DNA from: Lichina pygmaea
Lineage: Eukaryota > Ascomycota > Lichinomycetes > Lichinales > Lichinaceae
Direction: 5' to 3'
Assembly (NCBI GenBank): GCA_963422465.1
Contig: OY730171.1
Location: forward strand, 3,224,001-3,288,000
DNA length: 64,000 nt
The notes beneath the pieces were generated by a model. That model was given only the letters and a program-made list of their open reading frames with translations. It was not told the DNA's origin and searched no databases. Numbering within the stretch: the stretch's first letter is position 1; every line of letters begins with the position of its first letter. The position numbers and the translations under genes are program-made. Shown piece after piece: positions 1-64,000 of the stretch.

Positions 1-302
1 GAGAGGTGAACCTTGAGAGACTCCACAGTGTACTGGAAAAAAAGAAAACTCTGAATCATCAAAGACAAGAGAGGTTTTTCTTTGGGTAGTGAAAGAAAAG
101 ATCCAGTTAACAAACCAGCTGGGGATTCCTTTTCTCTCCAGGATTTTCTTGAGAATTTCTGGCAGAACTCTATCATAAGCTCCTGAGATATCCAGAGAAA
201 GAAGACTCACTACCATTCCTTTCTTCCAGACTTTTTCAACTTGGGAAGTGAGTAGAAATAGTGCAGACTCAGTTGATCTTCCTTTTCTAAAGCTCATCTG
301 GA
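1..302 (-). mobile_element. LINE fragment (reverse transcriptase part), fused to partner RNA copy 1
   Basis: Reverse-strand piece of the Tad1-like LINE that recurs through the window. It matches the RT palm region (around the CGVPQGSPLS block and upstream) of the copies at 9-11 kb and 28-29 kb, with many substitutions, so it is an older or different subfamily. Its 5' end (high-coordinate side) stops abruptly inside the RT domain and is joined directly to the 1.1-kb element at 303-1426. Its 3' end lies to the left of the window. Read as the LINE half of a chimeric retrocopy. Confidence 0.85.
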
Positions 303-1426
303 CTACAGTTGAGCTATGCCGAGGCATAGCGCAGAGTCGACATCCTGTGCAGGGTCTCTGCCACGCTTCCCCGCAGTCCTGAGGTCTTTTGCGCTCCGCC
401 GTGTACGCTGACCCCTAGGTCCTGCTTCGGAGTGCCGGGTTGCCAGCCCGGAGCCCACACTCCAACTGCAGTTTGCTCCTTGAGTCTGTCATTTGCAGCC
501 TGAGCCTGCACTCTGTACAGACCAGCATGCGCTTCTGTCCTCTCGGGCCATATAGACAGTCTTGTAGTAGGCCCAGACCCTACTGCTGTCACTGCTATTA
601 TATGCCACACCCCGCAGCTCTCGCTGTTTCGCGTTATCTCTGTAGATCTCTTGTACAGAGGCCGACCATGCCTCGCAGGCTCTACAGACCCTGCAGGCTA
701 TGCCAGCACCTGCAGGATTGCCTTTCCAGCCCACTAACCAAGTAGGGAGAAGTCTCTGTCTGCCCGCTGTCACCTGTGGGACCCCGGATGTACGTGGTGG
801 CCCACTGGAGAACCTCCAGTGCCCTAGCCCTGGTCTGTAGGTGGCCCGAAGAGAATCTGTGGCAAGACCTTAGGCAAAACCATCAAGCCAGCACTTTGAC
901 TATCACACAGCCCTTAGGTACTGGAGTGGCAGAAACCCTTTGTGCCACCTGCTTGCCTTCTTTAACACGTAGTCCCTGTTTGATTAACAACACCGCAGTA
1001 CAGACATCACTCCCCTCCTAGAACAAGATCCTTGATGCATCAGCTGCTGGAGACTCTGCCAGAAGGGGGGTGTGCGATAGGAACTCCTCTTGTCTACTCC
1101 AGAGGTGCCCTGTCGGGTGTCTAGACTTCACATCCACCAGTTGCAAGGCTGGCTTCAGGCTGTAGTGTACACGGTAGACATCTGTCAGGTGGTTTTCATA
1201 ACCAGTTTGGTCGAAGTCCTCTGTTCTGCTGATGTCACTTCACAGGGGTGTCCAGGGTGCCTGCACAACACCTCCGGTGGCCCGTCACTCCACGGGCACC
1301 AGCAGCTTGACTGGTGACTCAATTAGCTCTCAGTGCAGCGACTACAAGCAGCTTGGGAGACTGCCTGCCATCACTGCCCCAAGGTTCCCAGCCTGCACTG
1401 TGTGGAGGTTTGAGTCTTCGCAGGCC
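303..1426 (-). repeat. Chimera-partner RNA element, copy 1 (full length, ~1.12 kb)
   Basis: Strand is given in the direction it shares with the LINE it is fused to. Colinear with 19493-20609 over its whole length and with 40272-40437 over its last ~166 bases. It starts GGCCTGC and can pair GCCTGC with GCAGGC about 30 bases on. It ends in a hairpin, GCTATGC-CTCG-GCATAGC, followed by TCAACTGT and the LINE. It interrupts the 5' untranslated part of the LINE at 1427 onward. No convincing coding region: a stretch on this strand near 773-489 stays open in both long copies, but it has no recognisable domain. Interpretation: DNA copy of a discrete, unidentified RNA captured at the 5' end of a truncated LINE. 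Confidence 0.7.
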
Positions 1427-1524
1427 CAGGACTAGATTATTACTGCTGGGAAACCAGGTGACTCTTCTTTCTGGCAGTACTCTGCAGACAGGAAACACCC
1501 AACCAGTGCCAAACAATCTCTAAC

Positions 1525-2772
1525 ATGGCTCCCAAGAAGAAAAAACCCACCTTTTCAGAAAGTAACACCAGAGCTACACCAGCTATACTCTCCCAACCAG
1601 CTCCCAGTCTGGCTAGCACCCAGTCCAGCTCTCCTACCCCCCAAACAGCTCCCCAGAGTGACTACAAACTAGTAGACTCCTGGATCAAAACTCAACCAGT
1701 CCCAGAATCCATTCTGAAAAGCTGGGAAAATATCAAAAAGAACTCCTTCCCTACAGAAGCCCCTAGCTCTACTGGCCTCACCAACAGAATCTTCCAGGAG
1801 CTGGAGAATATCAACAAGCGGCTGGACAAACAAGAAGCCAAGCCATCATATGCCCAGGCTGTCCAAAAATCTATTCCAGCACAAATCCCTCTACCTGCAA
1901 GAATTCTCAAAGAAGTTCTTGTACATCCTGGTATCCAGCCACCTGACATGGCTAATAGAACTCACATCCAGCTTTTCCAGGCTCTTCAAGACAGACTACC
2001 CAGCCCCTACAACAAGCAGGTCAGAGCAGTAAGGAAACTTCCTTCAGGGGATATTCTTATTAACACAGAAAGTCAAGAGACTAAAGTCTTCCTAGAGAAA
2101 AACCCTGCCTGGGTATCAGCTATCTTCACAAAGAAAGCAACCATCCAGCCCAAGAGATTTCCAGTTCTGATCCATGGAGTCAGAACAGAAGATATCCAAC
2201 CTGAAGACCTGGAGAAAACCTGCCAGATAATCCAGAACAGCAACCCATCTCTGAGCAAGCAAATCACCATCCTGAGAGCCTACTGGTCTAAGAAGGCTAT
2301 AGCTCAAAAGAAGCCAGTTACCTCTCTCCACCTGGATCTGGCTACCCCTGAACAAGCCAATCTTTTGATTGAGAGTGGGCTAGTGCTGGGGCACAGGATG
2401 CATGAAGCAGAACCTTTTCTGGCAGACACAGTTATTGCACAATGTTTCAAGTGCTTTGGCTATGGGCACCAAGCACGCTTCTGCAAGAACAAAGCTGTGT
2501 GTGGTGCCTGTGGAGGCCAGCATGAAAGGAGAGCCTGCCAAGTTCCTGAACAGCTTCTCAAGCCAAAATGCTGCAACTGCAGAGAAGCTCACCCAGCCTG
2601 GGCCAGTGTCTGTCCAGTACGCCAGGAAGCAGCCAAGAAGGCAAGAGAAGCATGGAACACACACCCAGGAAAATATGAGATCCCAACAGCTACCTCTGTT
2701 CCAGCTCTACAACCCCCCCCCAGTTATGTCTTTCCCTCTCTCTCAGTCTCTACCAGGGGGGAAAAAACGTAA
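1525..2772 (+). CDS. LINE ORF1 protein (gag-like, three zinc knuckles)
   Basis: 415 codons from the first ATG after the 5' UTR. The N-terminal ~100 residues are Ser/Pro/Thr-rich and low complexity after a Lys-rich start (MAPKKKKP). The middle part is an RNA-binding-like region. Residues ~305-365 hold three knuckles: CFKCFGYGHQARFC (CX2CX4HX4C), CGACGGQHERRAC (CX2CX3HX4C) and CCNC...H...C. Such proteins coat LINE RNA as ribonucleoprotein particles. Compared with the copies near 13 kb and 15 kb, this copy has one extra CT in a CT run just before the stop, so it ends early. In those copies the same frame runs on ~67 codons and overlaps ORF2 by 35 nt. Not a host gene. Confidence 0.85.
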   Translation: MAPKKKKPTFSESNTRATPAILSQPAPSLASTQSSSPTPQTAPQSDYKLVDSWIKTQPVPESILKSWENIKKNSFPTEAPSSTGLTNRIFQELENINKRLDKQEAKPSYAQAVQKSIPAQIPLPARILKEVLVHPGIQPPDMANRTHIQLFQALQDRLPSPYNKQVRAVRKLPSGDILINTESQETKVFLEKNPAWVSAIFTKKATIQPKRFPVLIHGVRTEDIQPEDLEKTCQIIQNSNPSLSKQITILRAYWSKKAIAQKKPVTSLHLDLATPEQANLLIESGLVLGHRMHEAEPFLADTVIAQCFKCFGYGHQARFCKNKAVCGACGGQHERRACQVPEQLLKPKCCNCREAHPAWASVCPVRQEAAKKAREAWNTHPGKYEIPTATSVPALQPPPSYVFPSLSVSTRGEKT

Positions 2773-2910
2773 AACAGCTGAGCCAAGCAGAAGCTCAGAG
2801 AGACTCAGAGGTGCACTCCCAGAAGTGCAAATTCTTTCTTCAAGATCAGCCAACTCTGGAGGAAAGCTACCAGCTAACTCCTTCAAGATCTTTGATGCTG
2901 AGATGTCTGC

Positions 2911-5900
2911 ATGAAAGACACAAAGCTGACACTTCTCCAGTATAATGTGCAAAAAAGCCAATCAGTCCAAGAGCTACTGCTAGCAACCTCAGCTCTCCAA
3001 GAGGTGGACATTATTGCACTTCAAGAGCCCTGGAAAAACTCTCACCTAGAAACAAGAACTTCAACTGTTTTCTCTTCCTTTCTTCCTCTCTACTGTTCAG
3101 AGATTGGCAGAACACTTTTTCTTATTAATAAAAATCTGAAACTCTCTTCTCTTCATCCTACCTTCTGGAATAAAGACTTTGTTTCTCTTGAAATCTACTT
3201 GGAAAACTCTCCTACTTCTCTTTGGGTATATAATCTCTACTTCACCCCATCAAGTCAAGAAAACTACACAGAGGCATCAGAAGCTCTTCTCTGTTTACTC
3301 CAAAATGCTTTACAAGAACAAGGACAACATATTCTTCTCACAGACTCCAATCTTCACCACCCAGACTGGTCAAAGACAAGAAGACTGTACTCTGAGACTG
3401 CAAACAAGTTTCAAGACCTAATGAAAGATTTAAATCTGGATTTAGCTATTACACCTTTCACCCCTACCAGAGCAAGATCTCTTTCTGAAAAACCATGTTC
3501 TTCTATTGATCTGTCTTTTATTTCTTCTTCTCTTTCTAACTCTCTGATTTTCTCTAAAGTGGCTCTTCAGTTCTTTCATGGGTCTGACCACAGACCTGTA
3601 CTAACCTGCCTGGACCTGGATCCTCCAAGGAAAATCTGGAAACCAGAAAGAAACTGGAGAACACTGGACTCAAACCTTGCAAGAGTAGAGTGTGAGAAGC
3701 TACACCTGCCCTTCCACTTCCAAGACAAATATGAAGTGGATGAGTACTTGGAGTATCTTGACAACTTTCTCCAAGAAATAGCAAGCAAATCCACACAGCT
3801 CCAGAAGCAATCTGGCCACTCAGTTCCCTGGTGGAATCAAGAGATCCAAAACAAGGTTAAAGAGGAAAGAAGAGTAAGAAGAAAAGTACAAAAAGGTAAG
3901 CAAGTCAAGAGGAACTTGAGCAAGCAACTAAGCTCAAGAAAAAGGCAGTCAGAGATGGAAAACAGAACACTTTCAGACACCAAATCCATGAGCTGGCCAG
4001 CTCTTCAAAGTTCTGGAAGCTTGCAAAGTGGGGAAAGTCCAAAGCCAACAAGACTCCTGATCTTCCTCTGGTTCCTGACCTGGAAACTAGAGTACTTCCC
4101 TGAAAGATTTAAGAGTGCAAAAACAGTCTGCTTGAGGAAACCTGGCAAGGGAACCTACAATCAAGCTAAAGTCTGGCGCCCTATAGCTCTGCTAAACACA
4201 ACAGGTAAGCTGATGGAAGCTATTGCTGCAGCCAGACTAAGCAAGATTTGATTTGATTTGATTTGATTCTTACACTGATTCGGCTGTTAAGCTATGCAGA
4301 ACTTCTTGAAGGAATTTTTGTCTCTGGTAGACTTGACTCAGGAGCCTCACGTATTTACCGTACACCCTGTGGTTTGTAGTGTACGTACTGTGGGAAAACC
4401 CCAAACCCCGTAGGGGAAATAGGAAAACCACAGTAATAAGGGTTTGTGGATCTTGACGGATATTGGGTGAGCTATTTCTTGAGGGCTTTCATACATCTTG
4501 CGAGGAGTACATCTTAGACAAGTTCTATGAATCTCGGGGGTTTTTTGTGGCAGAATGTGGGGTGGGTCAGATTCAAACTGACGACTAGTTTAGTCAGGTT
4601 CTCCAGGCCTGACACCACTAGTTCCGGGTCATGGGTGCCACGTAGTGGGAAACTCTCACCAGCTTCCCACTACACCATGCCGCCCCAGACTAAGCAAGAT
4701 AGCAGAAGAAGCTGGACTATTGCCAGATATCCAGATGGGCTTTAGGAAAGGAAGATCCACAGAAGCAGCACTTTTCCTTCTAACCTCCCAAGTGGAACAA
4801 GTCTGGAAGGAAGGCATGGTTGCATCCCTACTCTCACTGGATATCTCAGGAGCCTATAACAGAGTTCTCCCCAAGATACTACAGCAAATTCTGAAAAGAA
4901 AAGGAACATCTGCCTGGCTAGCTTCCTGGATCTACTCCTTCTGTGATAAGCGCTCTACCACTCTTGTCTTTGATGATTCTGAGTCTTGTTCTATTCCTAT
5001 TCATTGTGGAGTTTCTCAAGATTCTCCACTATCCCCCATTCTTTTTCTATTCTACATTTCTGAATTGCATGAGACTGTGCATACTCCCCCTTCTGGTGTA
5101 TCTGCCCTGGGGTTTGCAGATGATACAAATCTGCTTGCTTTTGGTCACTCCTTGAAAAGTAACCTTCTGAAGTTAAAGAACACACACCACAAATATCTAT
5201 CCTGGGCTGCAAGACATGGAATGGTCTTCTGACCTGAGAAATATAAAATACTTTATTTTTCCAGAAGAAGATCAGACAATCTTCAGCTCAAGCTCAGACT
5301 GGGGAATGTGATTCTCAAACCAAAAGAAGAAGTGCGAGTACTTGGAGTGTACCTAGATGCAAAGCTCCACTGGCACAAACACCAGAGGATTATTCTTCAA
5401 AAAGCACAGAAAGCACTCTCTTCTCTTTCTAGAACTTCCTATTCTACCTGGGGCTTTCCAGTTCACACATCATGTCTGGTGTACACTGCTATACTGAGAT
5501 CTCTACTGTGCTATGCAGTGGGGATCTGGTTTAACCCTCTAAGAAAATCCTCCAATATCTCTTCTCTTGTTTCATTTCAAAACAGATGCCTAAGACTTAT
5601 TGGGGGTGCTTTCAAAGCCACTCCTTCTTTTCTATCAGAGAGTGAGCTTTTTCTTCTACCTCTAGACCTCTACTTTAAATTTCGCACTGCCTGTTTTCTT
5701 TCTTCTATTCAAAACTCCCCTCTCAAATACTTTCTTGACAGTATCTTTTCTACTATTTCCTGCTATGCCTCTCTCTTGAAGAAACCTTTAAAGAAATCTT
5801 CAACTATCTCTCCTAAGTGGAAATTCACTTGGTTAAGTCAAATAACTACTAACCAGGCTAGTTCGAAGAAAGAACTACAAAAGCTCTTTACTAAAGAGTG

Positions 5901-6324
5901 GGAAGACCAATGGGAAGAGAAGAAAAGAAGAAGCTATCCAGGCTGGCAGACTTTCTGCCAAAAGCCACACAAAAACAATCTGAAGCTCTACAAAAAGTTA
6001 CAGAAAGCTGAGGCAAGTCTGCTACTGCAAATCAGGACTGGAAGAATTAGTCTGGCAAGTTTTCTTTTCAGAGCTGGAGTTCCTGACTTCCGTACCCCAC
6101 TATGTGTGTGTGGCCAAGCAGAAGAAACTGCAAAACATATCACCTCTTCATGCTCTCTTTATTCAAGACAAAGACAACAAGTCTCTTTTAATCCCCAAGA
6201 CTTCACCACTATTATTTCAAACCCAGAGCTACTACAGAAGTTCTTGTACTGGTTTATGTCTTTGAAAAGACTAAACCAGTTTAATCTAGCTTTCAAACTC
6301 CACTATTCCCAACCCAATACCTAG
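2911..6324 (+). pseudogene. LINE ORF2 (endonuclease-reverse transcriptase), disrupted
   Basis: Starts at the ATG of MKDTKLTLLQYNVQKSQ. Residues 1-230 are an APE/EEP endonuclease: the LQYNVQKS Asn block, DIIALQEPW (catalytic Glu), TDSNLHHPDW and GSDHRPVLT (catalytic Asp-His). The RT follows: LDISGAYNRV (motif A), the CGVSQDSPLS block (motif B, usual form PQGSP) and GFADDT (motif C). Then a thumb-like LGVYLDAKLHWHKH region and a terminal CVCGQAEETAKHITSSC zinc finger. Lesions: frameshift near 3895; a ~285-bp deletion at ~4083 that joins two CTGGAAAC repeats and happens to restore frame; the SINE at 4248; TGA at 5230. Inactive. Confidence 0.9.
4248..4684 (-). mobile_element. tRNA-derived SINE with LINE-like 3' tail
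   Basis: A 437-bp insertion in LINE ORF2, flanked by a perfect 16-bp target-site duplication CCAGACTAAGCAAGAT (4232-4247 and 4685-4700). On the reverse strand the head reads GCGGCATGGTGTAGTGGGAA, resembling a tRNA 5' end with an A box (TGGTGTAGTGG). About 95 bases on is CAGTTTGAATCTGAC, close to a B box (GGTTCGAATCC). The 3' end reads AGTGTAAGAATCAAATCAAA with several ATCAA repeats. Its last ~55 bases resemble the 3' end of the surrounding LINE (TCTGCAT, GCT, CAGTGTAAGAATCAAAT). Known biology: SINEs copy the tail of the LINE that mobilises them. Inference: this SINE uses this LINE family. Confidence 0.85.
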
Positions 6325-6484
6325 ATTCTCTTCTCTTACCAGAAACTTCAAGATTTCTTTTGTTACATTCCCTAGTCACACCCTGCCTTCAGTTTTTATC
6401 TCTTCAAAGGTTTTCTGAAGAAGTTCACTATTAGCTAGAAGATCTGCATGGCTGTAAAGCTACTAACAGTGTAAGAATCAAATA

Positions 6485-8740
6485 AAATAAAAAAAAACCA
6501 TCTGAAGCCAGAGGGAGTAAGAGAAGAACCCACTATGCTGTACAACCCACAGTAAAACAGGGTTGCCAAGCAGTATAATTGAACAATTATCAGTTGGGTG
6601 AAAGTGATGTTCGCAGACACAGAGCTGCTGATGCAGCTGTGGCCTGTAGCAGCCCAGATGTCAGTGTACCTGGACAACAAGCTGCCACACAGGGACAGGA
6701 AGAACTTGCCAGAAAGAGAATAGACAGGACAGACTGTCAACACAGGCCATCTGAGAGCTTTTGGGTGTGTCACATACATGTATATACTGAAGGAGAAGAG
6801 GAAGAAGTTAGATCAACTAGCCTGGAAAGAAGTAATAGTGGGGTACTGGGGTAATCACATTTACCTGGTATAGAACCCAGAGATGAAGAAGATTGTGGCT
6901 GCAGTATCTGTACAATTCATGGAAGAGATCATAGGACAACAAGCACAGGTGTGACCTAAGGAGAAAGTCAGTATTGAGAGGAGGTGGCCACAGGTCACCT
7001 CAGGGCCTGAGTACAGCATTGAGGGGGGGTGGCTACAGGTCACCTTAGTGCCTGAGCAAAGAAGAGAGAGACAGGTGCAAGGTATACCTGATCAGTCAGA
7101 CAAACCAGACAAAGAAGACAGTGACAAAAAGTCAGTAAGATATAACATGGAAGGGATAGAAGACTCACCTTGGCAGCCCTGACAAGGAGTGGCTGAAGGA
7201 CCAGCTGAAGCACCTGAGGAAGAAGCTCAGAAGTCAAACAAGTCTGAAGGAAGAGGTTATGTAGAGTCTGAAAAAAGTCCACAAGAGAACAGGGCCACAG
7301 GCAAGACTATGAAGGAAGGGTCTGAAAAAGCACAGGAAACAGAGCCAGCAAGGCAGGGTACACAGATCCACAAGGCAACAGAGAAGGCAAAGGAAGGTGC
7401 CTTCACAACAGAAGAATCAGTGTTGTTACAACCCATGGGATGGGAGCCACTCATTTATAGGCAATCAGGCCGTGGGCCAGGCAAGAGGACACCATGGAAG
7501 TCAAGTGACCAACCAACAAGGGGTCACGTGACTGTCGAGACACACACAGGAGTCTTGACACAGCATGCATGAAGCATCAAGACAATCTCACCAGTCTTGA
7601 CACAGCATGCATGAAGCATCAAGACAATCTCACCAGTCTTGACACAGGATGCATGAAGCATCAAGACAATCTTACCAGTCTTGACGCAGGGTGCATAACA
7701 TGGTGGGACTGTCAAGACAATCTCACCTATCTCAACATCAAGACTGTCAAGACAATCTTGATCATCTTGACAGGCCAGCACTATATAGTCTGGTGATAGT
7801 TCCCTTATGGAATGATTGTCTTCAACTCATGTTGTGATCCAGACAACTAGATCTACTTCAATACAATCCTTTTGTACAAAGCTATTGATCAGGTGTCACC
7901 ACCACCACATTCCACCAAAACCCCTTCGCACTTCTTGACACTCCTCTCCTGCGAGAACCAACCCACCTTCCGCATCTTGCCCTTAATCCTATACTCGGTT
8001 AGGACGGCACGGTACAGACCGCAACAAGTGTCTGTACTGATGATTCCGAAGTCAGATACATGCCTTCTGTGGAAATGCTCATAGACAAGCCACTCAGCAT
8101 TCAGGCACAGAAGAAGAAGCTGCAGAGACTTGGTCTGACACAGTAGACAAGATGTCAGCTAACAGAAGCAGCAGAGGACAGTGGGCCTACATACTCACCT
8201 TGGAGAGCTAAATTGCAAAGTGGAGGTGCAGCTCAAGTGGAGGTGCAGTTCAAGAGGGGGTGTTGAAGTTGGGTGATCTGCAACATCATACTCTGTGACT
8301 TACTGAAGAGTGCTAACCCTAGATTGGGAAGAAGAGTTTTCTTATTTTTCATTGTAGACAACTATCTTAGTACATGCTATTGAATACAAGATCCTATTGT
8401 TTTTGAAGTGCCTTGTTATTCTGAAGTGTCACTGACACTGATTATCCCAACAGCTCTGACCTGCATAGCTGACACAAGCCAGCTGTGACCAGCTGTGACT
8501 AGCCAGCTACTTGAGACAGCTGTGCAGTGGCTTGGAGATTGGTTGGAGTCACTTAGCTAGATGCTCTGTTCTCAGCTCTATAGTATATAGAGCTGCTCTT
8601 GCTGTTCTTCTTGGAGACTAGCAAACAATTCTAGAAACCAGTTAATTCTTTCCACTGAGCAGTCATTGTGAGCACACTGCTGGTAATGTTCTCACAGTTT
8701 TTTTCACTCTCCTCTCACCAAAAAAAAAAGTAGTCTGTTC
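6485..8740 (+). mobile_element. Ty1/copia fossil (integrase end to 3' LTR), broken
   Basis: 6500-6960 resembles the C-terminal part of copia integrase: blocks like HLRAFGCVTYMY, KEKRKKLDQLAWK, VGYWGNHIYLVYNPE and KIVAAVSVQF match the usual copia order. Near 8250 a purine tract (CAAGAGGGGG) is followed by TGTTGAAG, the usual polypurine-tract/3' LTR junction of copia elements. The LTR would run from about 8260 to roughly 8735 and contains a TATA-like block near 8582-8592. The left part was displaced by the LINE ending at 6484, and a gypsy solo LTR (7424-8026) sits within it. Old and broken many times; the region between integrase and LTR is barely readable. Confidence 0.65.
7424..8026 (+). repeat. 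Solo LTR of the gypsy A/B family (42-bp U3 repeat type)
   Basis: 603 bp beginning TGTTACAACCC and ending CCGCAACA, flanked by AGTGT on both sides (7419-7423 and 8027-8031), so it is a solo LTR left by recombination of a complete insertion. Its U3 carries three copies of a 42-bp unit (7565-7690) shared with element B's LTRs. TATATAG near 7784 is followed by the segment common to all LTRs of this family. It interrupts the copia fossil. Confidence 0.92.
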
Positions 8741-9062
8741 ATGATGACTGGCTTGGGCAGAGCTCTTCACGGCAAGAGGACTTCCAGCAAATTGTCACAA
8801 CAAGACAACAAAATGATGGATCTGGCTGACCAAAGGCCAGCACCTCCCAGCCACCTGGGAGGGGGACTTCTTCCAGCAGGGGGGGATAATCTCTCACCAG
8901 AGAGGTAGCATCACCACTGCACAACAGTGGAGATGTGAGACAGAAGTGTGTGTCAGAGGAGATTGTTGTAGATGAACACAGCACCCTCAGGTATAGTGAT
9001 GGGACTCTCTTGTCACTGACAGAGAAACTCAAGAAGCTTGAGTGTAGGAAGAAGGTGCTTCA
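8741..9062. other. Unassigned 320-bp stretch between copia LTR and LINE
   Basis: AT-moderate sequence with a purine-rich centre (GGGAGGGGGA near 8868). A short frame on the plus strand (8935-9060) reads like degenerate retrotransposon coding sequence, but I cannot assign a family. It may be the 5' internal part of another copia copy. Confidence 0.3.
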
Positions 9063-11404
9063 TATTTATTTATTTTTTTATTTGATTCTTACACTGGTAG
9101 TAGCTTTACAGCCATGCAGATCTTCTAGCTAATAGTAAACTCCTTCAGAAAACCTTTGAAGAGATAAAAACTGAAGGCAGGGTGTGACTAGGGAATGTAA
9201 CAAAAGAAATCTTGAAGTTTCTGGTAAGAGAAGAGAATCTAGGTATTAGATTGGGAATAGTGGAGTTTGAAAGCTAGATTAAACTGGTTTAGTCTTTTCA
9301 AAGACATAAACCAGTACAAGAACTTCTGTAGTAGCTCTGGGTTTGAAATAATAGTGGTGAAGTCTTGGGAATTAAAAGAGACTTGTTGTCTTTGTCTTGA
9401 ATAAAGAGAGCATGAAGAGGTGATATGTTTTGCAGTTTCTTCTGCTTGGCCACACACACATAGTGGGGTACGGAAGTCAGGAACTCCAGCTCTGAAAAGA
9501 AAACTTGCCAGACCAATTCTTCCAGTCCTGATTTGCAGTAGCAGACTTGCCTCAGCTTTCTGTAACTCTTTGTAAAGCTTCAGATTGTTTTTGTGTGGCT
9601 TTTGATAGAAAGTCTGCCAGCCTGGATAGCTTCTTCTTTTCTTCTCTTCCTATTGGTCTTCCCACTCTTTAGTAAAGAGCTTTTGTAGTTCTTTCTTTGA
9701 ACTAGCCTGGTTAGTAGTTATTTGACTTAACCAAGTGAATTTCCACTTAGGAGAGATAGTTGAAGATTCCTTTAAAGGTTTCTTCAAGAGAGAGGCATAG
9801 TAGGAAATAGTGGAAAAGATACTGTCAAGAAAGTATTTGAGAGGGGAGTTTTGAATAGAAGAAAGAAAACAGGCAGTGCAAAATTTAAAGTAGAGGTCTA
9901 GAGGTAGAAGAAAAAGCTCACTCTCTAATAGAAAAGAAGGAGTGGCTTTGAAAGCACCCCCAATAAGTCTCAGACATTTGTTTTGGAATATGATAAGAGA
10001 GGAAATATTAGAGGATTTTCTGAGTGGGTTGAACCAAATTCCCACTGCATAGCTCAGTACAGATCTGAGTATTGCAGTGTACACAAGGCGTGCTGTGAGA
10101 ACTGGAAAGCCCCAGGTGGAGTAAGAGGTTCTAGAAAGAGAAGATAGTGTTTTTTGTGCTTTTTGAAGAATAATTCTCTGGTGTTTGTGCCAGTGGAGTT
10201 TGGCATCCAGGTACACTCCCAATACTCGCACTTCTTCTTTTGGTTTTAGAATCACATTCCCAAGTCTAAGCTTGAGCTGCAGATTGTCTGATCTTCTTCT
10301 GGAAAAATGAAGTATTTCATATTTCTCAGGAGAGAAGACCATTCCATGTCTTGCAGCCCAAGATAGACATTTAAGATGTGTATTCTTCAACTTCAGAAGG
10401 TTGCTTTTAAGAGAGTGTCCAAATGCAAGCAGATTTGTATCATCTGCAAATCCCAGAGCAGAAACACCAGTAGTAGGAGAATGTACAGTCTCATGAAGTT
10501 CAGAAATATAGAATAGAAAAAGAATAGAAGACAAAGGGGAACCTTGGGGAACTCCACAGTGAATAGGAATAGAAGAGGACTCAGAGTCATCAAAAACTAG
10601 GGTGGTGGTACGTCTGGTGCAGAAAGAGAAGATCCAAGAAGTTAGCCAGAGAGGGATTTCTTTTCTCTCCAGAATCTTTTGAAGAATCTCTGGAAGAACT
10701 CTGTCATATGCTCCTGAGATGTCCAGAGAAAGTAGAGATGCAACCATGCCTTCTTTCCAGACTTTTTCCACTTGGGAAGTTAGAAGGAAAAGTGCTGATT
10801 CAGTTGATCTGCCTTTCCTGAACCCCATCTGGATTTCTGGCAAGAGTTTAGCCTCTTCTGCTACCTTGCTTAGTCTGGCTGCTGTAATAGCTTCCATCAG
10901 CTTGCCAGTTGTGTTTAGCAGAGCTATAGGGCGCCAGGCTTTAGCTTGGTTATAGATTCCCTTGCCAGGTTTTCTTAGACAGACTGTTTTTGCATTCTTG
11001 AATTTCTCTGGAAAGTATTCCAGTCTCCAGCATGTTGATGTGAGAACAGCTATAGCTTGGCAGAACTTGGGACCCAGAGCTTTCAGAAATCCATTTGGCA
11101 GCTTGTCTTTTCCTCCTGCTGTAAAAGGTTTCTTCTTGTTCAGAATTTGCTCCACTTCTTCAGTGGTAACCTCCTGAGAAAGCTGGATCTCTGGGGTACT
11201 CTGGTGACTTTCTGTACTTGGTTCTGGAACACGTGCTTCTGGAAAGAATTGAGCTGAGAAAGATTTTGTCTTCTCCTCAAAGCTTTTGGCTAGTCCTTCT
11301 TGAGTCTCCAGATCAGGGACCAGAGGAAGATCAGGGGTCTTGTTAGCTTTTGATTTTCCCCACTTTGCAAGCTTCCAGAATTTTGAGGAACTGGCTAGCT
11401 CATG
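9063..11404 (-). mobile_element. Tad1-like LINE, 5'-truncated copy (subfamily 2)
   Basis: Reverse-strand LINE from just upstream of the RT domain to the 3' tail (T-rich at 9063-9083 on the plus strand). ORF2 is open from the 5' junction to a single in-frame TAG at about 9647-9649, where other copies have Trp, then open again to the normal stop at 9239. The RT is intact in the visible part: LDISGAYDRV, CGVPQGSPLS and GFADDT, with the CCHC finger before the end. Differences such as EAKLLPEIQ versus EAGLLPDIQ and SFCTRRTTT versus SFCDKRSTT mark a subfamily distinct from the copies at 4.7 and 28-38 kb. It joins the 11.4-14.7 kb copy with a few filler bases. Confidence 0.9.
9650..11155 (-). CDS. 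LINE ORF2 reverse transcriptase segment (best-preserved RT)
   Basis: About 500 uninterrupted codons of ORF2, part of a longer open frame reaching the 5' junction near 11404; the given start is not a true initiation codon. It covers the RT fingers (FTAGGKDKLPNGF), motif A LDISGAYDRV, motif B GVPQGSP, motif C FADD and the thumb with LGVYLDAKLHW. The frame stops at a TAG replacing a Trp codon. The same Trp-to-TAG change is seen at 29707 in another copy, so the two are related or were hit at the same site. RT in a LINE copies its own RNA onto nicked target DNA. Confidence 0.8.
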   Translation of the reverse strand: MEQILNKKKPFTAGGKDKLPNGFLKALGPKFCQAIAVLTSTCWRLEYFPEKFKNAKTVCLRKPGKGIYNQAKAWRPIALLNTTGKLMEAITAARLSKVAEEAKLLPEIQMGFRKGRSTESALFLLTSQVEKVWKEGMVASLLSLDISGAYDRVLPEILQKILERKEIPLWLTSWIFSFCTRRTTTLVFDDSESSSIPIHCGVPQGSPLSSILFLFYISELHETVHSPTTGVSALGFADDTNLLAFGHSLKSNLLKLKNTHLKCLSWAARHGMVFSPEKYEILHFSRRRSDNLQLKLRLGNVILKPKEEVRVLGVYLDAKLHWHKHQRIILQKAQKTLSSLSRTSYSTWGFPVLTARLVYTAILRSVLSYAVGIWFNPLRKSSNISSLIIFQNKCLRLIGGAFKATPSFLLESELFLLPLDLYFKFCTACFLSSIQNSPLKYFLDSIFSTISYYASLLKKPLKESSTISPKWKFTWLSQITTNQASSKKELQKLFTKEWEDQ

Positions 11405-12998
11405 ATTCTTCCATCAGCTTACCTGTTGTGTTTAGCAGAGCTATAGGGTGCCAGGCTTTAGCTTGATTGTAGGTTCTCTTGCCAGGTTTCCTCAAGCAGA
11501 CTGTTTTTGCACTCTTAAATCTTTCAGGGAAGTACTCTAGTTTCCAGCATGTTGAAGTCAGAATAGCTAGAGCTTGGCAGAACCTAGGCCCCAGAGATCT
11601 CAGAAATCTATTTGGCAGCTTATCTCTCCCTCCTGCTGTGAAAGATTTCTTCTTGGCCAGAATTTGCTCCACTTCTTCACATGTTACCTCCTGGGAGAGC
11701 TGTATCTCAGAGATAGTCTGGGAGCTTTCTGAGCCTGGTTCTGGAACTAGAGCTTTTGGAAAGAACTGCTGTGAGAAGGCTTTAGTCTTTTCCTCAAAGG
11801 TTTTGGCTATTCCTTCTTGTGTTTCCAGGTCAGGAACCAGAGGAAGATCAGGAGTCTTGTTGGCTTTGGATCTTCCCCACTTTGCAAGCTTCCAGAACTT
11901 TGAAGAGCTGGCCAGCTCATGGATTTGGTGTCTGAAAGTGTTCTGTTTTCCATCTCTGACTGCCTTTTTCCTGAGCTTAGTTGCTTGCTCAAGTTCCTCT
12001 TGACTTGCTTGTCTTTTTTGCACTTTTCTTCTTACTCTTCTTTCCTCTTTAACCTTGTTTTGGATCTCTTGATTCCACCAGGGAACTGAGTGGCCAGATT
12101 GCTTCTGGAGCTGTGTGGATTTGCTTGCTATTTCTTGGAGAAAGTTGTCAAGATACTCCAAGTACTCATCCACTTCATATTTGTCTTGGAAGTGGAAGGG
12201 CAGGTGTAACTTCTCACACTCTACTCTTGCAAGGTTTGAGTCCAGTGTTCTCCAGTTTCTTTCTGGTTTCCAGATTTTCCTTGGAGGATCCAGGTCCAGG
12301 CAGGTTAGTACAGGTCTGTGGTCAGACCCATGAAAGAACTGAAGAGCCACTTTAGAGAAAATCAGAAAGTTAGAAAGAGAAGAAGAAATAAAAGACAGAT
12401 CAATAGCAGAACATAGTTTTTCAGAAAGAGATCTTGCTCTGGTAGGGGTGAAAGGTGTAATAGCTAAATCCAGATTTAAATCTTTCATTAGGTCTTGAAA
12501 CTTGTTTGCAGTCTCAGAGTACAGTCTTCTTTTCTTTGACTAGTCTGGGTGGTGAAGATTTGAGTCTGTGAGAAGAATATGTTGTCCTTGTTCTTGTAAA
12601 GCATTTTGGAGTAAACAGAGAAGAGCTTCTGATGCCTCTGTGTAGTTTTCTTGACTTGATGGGGTGAAGTAGAGATTATGTACCCAAAGAGAAGTAGGAG
12701 AGTTTTCCAAGTAGATTTCAAGAGAAACAAAGTCTTTATTCCAGAAGGTAGGATGAAGAGAAGAGAGTTTCAGATTTTTATTAATAAGAAAAAGTGTTCT
12801 GCCAATCTCTGAACAGTAGAGAGGAAGAAAGGAAGAGAAAACAGTTGAAGTTCTTGTTTCTAGGTGAGAGTTTTTCCAGGGCTCTTGAAGTGCAATAATG
12901 TCCACCTCTTGGAGAGCTGAGGTTGCTAGCAGTAGCTCTTGGACTGATTGGCTTTTTTGCACATTATACTGGAGAAGTGTCAGCTTTGTGTCTTTCAT
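11405..12998 (-). pseudogene. LINE ORF2, endonuclease and RT start, 3'-truncated
   Basis: Begins at ATG 12998 (MKDTKLTLLQYNVQKS). The APE-type endonuclease carries the LQEPW, TDSNLHHPD and GSDHRPVL blocks, followed by a basic linker (KVKEERRVRRKVQKRQASQ) and the first RT block (FTAGGRDKLPNRF). One TAG interrupts it near 12538. It is cut at the junction with the 9-11.4 kb LINE. Confidence 0.85.
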
Positions 12999-14382
12999 GC
13001 AGACATCTCAGCATCAAAGATCTTGAAGGAGTTAGCTGGTAGCTTTCCTCCAGAGTTGGCTGATCTTGAAGAAAGAATTTGCACTTCTGGGAGTGCACCT
13101 CTGAGTTGCTCTGAGCTTCTGCTTGGCTCAGCTGTTTTATGTTTTTTCCCTCCTGGTAGAGACTGAGAGAGGGAAAGACATAACTGGGGGGGGGTTGTAG
13201 AGCTGGAACAGAGGTAGCTGTTGGGATCTCGTATTTTCCTGGGCGTGTGTTCCATGCTTCTCTTGCCTTCTTGGCTGCTTCCTGGTGTACTGGACAGACA
13301 CTAGCCCAGGCTGGGTGAGCTCCTCTGCAGTTGCAGCATTTTGGCTTGAGAAGCTGTTCAGCAACTTGGCAGGCTCTCCTTTCATGCTGGCCTCCACAGG
13401 CACCACACACAGCTTTGTTCTTGCAGAAGTGTGCTTGGTGTCTATAGCCAAAGCACTTGAAACATTGTGCAATGACTGTGTCTGCCAGGAAAGGTTCTGC
13501 TTCATGCATCCTGTGCCCCAGCACTAGCCCACTCTCAATCAAAAGATTGGCTTGTTCAGGGGTAGCCAGATCCAGGTGGAGAGAGGTAACTGGCTTCTTT
13601 TGAGCTATAGCTTTCTTAGACCAGTAGGCTCTCAGGATAGTGATTTGTTTGCTCAGAGATAGGTTGCTGTTCTGGATTATCTGGCAGGTTTTCTCCAGGT
13701 CTTCAGGTTGGATATCTTCTGTTCTGACTCCATGGATCAGAACTAGGAATCTCTTGGGCTGGATGGTTGCTTCCTTTGTGAAGATAGCTGATACCCAGGC
13801 AGGGTTTTTCTCTAGGAAGACTTTAGTCTCTTGGCTTTCTGTGTTAATAAGAATATCCCCTGAAGGAAGTTTCCTTACTGCTCTGACCTGCTTGTTGTAG
13901 GGGCTGGGTAGTCTGTCTTGAAGAGTCTGGAAAAGCTGGATGTGAGTTCTATTAGCCATGTCAGGTGGCTGGATACCAGGATGTACAAGAACTTCTTTGA
14001 GAATTCTTGCAGGTAGAGGGATTTGTACTGGAATAGATTTTTGGACAGCCTGGGCATATGATGGCTTGGCTTCTTGTTTGTCCAGCCGCTTGTTGATATT
14101 CTCCAGCTCCTGGAAGATTCTGTTGGTGAGGCCAGCAGAGCTAGACTGGGCTTCTGTAGGGAAGGAGTTCTTTTTGATATTTTCCCAGCTTTTCAGAATA
14201 GATTCTGGGACTGGTTGGGTTTTGATCCAGGAGTCTACTAGTTTGTAGTCATTCTGGGGAGCTGGTTGGAGGGTAGGAGAGCTGGACTGGGTGCTAGCCA
14301 GACTGGAAGCTGGTTGGGAGAGTATAGCTGGTGTAGCTCTGGTGTTATTTTCTGAAGAGGTGGGTTTTTTCTTCTTGGGAGC
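12964..14382 (-). pseudogene. LINE ORF1, start codon lost, full C-terminus
   Basis: The same gag-like protein as at 1525, in the frame that continues past the CT run to a C-terminus ending HERHKADTSPV. It shows that the family's ORF1 is ~480 residues and overlaps ORF2 by 35 nt in a +1 relation. Three zinc knuckles are present (CFKCFGYRHQAHFC, CGACGGQHERRAC and the CCNC block). The first codon is ATA, and the next in-frame ATG is at 13959. Confidence 0.8.
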
Positions 14383-14700
14383 TATGTTAGAGATTGTTTG
14401 GCACTGGTTGGGTGTTTTCTGTCTGCAGAGTACTGCCAGAAAGAAGAGTCACCTGGTTTCCCAGCAGTAATAATCTAGTTCTGGGACCAATCCCCAAGAC
14501 TAGACTTTCCTGGGCAGCTTTTTCCAACTAAGCTCTGGGCAAAGCTAGAAGTATTAACCTAGACTAGGGACCAGACCCCCTATCTAGACTTTCCTTGAGC
14601 CAAAGACTCTGCTAGCTCCAGAGTCAGTCAGACTCTAACTATTCCTCTTATCCTGAGACTCTCTCTCTGGTTGTGGGTAGATTGCTGGTTGTTGAAGAAG

Positions 14701-14888
14701 AAGATTGTGGATTCAAGATCACAACTTTTGACAAACACGCGTGGTTCTCAAAGGTGATGGGTTTTCACCTTAAGGTTTGAGTGGTTTCAGAGAGGAACTC
14801 AGCTGTTTTCCAGAATATATGACAAATTGTGGTGTTTGTCAAAAATGATGGTCCTTGAAGGACGTGGTTCCGGGAAGAGTTGCAGCTG
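14701..14888. other. Unassigned flank between two LINE pieces
   Basis: About 190 bp containing TTTGACAAACAC near 14727 and its near-inverse GTGTTTGTCAAAAATG near 14837. The latter could be the ends of a small insertion or the remaining 5' UTR of the neighbouring LINE. I cannot assign it. Confidence 0.25.
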
Positions 14889-15175
14889 AGACATCTCAGC
14901 ATCAAAGATCTTGAAGAAGTTAGCTGGTGGCTTTCCTTCAGAGTTGGCTGATCTTGAAGAAAGAATTTGCACTTCTGGGAGTGCACCTCTGAGTCTCTTT
15001 GAGCTTCTGCTTGGCTCAGCTGTTTCATGTTTTTTCCCCCCTGGTAGAGACTGAGAGAGAAGGAAAGAAATAACTGGGGAGGTTTGTAGAGCTGGAACAG
15101 AGGTAGCTGTTGGGATCTCATATTTTCCTGGGCATGTGTTCCATGCTTCTCTTGCCTTTTTGGCTGCTTCCTTGA
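14889..15175 (-). mobile_element. LINE fragment (end of ORF1)
   Basis: Matches the zinc-knuckle-distal end of ORF1, with the same intact frame (LYQGGKNMKQLSQAEAQ) as the 13-kb copy, confirming the long ORF1 C-terminus. It is cut at 15175, where gypsy D sequence begins, and at about 14889 on the other side. Too short to date. Confidence 0.8.
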
Positions 15176-18100
15176 TAGGACAGTGACAGGACTTGATGCA
15201 AATTGGCAGTGTGAGCTTAAGCTTCCTGGGATAGTCGGAGTTCAGCTTGCAACTGTTCCAGAATCTGCGTCATTTCTCCAGAGATTTCCATAGCATCTTG
15301 GTTGCAGGCTTCACTCATGGGTGTGATACTGAGCTGTGGATGGAACCCTTTGTTGGCAAAGAACAGTGACATACCAGAGGAATCAGACTGGAAGTTGTTC
15401 TGCGTGAACTCTGCTAGAGGAAGCTATTGGACCCAGTCATCTTGGAGATAGTTCACATAGGATCTCAGGTAGCATTCAAGCTCCTGATTCTCTTGTTCTG
15501 TCTGACCATCTGTCTCTGGGTGGTGTCCTGAGGATAGTTGTAGCATGATGTCAAGATGGGCACAGAGTACTTTCCAGAATAAGCTGACAAACTGACCTTC
15601 TCTGTCTGAGACAATACTCCTGGGCAAGCCATGGGTACAGACAACAAACTGGATGAATATCCAGACAAGATGTGAGGTTGTCATCTCAGCACATGCCACA
15701 AAGTGGTGTTCTTTGGTGAGACAGTCAGTGATGACCCAGATGTGCTTGGCACCAGGGAAGCAGACACCTCTTGACTTGGGTAAGTCAGTAATGAAATCCA
15801 TAGCCAGATCCTGCCAATGTTGCTGAGGCACAGGAAGAGACAGCAGCTCCCCTTGGCAATTATAGGCAGGCTTTGCTCAAGAGTAGACATGACAATTCCT
15901 GATGTACTACTGTATGATGTTTACCATCTTTGGCTAATAGTACCAACAAGACAGAAGATTGTGGGTCTTGGTAATCCCAGTGTGGCCAGCTATTACTTGG
16001 TCATGGGCTTCTTGGAACAGGTGTAGGTGTAGCTCATTGTTCTCAGAGATCCAGAGTCAGTTCTTGTAGAAGAGACAGTCATTTTCCAAGCTGCAGTCTG
16101 AGAGACACTTCTTGACTGTGCCTGACACCATCCCTTAGTATCTGTGATACTGTTACCACTGGATCACCTTCAGCAAGGTTGTTATAGGCAGCTTGGATGA
16201 TGTCTGAAAGAGGTGTAGCATCAGGTTTAGTGTCAACTGGTACAGCTTCTGAACATCTCAGGATCTGGATGAGCTTGACTTAAACCTCTGAATATGCAAG
16301 ATTCTTGGGCTTGAGGACAACTTACTCCATGAAGTCTTGACAGGGATCATTGTCTGACAGGAGGTCTTGAGAACATTGAGTGAGGGTGTCAGCCTTGCAC
16401 TGACTGCCTGGACAGTAGCTGATCTTGAAATTGAAGTGTGACAAGAACTCACTCCAACAGGCTTGACAGCAGGAAAGACACTTTGATGACATGAAGTACT
16501 CCAAGTTCTTCTGATCAGAGATCACCTTGACAGGTTCTGGAGATCCTTCAAGCTCTGCTCACCATTCTTCAAAGGCACAGACAATTGCCAGCAACTCTTT
16601 GTTATAGATCTTGTAGTTACATTCTACTGGCAGGTGGTGGTGTGACAAGAAGGCAACAGGGTATAGAACTCCTTCATAGTCTGGCTGTGACAGAACAGCA
16701 CCAGAGACATAGTCAGAAGTGTCAGTCTCAATAACACACTCCTTCTCCAGATCAAAGTGCTGCAGGATGGGTGTAGTACTGAACACCTTTTTGATACTTT
16801 CAAACAAGTGCTGCTCTGGGGTTTCCCACTTGAAGGCAACATTCTTCTTGGTCAGAGCTGTGAGTAGGGATGCAAGCTTGGCAAAGTCTTTGATGAACCA
16901 GCAGTAGAAGTTTGCAAAGGTAATGAAGCTCTACACTTTCTTGAGACTGGCAGAAGGCTTCTACTCCTTGATGGCATCAGTCTTAGTTGGGTCTATACTC
17001 ACAGATCTGGGTTGGCTGTCTTCAGTGGCAGACTGAATAATGAGGCCAAGGTACTTGACTTGATGCACTTCAAAGTCACACTTGGAGATGTCAACTTGCA
17101 GGCTTACATCTTTTAGTTGACTGAGAACAAGCTTGACATACTTCTGGTGTTCCTTGAGTGTCTGACTGTAGACAAGGATGTTATCCACATAGGCAGTACC
17201 AAAGACATCAAGGATGTCAGGTCTCAAAACATTATTGATGTAGTTCTGGAACATGCTTGGAGTATTGGCAAGACCAAAGAGCATGACAAGGTATTTGTAG
17301 AGGCCTGAGCGTGTGCGGAACACAGTCTTCTATTCTTCACCTTCCTTCATCCGGATACAGTTGAAGGCACTAATAATGTCAAGCTTGGTGTACCACACAG
17401 CTTTGCAAAGCTGGTCCAACATCTCCCGGATCAGTGGCAGGGGGTAACAGTTGTTGATGGTGATAGTGTTGAGTGCTCTGTAGTCTACACAGAAACGTAA
17501 TCCACCTTCTGGCTTCTTGACAAAAAGGACTGGTGCAGTAGCAGGTGATGAAGATGCTTGAATGAAGCCCTTGTTCAGGTTCTCTGTCAGGTACTTCTTG
17601 AGAACTTCAAGTTCTTCTCTGCTTATGCTGTACAGAGGTCCAGAGGGTGCCTGGGTTCCTGGTTCTATCTTGATCTTGTGGTCAACTCCTGGGTGTAGAG
17701 GAGGAAGCTTGTCAGCGTCATCCTTGCTGAAGATGTCTAGAAACTTGTGGTACTGAGCAGGGAGAAGTGTGGCAGAATCCACACACTTCTTTAGTTTCAA
17801 CACCTGCTCAATGTCTCTCAGAGAAACACTGAACACCTGGTGATCTGGCTTGGCAGCAAGGAGAGAAAATACGGCAGCATTGATGGGGATTGGCGTGGCA
17901 GAAAGAGGCTTGAGATCCTGAGGCTTTCCAGCAGATGTCTTGGCTTCAAGATCCAAAGAGATTGGATAGCCATTGTTTGACTTGAGGCATGCGGATCAGC
18001 AGTGATCTGACTTGAACATGATTGAGGTGTTTGTCCAATCAATGTGTGGCCTGTGCTTCTGGAGCCATGGCATCCCCAGAATCACATCATAGTGAAGACC

Positions 18101-19492
18101 AGGAGACACAAAGAGAGAGACTTCCTCCTGGTGCACACTATGTGCTGTGGTCATGATTGTCTTGGCAAGATGTGTGGTTTGTGACGTCTTGCCATCAAAC
18201 AATCACAATGTGTGTGGGTAGGGGAGAGGTTCTTGGTGAAGAGATTGTGCAAAGGAAGCACCAATGCAGCCAAATGCTGAACAGCCAGAGTTAATAAGAG
18301 TATTACACTTGAATTTCCCATCTAGGATACAAGGAAGAAACAAGCACTTGCTGTCCAATTGCTGGTCTGGAGACAGATAGCCAACATGGAGATCCTTTTC
18401 ATGTTCTTGGGTGTGATGATGACCAAGGACTACTTGTTTTCTGACTCTGGAGTAGTCTCAACAGTGGCAGACTTGGTGGTGGTTGTGGTGGTGGCAACAA
18501 CAGGTATGCTTTTCACTGGACAGAAGGTTGAGACATGACCTTGGTTCCCACAGTAGAAGCAGAGGTCTTTGCTTCAGTGATGTTCTCACTCTTCTGGTGT
18601 CAGCTTAGAGTAGCTGAGATCTATGGTAGGACTTGGTGGCTGTGGCGTGAAGGCTGGCTTGATGAACCCTGGACACAGAACTGAAGCTCCTGACTGTGGA
18701 ACTGAGGCTTGGGTGGGAGGTACTTGACGTGGACAGCGAGAGTTGGCAGAAGTGGCACACAACTGGTTGTCCTGCAGCTGGCATTTCTCAACAAGCTTCT
18801 GATAGCTGATGTCCTTGAGGTTGATGCTGACAAGCTGCTTGGCAAGCTCTTCAGAGACAGCACATCGAAGATGGCACTTCAAGACCTTGTTGTTGAAGCC
18901 TGTGTGTGGAGCATACTGATTGAACTCTGTGAAGAACTCAGCAAAGAAACAGTTGGCCTGACGCAAGGTGATAAGCTTCCTCTGAGCTAGGAACTCTGGG
19001 TCTGGGTCGGAGAAGGTGTTCCGGAGATCTTGGACAATGTTGTACCAGTCAATGTACTGGCCAGCCGTGATCTTAGCTGAGATGTAGGACTGCGCAGTGC
19101 CAGTCGTGTGTGAAAAGATGTACGCAATCCACGATGTTTCCGTGGGGTACCAGTCAGTGTTGAGTGTCATCTTGAGTGACAGTGACGTGATGAAGCTCTC
19201 AAGCTTCTCATGTGTGATTTCCGTGTTTCCTCCATCACCACTGAAGATTTCTGGATCAGCAGTACATTCAGACTTGGACTTGGGAGTGGTGTTGGTAGCT
19301 TGAATTTGTATGAACTCTGCAAACATGTTGCAAAGGAACTTGTTATTTCCAGCAACTGGCATAGCTTGGTCTGGTTGTTGAGACATGACAAGGATGTGAA
19401 CGTGGCTTGGTGAAGTGTGTTATAGTTGGGTTGGTCTTTCGTAGTGTGACAAGGCAATGGTAGAGCAGAACTCAAGCCTAACTGATCCAGTA
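15176..19492 (-). mobile_element. Ty3/gypsy element D, fossil body with 5' LTR end
   Basis: Reverse-strand gypsy fossil. From 5' to 3' of the element: the last 75 bp of the 5' LTR (19492-19418, ending TATAACA), a short leader, gag (19386-18586, MSQQPDQAMP start, retrotransposon-gag-like), a Cys/His-poor linker, protease (18202-17996, ILGMPWLQKH block), reverse transcriptase and connection (17956-16961), RNase H (16807-16559) and integrase (15831-15424). Gag and pol are broken several times. The 3' LTR is absent; the element is cut at 15175. The rest of its 5' LTR lies at 39570-39794, displaced 20 kb by the LINE insertion. A different gypsy lineage from A and B; no chromodomain seen. Old. Confidence 0.8.
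19481..19492. repeat. Target-site duplication, left copy, of the chimeric LINE
   Basis: ACTGATCCAGTA, repeated exactly at 39558-39569 immediately after the LINE's A-rich tail. It lies inside the 5' LTR of gypsy D and marks the insertion of partner RNA plus LINE as one event. Confidence 0.92.
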
Positions 19493-20609
19493 GGCCTGCA
19501 ACAACTCGAACCTCCACGTGGTGCAGGCTGGGAACCTCGGAGCAGTCGATGGCGGGCGGCTTCCCAGGCTGCTCGTAGTCGCTGCACCAAGAGCTAATCG
19601 AGTCACCGGTCGAGCTGCTGGTGTTGCGGAGTGACGGGCCACCGGAGGTGTCGCGCAGGCACTCTGGACGCCCCCGTGAAACAGCTACAGCAGAACAGAG
19701 GACTGCGACCAAGCTTGGGAGATGAAAACCACCCGACAGACAACTACTGTGTACGCTACAGCCCGAAGCCAGCCCCACAGCTGGTGGATGTGAAGTCTAG
19801 GCGTCTGATAGGGCACCTCTGGAGTAGTCGAGAGGAGTTCTCATCACGTCACCCTCCTAGCAGAGTCTCCAGCTAACGCGTGAGGATCTGCTAGGGGGGG
19901 AGTGGCCTTGGCACCGCGGTGTTGTTAATCGAACGTGGACCACCTGTTAAAGAAGGAGAGTGGTCGTACAAGGAGACGTCGCCGCTCCAGTGCCTAAGGG
20001 CTGTGTGATAGCCAAAGTGCTGGCTTGATGGTTTTGCCTAAGGCCTTGCCACGAAGTCTCTTCGTACAATCCACAATCTGGGGCCAGGGGACTGGGTTAT
20101 CCAGTGGGCCAACAGGTGCAACCGGGGCCCCACAGGCGACAGCGGACCAAGGAGAACTTCTCCCTACTTGGTTAGTGGGCTGGAAAGGCGGCCCTGCAGG
20201 TGCTGGCACGGCCTGCAGGGTCTGTAAGGCCTGCGAGGCATGGTCGGCCTTCGTACAAGAGATCTGCGAAGGTAACGCAAAACAGTTAACAACTGCGAGG
20301 CATGGCATATAATGGCAGTGACGGAGGTAGGGTCTGGGCCTACTACGAGACTGTCTATATAGCCCGAGAGGACGGATGCGCATGCTGGTTTGTACGGAGT
20401 GCAGGCTTAGGCTGCAAACAACAAGCTCAGGGAGCAAACTACAGTTGGAGCGTGGGCTCTGGGCTGGTGACCCAGCGCTCTGAAGCAGGATCCCAGGGGT
20501 GAGCACGTACGGCGGAGTGCAAGAGACCTCGGGACTGTGGGAAAGTGTGGTAGAGACCCTGTGGGGGGGTGCCAACTCTACACTATGTTCTGGCATAGTA
20601 CGACTGTGG
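19493..20609 (+). repeat. Chimera-partner RNA element, copy 2 (full length)
   Basis: 1,117 bp colinear with copy 1 (1426 down to 303). It begins GGCCTGC directly after the target-site duplication and can form the same 5' stem (GCCTGC with GCAGGC at ~19524). It ends in ACTATG-TTCTGG-CATAGT plus ACGACTGTGG, then the LINE endonuclease region. The outer stem pair is A-T here and G-C in copy 1, so the hairpin is kept by a compensating change. GC-richer than copy 1 and therefore less decayed. No domain is recognised in any frame. It was inserted together with the LINE (see target-site duplication), so it is not the LTR of gypsy D. Confidence 0.75.
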
Positions 20610-20954
20610 TCCTTTCTTCCTCTCTACTGTTCAGAGATTGGCAGAACACTTTTTCTTATTAATAAAAATCTGAAACTCTCTTCTCTTCATCCTACCTTCT
20701 GGAATAAAGACTTTGTTTCTCTTGAAATCTACTTGGAAAACTCTTCTACTTCTCTTTGAGTACATAATCTCTACTTCACCCCATCAAGTCAAGAAAACTA
20801 CACAGAGGCATCAGAAGCTCTTCTCTGTTTACTCCAAAATGCTTTACAAGAACAAGGACAACATATTCTTCTCACAGACTCAAATCTTCACCACCCAGAC
20901 TGGTCAAAGAAAAGAAGACTGTACTCTGAGACTGCAAACAAGTTTCAAGACCTA

Positions 20955-21781
20955 ATGAAAGATTTAAATCTGGATTTAGCTATTGCACCTTTCACCCCTA
21001 CCAGAGCAAGATCTCTTTCTGAAAAACCATGTTCTTCTATTGATCTGTCTTTTATTTCTTCTTCTCTTTCTACCTCTCTGATTTTCTCTAAAGTGGCTCT
21101 TCAGTTCTTTCATGGGTCTGACCACAGACCTGTACTAACCTGCCTGGACCTGGATCCTCCAAGGAAAATCTGGAAACCAGAAAGAAACTGGAGAACACTG
21201 GACTCAAACCTTGCAAGAGTAGAGTGTGAGAAGCTACACCTGCCCTTCCACTTCCAAGACAAATATGAAGTGGATGAGTACTTGGAGTATCTTGACAACT
21301 TTCTCCAAGAAATAGCAAGCAAATCCACACAGCTCCAGAAGCAATCTGGCCACTCAGTTCCCTGGTGGAATCAAGAGATCCAAAACAAGGTTAAAGAGGA
21401 AAGAAGAGTAAGAAGAAAAGTGCAAAAAAGGCAAGCAAGTCAAGAGGAACTTGAGCAAGCAACTAAGCTCAAGAAAAAGGCAGTCAGAGATGGAAAACAG
21501 AACACTTTCAGACACCAAATCCATGAGCTGGCCAGCTCTTCAAAGTTCTGGAAGCTTGCAAAGTGGGGAAAGTCCAAAGCCAACAAGACTCCTGATCTTC
21601 CTCTGGTTCCTGACCTGGAAACACAAGAAGGAATAGCCAAAACCTTTGAGGAAAAAACTAAAGCCTTCTCACAACAGTTCTTTCCAAAAGCTCTAGTTCC
21701 AGAACCAGGCTCAGAAAGCTCCCAGACTATCTCTGAGATACAGCTCTCCCAGGAGGTAACATGTGAAGAAGTGGAGCAAAT
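20955..21781 (+). pseudogene. LINE ORF2 endonuclease-RT linker, interrupted by gypsy A
   Basis: An open frame with the C-terminal half of the APE endonuclease (GSDHRPVLTCLDLD), the basic linker and the start of RT (EEVEQI). It is cut at the CAAAT insertion site of gypsy A; the natural continuation (LAKKK) resumes at 28210. Upstream LINE sequence (20610-20954) is in the same frame apart from a TGA near 20758. Confidence 0.85.
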
Positions 21782-22375
21782 TGTTACGACCCAGGAGGAA
21801 CACAGTCTTTATATACTCACAGAAAGCAGCAGACAGGATACTGGACAGAAGTACCAGACAGCGTGACACGGGAACCAGTCACGTGACCGGCGAGACAAAC
21901 CAGGGGGTGCTCGCCGCAGCATGCATATGCATGAACAAGTGAGCAAAGTGAGCAGAGCTCACCCAGCTCGCCGCAGCGTGCATGAAAAGTGAGCAAAGTG
22001 AGCAGAGCTCACCCAGCTCACCGCAGCGTGCATGAAAAGTGAGCAAAGTGAGCAGAGCTCACCCAGCTCACTGCAGTGTGCATGAAAAGTGAGCAAAGTG
22101 AGCAGAGCTCACTCTGCTCACGAACTGGGCACTATATAGTCTGGCGATAGTTCCCCTATGGAACAATCATCTTCAACTCATGTTGTGATCCAGACAACTA
22201 GATCTACTTCAATACAATCCTTTTGTACAAAGCTGTTGATCAGGTGTCACCACCACCACGTTCCACCAAACCCCTTTGCACTCCTTGACACTCCTCTCCT
22301 GCGAGAACCAACCTGCCTTCCACCTCTCACCCTAATCCTATACTCAGATAGGACAATACGGTACAGACTGCAACA
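21782..22375 (+). repeat. 5' LTR of gypsy A (594 bp, four 50-bp units)
   Basis: Runs from TGTTACGACCC to CTGCAACA. U3 carries four 50-bp tandem units (each with GTGAGC...GCTCAC), and TATATAG is at 22133-22139. The likely transcription start, about 35 bases on, lies in a CTTCAACTCATG block conserved in all family LTRs. Confidence 0.93.
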
Positions 22376-25300
22376 CTTTGAAGACCCTCAAGGATGAGTA
22401 CCTCAGGAGCAACCAACCCCAACTTCCCAGATGGAAAGATTAGTGTCGCCAAGCCAGACCTGTTCTACAGTGAAAGGAACAAGGTTGACGACTGGCTCAT
22501 GCAACTCCAAGTCTACTTTCAATTCCAACCAGAGACAAAGCTGCCTAAGGACAAGTGGCCCCTCTTCGCAACCACTTACATGAGAGGCAATACTTATTGA
22601 TGGATCAAGCCCTACGTCAACAAACATCTCTCAGGAAACAGAGACCATGACAGCACAACAGAATGGATGACAAAATGGACATAATTCAAGGACAAGATCA
22701 AAAGGATTCTTGGACTATCTAACAAAGACAAAGTGGCTATACGAATGATCCAGCACATCAAACAACAACGCTCAGCCGCAGAGTACACCACGCAGTTCAA
22801 ACAATACTCAGTACTGACTGACTGGGACAATAACACCCTGATGGTCATGTACTGACGTGGACTCAAGGAAAACATGAAGGATGAAATCACCTTCGACAGA
22901 CAAGCAGTCAACACACTGGACGAACTCATCACACAAGCAATCAACATTGATGACAAGCTATTCGAGCGAGTGATGGAGAAACACCATGACAGAGGATACA
23001 GCCACCCTGCATAGCATGTGAGCAACCACTACAAGCTGCCTAACAAGGCACCACCACATGACCCATATGGCTATGCACCCATGGAACTGGATGCAGTCCA
23101 CCACAAGGGAAGGTTCACAAAGGGAAGGAACAACAAAAAGAGGAAAGCACTGAAGTGCTATGCCTGTGGCAAGCTAGGCCACATGGTGAAAGACTGTTGT
23201 TCAAAGAACAAGGTGCACTGACAGCAACTTAATACGCTCGACGGAGACTGGAATGTCATTGAGCCAGAGAACCCACCAGGAGAGGCTCAGCTATCCCTTG
23301 AACAATAGGACAACTACGATCAGACATTGGAAGCAGCCCACCAACTGGCAACATCAGGAGGCAAGAACCTACCAGAACTGACAGGTCAGGACAAGAGACA
23401 GGAGCCCTTAACCACCTCTGATGGGGACTGAGATGAACCCACGTCTATCAAAGAAGAAATACCACAAGGAAGCTATGCTTACAGCATAGACCCACGAAAT
23501 CTACAGCACAGCGAACTACAGTGGAGGTTTTGCACAAAGCACTACTACACCTACCACAAACAACTACAAAGGTACGGAGAACATTCACCCTACCACGCCA
23601 CCTGCCACAAGCATTGAGTCAATTGCGAGAAGGATGTGTGTGAGATCCATCTTTGGGACAAACGCCAACACACCACATTCCCCGGGCACACACATGATTG
23701 GCACAAACACCTCATGTTCCTACAGCAAGGCAACAACTACAACTGCTACATCAACAATTGGCAGTACTGCCTCAAGCCTGGATGTGACAAGCATCAGCAA
23801 GACAAATTCATGAACAGATTCCTCAGAACTGATGGGAATGGCTGGACCCATTGCCCAGTCAGTGGTAAGACACTTCAATCAGGAAAAGACTGAACTCTCT
23901 TGTCAAGGGGTGACATCAGGAGCTCAACAACATAACCCCTAGCAACACAAAGCACCTGCGATTGCCTGTGTCACTACACGCCAACACGCCAGTACAGACA
24001 TACGCACTTGTTGACTCTGGAGCCAGTGGAAACTACATCTCAAGACAACTTTACAATACCCTCAGCACTGGAAGGAGACGCAAGCAGCAGCCCTATCAGC
24101 TCGCGATAGCAAATGGACAGACAGAGCTAGTCTGCCATGAGACGCAGCCAATGGAAATAGTTACCGAACACCATGCTGAAAGGATCCACCTTGATATTGT
24201 TGAGTTGGCCACTCAGGATATCTATTTGGGGATGCCTTGGCTAAAGAAGCACAACCCAGTTGTTAACTGGAAGACAGGAGTACTCACATTTAGGAACTGC
24301 ACTAACAACACAGCTCAGACCTGTTACCAGCCACAGAAGGCATGGACAGATGAGGGAAGAAGTCCTCAGTGGAACCTCACTGACAGAAAGAACAACTCTC
24401 AAGAAAAGAGGTCTGCCTTGACAGGCACACCCCAGAACCAGGTGGCCAAACAGTCAGAGATGAAGAGAGAGGAAGTTGTTAACCCTCTGGAGATCTCTGA
24501 AGAGTACTGACCTGAGTATGATAACCTCTTTCAGGAAGAGACAACAACAGCAGTGTTGCCTAAGCACCAACCTTGGGATCATGAGATCAAGTTGCAACCA
24601 GGGACAGAGCCAGAATTTGGACCAATTTACCAGTTATCAGAGAAAGAGCTCCAAGTACTTCGCGAGTACCTGGAGGAAAACCTGAAAAAGGGTTTCATTC
24701 AAGAATCTCAATCACCAGCAGGATACCCGATACTATTTGCACCAAAGAAAGACAGAAGTCTTCAACTTTGTGTGGATTACAGGAAACTCAACAACATTAC
24801 CATCAAGAACTGATATCTGTTGCCAAATGCGAACGAATTGCGAGACAGGATCAGCCAAGCTACAATCTTTACCAAGCTGGACTTGAAAGGAGCATACAAC
24901 CTGATACACATGAAATAAGGAGAAGAATGGAAGACAGTCTTCAGAACCTGATACAGACACTACAAGTATCTGGTTATACTATTCAGACTCATAAACGCAC
25001 CAGCAACATGTCAAGCATTGATCAACAACATCATCAGAGCACACCTGGACCAAACAGCTATCACCTACCTGGACAACATTCTTGTCTACTCGAACACACA
25101 ACAGGAACATACCAAACATGTGAAGGATGTTCTACAATGCCTACAACAGGCAGGGCTCAAGCTCAACCCAAAGAAATGCGAGTTCAACAAACCGGAAGTT
25201 GAATTCCTTGGATATGTTATAGGGATTGAAGGGATCAAGATTGACTCTGAGAAAATCAAAGTGATTCAGCAATGGCCAACACTGATGTCAGTTAAGGAAG

Positions 25301-27357
25301 TACAAGCCTTCCTAGGATTTGCCAACTTCAACTGACAGTTCATTAAGACTACTCACAGATGGCAACACCACTAACAGAACTCACGAAGAAGGACATGGAG
25401 TACTGGTGGATGGAGAGACAACAAAAAGTATTCCAACAGCTCAAGGACACTTGTGCCAAGGAACCAGTTCTCCTTAACTTCAAGACAGGCCAACCAACAC
25501 AAATCAAGACGGACACTTCAGATCAGGCAGTAGGAGCATGTCTATGCCAACAGGCAGACGGCAAGTGGCACCCAGTTGCCTACTACTCACGAAAAATGAC
25601 ACAAGTGGAACAAAACTATGATATCCACGATAAAGAGCTACTGGCAGTTGTCAACATACTCGAACACTGGAGAGTGTACGCGGAAAGCAGTTCTGAACTC
25701 ACTGTTCTCACAGACCACAAGAATCTGACAACATTCACGACAACCAAGAAGCTGAACAGACAGCAAGTCAGATGGGCTGAACTCCTAGGGCAACACAAGT
25801 TCAAGATCTTGTACACCCCTGGACAAGACAACAGGAGAGCAGACGCACTAAGCTGACGAAAAGACTACATGGAAGATGATGAACACCAAGGAATGATCTT
25901 ACAGCAGGACCAGCAAGGAAACCTGGTGCCTCAACCACAGATCAACAAGCTCACGGCAGAAGACACTGAAGAACTAATAAGGAACTACTACGATAATCCA
26001 GCACATAGTCACCCAGGAATCTCCAAGACCACAGACCTTATCCAACAGGCAGGGAACAATGTCATTAACCTCTGACAACATGTCACAAACTACATCAGCA
26101 AGTGTCTACTATGCCAGAAAAACAAACATGGAAGACACAAGCTATACGGAGAAGGACACCCGAACATGATACTGAGAGGTCTGTGGGAAGACATGTCAAT
26201 AGACTTCATCACAAAGCTACCCAAGTCCAAAGACCCAGTCACAGGAATCACCTATGACTTGATTATGGTGATAGTGGACAGATTCACAAAATATCTAATA
26301 GCAGTACCATTCAAGAAGACCCACACAGCAGAACAGTTGGGACACCTTTTACTGGACAGATTGGTCAGAGACCACGGAGTTCCAATCATGATTATTACAG
26401 ACAGAGACAAACTCTTCACATCCAACTACTGGAAGACAATCAGTGCAGCCATGGGAACAAAACCCAAAATGTCTACAGCCTATCACCCACAAACTGACAG
26501 CCAGACAGAGTGAGCAAACCAAGTCCTGGAGACTTACTTACAGCATTACATCAACCAGACCCACAGCAATTGGGTACAGTTATTACTGGTGGCACAGCTG
26601 GCAATCAACCAGCACAGATCGGACTCAACAAAGGAATCACTATTTTTTGCCAATTTTGGATGACATGCGAACATCAGGATGCCAAGCAGAGCTTCACCAA
26701 ACACGGAGAAAGCACTCCAACATGACAAGCTCCTACGACAAACACACACGATGATGAGGCACTACTTTCAAGAGACCTCAGAAAGAATGCAACATCAAAT
26801 GGACAAGAAATCGAAAATGGCACCTCAGCTAAAGAAGGGGGATAAAGTCTACCTCCTTACAAGAAATTGGAAAACAAAGAAACCAAAGACAAAGAAACTT
26901 GACAACATCAAGGTCAGACTATTTTCAGTCAAAGAAAAAACAGGACCAGTCAACGTCAAGATACGACTACCAAGGGATGCCAGAGTCCATCCAAACTTTC
27001 ATATATCAATGATTGAACCAGCCGACCAGAGCACACCCTTGCAGGAAACATTCTATTACCAACCTGAAGAAGAACAAGAGTTTGAGATTGAACAGATCCT
27101 GGCTAGAAAAGGTCAGCAATACCTTGTCAAGTGGAAAGGATACCCAGACTCAGAAAATACCTGGGAACCACTCAAGAACCTCGCGAACTGCTGGCTTCTT
27201 CTGCGACAGTTTCGGCAGGAGCAGGACTGAACAGCTTGGCCTGCAGGAGAGACGTGTCAATAACTGATCAAGTCAAATCCTCACCATCTGACTCCATCTC
27301 TTTCACCAAGCACTGAAGCTTCTGCCTTGCACAGACCTCAGCGCCCTCCAACACCTT

Positions 27358-27680
27358 TCACTTCCGAGACAGACAAGCCTGCACTGTGGCAAGTTGTTCA
27401 AAGAGTGCATCACGTGTTGCCTTGTCAGCGGCAACATCCTCACAGAGGTTGTCCTGGGACATGTTCAAAGATTCCCAGAACACAGAGACACAAGACCTTC
27501 CGCGCTGAGTGCATGCAGCATATTTCAACTTATCGTCTTCTTCCAGCATCTGGAAGCACAGACAACCACGGAGAACACAAAAGTCGCAGGGCGTACGCAA
27601 AACAAAACCCTGATTGCGGATTTGAGCAGCCAGCTGAGTTCAGCTAACAGTCGCACGTGACTTTGGAGGTATGACCAGAT
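27358..27680 (-). other. Antisense Cys-rich frame in the 3' region of gypsy A (fossil)
   Basis: Between chromodomain and 3' LTR, on the strand opposite to gag-pol, a frame reads CDFCVLRGCLCF, then CVSVFWESL, then a charged, Leu-containing segment. The same order occurs in element B (31.1-31.6 kb) and element E (41.4-42.0 kb). It looks like a small zinc-binding plus coiled-coil protein encoded against the element. Broken here. No function known to me. Confidence 0.55.
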
Positions 27681-27715
27681 TTCATCAAGATGATGAAAGA
27701 TGGAGAGGAGGATAG

Positions 27716-28209
27716 TGTTACAACCCAGGAGGAACACAGTCTTTATATACTCACAGAAAGCAGCAGACAGGATACTGGACAGAAGTACCAGACAGCATGA
27801 CACGGGAACCAGTCACGTGACTGGCGAGACAAACCAGAGGGTGCTCGCCGCAGCATGCATATGCACGAACAAGTGAGCAAAGTGAGCAGAGCTCACCCAG
27901 CTCACCGCAGCGTGCATGAAAAGTGAGCAAAGTGAGCAGAGCTCACTCTGCTCACAAACTGGGCACTATATAGTCTGGCAATAGTTCCCCTATAGAACGA
28001 TTGTCTTCAACTCATGTTGTGATCCAGACAACTAGATCTACTTCAATACAATCCTTTTGTACGAAGCTGTTGATCAGGTGTCACCACCACCATGTTCCAC
28101 CAAACCCCTTCACGCTCCTTGACACTCCTCTCCTGCGAGAACCAACCCACCTTCCACCTCTCACCCTAATCCTATACTCAGATAGGACAGTACAGTACAG
28201 ACTGCAACA
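27716..28209 (+). repeat. 3' LTR of gypsy A (494 bp, two 50-bp units)
   Basis: TGTTACAACCC to CTGCAACA. It is 100 bp shorter than the 5' LTR, accounted for by two fewer 50-bp units. TATATAG is near 27967. Confidence 0.93.
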
Positions 28210-29793
28210 CAAATTCTGGCCAAGAAGAAACCTTTCACAGCAGGAGGGAGAGATAAGCTGCCAAATGGATTTCTGAGAGCTCTGGGGCCTAGGTTCTGCC
28301 AAGCTCTAGCTATTCTGACTTCAACATGCTGGAAACTGGAGTACTTCCCTGAAAGATTTAAGAGTGCAAAAACAGTCTGCTTGAGGAAACCTGGCAAGGG
28401 AATTTACAATCAAGCTAAAGCCTGGCGCCCTATAGCTCTGCTAAACACAACAGGCAAGCTGATGGAAGCTATTGCTGCAGCCAGACTAAGCAAGATAGCA
28501 GAAGAAGCTGGACTATTGCCAGATATCCAGATGGGCTTTAGAAAAGGAAGATCCACAGAAGCAGCACTTTTCCTTCTAACCTCCCAAGTGGAAAAAGTCT
28601 GGAAGGAAGGCATGGTTGCATCCCTACTCTCACTGGATATCTCAGGAGCCTATGACAGAGTTCTCCCCAAGATACTACAGCAAATTCTGAAAAGAAAAGG
28701 AATACCTGCCTGGCTAGCTTCCTGGATCTACTCCTTCTGTGATAAGCGCTCTACCACTCTTGTCTTTGATGATTCTGAGTCTTATTCTATTCCTATTCAT
28801 TGTGGAGTTCCTCAAGGTTCTCCATTATCCCCTATTCTTTTTCTATTCTACATTTCTGAATTGCATGAGACTGTGCATACTCCCTCTTCTGGTGTATCTG
28901 CCCTGGGGTTTGCAGATGATACAAATCTGCTTGCTTTTGGTCACTCCTTGAAAAGTAACCTTCTGAAGTTAAAGAACACACACCACAAATATCTATCCTG
29001 GGCTGCAAGACATGGAATAGTCTTCTCAGCTGAGAAATATGAAATACTTCATTTTTCCAGAAGAAGATCAGACAATCTTCAGCTCAAGCTCAGACTGGGG
29101 AATGTGATTCTCAAACCAAAAGAAGAAGTGTGAGTACTTGGAGTGTACCTAGATGCAAAGCTCCACTGGCACAAACACCAGAGGATTATTCTTCAAAAAG
29201 TACAGAAAGCACTCTCTTCTCTTTCTAGAACTTCCTATTCTACTTGGGGCTTTCCAGTTCACACATCACGTCTGGTGTACACTGCTATACTGAGATCTCT
29301 ACTGAGCTATGCAGTGGGGATCTGGTTTAACCCTCTAAGAAAATCCTCCAATATCTCTTCTCTTGTTTCATTTCAAAACAGATGCCTAAGACTTATTGGG
29401 GGTGCCTTCAAAGCCACTCCTTCTTTTCTATTAGAGAGTGAGCTTTTTCTTCTACCTCTAGACCCATACTTTAAATTTCGCACTGCCTGTTTTCTTTCTT
29501 CTATTCAAAACTCCCCTCTCAAATACTTTCTTGACAGTATCTTTTCCACTATTTCCAGCTATGCCTCTCTCTTGAAGAAACCTTTAAAGGAATCCTCAAC
29601 TATCTCTCCTAAGTGGAAATTCACTTGGTTAAGTCAAATAACTACTAACCAGGCTAGTTCAAAGAAAGAACTACAAAAGCTCTTTACTAAAGAGTGGGAA
29701 GACCAATAGGAAGAGAAGAAAAGAAGAAGCTATCCAGGCTGGCAGACTTTCTGTCAAAAGCCACACAAAAACAATCTGAAGCTCTACAAAGAG
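28210..29793 (+). mobile_element. LINE segment, tandem copy 1 (RT to near C-terminus)
   Basis: 1,584 bp of LINE ORF2 from the CAAAT site to the AAGAG site. It contains intact RT motifs (LDISGAYDRV, CGVPQGSPLS, GFADDT), a TGA near 29131 and a TAG at 29707. The CTATT site used by gypsy B in the other copy is empty here (28306-28310). The two copies differ at roughly one base in a hundred in the stretches I compared, so the duplication is recent relative to the LINE family. Confidence 0.88.
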
Positions 29794-30287
29794 TGTTACA
29801 ACCCAGGAGGAACACAGTCTTTATATACTCACAGAAAGCAGCAGACAGGATACTGGACAGAAGTACCAGACAGCGTGACACGGGAACCAGTCACATGACT
29901 GGCGAGACAAACCAGGGGGTGCTCGCCACAGCATGCATATGCACGAACAAGTGAGCAAAGTGAGCAGAGCTCACCCAGCTCGCCACAGCATGCATGAAAA
30001 GTGAGCAAAGTGAGCAGAGCTCACTCTGCTCATGAACTGGGCACTATATAGTCTGGTGATAGTTCCCCTATGGAACGATCGTCTTCAACTCATGTTGTGA
30101 TCCAGACAACTAGATCTACTTCAATACAATTCTTTTGTACAAAGCTGTTGATCAGGTGTCACCACCACCACGTTCCACCAAACCTCTTCGCACTCCTTGA
30201 CACTCCTCTCCTGCGAGAACCAACCCGCCTTCCACCTCTCGCCCTAATCCTATACTCAGATAGGATGGTACAGTACAGACCGCAACA
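29794..30287 (+). repeat. Hybrid LTR with mismatched flanks (AAGAG / CAAAT)
   Basis: A 494-bp LTR of the 50-bp-unit type (two units). Its left flank is AAGAG, as at the solo LTR 38501-39044; its right flank is CAAAT, as after gypsy A. A normal insertion would have identical flanks. It is the crossover product between an LTR at the AAGAG site and the 3' LTR of gypsy A, and it marks the joint of the tandem duplication. Confidence 0.9.
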
Positions 30288-30392
30288 CAAATTCTGGCCA
30301 AGAAGAAACCTTTCACAGCAGGAGGGAGAGATAAGCTGCCAAATGGATTTCTGAGAGCTCTGGGACCTAGGTTCTGCCAAGCTCTAGCTATT

Positions 30393-31032
30393 TGTTGCGG
30401 TCTGTACTGTACCGTCCTATCTGAGTATAGGATTAGGGTGAGAGGTGGAAAGCGGGTTGGTTCTCACAGGAGAGGAGTGTCAAGGAGTGCGAAGGGGTTT
30501 GGTGGAACATGGTGGTGGTGACACCTGATCAACAGCTTTGTACAAAGGATTGTATTGAAGTAGATCTAGTTGTCTGGATCACAACATGAGTTGAAGACAA
30601 TTGTTCCATAAGGGAACTATCACCAGACTATATAGTGCTGGCCTGTCAAGACAATCAAGATTGTCTTGACAGTCTTGACGTCAAGACAGGTGAGATTGTC
30701 TTGACAGTCCCACCATGTTATGCACCCTGCGTCAAGACTGGTGAGATTGTCTTGATGCTTCATGCATCCTGCGTCGATACTGGTGAGATTGTCTTGATGC
30801 TTCATGCATCCTGCGTCAAGACTGGTGAGATTGTCTCAATGCTTCATGCATCCTGCGTCGAGACTGGTGAGATTGTCTTGATGCTTCATGCATGCTGCGT
30901 CAAGACTCCCGTGTGTCTCAACAGTCACGTGACCCCTTGTTGGTTGGTCACTTGACTTCCATGGTGTCCTCTTGCCTGGCCCACAGCCTGATTGCCTATA
31001 AATGAGTGGCTCCCATCCCCTGGGTCATAACA
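30393..31032 (-). repeat. 3' LTR of gypsy B (640 bp, four 42-bp units)
   Basis: On the plus strand it runs TGTTGCGGTC to GTCATAACA. U3 holds four 42-bp units (about 30730-30905) and a near-perfect 30-bp palindrome with 14-bp arms (30643-30672) just upstream of TATATAG (30631-30637, reverse direction). Confidence 0.92.
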
Positions 31033-31600
31033 CTACCCTCCTCTCCTTCATTCATTGTCCTGATGAATTCTTGAGTATGTCTGCAAAATCACGTGCCTCT
31101 GCTTACCGAAACCAACTGGCAGCCCAGATCTGTGATCATAACTTCATGTTGCTTGCTCTGTGTGACTTCTGTGTTTTGAACCACAAGCCCTGCTTCTGAA
31201 TGTCTGACAACAACAATAAGTTGAAGTGCGCTGAATGCACTTGTCGTGGGAAGTCCTGTGTGTCACTTTCTTGGGAGTCGCTGAACATGACTTGGGATAA
31301 CCTTTGCAAGGATTTGGCTGTTGATGAGGCCAAGCGGGATGCTCTTGTTGAGCAGCTTGCCGAGCTGCAGGCTTGTGTGTCCTGAAAGCGAAAGGTTCTT
31401 GAGGGTGCTGAGGGTTGAGCAAAGAAGAAGCTCCAGTGCCTTGTTGCTGAAATGGAGGCGGATGGTGAAGACTTGTCGGCGACAGTCATTGACGCGTCCG
31501 CGCTGCAGGCCAAGCTGTTCAGTCCTGCTTCTGCTGGAACTGCTGCAGGAGGAGCTGGCAGTTCACAAGGTTCCTGAGTGGCTCCCAGGTATTTTCTGAG
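31033..31600 (+). other. Antisense Cys-rich coiled-coil frame in gypsy B (fossil)
   Basis: Opposite to gag-pol, from just inside the 3' LTR toward the chromodomain. It reads MSAKSRASAYRNQLAAQI, CDFCVLNHKPCF, then CAECTCRGKSCVSLSWESL and a charged, Leu-rich, coiled-coil-like segment (VDEAKRDALVEQLAELQ and on). Colinear with the antisense frame of A. Broken. An upstream start may lie within the LTR, whose outward side could supply an antisense promoter. Confidence 0.6.
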
Positions 31601-34600
31601 TCTGGGTAGTTTTTCCACTTGACAAGGTATCACTGACCTTTTCTCTTCAGGATCTGTTCAGCCTTGAATTCCTGTTCTTCCTCTGGTTGGTAATGAAATG
31701 TTTCCTGCAAGGGTGTGCTCTGGTCAGCTAATTTGATCATTGAGATGTGAAAGTTTGGGTGTACCTGAGCGTCTCTCAGTAGTCGCAGTCTGATGTTGAC
31801 TGGTCTGGTTTTTTCTTCGACTGAAAATGGTCTGACCTTGACATGGTCCAGTTTCTTTGTTCTTGGTTTCTTCATTCTCCAATTTCTTGTGAGGAGGTAG
31901 ACTTTATCCCCCTTCTTTAGCTGAGGTGCTATTTTCAATTTCTTGTCCATTTGACGTTGCATTCTTTCTGAGGTCTCTTGAAGGTAGTGCCTTATCATCG
32001 TGTGCGTTTGTCGTAGGAGCTTGTCATGTTGGAGTGCTTTCTCCGTGTTTGGTGAAGCTCTGCTTGGCATCCCGATGTTCACATGTTGTCCAAAATTGGC
32101 AAAAAATAGTGATTCCTTTGTTGAGTCTGATCTGTGCTGGTTGATTGCCAGCTGTGCCACCGGTAATAACTGTACCCAATTGCTGTGGGTCTTGTTGATG
32201 TAATGCTGTAAGTAAGTCTCCAGGACTTGGTTCACTTGCTCTGTCTGGCTGTCGGTTTGTGGGTGATAGGCCATAGACATTTTGGGTTTTATTCCCATGG
32301 CTGCACTGATTGTCTTCCAGTAGTTGGATGTGAAGAGTTTGTCTCTGTCTGTAATGATCATGATCAGAACTCCGTGGTCTCTGACCAATCTGTCCAGTAA
32401 GAGGTGTCCCAACTGTTCTGCTGTGTGGGTCTCCTTGAATAGTACCACTATTAGATATTTTGTGAATCTGTCCACTATCACCATAATCAAGTTGTAGGTG
32501 ATTCCTGTGACTGGGTCTTTGGACTTGGGTAGCTTTGTGATGAAGTCCATCAACACGTCTTCCCACAGGCCTCTCGGTATCGTGTTCGGATGTCCTTCTC
32601 CGTATGGCTTATGTCTTCCATGTTTGTTTTTCTGGCATAGTAGACACTTGCTGATGTAGTTTGTGACATGTTGTCAGAGGTTAATGACATTGTTCCCTGC
32701 CTGTTGGATAAGGTCTGTGGTCTTAGAGATTCCTGGGTGACTATGTGCTGGATTATCGTGGTAGTTCCTTATTAGTTCTTCAGTGTCTTCTGCTGTGAGC
32801 TTGTTGATCTGTGGTTGAGGTACCAGGTTTCCTTGCTGGTCCTGCTATAAGATTGTTCCTTGGTGTTCATCATCTTCCATGTGGTCTTTTCGTCAGCTTA
32901 GTGCGTCTGCTCTCCCATTGTCTTGTCCAGGGGTGTACAAGATCTTGAACTTGTGTTGCCCTAGGAGTTCAGCCTATCTGACTTGCTGTCTGTTCAGCTT
33001 CTTGGTTATCGTGAACGTTGTCAGATTCTTGTGGTCTGTGAGAATGGTGAGTTCAGAACTGCTTTCCGTGTACACTCTCCAGTGTTCGAGTGCGTTGACG
33101 ACTGCCAGTAGCTCTTTATTGTGGATATCATAGTTTCATTCCGCTTGTATTATTTTTTGTGAGTAGTAGGCAACTGGGTGCCACTTGCCGTCTGCCTGTT
33201 GGCATAGACATGCTCCCACTGCCTGATCTGAAGTGTCCGTCTCAATTTGTGTCGGTTGGCCTGTCTTGAAGTTGAGGAGAACTGGTTCCTTGGCGCAAGT
33301 GTCCTTGAGCTGTTGGAATGCTTTTTGTTATCTCTCTGTCCACCAGTACTCCACGTCCTTCTTTGTGAGTTCTGTCAGTGGTGTTGCCATCTGTGAGTAG
33401 TTCTTGATGAACTGTCAGTTGAAGTTGGCAAATCCTAGGAAGGCTTGTACTTCCTTAACTGATGTCAGTGTTGGCCATTGCTGAATCACTTTGATTTTCT
33501 CAGGGTCAATCTTGATCTCTTCAATCCCTATGATGTATCTGAGGAATTCAACTTCCAGTTTGTTGAACTCGCATTTCTTTGGGTTGAGCTTGAGCCCTGC
33601 CTCTTGTAGGCATCGTAGAACATCCTTCACATGTTTGGTATGTTCTTGTTGTGTGTTCGAGTAGACAAGAATGTTGTCCAGGTAGGCGATAGCTGTTTGG
33701 TCCAGGTGTGCTCTGATGATGTTGTTGATCAATGCTTGACATGTTGCTGGTGTGTTTGTGAGTCCGAATGGCATAACCAGATACTTGTAGTGTCTGTATC
33801 AGGTTCTGAAGACTGTCTTCCATTCTTCTCCTTCTTTCATGTGTATCAGGTTGTATGCTCCTTTCAAGTCCAGCTTGGTAAAGATTGTAGCTTGGCTGAT
33901 CCTGTCTTGCAATTTGTTCGCATTTGGCAACAGATATCAGTTCTTGATGGTAATGTTGTTGAGTTTCCTGTAATCCACACAAAGTCGAAGACTTCTGTTT
34001 TTCTTTGGTGCAAATAGTATCGGGTATCCTGCTGGCAATTGAGATTCTTGAATGAAACTCTTTTTCAGATTTTCCTCCAGGTACTCGCGAAGTACTTGGA
34101 GCTCTTTCTCTGATAACTGGTAAATTGGTCCAAATCCTGGCTCTGTCCCTGGTTGCAACTTGATCTCATGATCCCAAGGTTGGTGCTTAGGCAACACTGC
34201 TGTCGTTGTCTCTTCCTGAAAGAGGTTATCATACCCAGGTCAGTACTCTTCAGGGATCTCCAGAGAGTTAACAACTTCCTCTCTCTTCATCTCTGACTGT
34301 TTGGCCACCTGGTTCCGGGGTGTGCCTGTTGAGGCAGACCTCTTCTCTTGAGAGTCATCCTTTCTGTCAGTGAGGTTCCACTGAGGACTCCTTCCCTCAT
34401 CTGTCCACACCTTCTGCGGCTGGTAACAGGTCCGAGCTGTGTTGTTAGTGCAGTTCCTAAACATAAGTACTCCTGTCCTCCAGTTAATAACTGGGTTGTG
34501 CTTCTTTAGCCAAGGCATCCCCAAATAGATATCCTGAGTGGCCAACTCGACAATATCAAGGTGGATCCTTTCAGCATAGTGTCCGGTAACTATTTCCATT

Positions 34601-36374
34601 GGCTGCGTCTTATGGCAGACTAGCTCTGTCTGTCCATTCACCATCGTGAGCTGATAGGGCTGCTGCTTGCGTCTCCTTCCAGTGCTAAGGGTGTTGTAGA
34701 GTTGTCTTGAAATGTAGTTTCCACTGGCTCCAGAGTCAACAAGTGTGTATGTCTGTACTGGCGTGTTGGCGTGTAGTGACACAGGCAATCACAGGTGCTT
34801 TGTGTTGCTAGGGGTCATGTTGTTGAGCTCCCGATGTCGCCCCTTGACAAGGGAGTTCAGTTTTTTCCTGATTGAAGTGTCTTTCCACTGACTGGGCAAT
34901 GGGTCCAGCCATTCCCATCAGTCCTGAGGAATCTGTTCATGAATTTGTCTTGCTGATGCTTGTCACATCCAGGCTTGAGGCAGTACTGCCAATTGTTGAC
35001 GTAGCAGTTGTGGTTGTTGCCTTGCTGTAGGAACATGAGGTGTTTGTGCCAATCATGTGTGTGCCCGGGGAATGCAGTGTGTTGGCGTTTGTCCCAAAGA
35101 TGGATCTCACACGCATCCTTCTCGCAATTGACCCAATGCTTGTGGCAGGTGGCGTGGTAGGGTGAATGTCCTCTGTACCTTCGTAGTTGTTCGTGGTAGG
35201 TGCAGTAGTGCTTTGTGCAAAACCTCCACTGTAGTTCGCCGTGCCGTAGATTTCGTGGGTCCATGCTGTAAGCATAGCTTTCTTGTGGTATTTCTTCTTT
35301 GATAGACGTGGGTTCATCTCAGTCCCTATCAGAGGTGGTTAAGGGCTCCTGTCCCTTGTCCTGACCTGTCAGTTCTGGTAGTTCCTTGCCTCCTGATGTT
35401 GCCAGTTGGTGGGCTGCTTCCAATATCTGATCGTAGTTGTCCCATTGTTCAAGGGATAGCTGAGCCTCTCCTGGTGGGTCCTCTGGCTTGATGACATTCC
35501 AGTCTCCGTCAAGTGTATTAAGTTGCTGTCGGTGCACCTTGTTCTTTGAACAACAGTCTTTCACTATGTGGCCTAGCTTGCCACAGGCATAGCACTTCAG
35601 TGCTTTCCTCTTTTTGTTGTTCCTTCCCTTCGTGAACCTTCCCTTGTGGTGGACTGCATCCAGTTCCATGGGTGCATAGCCATATGGATCATGTGGTGGT
35701 GCCTTGTTAGGCGGCTTGTAGTGGTTGCTCACATGCCATGTGGGGTGGCTGTATCCTCTGTCGTGGCATTTCTCCATCGCTTGCTTGAATAGTTTGTTAT
35801 CGATGTTGATTGCTTGTGCGATGAGTTTGTCCAGTGTGTCGACCACTCGTCCGTCGAAGGTGATTTCATCCTTCATGTTTTCCTTGAGTCCACGTCAGTA
35901 CATGACCATCAGGGTGTTGTCGTCCCAGTCAGTCAGTACTGAGTATTGTTTGAACTGCGTGGTGTACTCTGCGGCTGAGTGTTGTTGTTTGATGTGCTGG
36001 ATCATTTGTATAGCCACTTTGTCTTCGTTAGATGGTCCAAGAATCCTTTTGATCTTGTCCTTGAATCGTGTCCATTTTGTCATCCATTCTGTTGTGCTGT
36101 TGTGGTCTCTGTTTCCTGAGAGATGTTTGTTGATGTAGGGCTTGATCCATTGATAAGCATTGCCTCTCATGTAAGTGGTTGCAAAGAGGGACCACTTTTC
36201 CTTAGGCAGCTTCATCTCTGGTTGGAATTGAAAGTAGACTTGGAGTTGCATGAGCCAGTCATCAACCTTGTTTCTTTCGCCGTAGAACAGGTCTGGCTTG
36301 GCAATGCTAATCTTTCCATCTGGGAAGTTGGGGTTGGTTGCTTCTGAGGTACTCATCCTTGAGGGTCTTCAAAG

Positions 36375-37016
36375 TGTTGTGGTCCGTACTGTACTGTCCT
36401 ATCCGAGTATAGGATTAGGGCGAGAGGTGGAAGGTGGGTTGGTTCTCGCAGGAGAGGAGTGTCAAGGAGTGCGAAGGGGTTTGGTGGAACGTGGTGGTGG
36501 TGACACCTGATCAACGGCTTCGTACAAAGGATTGTATTGAAGTAGATCTAGTTGTCTGGATCACAACATGAGTTGAAGACAATTGTTCCATAAGGGAACT
36601 ATCACCGGACTATATAGTGCTGGCCTGTCAAGACAATCAAGATTGTCTTGACAGTCTTGACGTCAAGACAGGTGAGATTGTCTTGATAGTCCCACCATGT
36701 TATGCACCCTGCGTCAAGACTGGTGAGATTGTCTTGATGCTTCATGCATCCTGTGTCAAGACTGGTGAGATTGTCTTGATGCTTCATGCATCCTGCGTCA
36801 AGACTGGTGAGATTGTCTCGATGCTTCATGCATCCTGCGTCAAGACTGGTGAGATTGTCTTGATGCTTCATGCATGCTGTGTCAAGACTCCCGTGTGTGT
36901 CTCGACAGTCACGTGACCCCTTGTTGGTTGGTCACTTGACTTCCATGGTGTCCTCTTGCCTGGCCCGTGGCCTGATTGCCTATAAATGAGTGGCTCCCAT
37001 CCCCTGGGTCGTAACA
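36375..37016 (-). repeat. 5' LTR of gypsy B (642 bp, four 42-bp units)
   Basis: Partner of 30393-31032. Over the first ~230 aligned bases I count about a dozen differences, all of them transitions. The primer-binding segment (CTTTGAAGACCC in element orientation) adjoins it at 36374-36363. Confidence 0.92.
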
Positions 37017-38500
37017 CTATTCTGACTTCAACATGCTGGAAACTGGAGTACTTCCCTGAAAGATTTAAGAGTGCAAAAACAGTCTGCTTGAGGAAACCTG
37101 GCAAGGGAACCTACAATCAAGCTAAAGCCTGGCGCCCTATAGCTCTGCTAAACACAACAGGCAAGCTGATGGAAGCTATTGCTGCAGCCAGACTAAGCAA
37201 GATAGCAGAAGAAGCTGGACTATTGCCAGATATCCAGATGGGCTTTAGGAAAGGAAGATCCACAGAAGCAGCACTTTTCCTTCTAACCTCCCAAGTGGAA
37301 AAAGTCTGGAAGGAAGGCATGGTTGCATCCCTACTCTCACTGGATATCTCAGGAGCCTATGACAGAGTTCTCCCCAAGATACTACAGCAAATTCTGAAAA
37401 GAAAAGGAATACCTGCCTGGCTAGCTTCCTGGATCTACTCCTTCTGTGATAAGCACTCTACCACTCTTGTCTTTGATGATTCTGAGTCTTATTCTATTCC
37501 TATTCATTGTGGAGTTTCTCAAGGTTCTCCATTATCCTCTATTCTTTTTCTATTCTACATTTCTGAATTGCATGAGACTGTGCATACTCCCTCTTCTGGT
37601 GTATCTGCCCTGGGGTTTGCAGATGATACAAATCTGCTTGCTTTTGGTCACTCCTTGAAAAGTAACCTTCTGAAGTTAAAGAACACACACCACAAATGTC
37701 TATCCTGGGCTGCAAGACATGGAATAGTCTTCTCACCTGAGAAATATAAAATACTTCATTTTTCCAGAAGAAGATCAGACAATCTTCAGCTCAAGCTCAG
37801 ACTGGGGAATGTGATTCTCAAACCAAAAGAAGAAGTGCGAGTACTTGGAGTGTACCTAGATGCAAAGCTCCACTGGCACAAACACCAGAGGATTATTCTT
37901 CAAAAAGCACAGAAAGCACTCTCTTCTCTTTCTAGAACTTCCTATTCTACTTGGGGCTTTCCAGTTCACACATCACGTCTGGTGTACACTGCTATACTGA
38001 GATCTCTACTGAGCTATGCAGTGGGGATCTGGTTTAACCCTCTAAGAAAATCCTCCAATATCTCTTCTCTTGTTTCATTTCAAAACAGATGCCTAAGACT
38101 TATTGGGGGTGCCTTCAAAGCCACTCCTTCTTTTCTATTAGAGAGTGAGCTTTTTCTTCTACCTCTAGACCTATACTTTAAATTTCACACTGCCTGTTTT
38201 CTTTCTTCTATTCAAAACTCCCCTCTCAAATACTTTCTTGACAGTATCTTTTCCACTATTTCCAGCTATGCCTCTCTCTTGAAGAAACCTTTAAAGGAAT
38301 CCTCAACTATCTCTCCTAAGTGGAAATTCACTTGGTTAAGTCAAATAACTACTAACCAGGCTAGTTCAAAGAAAGAACTACAAAAGCTCTTTACTAAAGA
38401 GTGGGAAGACCAATGGGAAGAGAAGAAAAGAAGAAGCTATCCAGACTGGCAGACTTTCTGTCAAAAGCCACACAAAAATAATCTGAAGCTCTACAAAGAG

Positions 38501-39044
38501 TGTTACGACCCAGGAGGAACACAGTCTTTATATACTCACAGAAAGCAGCAGACAGGATACTGGACGGAAGTACCAGACAGCGTGACACGGGAACCGGTCA
38601 CGTGACCGGCGAGACAAACCAGGGGGTGCTTGCCGCAGCATGCATATGCACGAACAAGTGAGCAAAGTGAGCGGAGCTCACCCAGCTCGCCGCAGCGTGC
38701 ATGAAAAGTGAGCAAAGTGAGCAGAGCTCACCCAGCTCACCGCAGCGTGCATGAAAAGTGAGCAAAGTGAGCAGAGCTCACTCTGCTCACGAACTGGGCA
38801 CTATATAGTCCGGCGATAGTTCCCCTATGGAATGATTGTCTTCAACTCATGTTGTGATCCACACAACTAGATCTACTTCAATACAATCCTTTTGTACGAA
38901 GCTGTTGATCAGGTGTCACCACCACCACATTCCACCAAACCCCTTCACACTCCTTGACACTCCTCTCCTGCGAGAACCAACCCGCCTTCCGCCTCTCGCC
39001 CTAATCCTATACTCGGATAGGACGGTACGGTACAGACCGCAACA
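38501..39044 (+). repeat. Solo LTR (544 bp, three 50-bp units) at AAGAG
   Basis: TGTTACGACCC to CCGCAACA, flanked by AAGAG at 38496-38500 and 39045-39049. A clean solo LTR in the LINE near its C-terminal zinc finger region, in the same orientation as gypsy A. Confidence 0.93.
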
Positions 39045-39557
39045 AAGAGTTACAGAAAGCTGAGGCAAGTCTGCTACTGCAAATCAGGACTGGAAGAATT
39101 GGTCTGGCAAGTTTTCTTTTCAGAGCTGGAGCTCCTGACTTCCCTACCCCACTATGTGTGTGTGGCCAAGCAGAAGAAACTGCAAAACATATCACCTCTT
39201 TATGCTCTCTTTATTCAAGACAAAGACAACAAGTCTCTTTTAATCCCCAAGACTTCACCACTATTATTTCAAACCCAGAGCTACTACAGAAGTTCTTGTA
39301 CTGGTTTATGTCTTTGAAAAGACTAAACCAGTTTAATCTAGCTTTCAAACTCCACTATTCCCAATCCAATACCTAGATTCTCTTCTCTTACCAGAAACTT
39401 CAAGATTCCTTTTGTTACATTCCCTAGTCACACCCTGCCTTCAGTTTTTATCCCTTCAAAGGTTTTCTGAAGGAGTTCACTATTAGCTAGAAGATCTGCA
39501 TGGCTGTAAAGCTACTACCAGTGTAAGAATCAAATAAATAAAAAATAAATAAAAAAA
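39045..39557 (+). mobile_element. LINE 3' end with tail (last piece of the chimeric LINE)
   Basis: It holds the C-terminal zinc finger (CVCGQAEETAKHITSLC), the ORF2 stop at 39374-39376, a ~155-bp 3' UTR with the conserved CAGTGTAAGAATCAAATAAA end, and a mixed A/AAAT tail. The right target-site duplication follows at 39558. Confidence 0.92.
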
Positions 39558-39569
39558 ACTGATCCAGTA
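39558..39569. repeat. Target-site duplication, right copy, of the chimeric LINE
   Basis: ACTGATCCAGTA, identical to 19481-19492. The sequence after it continues the gypsy D LTR that stops at 19492. Confidence 0.92.
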
Positions 39570-39794
39570 ACCTTGACCTGACTTGGCTTGAGACTTGAGA
39601 CTTGGATTGATGTACAAGACAAAAGACAAGAAAGGAAAAGAGAAAAGAAGAAGAGAAGAAGCTGGGGGAGCAGGAGAAGTTCTTATAGGCAGGGGATCAG
39701 GCAACAGTGGAGCAAGCAGGCAACAGTGCAGATGGGACTTCCCGGCAAGGTGTGTGACTTGTGCCAGATATGCAACTGGGCCAGAACTGTGACA
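39570..39794 (-). repeat. 5' LTR of gypsy D, displaced first part
   Basis: In element orientation it starts TGTCACAG at 39794 and has CCTATAAGAAC (TATA box) near 39690, a pyrimidine-rich start region, and then the break at the LINE insertion. With 19492-19418 it makes a ~300-bp LTR with TGT...ACA ends. It is split from the rest of D by 20 kb of nested elements. Confidence 0.75.
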
Positions 39795-40271
39795 GTAGGA
39801 GAATGTACAGTCTTATGAAGTTCAGAAATATAGAATAGAAAAAGAATAGAAGAGAAAGAGGAATCTTGGGGAACTCCACAGTGAATAGGAATAGAAGAGG
39901 ACTCAGAGTTATCAAAAACTAGAGTGGTTGTACATCTGGTACAGAAAAAGAAAATCTAAGAAGTCAGTCAGAGAGGAATTCCTTTTCCCTCCAGAATCTT
40001 TTGTAGAATCTGTGGAAGAACTCTGTTATATACTCCTGAGATGTCCAGAGAAAGTAGAGATGCAACCATGCCTTCTTTCCAGACTTTTTCCACTTGGGAA
40101 GTTAGGAGAAAAAGTACTGATTCAGTTGATCTACCTTTTCTGAACCCCATCTGGATTTCTGGCAAGAGTTTGGCTTCTTCTGCTACCTTGCTTAGCCTGG
40201 CTACTGTAATAGCTTCCATCAGCTTGCCAGTTGTGTTTAGCAGAGCTATAGAGTGCCAGACTTTAGCTTGG
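39795..40271 (-). mobile_element. LINE fragment (RT), fused to partner RNA copy 3
   Basis: Reverse-strand RT piece of subfamily 2 (EAKLLPEIQ, SLDISGVYNRV). Its 5' side, at CAAGCTAAAG (equivalent to ~4164 in the first long copy), is joined to the partner element; its 3' side is cut by the LTR of gypsy D. Confidence 0.85.
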
Positions 40272-40437
40272 CCACAGTTGAGCTATGCCAAGGTATAGCA
40301 CAGAGTCGCTATCCTTTGCAGAGTCTCTGCCACACTTCCCCACAGTCCTGAAGCTTTTTGCACTCTGCTGTGTACACTCACCTCTAGGTCCTGCTTCAGA
40401 GTGCTGAGTTGCCAGCCTGGAGCCCACACTCTAACTG
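40272..40437 (-). repeat. Chimera-partner RNA element, copy 3 (3'-terminal 166 bp)
   Basis: It matches the last part of copies 1 and 2, including the terminal hairpin (GCTATACC-TT-GGCATAGC, one mismatch) and CAACTGTGG before the LINE. The 5' part is lost at 40437, where gypsy E starts. Confidence 0.75.
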
Positions 40438-42362
40438 GTGGTTGTGGATAAACTCACCAAATACACTCACCTGATCCTGTGGCAAGAGACAGGAACAGTG
40501 AGTGAACTTGCCAATGTCCTGCTCAGAGAATTAGTTAGCCAGTGAGAGCTACTAACAAAGATTATCTTGGATTAAGACAAACTCTTCACCTTGAAATTCT
40601 GGAACACATGGACAAGACAGCTAGGGATAGATACAAGAATATCTACCACCTACTATCCACAGACAGACAGACAAACTGAGAGAATAAACTAAACAATAGA
40701 ATAGTACCTACACCACTACATCAACTATCAACAAGATGATTGGGTGGAACTGTTACCAATAGCTCAGTTTATGTACAATGATCAGCAGCACAGTATAACA
40801 GGCACAACACTGTTCTTTGCAAACTACAGCAGAAACCTCTGCTGGGAAGTGACAGTGGCTGGAAGTGGCACTTCAACAAATATTGAAAAACTCACTGCTA
40901 TGCATGAGAAAATAAAGACTACAATTGAAGCTGTGCAGTAAGCAACAAGCCACCACCTGAATAACAAAAAGTTAAAAGGACTAACTCTGGAGAGAGAGGA
41001 TAAGATCTATTTGTCAACAAAAAACCTGTGCTTGAAGTGACTAAGCAGGAAGCTGGATCATGTGTGAATCAGACTGTTTGAGATTGAGAAGTGCACTGGA
41101 GAAGTCAACTATTGACTGAGACTGCCAAAGAAGGCATGGATACACTGAGTATTCTATGTCTCACTGCTCAAGCCAGCACCCAGCAACACAGAAATCAAAA
41201 CAGAATAGTACTTCAAGAACAACAAAGAAGAGTACAACATCAAAAGAATTCTAGACAGTTAAAAAAATAGACAGAAGATTGAGTACCTGGTCAAATAGTT
41301 AGGGTATAACAACAACAAGAATTTGTGGAAACCCACCAAGAATTTCAGCTCTGTGACAAGCCAGAAGCTGTGGGATTTTCACTGAGAAAACTCACAGAAG
41401 CCAGGACTGACAGAGACAAAGACTCAAGAGAAGCCAAAACCTCCAAAGAGAAAAGATTATCCAGAGTCAGTGGAGACACTACACATGAAGTCTTCTACTC
41501 AAGAGTCTCTTGGTTCTTGATTATAGCAAGCTCACACTTGATAGCCTCACCCTTCTTCTTGGACAACAAACCCAGCTGCTTGCAAAGATAGATCTTGCAA
41601 GGAAGGAGCTGTGACTTCTGCTTCTTAATATCCTGCAGCTGAGTCTTGAGCTGAGCATGCTCAAGCTCTATCTTTTCCTATTCTGAATCTGGAAGATAAA
41701 GATCATAACAGCAACTCTTCTTAATGCACTGACTGCAAGATGTGGACTCCAAGCTGACAACACACTTGGTATAGTTATAACAACATGCACTACATGAAAC
41801 TTTGGACACCTTACCTATTTTGCCAACACAAGAACTGAGAGCTCCACAACAGTTATGACAAGATATCCAGAGTATGGCAAAAGAAGTGAGAGGATCTGGG
41901 GACAGAACCTTGGAGGAAGAGGATAGTGTTAAGGCCCAGGCTGGAACAGCTGAGCCAACTGAAGTGAGTGTACTAAGGTACACAGAACAATGTTCACCTG
42001 ACCTGGTGGACAAGGTGGACAAGATATAACCAGCTTAATCACCTTGTCCAAAGTGGCAGAGGTGGACAAGAAGAGCACCCCTCAACCACCTTGTCCATAC
42101 AGAAAGCTGATACCTCTCAGGGCAGACCCCCCCCTCAGGCTTCTGTATATAAGAGAACCCAGATAGCCAGGGAGAATAGCTCTCCAGGCTGAACACATAT
42201 AACCAAAGACAATAGCAAGAGAGTTACCCACCTTGCTATTCATCTATTGAGTCCCTGCCCTTATTGTCCAGACATGTGGACCAACCACATTCTGTGTGAA
42301 CATGGACTGGCCCTTAGCACTGGGGAGTCATAGACTATTCCTGGATGCTAAGGGCACCAACA
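40438..42362 (+). mobile_element. Chromovirus (gypsy) remnant E: integrase to 3' LTR, broken
   Basis: Starts inside integrase (VDKLTKYTHLILW; QTDRQTE block near 40668; FMYNDQQHSITGTTLFFANY near 40767), continues through a chromodomain-like end (about 41.2-41.34 kb) and an antisense frame. It ends with a purine tract GGAGGAAGAGGATAG and an LTR that starts TGTTAAGGCCC at 41928, with TATATAAG at 42146. The LTR end near 42362 (CCAACA) is my estimate. The same layout as A and B but a different family. Broken many times; old. Confidence 0.75.
41400..42022 (-). other. Antisense Cys-rich coiled-coil frame in gypsy E (fossil)
   Basis: Opposite to pol, starting inside the LTR: CHNCCGALSSCVGKIGK, then CSACCYNYTKCVVSLES, CSQCIKKSCC, and then, after a break, a Lys/Leu/Glu-rich coiled-coil-like stretch toward 41400. 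The order CX2C cluster, CX2C cluster, coiled coil matches A and B although the element is divergent, so this antisense frame is an old family trait. Confidence 0.6.
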
Positions 42363-45300
42363 CACTCCACTAGCTTTACTTCCTGGGGTCTTCTGCTGAT
42401 GTCAATGATGAAGATGACTGGTGGGAAGACAAGAAGGTCCCAAGGACCAAGTAATAAAGTCGACTTCTGAGAAAACAGTCACGCTTTGTATACTAGAGCT
42501 CTATTGCTTGATATCTCTTCTCTATATGATTCTCTACACAATATAAAAATTTAAGATGATTCCAACCAAGGATAGTGGATTTATACAAAATTTCATCAAG
42601 AGAGCCCTGCTTGCTATCTGATATCAACTGTCATGTGATGGGATACAGTACGTACACACAGCATTATTACTACTTATGACTATCAGGTTTGTAAGCAGGA
42701 ACCGGCTTGTTCAAACTTGTCGACCCACTGTATCCCTATTAGCAACTCTAGATCCAATGGCGTGAGACTCTATTGCGGAGTGTTGCGGCCACAGGGCTGA
42801 GGCTGGCTTAGTCAGCAGTGTTAGTCAGCTGGATAGGGGGCCATATAGCCCTTGGGTCCAAGAGGGCGTCAATGATCATCATCTTCTCCCTGCTCAGAGC
42901 AGGCCATTGCCTTGTAGCTCCAGCACGGAGCTTGCAGTTGAGGTTTCCAACAGCGGCATCTCTTGGGTCCCATCAGCAGCTAGAGTTCCAGGTCAGCACG
43001 CTTTTCTTATCTTCACATCAGTCCTCCGCCTTGTTCTCTTTGATTTCATACCTTTAGGTTTCACATCATCCTTCCGACTCGCACTGTTCTGTGTGTCTGG
43101 TCCTATGCCATGATGCTGCTTCTGCCGCAGTTGGGCCGACCTAGCAAGTTCTTCTTGCTTCAAGCACCATAGAAGTCTGCATCAAACTCCGTAATCTTCA
43201 ATGCATTCTCCCGTTTCATGTCGCGTACTCGAGGTGTCTGTTGGCAGTCTTGCTACTGCTGCCTGATCCACCAGTCCACTTTTCTTGACATCAAATCACT
43301 TCGAAGGTCTCAATATTCTATTCCTACTTAGTCCTCTTCAGACAGTCTGACAAGTAAGAAGCGTATCTGGGGTGGCATATCTGGCCTGTCAATATGGGAA
43401 TTCTCATAGCTAACCAGTCCGAAGACATGTCAATGATCACGTGGCCACCACTGCTCGCTACCGGTACAGTAGGGACAAATCTGACAGCCGATGAACATGT
43501 GTGGCCCTCACAAGCTGACATATCATCGACGACAGAGCGTCAGAGGCGGACATACATCTATGACGAGCGGGAAACAATCTAAGCGGCCGTGCCGGCATCG
43601 ATCAACTCTACGCACATCAGCGGGTCTCTAGGGTCTCTCATAGAAGACGAAAGAAATTTTGAAGATATCTAGTTTGGACTTTTGAAAATCATAGGACCAA
43701 TCTCTTCGACGGACCGAGTCGTATAACAGTATCGTGCGCCCTACCAAACGTTATTTGCAATATGATTTGTGATCCCACCAAAGACGGTGATGGTACCGGT
43801 AGAGAAGGGGATCGACGAGCAACGCGGGACTGGGCCTGCCATAAGTAAAGTCCTACATAGGTCCCTAAACAACGGCATATATGCTGACTGACGAAGCAGG
43901 GGACGAATGGGAGGGACTACGAGTACGTTGTTGGTCGAGGAGAGCATAGCCGACAGTCAAGAGGAACCATCGTCGTCGGAGAGGAGAACAAGCAGAACAA
44001 GATGTGAACACTGTTTGGATCACCGGTAGGACTCAGTGTCGTCGACAGATGACGAACGTAAGTTTCTACATTACCAATGTACGGAGTACTCAGCATGGCG
44101 AGGATGGCTTTATGCCGAGGCTAATTGCCTTGCTACTCTACCTCGGCACGGAGACATACATCAGGCAAAAACCTCGCTTCCGTTCACTCAAGGTCTTGCC
44201 CTCGGCGAAACCAGACAACGTCTTGCCGGCCACTCGGCCAAGAGGTGGCTACTACCTCGAGCGGCCGTTGCGCCGCTTGCCGAACGGTGAATCACCTTCG
44301 GCTGCATTCAGAATGGATAGTTGGAAACGGATCGCCATCAGGCTGTGAGGGCGGTGCACAGTCGACCACGTTCTTATCTTGGCGATTCAGGATTAGGAAA
44401 CGATTGCGACGCTGCGACTTCTGGGCGGCTTACGCGGTCAGAGACAGACCCCAGCACCAGAACCATAAGCCAGCTTACTAATCAACGTGCGTATGGACGA
44501 AAGCGTCAGCTTATCTCCATAAGTGTATGAAGCCTGCCTTTCGTTCGCCTAAACATCATTAGGCTTTCGCGTCACGAGGTCTTGGAGAACGGAGCAGTCG
44601 GTGGTCTGTGCTCCATGTTTGAGAGTCGACGAAGCTTTCCGTCGTCGATGTTCCAGTACGGAGTACGGAGTACTTTCGACGGTCTGGGTGCATCTACCGT
44701 GGCCCGTCGTACGTACGAAGTACCTGAGAGCACGCTGCCGCTCAAAGCGAACGACCCCCCCCGGCCAAGACGCAGACCTCGACTGCCCCTTCAAGCCCTT
44801 GTCCGGATCCCAGCAGTCCGACAGCCCTCACCACCGGATTCGGCGGAGGAGCGCTTCATTCTTTCGGTTGGAAGTTGACGGCGTTACAGCAGCATCACCA
44901 GCAGCATCAACCGACGATCATGCCACTGCTCTTGCATGACGACTCAGGATCCTCTACTGGAACTGCGCTGCACGGCAGATGCTGGTTCCTGCAGGCAGCA
45001 TGCCGCTCTTCGCGCGGTTTCAGATGAGCCTAGTGCCGAGTACTCTCCGACAAGGCTTCATCTCCTCCCTCCTGCAGGCGATGGGCAGGCCTGATGCTTG
45101 CTTTTTTCGATGCTTCTTTTTTTCCTTCTCTTCTCTTTCCTTGTTCCTTCCCACACCGAAGGGGGGACGAGCAGCAAAGTCAACGTCGCACACAAATCTC
45201 GTTACGGATGCAGTTTCGACTGCACCGCCGAGGCAGCAGGGGAGGAAGAATGAGACGTGAGATGGCCGGGCTGGGAAGTCGACGAGAGCAGGGGGTGGGT

Positions 45301-46427
45301 GTCACGGAAAGAAGCTGTTCAACGTCTACCGCACCACGATGCCAGACATGTCTCCGGGGAAATCGACGATCAATTTGTCCAGCAGGCTTCCTGAGATCGA
45401 TGGCGCATGTGGACGCAAAAGGGGGGAGGGGGGGAGGGGGGGAGGGGGGGGACAGAGAGCCCTATCTCGCTCGGCTCTGAGCGCAGCCACGGCGCGAATC
45501 TCGACTGGGCTTAGACGAGTTCGTGGCAGCATGTGGTGCGCATGCAAGCCCGCACTGTTACCGTCTCTCGAGACGTCGAGACGCACGGTGCAACGGTGCT
45601 TGGACTGCCGTACGATTTACGTCGACGATGGCCGGTGAAACTCGAACGCCCCCGGAGGTCAAAACCCCCGGTTGGCTGTCGATCCTTTTTTCGCCAAAGC
45701 GAGATGGGCCATGGCTGAATTGGGCGTCGTGGTTATTCTTGGGCACGGGAAGACGAAGTGGCAGAAGGGGAAGAAGACAAGAAGAAGAAGAAGATGATGA
45801 TGGGGCAGCGGCAGCAGAGGAGGAGGCGCTCGATATGGTGGGTTGGCAACATCGCGACGACCCAGCCGGGGCGTTGCCGGTATCGAAATGCAGTTCGTGG
45901 ATTACTCAGTCGTTCGATCGGTCGTCACACACCCAGCAGGGCACCCCGAGGCCCTGTCACATTGTCAAAGACGCAATCTCAAATGCCGACACTGCACTGC
46001 CACCACCACCGCTCTCGAACATCGAACCCTAAATCCATCGGCGGCCCGCGCTCGCGACATGACGCATTGGCCCTCGTGGTAAGGCAGGAAAGCGAGCCGG
46101 CCTGTTCGAACGCTCGACTTGGCGGATCACCTCCGCGCCGAGGCTTTCCGGACCCTCCCCCCCCCCAACCGTCTTGGACGACCCCCAAGTCGTAGTCTCC
46201 TGCAATTTCAAGCGTCCAAGGTCCTCAACGCTCCGTTGACCTCGTCCGGAGTACGTTTTCCGGTCTTGCCTCGTTATTTATCAGCTCCTTGGTCTGGCCC
46301 TATCATCGCCAAGGATCCGGTCGAGCTCTATCCGTCGACTCATACTCGTACTGCCTCGAACACCAGCGGCGGCACGTCTCACACGGGGTGTCGTGATCAT
46401 CGTCGTCATAGTCACCGCCCAAGGAAG
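42363..46427. other. Gene-poor transition from AT-rich to GC-rich DNA
   Basis: No supported gene. 42363-42660 is still AT-rich; GC content rises after about 42.7 kb. Short overlapping frames on both strands have no recognisable domain and no splice-consistent structure. GTACGGAGTAC-type motifs occur near 44079, 44655 and 44660. A hairpin TGCCGAGG...CCTCGGCA lies at 44112-44147, and a G-run at 45421-45451. The last kilobase is likely upstream DNA of the zinc-cluster gene at 46428. Confidence 0.5.
45421..45451 (+). repeat. G-tract with quadruplex-forming pattern
   Basis: Four runs of six to nine G separated by single A bases. It fits the G4 pattern (G3+N1-7) on the plus strand, about 1 kb upstream of the zinc-cluster gene start. 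Confidence 0.7.
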
Positions 46428-48717
46428 ATGCTCCTCTACCACCGCCCCGTGCCAGCAAAGATTCCCAAACGGCGATCTCGAGCAGGTCAGTACGAGACGC
46501 GTGTTCGATGATTGTTCTCCCTCGAAATGCGTCTTGCGCCGTCGAGCTGCATGTGCTGACGGCGTCATATATCCATAGGCTGCATCCACTGGTACGTTTG
46601 GCCTGGTCGTAGGGACCTTCTCGAAAACTTTCCTCGTCCAACGGTGAGGAAAGCCTGACGTCCGAGGGCTCCGCTGACGACGAGGACGATTGCAGCAAGG
46701 AGAAGAAGAAGAAGTGCAACGAGGAGCGGCCACAGTGTGACCGATGTATGGAGCGTGGCCTAAGGTGCCAGTACGAACCGGTGAAGCCGCGCAAGCGTCG
46801 GCGAACGACGACCGCGGCGGACGAGGCGGCTCGGCCCCGTTCCGTCACCAGCGACCCTGGACCGCCCTCATCCTACCCGGCTTTCGCGCCGGGCCTGCCG
46901 CCGGGCGTCCGCTCTGTCCTGTGCGACGCTCGCGCGCACTCGGCCTCGCCTTCGCCCTACATCGACGTATGGGACGACGACGGCGCCGACGGGAGCTCGG
47001 CCGGCCCCTTCATGCCCGTCACGGGACCCGGAGCCGCCTTCCGCTCCCCCATGTCCACCGTGCATGACCTTGGCATCGACTCGGTCGACTCCCTTCCGGG
47101 CCTCACGGACTACGATGGTGGTCCTGGGTGCGGTACGCCTGCGATGTCGGCACCGTGCACCGTTGCCGACTTCCCGCTGTCGTCCTGTGCCGTCTCGCCC
47201 GTCATCGCGACGTTCCCGCAGTCGCCGCCGCCGACGGATTTCGCACCGCCGAGCTACCCACGTACCGTGACGGCCACGGGAGCAGCCACCGTTCCAGACC
47301 TGCGCCTCGGGACGCCCGTCTCGAGCGGGTCACCGGTCACGATACCCAAGTCGCCCTTCCTCGAGGTCCCGTCCTCGCACGCCGACGACGCGACGCGCCC
47401 GAATCGGCGGCTCCTGCTCGAGCACTTTGCCACCGTCTTCTCGCCGCTGCTGGTGTTCACGGAGCGGCCGATGAATCCGCTACGACAGCACATTCTCCCC
47501 ATGGCGTCCCGCAGCCCGGTCGTCATGAGCGCCGTGCTCGCCCTGGCAGCCGCGCACATGGAGAACTTGGGTCTCAAGAACGAGGAGCGCTCGCTCGATT
47601 TCCACTCTCACGCCTTGCAGGGTCTTGCCCAGCTCCTTTCCGACCCTCGCACGAGCCGAGACGACGTTCTCGCGGCCATTGTCCTGCTCATGTACTACGA
47701 GGTTCGTGTGCCGACGCGTTCGGCATCGTAGGCGGGAAAGGGGAAAGCTGACGGGGTTCGACCCGTAGGTCGTTCGAAATGGGTCATCTTCGGTTCTGAG
47801 CAGCCACCTGCGGGGCGGTCTGTCGGTGATGCGTGCCCGACCAGCAAAGCCCGGCCCCACCTCGTACTACCTCGAGAAGGTGAGTTCCCCTGGCAGGTGC
47901 CATGCGAGCCGTTTTCGATGTACCTTTCTCGAGCACCCGCTGAGATTCGTCCTGCTCCCAGGCCTTTTGCTTCTTCGACGTTCTCTGTGCCTTGTCCTTT
48001 GGGTCCACGCCGGTGTCTGGCAGCGTCATGCCCACGCCAACGCAGACGCCCGAGTCGTACGCGACGCGAGACATGTTCGGCATGTCGACCGTCGACAACG
48101 TGTTCGGCTTCGCCGGCGATCTCTGGCCGCTGCTCCACCGACTGAGTCACCTGCAGGAGCTGCGAAGGAGCCTGAACGGCACAGTCGCACTCGCGTCCGA
48201 GGAGGCCACGGTCAAGCGGGCCGAGTTCGAGTCGTTGGCGTCGAACATGGAGCTCGCGCTGCACCAATGGGTGCCGAAGGTGTCGGCGGCGCTCGTGGCG
48301 ATCGACCCGTCCATCGAGGACGCGCACACGCAGGCCGCGCTCAGCCAGGCCGAGGCCTGTCGCGAGGCGGCGCTCGTCTTCCTCGCGCGCACGGTGCAGC
48401 AGCAGGCGCGGTCGTCACCGCAGGTGCAAGCGCCGGCCAAGCACGGGCTGCAGGCCTGTCTCCGCGTCGTCGTCTTTGGCGGCCCGATGGTGGCGCTGCT
48501 GTGGCCGCTCTTCCACGCCGCGTGCGAGGTCGTCGACGACGTCGACCGCGGCGTCGCCCGCACCGTCTTTCGCCACCTCGAGAGCCGCCAGGGCATGCAG
48601 AACGTCGTGCAGGCCTGGGAGGTGGTCGAGGAGGTCTGGCATCGCCAGGACGACGGCGACGCGGCCGACTGGGTCACGGTCTGCTATGACATGAACCGCA
48701 CTCCGATTCTAGCATGA
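46428..48717 (+). CDS. Zn(II)2Cys6 transcription factor, Fungal_trans_2-like (5 exons)
   Basis: Proposed exons: 46428-46485, 46579-46591 (13 nt), 46696-47701, 47769-47879, 47962-48717; 647 residues. Introns begin GTCAGT, GTACGT, GTTCGT and GTGAGT. The first two have CTGAC branch sites and end TAG/CAG; together they bring out KRRSRAGCIHCKEKKKKCNE then ERPQCDRCMERGLRCQY, a perfect CX2CX6CX6CX2CX6C cluster (residues 21-48). No frame gives this without the microexon. A Pro/Ser-rich linker follows; residues ~260-640 match the Fungal_trans_2 style (LLLEHFATVFSPLLVF, MSAVLALAAAHM, LLMYYEVVRNGSSS). Such proteins bind CGG-type DNA in the nucleus. The start ATG at 46428 is chosen because it opens the exon leading into the cluster; no closer alternative exists. 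Target genes unknown. Confidence 0.88.
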
Positions 48718-50392
48718 CCCGGGCGTGACCCGGGCCTGTGCTTCCGCATCGCTTTCTTTTTGACGTACGGTCGATGACGAGGTTGGTAATGTCGATGATG
48801 ATCAGCGGACGCCCTTTGTTTCCTCATTTTCGATCCTTGTCTTTGTCCCCGTCCTATCTTTTGGTTTCATACGCCTGTTTTACCAGGTATCTATCATGCC
48901 CCGGTCGTCCTCCCTCGAGCTCTCAAGCTCCCATGCCTTCCTCTCTCCATCTTATTTTTGTTGACGTCCTGTCAGTCTAGTCGTCGTCGAGTTTTCCGCA
49001 TGTGTTTCCATTTCCGTTACTCCGCCCTCACATGCTCTGCACAACTCTTTCTCAGCGTGTGCCACCATTCCAGCCTGTCCATTTCCCACTCCCCCTTGTA
49101 CCCCTAATTCCGCACAATCTTCTGCTCTTTACCGGCTATATTAGATCTCAGTCGTTTCTTTCTGGTTCCTTCATATTATCATACCCCCTATCAGGGGTTT
49201 TCATTTAGAAGGGGGTTCTTTATAACTGTCTTCTTCTTCTTCCTCTTCTCCTCTCGCAGTCGTTGGCGTCATGTGCTCTGTTCTGGGGACTGCGACATCA
49301 TCGTTCGCTGCGGATGGTCGTGCATGGGCAGGGGAGGCAACGGAGGGGATGGCTTGTCAGGGAAGAGACTCGGGCTGAGTGTTGGAGATACCCAGAGCAC
49401 AGCGACGGCGGCAAAGGGCGACTGGGACTCGGGCGAGCGGGCGTTGGCATGCAACGCGAAGCACTGCGTTTGGGTAATACATGCATACTCTCGAGACTTT
49501 TTGGATGTCTTTTATCAACTATAGATTCTTGATACAGCCCATCTCACTCCCTGTACTCTCTCTCTCTGCTCATTCCTCCAATAATCTCCTTGGATCTTGA
49601 ACATTCTTTGTTCCAACCTTTTTCTGCCATCATTGATCTTTGGCCCATGATCTTTGGCTCATGATAATTGGCCCATGATAACTGGCCCATGGTCTTTGGC
49701 AAATGATAGTTGGCCCATCATGATCCTAGGCCCTTGATCCTTGGCCCCGATGATTCTTGATTCTTGATCGATCTCTTGTACTTCGTCTAGTGTCATTCAT
49801 TCATCCTTTGCACAATGTACTGAGCTTGCTAGTAGAACGATCAAAACATGAAAGCAGTACGAGTACATCAACATCGGGCCGACTCATCTATCAATGATGA
49901 ACCACTCAAGCGATTTGATCAAAGATCTATTTGATGAGGTTCATCGACTGGTTCTTTCAGAGGTGGCTTTTGAGTATAAGATTGTGCCTGCAGGGTGTGG
50001 GCAAGAAGTTGACCGACTAAGATACCACCGACTGATCAAAAGACACTTGTCAAGCAAAGTAATTAGATAGGGTTGTCAAAACTACCGGCGGACACACCAA
50101 AAACTTTCCTGTCTCTTGTGTCTGAGCGCTTGTCTCTTCTCGCGCTGTCTCTTAAAAAAGATAGAGCTTGGCACCTCAAATCAAACGACGACAGAGGATG
50201 AAACAGCATGGGAACGATAACATGATGATCAACAAACCAAGCAAAGACCGGTGGCATCGAGCAGACGGAACTGTCATTCAGTAGAGACTAGTGGGATGAA
50301 AGCAAAGACTGGTGGCACCAAGTGGCTTTGAAACATGGACTTGACTGAAAAGATACGCAGAGCTGGCTGTTGTAATGAGAGGTGGTCTTGTC

Positions 50393-50394
<2 letters not shown>
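48718..50394. other. Intergenic region downstream of the zinc-cluster gene
   Basis: No supported gene. It contains a direct repeat TGACCCGGGC just after the stop codon, T/C-rich 3' flank to ~49.25 kb, a 14-bp minisatellite (49636-49750), and AT-richer unique sequence to 50.39 kb. Confidence 0.5.
49636..49750. repeat. Minisatellite of ~8 units, 14 bp each (GATNNTTGGCCCAT)
   Basis: Consecutive units such as GATCTTTGGCCCAT, GATAATTGGCCCAT, GATAACTGGCCCAT and GATCCTAGGCCCTT, imperfect toward the right, with one unit enlarged by 3 bp. Confidence 0.8.

Positions 50395-50429
<35 letters not shown>
50395..50429. repeat. (GA)n microsatellite
   Basis: About 17 perfect GA dinucleotides directly next to the palindrome-rich block. 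Confidence 0.95.
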
Positions 50430-50430
50430 G

Positions 50431-50610
50431 GTAGCGGGCCTAGGAAAAGCCTAGGCCGCGCTACGCGGAACTCCTCAGAATCGTGGGTTGTAGAAGAGTT
50501 TTGATTGTTCTAGCTAGGAAGAAGAGCTGGCTATATAGCCGAGGAGCTCCAAAGCTCCTACCTGAGCAGGCACCTGCCCCGGGCTAGCCCCGGCTCGGCT
50601 GGACTAAGCA
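50431..50610. repeat. Palindrome-rich block, possible LTR or MITE remnant
   Basis: Within 180 bp: GGCCTAGG-AAAAG-CCTAGGCC, CCGCG-CTA-CGCGG, GGCTATATAGCC, AGGAGCT-CCAA-AGCTCCT, GCAGG-CA-CCTGC and GGGCTAGCCC. The TATATAG core and the start TGGTAGCGGGCCTAGG remind me of fungal gypsy LTRs, but I cannot see matching ends or a target-site duplication. Confidence 0.5.
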
Positions 50611-50810
50611 CCGACCGGGCCGACTATGTCCCGACCCCCGAGTCTCCCAGGTGTGGCCGGCGAGTCCTGTGGGCTTGGCCATGACAAGAGGTAGTTGTTG
50701 GATGAAGAGTGTCATGCCACCGATGAAAAGCATGGTTGCGATGGACGAAGAGAAGAGAGGTAGCTTCATCATGTGACGGACGTGACAGACAACGACGGTG
50801 ATGCGACACA

Positions 50811-51366
50811 TCAAAAGAGACGTGCAGGTGAAAAAGGGTACGACAGAGCCACTGACGACATGCATGAGAACGATGAGGAGGAGGATTTGTCGTGCAAGCT
50901 CCCAGCGCCATGGTCGGCCGTGACATCGGTGTCGTGACTGACATCAGCATCCTGACCGACATCGGCGTCGTGGTTGACATCGGCGCCGCGACCGACAGAA
51001 GCGAACACCGTCTGCGTCGCCGTCATGGTATGCGTGGCGGTAAGGACACTCGTGATCACCTCGATGGACTTTGCTGGTGCGTCTGCGAGAGAGGCATTGC
51101 CGTCGCTAGTATCATGAATGTATGCAGCGGCATTCGCCGCAGGATCCATACCGGCATTCATATCGGTCGCTGTATCAGGATCCACACCAGCATCCACATC
51201 GGTACCGGCACCAGCGAGTGTATCGCTCTCGCTCCCGAGCCCAATATCAGGAGAGCTATCCACCCGCTGCGTCGCAGCCCCGAGGACGTCACACGAGAAC
51301 CCCGCGCCAGAAGGAGCGCAGTAGCCGCTTCGAGCGACGGAGGTGCCTCCGTCGGCGCCTGCAGAG

Positions 51367-51404
<38 letters not shown>

Positions 51405-52097
51405 AGGCTGTCCTCGGAGCGCGAGGAACAGGACGACGAGGCCGAGCGCGACGATGACGGCGTTTCGCCGGTCGCGTGCGACCGAGACGATGTAGTCTCG
51501 CAGCAGGATCGTCAGCGGCAGAGGTGGCCCTGTGCCTGCTCGGCCCTGGACATGTGCTCTGCGTTGGCTACCGCCGTGGCGACTGATGCCGCGCTCGCGT
51601 GGATCGAGGTCGTCAGCGGCTCGGGAGGTCGGGCTGCGCCACGGCTGGCGGTGGTCTGAGGACGTGCCGCGGTCTGAGTCAGGCACGGCTGCGGACCTGG
51701 AGGGCGGAGTGAGACGATGGCCCGGATAGTCTGCGTAGATATCGCTGCCGCTGCCGCCGCTGCCGCTGATGGGTCTGGGTCCGGGTCCGGGTTTGTACGA
51801 CCCGTCGCTTGGACGGCGACGTCGACGTCGAGGGCGGGCGTCGCCGTAAATCTCACGCAGACGCGCCGCGTGCGAGTCACCCTCGTCGCCGTCATCGTCG
51901 TCGCTGGCATACCTCTCTGCCGATTTTATGCGGGGAGCTGCCTCGGCACGATCCATTCCCACGAGCGCCGGCGCCGCCGGGGAAGAAGTGAGTGACGCAG
52001 GGCGGCCTGCGCTGCTGTGCGCCGGCAGAGCAGTCTCTCGTTCCTGATTGTGATCGTGATCGTGGTCGCGTCCCTGAGCAAGACGTCTCGCCATATC

Positions 52098-52160
<63 letters not shown>

Positions 52161-53861
52161 CTTCTCTTCCTCCTCCTCCTCTTCGGCCTGTTCCGTCTCT
52201 CCTTCCTCCTTCTTCAGTGCTTCCAGCTCCCGCCGCATATCCTCCGGGATCCACGGCTCAATCTCGACGTCGACGCGCTCCATCTCCTTCCAGGCCGCGG
52301 CCCAGGCGCCCGCCCGCATCAGCCCGTTCGAGGCGTAGATCTTAATGTTCCACCGTCGGAGCCCCTGGCCGACACCTCGGCGGGGGTCATGAACGTGGCG
52401 ACCGCAGTCGACGCACGCGTCCGAGTCGGTCTGAGCATTGTTCCCGCCGTCGCCGTCGCCATTGCCAAAGAAACTACCGTCTTGGCTCCGTGACCCGCCA
52501 TCGTTTCCCTTTTCATCAATTTCATCATCGTCGTCATCATCATCCTCGTCGCCGTCGTTGCCCTCGGCGGGAGGCACAAAGTGTCCGCATTTCAAGATGC
52601 GCGGCACTTTCAGCTCGAGGCTCTCCAAAAGCCGCTCCTCGAGCAGCTCGTAGTCGTCCCTCGGATGGGGCAGCAGGATGCCCCGGTCAAGCACCGTGTC
52701 GGTGATCTTGTCGCGCAGCAGGTCGTAGTTGTCGAGGATGTACCCCGGCAGGACATCCCTCATCAAGCCCAGACGGTACGGCAGCCGGATCGCCAGGAGC
52801 GTGACGTGGAGCAGGATCAGCGGCGGCTCCTTCCGTTTCACGGGGCTCTGGGGCCGTTGGTGGCGTCTCGTCTGCGACCGAGGCGTGCCACTCTGGCGCG
52901 ACCAGTCCGACGTCCGTCGTTGTCGGGGTAGCGACGTCGACGCCACCGCCACGTCGTACTGGTGCCGCGGGTCCGACAGGGGCGGGCTCATGTCCATCTG
53001 CATCGCGCGCACCGACGACGGATGCCGGAACGGGGACCTGTGCGGCTTGGGTGGCGTTAACGGCGCCCGCGCGTTGTGCTGTCGTCGGGATCGCGCCGAC
53101 GGGGGCGAAGACGTCTCGGACAATGTCATCACAGCGACCTCGTCGGGAAGCTGTGAGATGATCTCGTCCCGGTCGTCGTCGTCCTCGGCCTCACCGTCGG
53201 GCCGTGAGTGATGCGAAGCCGTCGACGACGAGTAGCCCGGCGTGGCGCGGCCGTCCCGGTCAGATGCGCCGTCGCGATCGAACGAGTAGTCGTGCCCGTC
53301 GTCGCCGAACCGTTCGCTCGAGATTCTGCGCGAGCCAGTTTGCGGGCGCTTTCCAGCATCGCAGTTGGCGTCCGAGAGAATCGAGACCTCTCCTGCGGCA
53401 TGGTTCTCCTTGTCGGTTGCTGAATCCCACTCCGCTGCTCCGTCGGTGCCGCCGTCGAGTCCAAATTCTTCATCCAGCATTCCTTCCTCGATCGTTTCGT
53501 CGGCAACGGAGTTGAGTATCCGTGTCTTGCAGCCAGCTCTGTTGGTCAGAAGGAAGAGATGCAAAGGTGCCGGTGTGTTGAAATGTCTTCCTGCCACTTC
53601 ATCCGGCAAGCTCTTCAGGTCGCTGAGTCGGCCTCGGAGATCTGCAGTGCCGGCCAGGGCACAGACACCAACAACAAAGTGCCCGATTCGGCTAGTGCAG
53701 TATCCTAGTCCGAGTTCGTCAGTGTCCCCTGACTTTTGAAGACTGCAACAGTATTGTGATCGGACGCTACTGACAGCACTCCTCAATGCTCCCCAGATCT
53801 GCCTTGGATAGCAATCAGAGGCGAAATTAATCAGGTGTGGTAGACTGCGGTACGGCAGCAC
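50811..53861 (-). CDS. Conserved ascomycete acidic membrane-anchored protein ('pathway-specific nitrogen regulator' type)
   Basis: An open frame of 1,016 codons. The most conserved-looking parts are residues ~345-420 (LILLHVTLLAIRLPYRLGLM, then LPGYILDNYDLLRDKITDTV and LPHPRDDYELLEERLLESL) and ~500-540 (WNIKIYASNGLMRAGAWAAA, then WKEMERVDVEIEPW). From memory these resemble ascomycete proteins auto-named pathway-specific nitrogen regulator; that role is not shown by the sequence. Other parts: an acidic middle with a ~20-Asp run (residues ~565-590), a basic patch RPRRRRRRP, one predicted membrane segment (NAVIVALGLVVLFLALRG, residues ~797-814), then a poly-Ser run and a Ser/Thr/Asp-rich tail with DADV-like repeats. 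The topology suggests a tail-side anchor with the acidic domain in cytosol or nucleus. The first ~110 residues look like intron or UTR: a CTGAC branch and AAG acceptor near 53530 suggest a further upstream exon, so the start is doubtful. Confidence 0.75.
52092..52160. repeat. (GTC)n / (GAC)n trinucleotide run encoding poly-Asp
   Basis: About 22 tandem GTC on the plus strand, read as GAC (Asp) by the reverse-strand gene. A second run of the opposite polarity (GAC on the plus strand, 51368-51404) is read as TCG (Ser) in the same gene. Confidence 0.9.
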
Positions 53862-54554
53862 AGAGGAACTTCCTCAGGTCGATTGTCCTAAGTCATGACG
53901 GTCCGTATACATACGTAGGAGTGTGCTGTTAACAATGCCGAAGGGAGTGTAGCGCTAGTAACTCTGGGGGTGTCGTAAGAGAAAGGGGGGGGGTGTGGCA
54001 AGAACAATACTTTAGGCTCTGATAGCCAGTCGTCCTTCCTCCTACCAGTACGGAGTACCTCCGGGCGTACAGTATCTAATGCTGGGACCGCTTTAACCCC
54101 TCTGGCATCCACTGGGGAGCAACAGGCTTTCATCGACAGTCAAGATCAACGACACCTTCAAGAGTTGGTCTGTCCAGTCACGACTATTTGGGTGAAGTTG
54201 CCCGCCTTCACCGTTCGTTTTTCTTCGGCCACCTACAGTGCTGTAGGTGCTAGACACACCGGTACAGAGGCAGCGACGCGCAGATGTAACACCTTCGTAC
54301 TTACCTCCTGACCCATCCTCGAAAGAACGAAGAAAAGAGGCGTGAAAGGAGGCATAGAAGAAGGCATTGACGAAAAAGTCATCGACGACGAAAAGAACCA
54401 GGATATATAGAAGACAAGACAAGAATGACGGAAGAAGCAAAGATAAAGGCGAAAATTGACCGGCAGATCATGCTCGAAAAGAAGGGTAGGATAAGCAGCG
54501 ACAATAAAGCAAGAGTTTTGCCCAGAGTCCTCCCTCAGGTAGTACGAAGTTTCT
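53862..54554. other. Intergenic: upstream of the membrane protein gene, downstream of the second zinc-cluster gene
   Basis: About 690 bp with a short G-run near 53985 and GTACGGAGTACC near 54047. The reverse-strand frame 54440-54093 is probably 3' untranslated sequence of the gene ending at 54555. No separate gene supported; promoter elements are not identifiable by eye. Confidence 0.45.
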
Positions 54555-57200
54555 TCAGATGATGTCGGCGATGGAGATCTTCGTGGTTGGCGCGCGACTC
54601 TCACCCGAAGACAACCCGGCGCGAGCGGTCGACGACGACCCCGACGGCTGTGCTTCCCTGTTGCGTCTGGCCTGGTACTGCTCCTGCACGAGCCCGTCCA
54701 GACGGTCGAGCACGCGCTTCCAAGGACTCGGCTCGTCGACGGATCGTTCGGCGGGCGATCCTCCACGTTGAGAGGACGACGCGGATTGCGGGTCCAAGGC
54801 CTGCTGCAGCACGAGTCGGTGCGGAGAGTCGAGTGGGGCCCCGGCCACCGCCGTGGCCGAGGTCGGCTCCGATCGAGCGGCACCGACGTCGTCTTGCCAG
54901 ATCCACGCGTTCTCGAGGTCCCCCTGGAGGTCGCCGGACACGAATGCCAGCATCTCCTCGTCCGTCTCGATGGCGTCCGCCTCGTGCGTCCCCAGCCATT
55001 CGGTGAGTCTCTGCAGGAAAAACGCGAGATGGCGGCCGCAGGCGCTGTTCACTTCCCGCATGTCGCCAAAGGCGGCCAGTAGCCGAGCGCATTCGCGCGA
55101 GTCGTGGTATTGGGCTCGAGCGGCGAGGAAGAGGACACAGCGCCAGACATGCATGCAGAAGATGGCGGAGCAGACGGACCCAAGCCTCTCGGTCTCCCAG
55201 ACGTCACCAACGCCGGCCTCGCCCTGAACCCGCAGCTCAGATATCAGCCTCGAGACAAACCGGGACGTGTCCTTGGAGACTGCCAGGCAGCGGTCGAAAG
55301 CATCCCGTCGGACTTCCTGCGAGTTGGCGGGAGAGAGATTGTACCGTTGGAGCACGAGCCGGGTGTTGAAAAGAGAGATCACTGGTGTGACCGAGCGAGG
55401 GTCCGTTACCGCGTACGCCTCGAGCTGTGCCGGCAGCGTCGACATGCAGGCTTCGAGGTGGGTGTCGGACAGGGCGAGGGGATCGATCGCGACGACCGAG
55501 GACTTGCGTGCTTTCGCGACGGGTCCTAGGCAGCGGAGTATCTCGATCTCGAACAGCAGAGAATTCGGCGCGTCGGGAAGATCGACTGGCACCTGGTCGC
55601 TTGCTTCCGACGGATCCCCATCCATGAGCACCGACGGGAACTCGACGTCACAGTCATCATCATCGATCTGCAGAGGCAGGCCGAGCTCGAGCGACAACAG
55701 TCTTTCAAGCACAGGCGTGGTAAGCGACTGCTGTCAGACTGCCCCCGAAGACGAGGAGTACGCCAAACATACCGGTCCCAGACGTAGACGCTCCACCACA
55801 CCCGTCGGTGGGTCTCCGCCTCCAGTCCGTGCAGAGAAGGCTGGTCCAGATGCAGGCCCAGGCTCTGCGAGATCCTAACGGCCGAGCCGAGCCAGTTCCA
55901 GGCCGCCGATTTCATGTTCGACTCGAACAGAAACATGCTGTTGAGCAACGCACCGGAAGCGTGATCGACCGAGTACTCGTCCTCCCAAGGGTCGACCAGC
56001 GAGCGCGAAGCATCGACATAGACCTTCCCAGTCTTGACCCGGTTGTGGGTGTCGCCCCCGCTGAAGATGCTTCCGCACGCCAGCACCGAGAAGAGCGTGG
56101 CGCTCCAGGTGGGCGAAACGCCCTCGAGCGGCTGGGTCTCGTAGACGGATTCGCACGTGCCGTAGAAGGTGGGCCAGTCGAAGATGGGGAAGACCGCCTG
56201 CACGGAGGTGCGGAAGCGGTCGAGGAGCCGCTCGGCCACGTCGCGCGACGGCAGAGGCGGCAGCGGCCGAGGGTGGGTCGTCTGCAGACCGTACTGTCGC
56301 TGAAGGGTCGGAGGTCTGAAGATGCCGCGGCTGTACTCCTCGATCTCTCTTCGGAGCTTCGTAAAGTCCTGCGTCACCACAGGACGCGGTCGTCTGCTGC
56401 GCTGAGCCGAGAGGCTCGGGGACTGCGAGCGTGAGAGCGAGGTTGGACCGGTCTCGGCTGCACCTTCGGCCGAGCCAGCAGCGCTCCTCACCGAGCGCAG
56501 CTGGTGCAGCTGTTGTCGAGCGTGGGAAAGCTGTCTCTCGAGCTCCTGGACCTGCCTGGGTTTGATCGTCAGCTACCACTTTCGCTCGCGCCCGAGAGGG
56601 CCTCAGATTGGCGGCGCCACATACTTCATCGAGGACATCCGCCGGTTGGTCTCCTTGGTGAACTGGCATCGGACGTTCCGGCTGGCACACTCGGAGCAAC
56701 TGGCCGTCTCCGTGGCATCGCACTGGCGCGCTCCGCCTCAGCGATCTGCCCTCACTCCCCGCCCCCGCTCGGCCAGAAGAAGACCTTGGGGAATGGATCC
56801 GTCTCACCTTGACCTTGCGGTCTCTGCAAGCGTCACAACTCGGATCTTTCCTCCTCTGCCGATAGGCGCGTTTCTGGGCGTGCAGCCTCGCGACCGACAG
56901 CTGGGCGGCAGCCAAGGCAGGGATGCCCGGAACCGCCGGAGTCGTGGCCGGCGACGGCTCGAACAACGCAGGGTGCCCACCGCCAGGCGACACCGTCACA
57001 GGGCCAGCGGTACGGTGGAGGCTTCCCCATGGCGGCGCGGCCGCAGTCGGCAGCTGCAGACGGGGGAGCTGGTAAGGATTTTGCTCAGGGCCGGTTCCAC
57101 GCGGCGGCGCAAGTGAGGGACCGAGCGGGGAGCCAAGCGGAGGCCCAAGCGGATCCCGACGAGGGGGGAACTCTTTCCTCGGTGGCGTGGTTGGCGACAT
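54555..57200 (-). CDS. Zn(II)2Cys6 transcription factor with Fungal_trans domain (4 exons)
   Basis: Proposed exons (reverse strand): 57200-56808, 56722-56625, 56555-55773, 55701-54555; 806 residues. Introns of 85, 69 and 71 bp start GTGAGA, GTATGT and GTATGT; the second has a GCTGAC branch and the third CTTAC. The spliced zinc cluster reads SCDACRDRKVKCDATETAS then CSECASRNVRC (Cys 122, 125, 132, 140, 143, 150), preceded by a basic YRQRRK stretch. A coiled-coil linker follows (QVQELERQLSHARQQLHQL). Residues ~275-520 carry the Fungal_trans blocks (VFPIFDWPTFYGTCESVYE; HRRVWWSVYVWDR then LLSLELGLPLQIDDDDCDVE). A nuclear DNA-binding regulator; target unknown. The Pro-rich N-terminus (residues 1-110) is unusually long before the cluster. 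The start is the most upstream ATG in the open frame. Confidence 0.9.
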
Positions 57201-60200
57201 GGGTATCGAACGTCTTACGCAGTCGGGCTCCTCTCGTAGAGCTAAAGAAAGCGCCGGTCAAGGGGATGGCTGTATCCGGATCCGGCCGCTCGGCAAGAGG
57301 AAAAGAAACCGCGTCCGTGCAGGCCGATGTGAGGTGGAATCCTCTGCAGAGACGCGCACGCGGTTCCCCTCCTTCGAGGAGGGAGCATGAAACGGCCGTG
57401 GCGCGAAACAACCGAGGTGAGTCGTGGCAGCTCTTCAATGTCTCGGTCAGCTCGAGCATGGCTAGAAACAGTCTCACAGCCGACCCACCTAGCCGCGGAA
57501 GGCATAAGATCCGTGCAGGTCAAATTTCAAGAAGCGCCTGATAGAGCCAGTCCTTCATGCGGGCTGTCGCGTGCGGCGGGGTGAAGTCCCAAGGCGGATA
57601 CGAAAGCTCGATGGGCCGCGCTGGTCGCTCGATCAGTCGTCGTTGTAGATCAGTATCGGAACCAAACGTCGGCCCGGGATAGCTCCGGAAACAGTGCTCC
57701 GACGAGGTTTTTCAGGTCCTTCTTCGTAAGACGTGTGACGTCGACGGTCTGACAGATGTCCTTGCTGAGACTGGACCTTGAGCCGGTGCACGGGCAGGAA
57801 CGGTCACAGAATAGAGACCCAGTGCCCCACTACCGTGACACCTCGCCGAGATTTGTCGGAGAGAACGACTCAACACGTCGTATCAGGGGGCGTTGGAAAG
57901 TGTCCAGAGGGCCAGCCAAGGCCAAAGAAGTTGCGTCGTGGTGTCGCGTGAGACAAAGCGCTCTGATGGCTATGCTCCACCACAGACGGATGGTGACCGA
58001 GGATCCTGGCGCGTGGCAGGATGGAGGGTCGATGGTTGGAGAACGTGGCGTGGGCCGAACAACAACGCAGCCCTCTGACGAGCACTGGGTATTCCTCTTC
58101 GGGACGAAGGAAAGAGCGGCGGTCTTGTAGTCGGTGCGCTGCTGTCTGCCGTAGCTCTCCATCGACGGTCTGGATTGTTTCCCCACACCCAGCTCGGCAC
58201 ATGGTGATCTTTATCTTCCGGTACAGTTCGAATGCTGAGCTCGGAAGTGGTAGTCCATACGGACGTTGGCCCGGACGATGCCCCGGACGATGCTCCGTTC
58301 GACCTAAGACATTTTCTCTGGTCAAGGCCGGCACCCCGATGCGATGATGCAAGGGGTCCATGGCACAGATGCCCTGGACGATGTGCCCTGGTCGATGTTC
58401 GTTTTCCAAATCTGGCGTCGTCCGAGGACGGTCCACTTCGCGCTGTCTCTCTCTCCCTCCCTCCCTCTCTCCCTCTCCCTCTCTTACTCTCTCGCAAGGA
58501 GACAATCATCTGGCGGGTCGGCCGGTCTTGGCTTGTCGCGCTCGTCTGTAGGTACGTCCGGCTACGTCCGGCCGGCGTAGCGATCAATCGAGGCTTAGGG
58601 TATCGGACCGAGCCAAGCGGCCGACGATGCACGGCCACCAAGTTGCTGTAATTAATTACTTCAGCCGGGGTCGTGCTTTGTCATCCGGCCCGTCTCTCGT
58701 CTCCAGAGCTTGACGGCCCTTACGTACATGACGCTTTTTGGAGCACGTATCTGCGTACGCATATGTAGGTGGCGTATGTTTGCAACTGATTCGGTAGAGG
58801 TTCTTCCGTTGCAACTCGTGTCCGCAGCATGAACTGCGTCGTGACGGCCCTGCAAGGTGAGACACTGCTACGAATATAGTAGTACCGTATGATACGGACC
58901 GTAGCTGCGGGAGAAGCCAATCTCAGCCCTCGGCGAGTGGTAGTCGCTTGGGTCGTCAAAGAAGAGACCTCAACGGTCGCCCTTGGGCGTCATCGAGCGA
59001 CTTGAAATAGTAGCCGCGGAGCGGAATGCGTGATGCCCAGCCATCGATTGAGCGAGAGGCCATGAGAGATACTCGGATGGCTGCCGTCGAGGCTGGCATC
59101 GAGGTAGCGGCGACGGCGTGGTCACCCTTCGACTGTCAGTCGCCCGTCATCTCGTGCGGCTTTTGCAACGGTCGTCTTTGCGTAGACGCATCATGCTGGA
59201 TGGATACGTACGAGTACTGGGCTGTGCCGTGCGGTGATGTATGGTGTATCGCATCGTACTTACGTACGTATCGTACTTGCGTAGCCTGGATACGAACGTG
59301 ATCTGCACCCACTCTTGTCTTTAAATAGAACTCCCCAGGGTGATGGCCTCCCTGTCCAGACGAGTGCCCATCCGCGCCATCCAAGGCCTTTCTTCGCACG
59401 TGCCACATCGAGTCGAAGAGGGACTGACTGTGGGTAAATTTGGCATTCCCGGCACTCAAAGGCTGAATCGTCGCTGGACGTAGCCCGGATTGGACACAAT
59501 ACTCTCCTTCTGACTAGCTTCTTCGATGAGCTGAGCCGTGTGCGTTTCTGCATAGCGTCGGTTCGACCGACAGGCCTTGCCCAGCATACGAGAGCCCGCT
59601 AGGCCAGCTCTTGCAGTTGATGGAACGTGTACTCGTAGCCTAGCGACTGGATCCATCTTAGACACGTTGGAGTATGACGCGTCCGGTGCTTGGCAGGGGT
59701 CTGGCCATCATGATGCAGGGACGCTGCCTCGCCCGTGGAGGAGAGGGAGGGTTGGTGGATCCCAACTAGAAGCTGAACAGGCCTGACGATCCTGGATTCA
59801 GACCGTTGCTGAAGTACGACAAGAATTTGAAGGAGCGCCGCGCCCACGATAGCACCACATCTTGCTCCTCAGCCTGTGCGGTACAGAGACGCGAGCCTCC
59901 CAACGCCAACAGGATAGGTGTCACTGCCTTGGAGTACTCGTAGTCAGCACATGGTTCGTTCGAAACGGCTTGGGCGTCGGAGCAAGATTGAGAAAGCGCC
60001 TCTCGGCAACTGTTCGAGGGCCGTGTCTGGTCGACAGGGGCGAAAGGGAGCACCCTTGGATGGTGTTGACAGGGGCCCCCGGCCCAGGCCCCGATGTCAG
60101 ACGTCTGCGACCGGCCTGGTCGAAGTTGCGCTCGATTGTTTCGACGACGTAACGGAGAGCCCCGCTCGAAACGAAATGGCCGGTCCGGGACGTATCACGA

Positions 60201-61672
60201 GGGACGGGACGGGGTTGACGTCGTCGCACCGTGACCGTGAGCAAGGCCAAGGAGAAAGCCAATGGCTCGGAAGACGCTCGGTGAAGCACCGCTTGACGAG
60301 CCTTGTCGGGACTGGCGTCTTGGAAGTGTTTCTTGCTTCCGTGTCGGACCGATGCGCGGTGCGGTAATCGGCCGGTTGCAAAACAGGCGCTGGGTCCTCC
60401 AGGACGCCACTTGTTCGAGCGTCGTACGAGTGCATACGTTCATACGTCCCGTACGTACAGCACAGATGTACCCCGCTGTCCTTGCTCCCGAAGTCGTACG
60501 AGGTGCAGCACTGTGCATACGTACTATAACTTACCGACGAACGATGGAAGAGGTGCTTTCGGGGGGGACGTTTTCCAGCCGAACAGAACCAGGTTGCAGC
60601 CCGTCGGTAGACGGCTATGACGACCTGCCGGTCGGATTGCTTTCCAGATTCGGTCGGCGACCGACTTAGTACTCCCGTACTGTACGGGAGTACGTATTGG
60701 ACCCTCGTCGATACGGACCAAGATCCCAATCGACCGGCTATCACCTTGCTTCTTTCCCTTTGGCGTCCTCGGCGGTGAAACCGGCGGCGGAGGGCCCGGC
60801 GTCGCGTTCATGCCGTGGCATATCCGAGGGCGAGCGTCCCGAAATCTAGCCCGGGCACCGGATCGCGCCTGCCCCGGACGGTGGTCACGTCTCCGAGTGA
60901 CGTCGGCGGACGTCGGCGGACGTCGGCAGACGTCAGGCTGGCGTCCTGTGCCACGTCCTAGCTCGGAGATAAGCTGTCGTCCAGGCCGATTGTGCGTGCG
61001 ACAGTGCCATTCCGGTCGAGGTCAAGCGGAGATCGAAAGCAATAGCGTTCGATCCTCGAGCCATGCTCGACCGGACTGGTCGCCGCTGTCGCCCCGAGGT
61101 AAGACTTGACGCCAGTAGCGAGTCGCCGAATATCTCGTGACGACGCGAGCCACGATGGTGAGCGAGGGGCTTGGGATGATCCAGAAGATGCCCATCTCCA
61201 TCACGGATCTGGCATCGGGTTCTTGCCAGCGACATTGCGCTGCTAATGCAACGGGCTGTTCACGTCTCCTATGAACTCAAGACAAGGCGACAGAAGGCTG
61301 CGGCTTGCTAATCGGCTCACATGCAACTCGTCGAGAGGACGACGCCCAAGACAAAATCTGAAACCTTTGACAGGTTCTTCCGAAAAGCAAGTACGAGGAC
61401 GTACGTGCGTACGTCATGAGACCTTTTGGACCCGCCTCAGAACGTCCAGCAGATCCTCTGGCGAGGATTGGATTGAGCTTCAGTACCCTCTCGCTCTTCA
61501 GCAAACGGCAAGGGTCTTCCAGTGCCTCCCCTGCAGCGAGTGCTTCTTGTTCTTCATCTGGGACGATTGCGGGTGTGCTACGATGCCGCGGTCCCTTCTC
61601 GAGCACGCCTGTCATCAGTCATAAGCGGTGTGTTACTCCGCAGAGGACGGTCGGAGGTGGGAGTGACACAAA
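57201..61672. other. Long gene-poor stretch with GTAC-type motifs and simple repeats
   Basis: About 4.5 kb in which I can support no gene. Many short frames overlap on both strands, as expected of GC-rich DNA. Contents: a CT-rich tract at 58440-58490, many TACGTA/GTACG motifs (59205-59280, 60420-60530), a perfect 25-bp palindrome at 60669-60693, and a 10-bp direct repeat of about four units (GACGTCGGCG, 60899-60938). A weakly protein-like reverse frame at 61204-61022 (MEMGIFWIIPSPSLTIVARV) could be a gene relic, but I cannot place it. Confidence 0.4.
60669..60693. repeat. Perfect 25-bp palindrome
   Basis: Arms GTACTCCCGTAC and GTACGGGAGTAC around one central T. The strongest of the many GTAC-rich inverted motifs in the GC-rich arm. 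Confidence 0.9.
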
Positions 61673-62205
61673 CTAAACAGCTTCGTCGACTGCCTCCTTG
61701 TCCATTTTGCCGAGACACTCCATGGCTAGGCGAATGTCCCCTGCTGCTTCGCTCCCCTGTTCGTAGCGGTCTCCCCATTTTCCTTGTTTGGCGTCGTTTG
61801 GCGTCGGTTGATAATGAGAACGATAGAGGGAAAAAGAATGTACGTGTGGGTACGTAACGTACAGTACAGTACGTGTATATACTTCCGTACAGCTGGTCAC
61901 ATCAGCTTAGGCCAAAGTATTCGCGGACCAAAAGTAGCATCATCTTCAGCTTCTTGGCGTGCGGAGCCATGGTGTAAGCGGGCACGATCCATCCCCGCTC
62001 TCGGAGCTGGCGGGCAACGGCAAACTGCGATCGATTTAGCACTACGTATGTAGAGCTGCGACCATCGAGTACTTCTTTTCTTGCTCCGGCAGCTCGGGCT
62101 TGGGCAGATCCTCAGCGGCGAAGTGGCTGCCCTAGACGGAGGTGGTGAACTCATTGAGGGCCGCGTCGTTGATATCGAGCTCCTGCAACCTCTTGTCAAC
62201 CTCTT
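61673..62205 (-). pseudogene. Glutamate decarboxylase pseudogene (middle deleted)
   Basis: Two recognisable ends of a PLP-dependent glutamate decarboxylase on the reverse strand. The N-terminal piece (about 62205-62060) reads VDKRLQELDINDAALNEFTT then, past a TAG, GSHFAAEDLPKPELPEQEKK, like the start of fungal GADs. It runs straight into the C-terminal piece (about 62036-61912), QFAVARQLRERGWIVPAYTM then APHAKKLKMM and LVREYFGLS, then a TGA. After an intron-like gap with many GTACG motifs, DIRLAMECLGKMDKEAVDEA ends at TAG 61673. The whole centre, including the PLP-lysine region, is missing (roughly 350-400 residues by family length). GAD converts glutamate to GABA. Clearly non-functional; a functional paralogue elsewhere is likely but not seen. 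Confidence 0.75.
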
Positions 62206-62867
62206 GAGTCCACAAAGGGGGCTATCGATACGTAGTGTTGAGGAGGGTGTTCGATTCTGGGTAGTCTTACGGCTCGAGGCGAGAGGAATAGCCCAAGCTA
62301 ATGCTCCGCCTGCTCCTAGCGCTACGTGCGGACTTCTACCGTAGATGTCACCCAGCTTTCTCGGCGCTTTCTCGGCGATCTCCTCAGACCTCTACGTATG
62401 TACGTATGTACGTCTCGGTGCTTCAACTCCTCCGCGTCTCGCGGCGCTTCAGTTCCCCCAAGTCTGGACCTTGGCAGTGGTATTCTCAACAGATTGCACG
62501 TGTATTTCTCTCATGTATAGTTATAGAGCTACTCAGGGCCCCGACTTGAGCTGTATACAGTTTTATACATCAATTGTTCAGTCAGTCACAATACAAACCT
62601 CTAAAAACTGGGCGTACGTGCGTAAGAAGAAAGTCACCTACAGTACGTAACGTACCGTACGTACGTACATGACAATGAAATTATAGCGCCAAGTGGGGGG
62701 AGGGAGAAGGCAAATCAGACAGGCGTCAAATGTCATGGAAATTTTGTACAAATCGACTACCAGTAGTCTCTTCTGACAACTACATCAACACAGGGACTCA
62801 TATTGCTACTGGAATTTGAACCAAGTGGAAGTAGATAACAGCGGGCTCTTTGACAAGACACTTGGAA
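62206..62867. promoter_or_regulatory. Upstream region of GMP synthase
   Basis: Between the pseudogene and the GMP synthase start. It contains TACGTATG repeats (62394-62412), a GTAACGTACCGTACGTACGT run (62646-62668) and no gene I can support. Presumably holds the promoter; no TATA box or known regulator site is clear. Confidence 0.4.
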
Positions 62868-64000
62868 ATGACTGCGGAGGCCGACGGCCAAGTGGCCAGA
62901 CCACCATCACAAGCTTTTGACACCATCTTAGTGCTTGACTTTGGGTAGGCTGGGCCTGATTTGATAACATATCTCGAGCTGACAGTGATTGAGATCCCAG
63001 TATTCCCACCTCATCACACGGCGCCTACGCGAGCTCAATGTCTACTCGGAGCTGTTACCTTGCACTCAAAGATTGGCAGACTTGGCCTGGTCACCAAAGG
63101 GAATCATTCTGTCTGGGGGTCCATACTCGGTTTACGAGACAGATGCACCCCACGCAGACCCGGCTGTGTTCGAGCTCGACGTGCCAATACTGGGAATCTG
63201 CTACGGCCTTCAAGAGATTGCCTGGTTCCATGGTAAGAGTGTCGCAGCCGGAGAGAAGAGGGAATACGGCCACGCCCATTTAAATATTGTGAGGGACGCC
63301 GGCAGTGGAATCCACGTGGATCGGCTGTTTCAAGACCTCGACAACTACTTGCAGGTGTGGATGTCCCATGGAGATAAGCTGGCAAGCTTGCCTCCAGCAT
63401 TTCACGTGGTTGCTTCGACACCTCACGCTCCATACGCCGGTGTTGCTCACAACTCAAGATCCATCTACGGTATTCAGTTTCATCCGGAGGTCACTCATAC
63501 GCCGCAGGGAACGCGAATCTTGGAGAATTTTGCTGTCAAGATCTGTGGGGCTCGCCAGAACTGGACCATGGGAATGTTTGTGGACAAGGAGATTGCTCGG
63601 ATACGACAAACCGTTGGAGAGAAGGGCCAGGTGATTGGCGCCGTGAGCGGTGGTGTCGACTCGACCGTGGCTGCAAAGTTGATGAAGGAGGCCATCGGGG
63701 ACCGATTTCATGCTGTGTTGGTCGATAATGGACTCATGCGGTTTCGTGAGTGTGAGACTGTCCGTCAGACGCTCGAAGAGCACTTGGGTATCAACCTTGC
63801 GGTGATCGATGCTAGCGAGCAGTTTTTGGCTCGTCTTAAAGGTGTTGTCGACCCCGAGCGAAAGCGCATGATCATCGGCAACACGTTCATCGAGGTCTTT
63901 CAGGAGAAGGCCAAGAGCATCGCCGCCGCCGCTGCAGGATCGCCCCAGGAGGGTGACATCGAGTGGCTTCTGCAGGGCACACTATACCCCGACGTGATCG
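62868..64000 (+). CDS. gua1: GMP synthase (glutamine-hydrolysing), partial at window end
   Basis: Last step of GMP synthesis: XMP + ATP + glutamine to GMP, in the cytosol. Exons 62868-62944 and 62994-64000 (continuing). The 49-bp intron (GTAGGC...GAG, GCTGAC branch) splits the Gly codon of [19 protein letters not shown], a family hallmark. Glutaminase domain: nucleophile Cys at ~95 in [13 protein letters not shown], and His ~189 with Glu ~191 in [14 protein letters not shown]-pyrophosphatase domain: P-loop SGGVDS at ~244, then the [10 protein letters not shown] block. The window holds ~361 of the usual ~540 residues; the XMP-binding dimerisation domain lies beyond. The start ATG ([13 protein letters not shown]) gives a usual-length N-terminus. 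No lesions seen; a functional host gene. Confidence 0.96.

Follow-up and report, generated by a model that had tools for sequence, protein, structure and literature searches.

The WEIRD-MGL chimeric retroelements of Magnaporthe were reportedly described by Fudal in 2005. In these elements, also termed MINE and published between 2005 and 2007, an RNA of about 1.1 kb is fused to 5'-truncated LINEs; the published account lists 31 MINEs in which a full-length non-coding RNA (WEIRD, 1113 nt) is joined in sense orientation to LINEs with variable 5' truncations, with non-random fusion sites of the motif GCC^A/U (the caret marks the fusion point), duplications of 10-20 bp, a tripartite form and no solo copies found (PMC2104539). 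Mammalian chimeras, for their part, have been described with random truncation sites. The current explanation of chimeric retroelements is accidental template switching. LINEs can also carry HDV-like ribozymes on their own 5' ends: R2 and L1Tc/ingi have such a fold at element nt 1, where it is presumed to release the 5' end from read-through transcripts. Drosophila R2/R1 hybrid SIDEs, which combine a ribozyme 5' end with the 3' end of another LINE and are mobilised by that LINE, are explained in PMC3414825 as products of recombination or repair that deleted internal sequence.

In this report, we analysed a window of 64,000 nucleotides of Lichina pygmaea DNA, in which a partner element, designated P, is fused to a 5'-truncated LINE, together with further copies of P in the 32.5-Mb genome. 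The Magnaporthe chimeras are the closest precedent, and P-LINE fusions share with them the full-length, ~1.1-kb non-coding RNA, the sense fusion, the variably truncated LINEs, the non-random fusion sites (unlike those of mammalian chimeras), the lack of solo copies found and the tripartite form. Duplications are 11-14 bp at copies of P subfamily A, the genome holds 246 occurrences of a conserved P block, and the site motifs are CT^YC for subfamily A and A[A/G]^YC for subfamily B. The two published WEIRD primers that were compared match P at only 11-12 of 20 bases each. Relative to MINE, the ribozyme-like start of P, the dependence of the lost LINE bases on P subfamily and the guide complementarity appear to be new here: neither ribozyme nor guide is reported in the part of PMC2104539 available to us, and our search of the open-access literature found no paper in which a guide or an HDV-like ribozyme is ascribed to these elements. 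The predicted fold of P resembles that of R2 and L1Tc/ingi in its position and presumed role, but sits on a separate non-coding RNA, and P-LINE fusions, in contrast to the hybrid SIDEs that they otherwise resemble, have many separate joints at guide-matching sites.

The earlier note had read this locus as a chance switch of the LINE reverse transcriptase (RT) onto an unrelated RNA. Our analysis does not sustain this: the partner is a repeated 1.1-kb structured element, apparently non-coding, with two main subfamilies (A and B) and an HDV-like fold, and its fusion-site preference changes with the subfamily and matches an internal P sequence. If base pairing with the partner RNA sets the fusion sites, some non-autonomous elements would actively choose their attachment point on LINE transcripts; eukaryotic retrotransposition would then include an RNA-guided, possibly RNA-catalysed step, by which a parasite rides another retrotransposon.

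Target site and structure of the insertion

P and the LINE are bracketed by a 13-bp target site duplication, AACTGATCCAGTA (Table 1), one copy of which stops immediately before P nt 1 while the other comes after the A-rich tail. These are the only two occurrences on both strands of the window, about 0.002 being expected by chance. The duplication is one base longer than the earlier note had it; the claim that it marks a single insertion is confirmed. The insertion flanks, joined by script, match locus L028 (positions 4220-3783) unbroken across the join, with 94% identity over 439 bases, and on this alignment L028 is an empty site within a related element. Because the duplication encloses both P and the LINE and the related copy of the target is empty, the two are taken to have arrived as one insertion. 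The proposed entry of P and a 5'-truncated LINE in one event is thus borne out by the duplication, the A-rich tail and the empty site; we saw no sign of separate arrival in the loci analysed, the only other site copy among them that spans the join being the empty one. That the insertion is of LINE type is supported by the duplication, the tail and the 5' truncation, P being full length and in sense orientation. The target element appears gypsy-like, from weak gag matches below the Pfam cut-offs. The first A of AACTGATCCAGTA could equally be part of the LINE tail.

The LINE is now in four stretches, which are consecutive in the reference LINE and overlap by 5-9 bases, and it was therefore probably interrupted by three later insertions.

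Table 1. Positions of the P-LINE insertion and related features in the window (^, fusion point)
Feature	Position	Strand	Remarks
Second fusion: full-length P-B joined to LINE (302 down to 4)	303..1426	-	site GAAA^TCC
Second fusion, proposed guide UGGUUAU of P-B	1204-1198	-	inside P-B 303..1426
LINE with native 5' end (AACTCTTCCC at 14882), P absent	9063..14882	-	5' end common to other copies
5' target site duplication AACTGATCCAGTA	19480..19492	+	inside gypsy-like element; empty site in L028
Full-length partner P of subfamily A (1117 nt)	19493..20609	+	further copies; consensus; apparently non-coding
HDV-like ribozyme fold	19493..19604	+	Rfam model match; predicted cleavage 19492/19493
Ribozyme P1	19493-19499/19523-19529	+	predicted fold
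Ribozyme P2	19503-19509/19598-19604	+	predicted fold
P-A candidate guide GGGAGAU (P nt 225-231)	19717..19723	+	complementary to LINE sites AUCU^CCC
P 3' terminal hairpin	20582..20599	+	tail ACGACTGTGG then runs to fusion point
Fusion point P^LINE	20609..20610	+	native LINE TCTCT^TCCTT at this point
LINE part 1	20610..21782	+	LINE reference nt 2008-3180
LINE part 2	30288..30392	+	LINE reference nt 3175-3279
LINE part 3	37017..38501	+	LINE reference nt 3275-3433 and 3792-5276
LINE part 4	39042..39551	+	LINE reference nt 5268-5778, then A-rich tail
3' target site duplication	39557..39569	+	copy of AACTGATCCAGTA after A-rich tail
Third fusion: 3' remnant of old P-B joined to LINE (40271 down to 39794)	40272..40437	-	site ATAA^CCAA

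The partner element and its HDV-like fold

Among the best 40 of 303 scored candidates, 39 further copies span P nt 1 or 2 to 1117; the 41 matches listed, window copy included, comprise 39 that cover nt 1-1117, one nt 2-1117 and one nt 46-1117, in a scoring that favours full-length P. Duplications were mapped at other fusions, as the earlier note had suggested: among P-A copies that are full length and have long flanks, 13 of 21 show one of 11-14 bp flush with P nt 1, and the other eight have no convincing one. The 3' end of both subfamilies is CTGTGG. The longest open stretches are 104 (A consensus) and 139 (B consensus) codons on the plus strand, 204 and 108 codons on the minus strand, and Rfam gave nothing credible for P beyond ribozyme models.

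The first nucleotide of P is also the first of an HDV-like ribozyme, and from there the Rfam HDV_ribozyme model is matched in full. The scores are 29.9 bits for P-A (E 0.0055, 151-nt scan) and 40.6 and 40.1 bits for P-B (E about 0.001, 2860 nt), the best falling below the Rfam cut-off of 50 bits; a scan of the window at the Rfam gathering threshold gave no match. In the numbering used for the HDV ribozyme, the predicted structure has the P1, P2, P3, P1.1, P4 topology and a J4/2 of GCUAA with the catalytic C. Over 18 distinct rows, 96.9% of cells are paired, against 28-39% in slid controls, and both-sided changes amount to 16/107 in helix P2 and 62/82 in helix P4. Two P2 pairs are broken, each in 5 of the 18 rows, and neither the number of pairs nor that of pair types showing change is above shuffles. 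The ribozyme presumably cleaves itself before P nt 1, and starting there it would explain the constant P 5' end. The window copy may be impaired, since its first P2 pair is mismatched.

Both P ends being constant, one might also think of an origin in a viroid-like RNA that replicates as a circle and forms both ends through its HDV-like ribozyme, and that LINEs would fossilise. In line with such an origin, none of the 84 junctions surveyed (5 without reference; a minority of the 246 copies) belonged to a clear solo P in the chromosomes. Against it, one exact pattern found no unit-to-unit P-P joint, and the junctions are of the guide type in all three tandem cases; we regard this origin as very improbable. 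One exact P pattern had no match in IMG/VR, nor in bacterial and archaeal genomes.

Fusion points on LINEs

After removal of 5 junctions without reference and 18 with a weak or shifted one, 61 of the 84 gathered were well referenced. One LINE family (at least 80% to the reference LINE) takes 48 of these, at many points, and P is joined to another P in three of the remaining 13; its fusions involve more than one LINE family.

The truncation sites are non-random and differ between subfamilies. On the main LINE family, CT stands at -2,-1 in 20 of 25 A points and 0 of 16 B points; the figures are 6/7 and 0/6 on other targets, and 3/7 and 0/11 among the 18 dropped junctions. T is found at -1 in 30/32 A versus 2/23 B distinct sites (Fisher 7e-11), and a purine at +3 in 6/33 versus 16/24 (P 3e-4). 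Where the reference is at least 97% identical, the native +1 base is exactly the first LINE base at 33/34 A and 20/22 B junctions; +1 departs from the native base at a few junctions (L026, L053, L056 and L065). The -1,-2 bases of the LINE are the most conserved, yet they are lost from the fused product. As a control, P-less LINE truncations provided one clear case among the loci analysed (L026, minus strand), and the contrast between A and B therefore serves as internal control. We rejected microhomology as an explanation of the -1,-2 preference, since the fused product lacks those LINE bases and the two subfamilies have the same 3' end. Splicing was likewise rejected as an explanation of the constant P end: most A sites end in CT and most B sites in A or G, and the two share no acceptor.

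Simple template switching where the RT pauses or the RNA is broken, the model published for Magnaporthe with its GCC^A/U hot spots (PMC2104539), would ascribe the motif to the LINE RT or to an RNase. It could account for the pyrimidine present at +1 in 82 of the 84 junctions, whatever the subfamily (two later ones, L100 and L102, have A). However, an RT or RNase preference should be independent of the acceptor RNA, whereas A and B differ at -1,-2 on the same LINE family, even at the neighbouring points 4478 and 4479, which makes this model improbable.

Alternatively, P might belong to a LINE family as its 5' UTR, in which case the chimeras would be LINEs that had undergone internal deletion or splicing. 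LINEs with 5' HDV-like ribozymes do exist (R2 and L1Tc), and the hybrid SIDEs offer a similar pairing of ends (PMC3414825). Yet a LINE in the window has a native 5' end, AACTCTTCCC, shared by five other copies with different flanks, and P is absent from all six such copies in the loci analysed; P as the normal 5' end of a LINE, which would have undermined the earlier note, was not seen. Moreover, the constant P end meets the reference LINE at 25 (A) and 16 (B) points, and the bases before the fusion hold no common splice acceptor. We find this origin hardly credible.

A candidate guide in P and the proposed joining step

The LINE bases around the fusion can pair with a sequence inside P, and this sequence is not the same in A and B. 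Among 1105 homologous windows of P, the pair at A nt 225 and B nt 223 ranks first for both summed score and specificity (3.78, z 7.4, where 61 shuffles of the labels reached at most 1.13), and when length and offset were varied, the top six of 40,844 combinations lay at the guide, in one register. At least six of seven guide pairs form at 21/33 A sites (LINE background 4.9%) and 9/24 B sites (2.7%). The best register is 0 at 24/33 A sites, but at only 13/24 B sites, and with B sites alone the guide window comes second (4.50) to UGGUUUU at nt 545 (4.63), which is present in A too.

From these sequence data, we consider it probable that pairing with LINE RNA positions P RNA for a precise joining and that the LINE machinery then copies the product into the genome. 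P would be a parasite of LINEs, a retroelement RNA that is non-autonomous and non-coding, and ribozyme cleavage of read-through transcripts would produce its exact 5' end. In vivo, a guide of 5-8 nt in P nt 223-231 would pair with the LINE transcript from about -4 to +4, spanning the point of the later fusion; P, through the G at its 3' end, would be joined to the LINE +1 base, with loss of the upstream LINE sequence, and the resulting molecule, with the LINE 3' tail, would enter the genome by target-primed reverse transcription of the LINE. Self-splicing introns of group I or II geometry also recognise their targets by a guide (IGS or EBS), and P resembles them in its short internal pairing across the joint, its terminal G and its linkage to the 3' part of the target; unlike them, it has no obligatory U.G at -1 and has its 5' end at an HDV-like ribozyme. 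Rfam gave no group I or II intron in P-A (whole, up to E 5; P nt 198-1117, up to E 10) or in two P-B copies (up to E 3), so that no catalyst was identified in P. We favour joining at the RNA level, which would resemble the first step of reverse splicing, on account of the single-base precision of the junctions.

In the nearest alternative, the guide would tether P to LINE RNA, and an RT stalled in the duplex would jump to the P 3' end with no RNA joining. This fits the guide data as well as RNA joining does; it is in line with the template switching published for MINE (PMC2104539), with the R2 template jumps reported onto U12 and tRNA sequences (PMC3414825) and with the few departures from the native +1 base. 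It would, however, need a stop at the same base of a short duplex every time, 53 of 56 well-referenced junctions being exact at +1, and the highly conserved -1,-2 bases are never copied; we hold it possible, but rather unlikely. With RNA-level joining, P could tentatively be seen as a new class of mobile RNA, bearing a ribozyme, finding LINE transcripts by a guide, trans-splicing onto their 3' parts and being copied through the LINE tail and enzyme; the WEIRD hot-spot motif would then be the imprint of another guide, belonging to a distantly related element of this class. The guide model could also explain two WEIRD puzzles, the failure to find a solo gene and the non-random fusion sites.

Finally, separate protein machineries with their own sequence preferences might join P-A and P-B, the guide match being coincidental. 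No catalytic core is recognised in P, and variants A3 and C follow the guide only in part, which would suit such machineries; against them, the best-discriminating pair of P windows fits both motifs in one register and both subfamilies use the same LINE family, and we judge them unlikely.

As to the guide model itself, CT was present in 6/7 later A-type junctions, a weak check because 4/7 are on LINE points already in the set. The natural guide variants, in small sets (20 loci sampled, 12 with a readable P 3' end), behaved in a mixed way, which counts against the model. Variant A3 (G227A) predicts T at +1, and C is seen in 3/3 readable sites; A2 has no clear effect at -4. In subfamily C, which has an A-like guide (nine loci sampled; usual P end in three, altered end in one), T is at -1 in 1/3 and C at -2 in 3/3 of the sites with a usable reference. 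Variant B3 fits in 3/4.

Insertion in the window and P as a repeat family

AACTGATCCAGTA occurs only twice in the window, once on either side of the partner element P and its LINE, and the downstream copy lies immediately 3' of the A-rich tail. When the flanks of the insertion were joined in a script, they matched L028 continuously across the join (94%), L028 being a relative of the element that served as target. The duplication, the tail and the joined flanks unbroken in L028 therefore show a single insertion of partner and LINE, as the earlier note had proposed, and L028 provides the empty site it had suggested looking for. The four pieces of this LINE are consecutive in the element, with overlaps of 5 to 9 bases, a pattern such as three later insertions would leave. 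Two further partner-LINE fusions lie inside the window, both with the second subfamily, P-B. The window is part of contig C3 of a 32.5 Mb genome in eight contigs; it contains LINE domains and a domain of a fungal transcription factor, and the genome was treated as fungal on that basis.

Features of the window and their positions
Feature	Position	Strand	Remark
AACTGATCCAGTA, upstream copy	19480-19492
P of the main fusion	19493-20609
LINE piece 1 of 4	20610-21782
LINE piece 2 of 4	30288-30392
LINE piece 3 of 4	37017-38501
LINE piece 4 of 4	39042-39551
AACTGATCCAGTA, downstream copy	39557-39569
Second fusion, P-B	303-1426	minus	joined to LINE at 302
Third fusion, P-B remnant	40272-40437		joined at 40271
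Inverted repeat, 5.6 kb	22129-27729 and 31019-36620		91.6% identity; nested in the LINE of the main fusion
LINE internal fragment (nt 1558-1840)	14889-15172	minus	directly upstream of a native LINE 5' end at 14882; possibly a LINE-LINE chimera

The native LINE 5' end, AACTCTTCCC, is common to the window's LINE and to copies at five other loci (L026, L019, L009, L016 and L017); the flanks of these six copies differ and none has P at that end. Within the loci compared, P is thus not the LINE's own start, which speaks against the reading of the partner as a normal LINE 5' end. Allowing at most 3 mismatches, a conserved 28-nt block of P occurs 246 times, and its reversed control has no occurrence. 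With P-A as a 1117-bp query, for which the best 40 of 303 candidates were scored, 39 of the 41 matches listed, the window's included, span nt 1-1117; the others cover 2-1117 and 46-1117, the latter being a diverged tandem piece. All 40 scored P-B matches (of 305 candidates), again with the window copy, begin at nt 1 or 2 and extend to at least nt 1118; the P-B consensus is 1124 nt long and about 80% identical to A. Of 21 P-A copies that are full length and have long flanks, 13 have duplications of 11-14 bases flush with P nt 1, and the remaining 8 have no convincing duplication. A nearly full-length P-B copy (G000:C1:542-1660) stands near one end of contig C1, at a distance of about 0.5 kb. 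At four loci (L012, L022, L027 and L020) P is fused to elements with AATC-like or TACCA-repeat tails, a sign that P may be mobilised by several LINE families.

Fusion points and a proposed guide within P

The 3' end of P, located by a CTGTGG-like motif near its expected place, was placed in 84 cases (48 A, 36 B), 20 of them selected via an internal block and not via their ends; an 85th, L048, reads CTCTGG and was excluded. A P-less copy reveals the native upstream sequence for 79 junctions, and removal of 5 without reference (L009, L012, L017, L068 and the P-B end in L020) and of 18 with a weak or shifted one left 61, of which 48 lie on one LINE family and 3 are joined to another P. Of the five, L009, L012 and L020 carry duplications and short-repeat or A-rich tails, so no clear solo P was seen among the 84 placed ends, which cover a minority of the 246 copies.

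C or T directly follows the joint in 82 of 84 cases. Upstream, among the native LINE bases lost from the product, T is found at -1 in 30/32 distinct A sites versus 2/23 B sites, and C at -2 in 28/32 versus 2/23. CT precedes the joint at 20/25 A points and 0/16 B points on the one LINE family, at 6/7 and 0/6, respectively, on other targets, and in 3/7 A and 0/11 B of the 18 dropped rows. Neighbouring LINE points are used: A at 4479 (CTAT|CC, the bar marking the joint) and B at 4478 (TCTA|TCC). Microhomology does not select the -1 and -2 bases, as they are absent from the product, and a preference of the reverse transcriptase (RT) or of an RNase explains them poorly, as they depend on the partner subfamily. 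Where the reference is at least 97% identical, 33/34 A and 20/22 B junctions begin exactly at the native +1 base. In three tandem cases P is joined onto another P within P-LINE RNA, P-A onto P-B in L020 and P-B onto P-A onto LINE in L052 and L067; the joints again fit the expected kind of site (CCT|CGG for A onto B; GGA|CTG and AAA|CCA for B onto A), and P-bearing RNAs thus act as fusion targets in turn.

Complements of the respective site motifs lie at the same place in both subfamilies: GGGAGAU (nt 225) in P-A and UGGUUAU (nt 223) in P-B. This putative guide was first spotted by eye, and every P window was tested afterwards. It ranks first of all P-A windows for A sites and only second in P-B for B sites, behind UGGUUUU at nt 545, present in A too. 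Among 1105 homologous window pairs it comes first in summed score (9.58; next 7.84) and in specificity (3.78; next 2.10; z 7.4), and no window exceeded a specificity of 1.13 in any of 61 label shuffles. With variable length (5-7) and offset, the top six of 40,844 combinations, drawn from windows differing between A and B, all fall on nt 223-231 in one register. At least 6 of 7 pairs form at 21/33 A sites versus 4.9% of LINE positions, and at 9/24 B sites versus 2.7%; the best register is 0 in 24/33 A and 13/24 B sites. The difference in purines at +3 (6/33 A versus 16/24 B sites) is predicted by G versus U in the guide. Junctions added later have CT in 6/7 of the A type (L088, L090, L100, L102, L104 and L105; L091 has AT), four of the seven (L088, L090, L104, L105) repeating LINE points from the earlier set, and in 0/3 of the B type, two with references of only 81-84%.

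Good support for the guide core (positions -1, -2 and +3) comes from the A versus B comparison; single-base predictions on small variant sets are not well supported. Variant A3, in which the guide base opposite +1 has become A, predicts T at +1, and C was found in 3/3 readable sites, a fourth copy (L089) continuing as other sequence. For B3, 3/4 readable sites show T at +1, at L065 against C in the reference. A stands at +1 in L100 and L102, and the A2 variant, altered at -4, shows no clear effect. The third subfamily, P-C (1144 nt; guide block matched 12 times, at most 2 mismatches), has a largely B-like body and an A-like guide; its sites with a usable reference have C at -2 in 3/3 and T at -1 in 1/3, the reference of L094 being only 71% and L110 having none, and 5 of 9 further C loci have no readable P end.

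A putative ribozyme and a possible route to fusion

The Rfam HDV ribozyme model matches P-A from its first base at 29.9 bits (E 0.0055, 151-base scan), or 23.3 bits (E 0.77) with the whole of P scanned, and two P-B copies at 40.6 and 40.1 bits (E about 0.001), all below the gathering score of 50. The HDV topology is complete (P2 pseudoknot, P1.1, J4/2 GCUAA), and 96.9% of cells are paired versus 28-39% with the 3' strand slid (25 sequences, 18 distinct). P2 pair 16/107 and P4 pair 62/82 vary on both sides. Against the fold, two P2 pairs are each broken in 5 of 18 rows, among these breaks the first P2 pair of the P copy in the window, and the number of pairs with change and the number of pair types, two of the five measures compared with shuffles, do not rise above them. 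HDV-like ribozymes cleave directly before their first base, and the constant start base of P would follow from such a predicted cut. The remainder of P looks like structured RNA: in an alifold of A and B, 17 pairs vary on both sides and 9 are broken, in a structure predicted from the very alignment counted and hence biased toward support.

Reverse splicing begins when the 3' end of an RNA attacks a target paired to a guide, and the RNA thereby acquires the target's 3' part. P joints resemble this in being exact to the base and in the pairing that straddles them, and we infer that the 3' end of P RNA may be joined at the RNA level to guide-paired LINE RNA, taking its 3' part. Rfam scans of P gave no match to a group I or II intron. 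The nearest alternative is an RT template switch onto tethered P.

P-LINE fusions closely resemble the Magnaporthe MINE elements (PMC2104539), in which a full-length 1113-nt WEIRD RNA is joined to MGL LINEs truncated at the 5' end; duplications of 10-20 bp were identified for 19/31, and there is no solo WEIRD copy. Two published WEIRD primers (PMC3978060) match P at only 11-12 of 20 bases. No report of a ribozyme or guide in WEIRD was found in the open-access literature; the nearest ribozyme-plus-foreign-LINE elements found are the R2/R1 SIDEs (PMC3414825). The Magnaporthe fusion-site motif GCC|A/U (PMC2104539, Table 3) might be interpreted as complementary to a hypothetical WEIRD guide.
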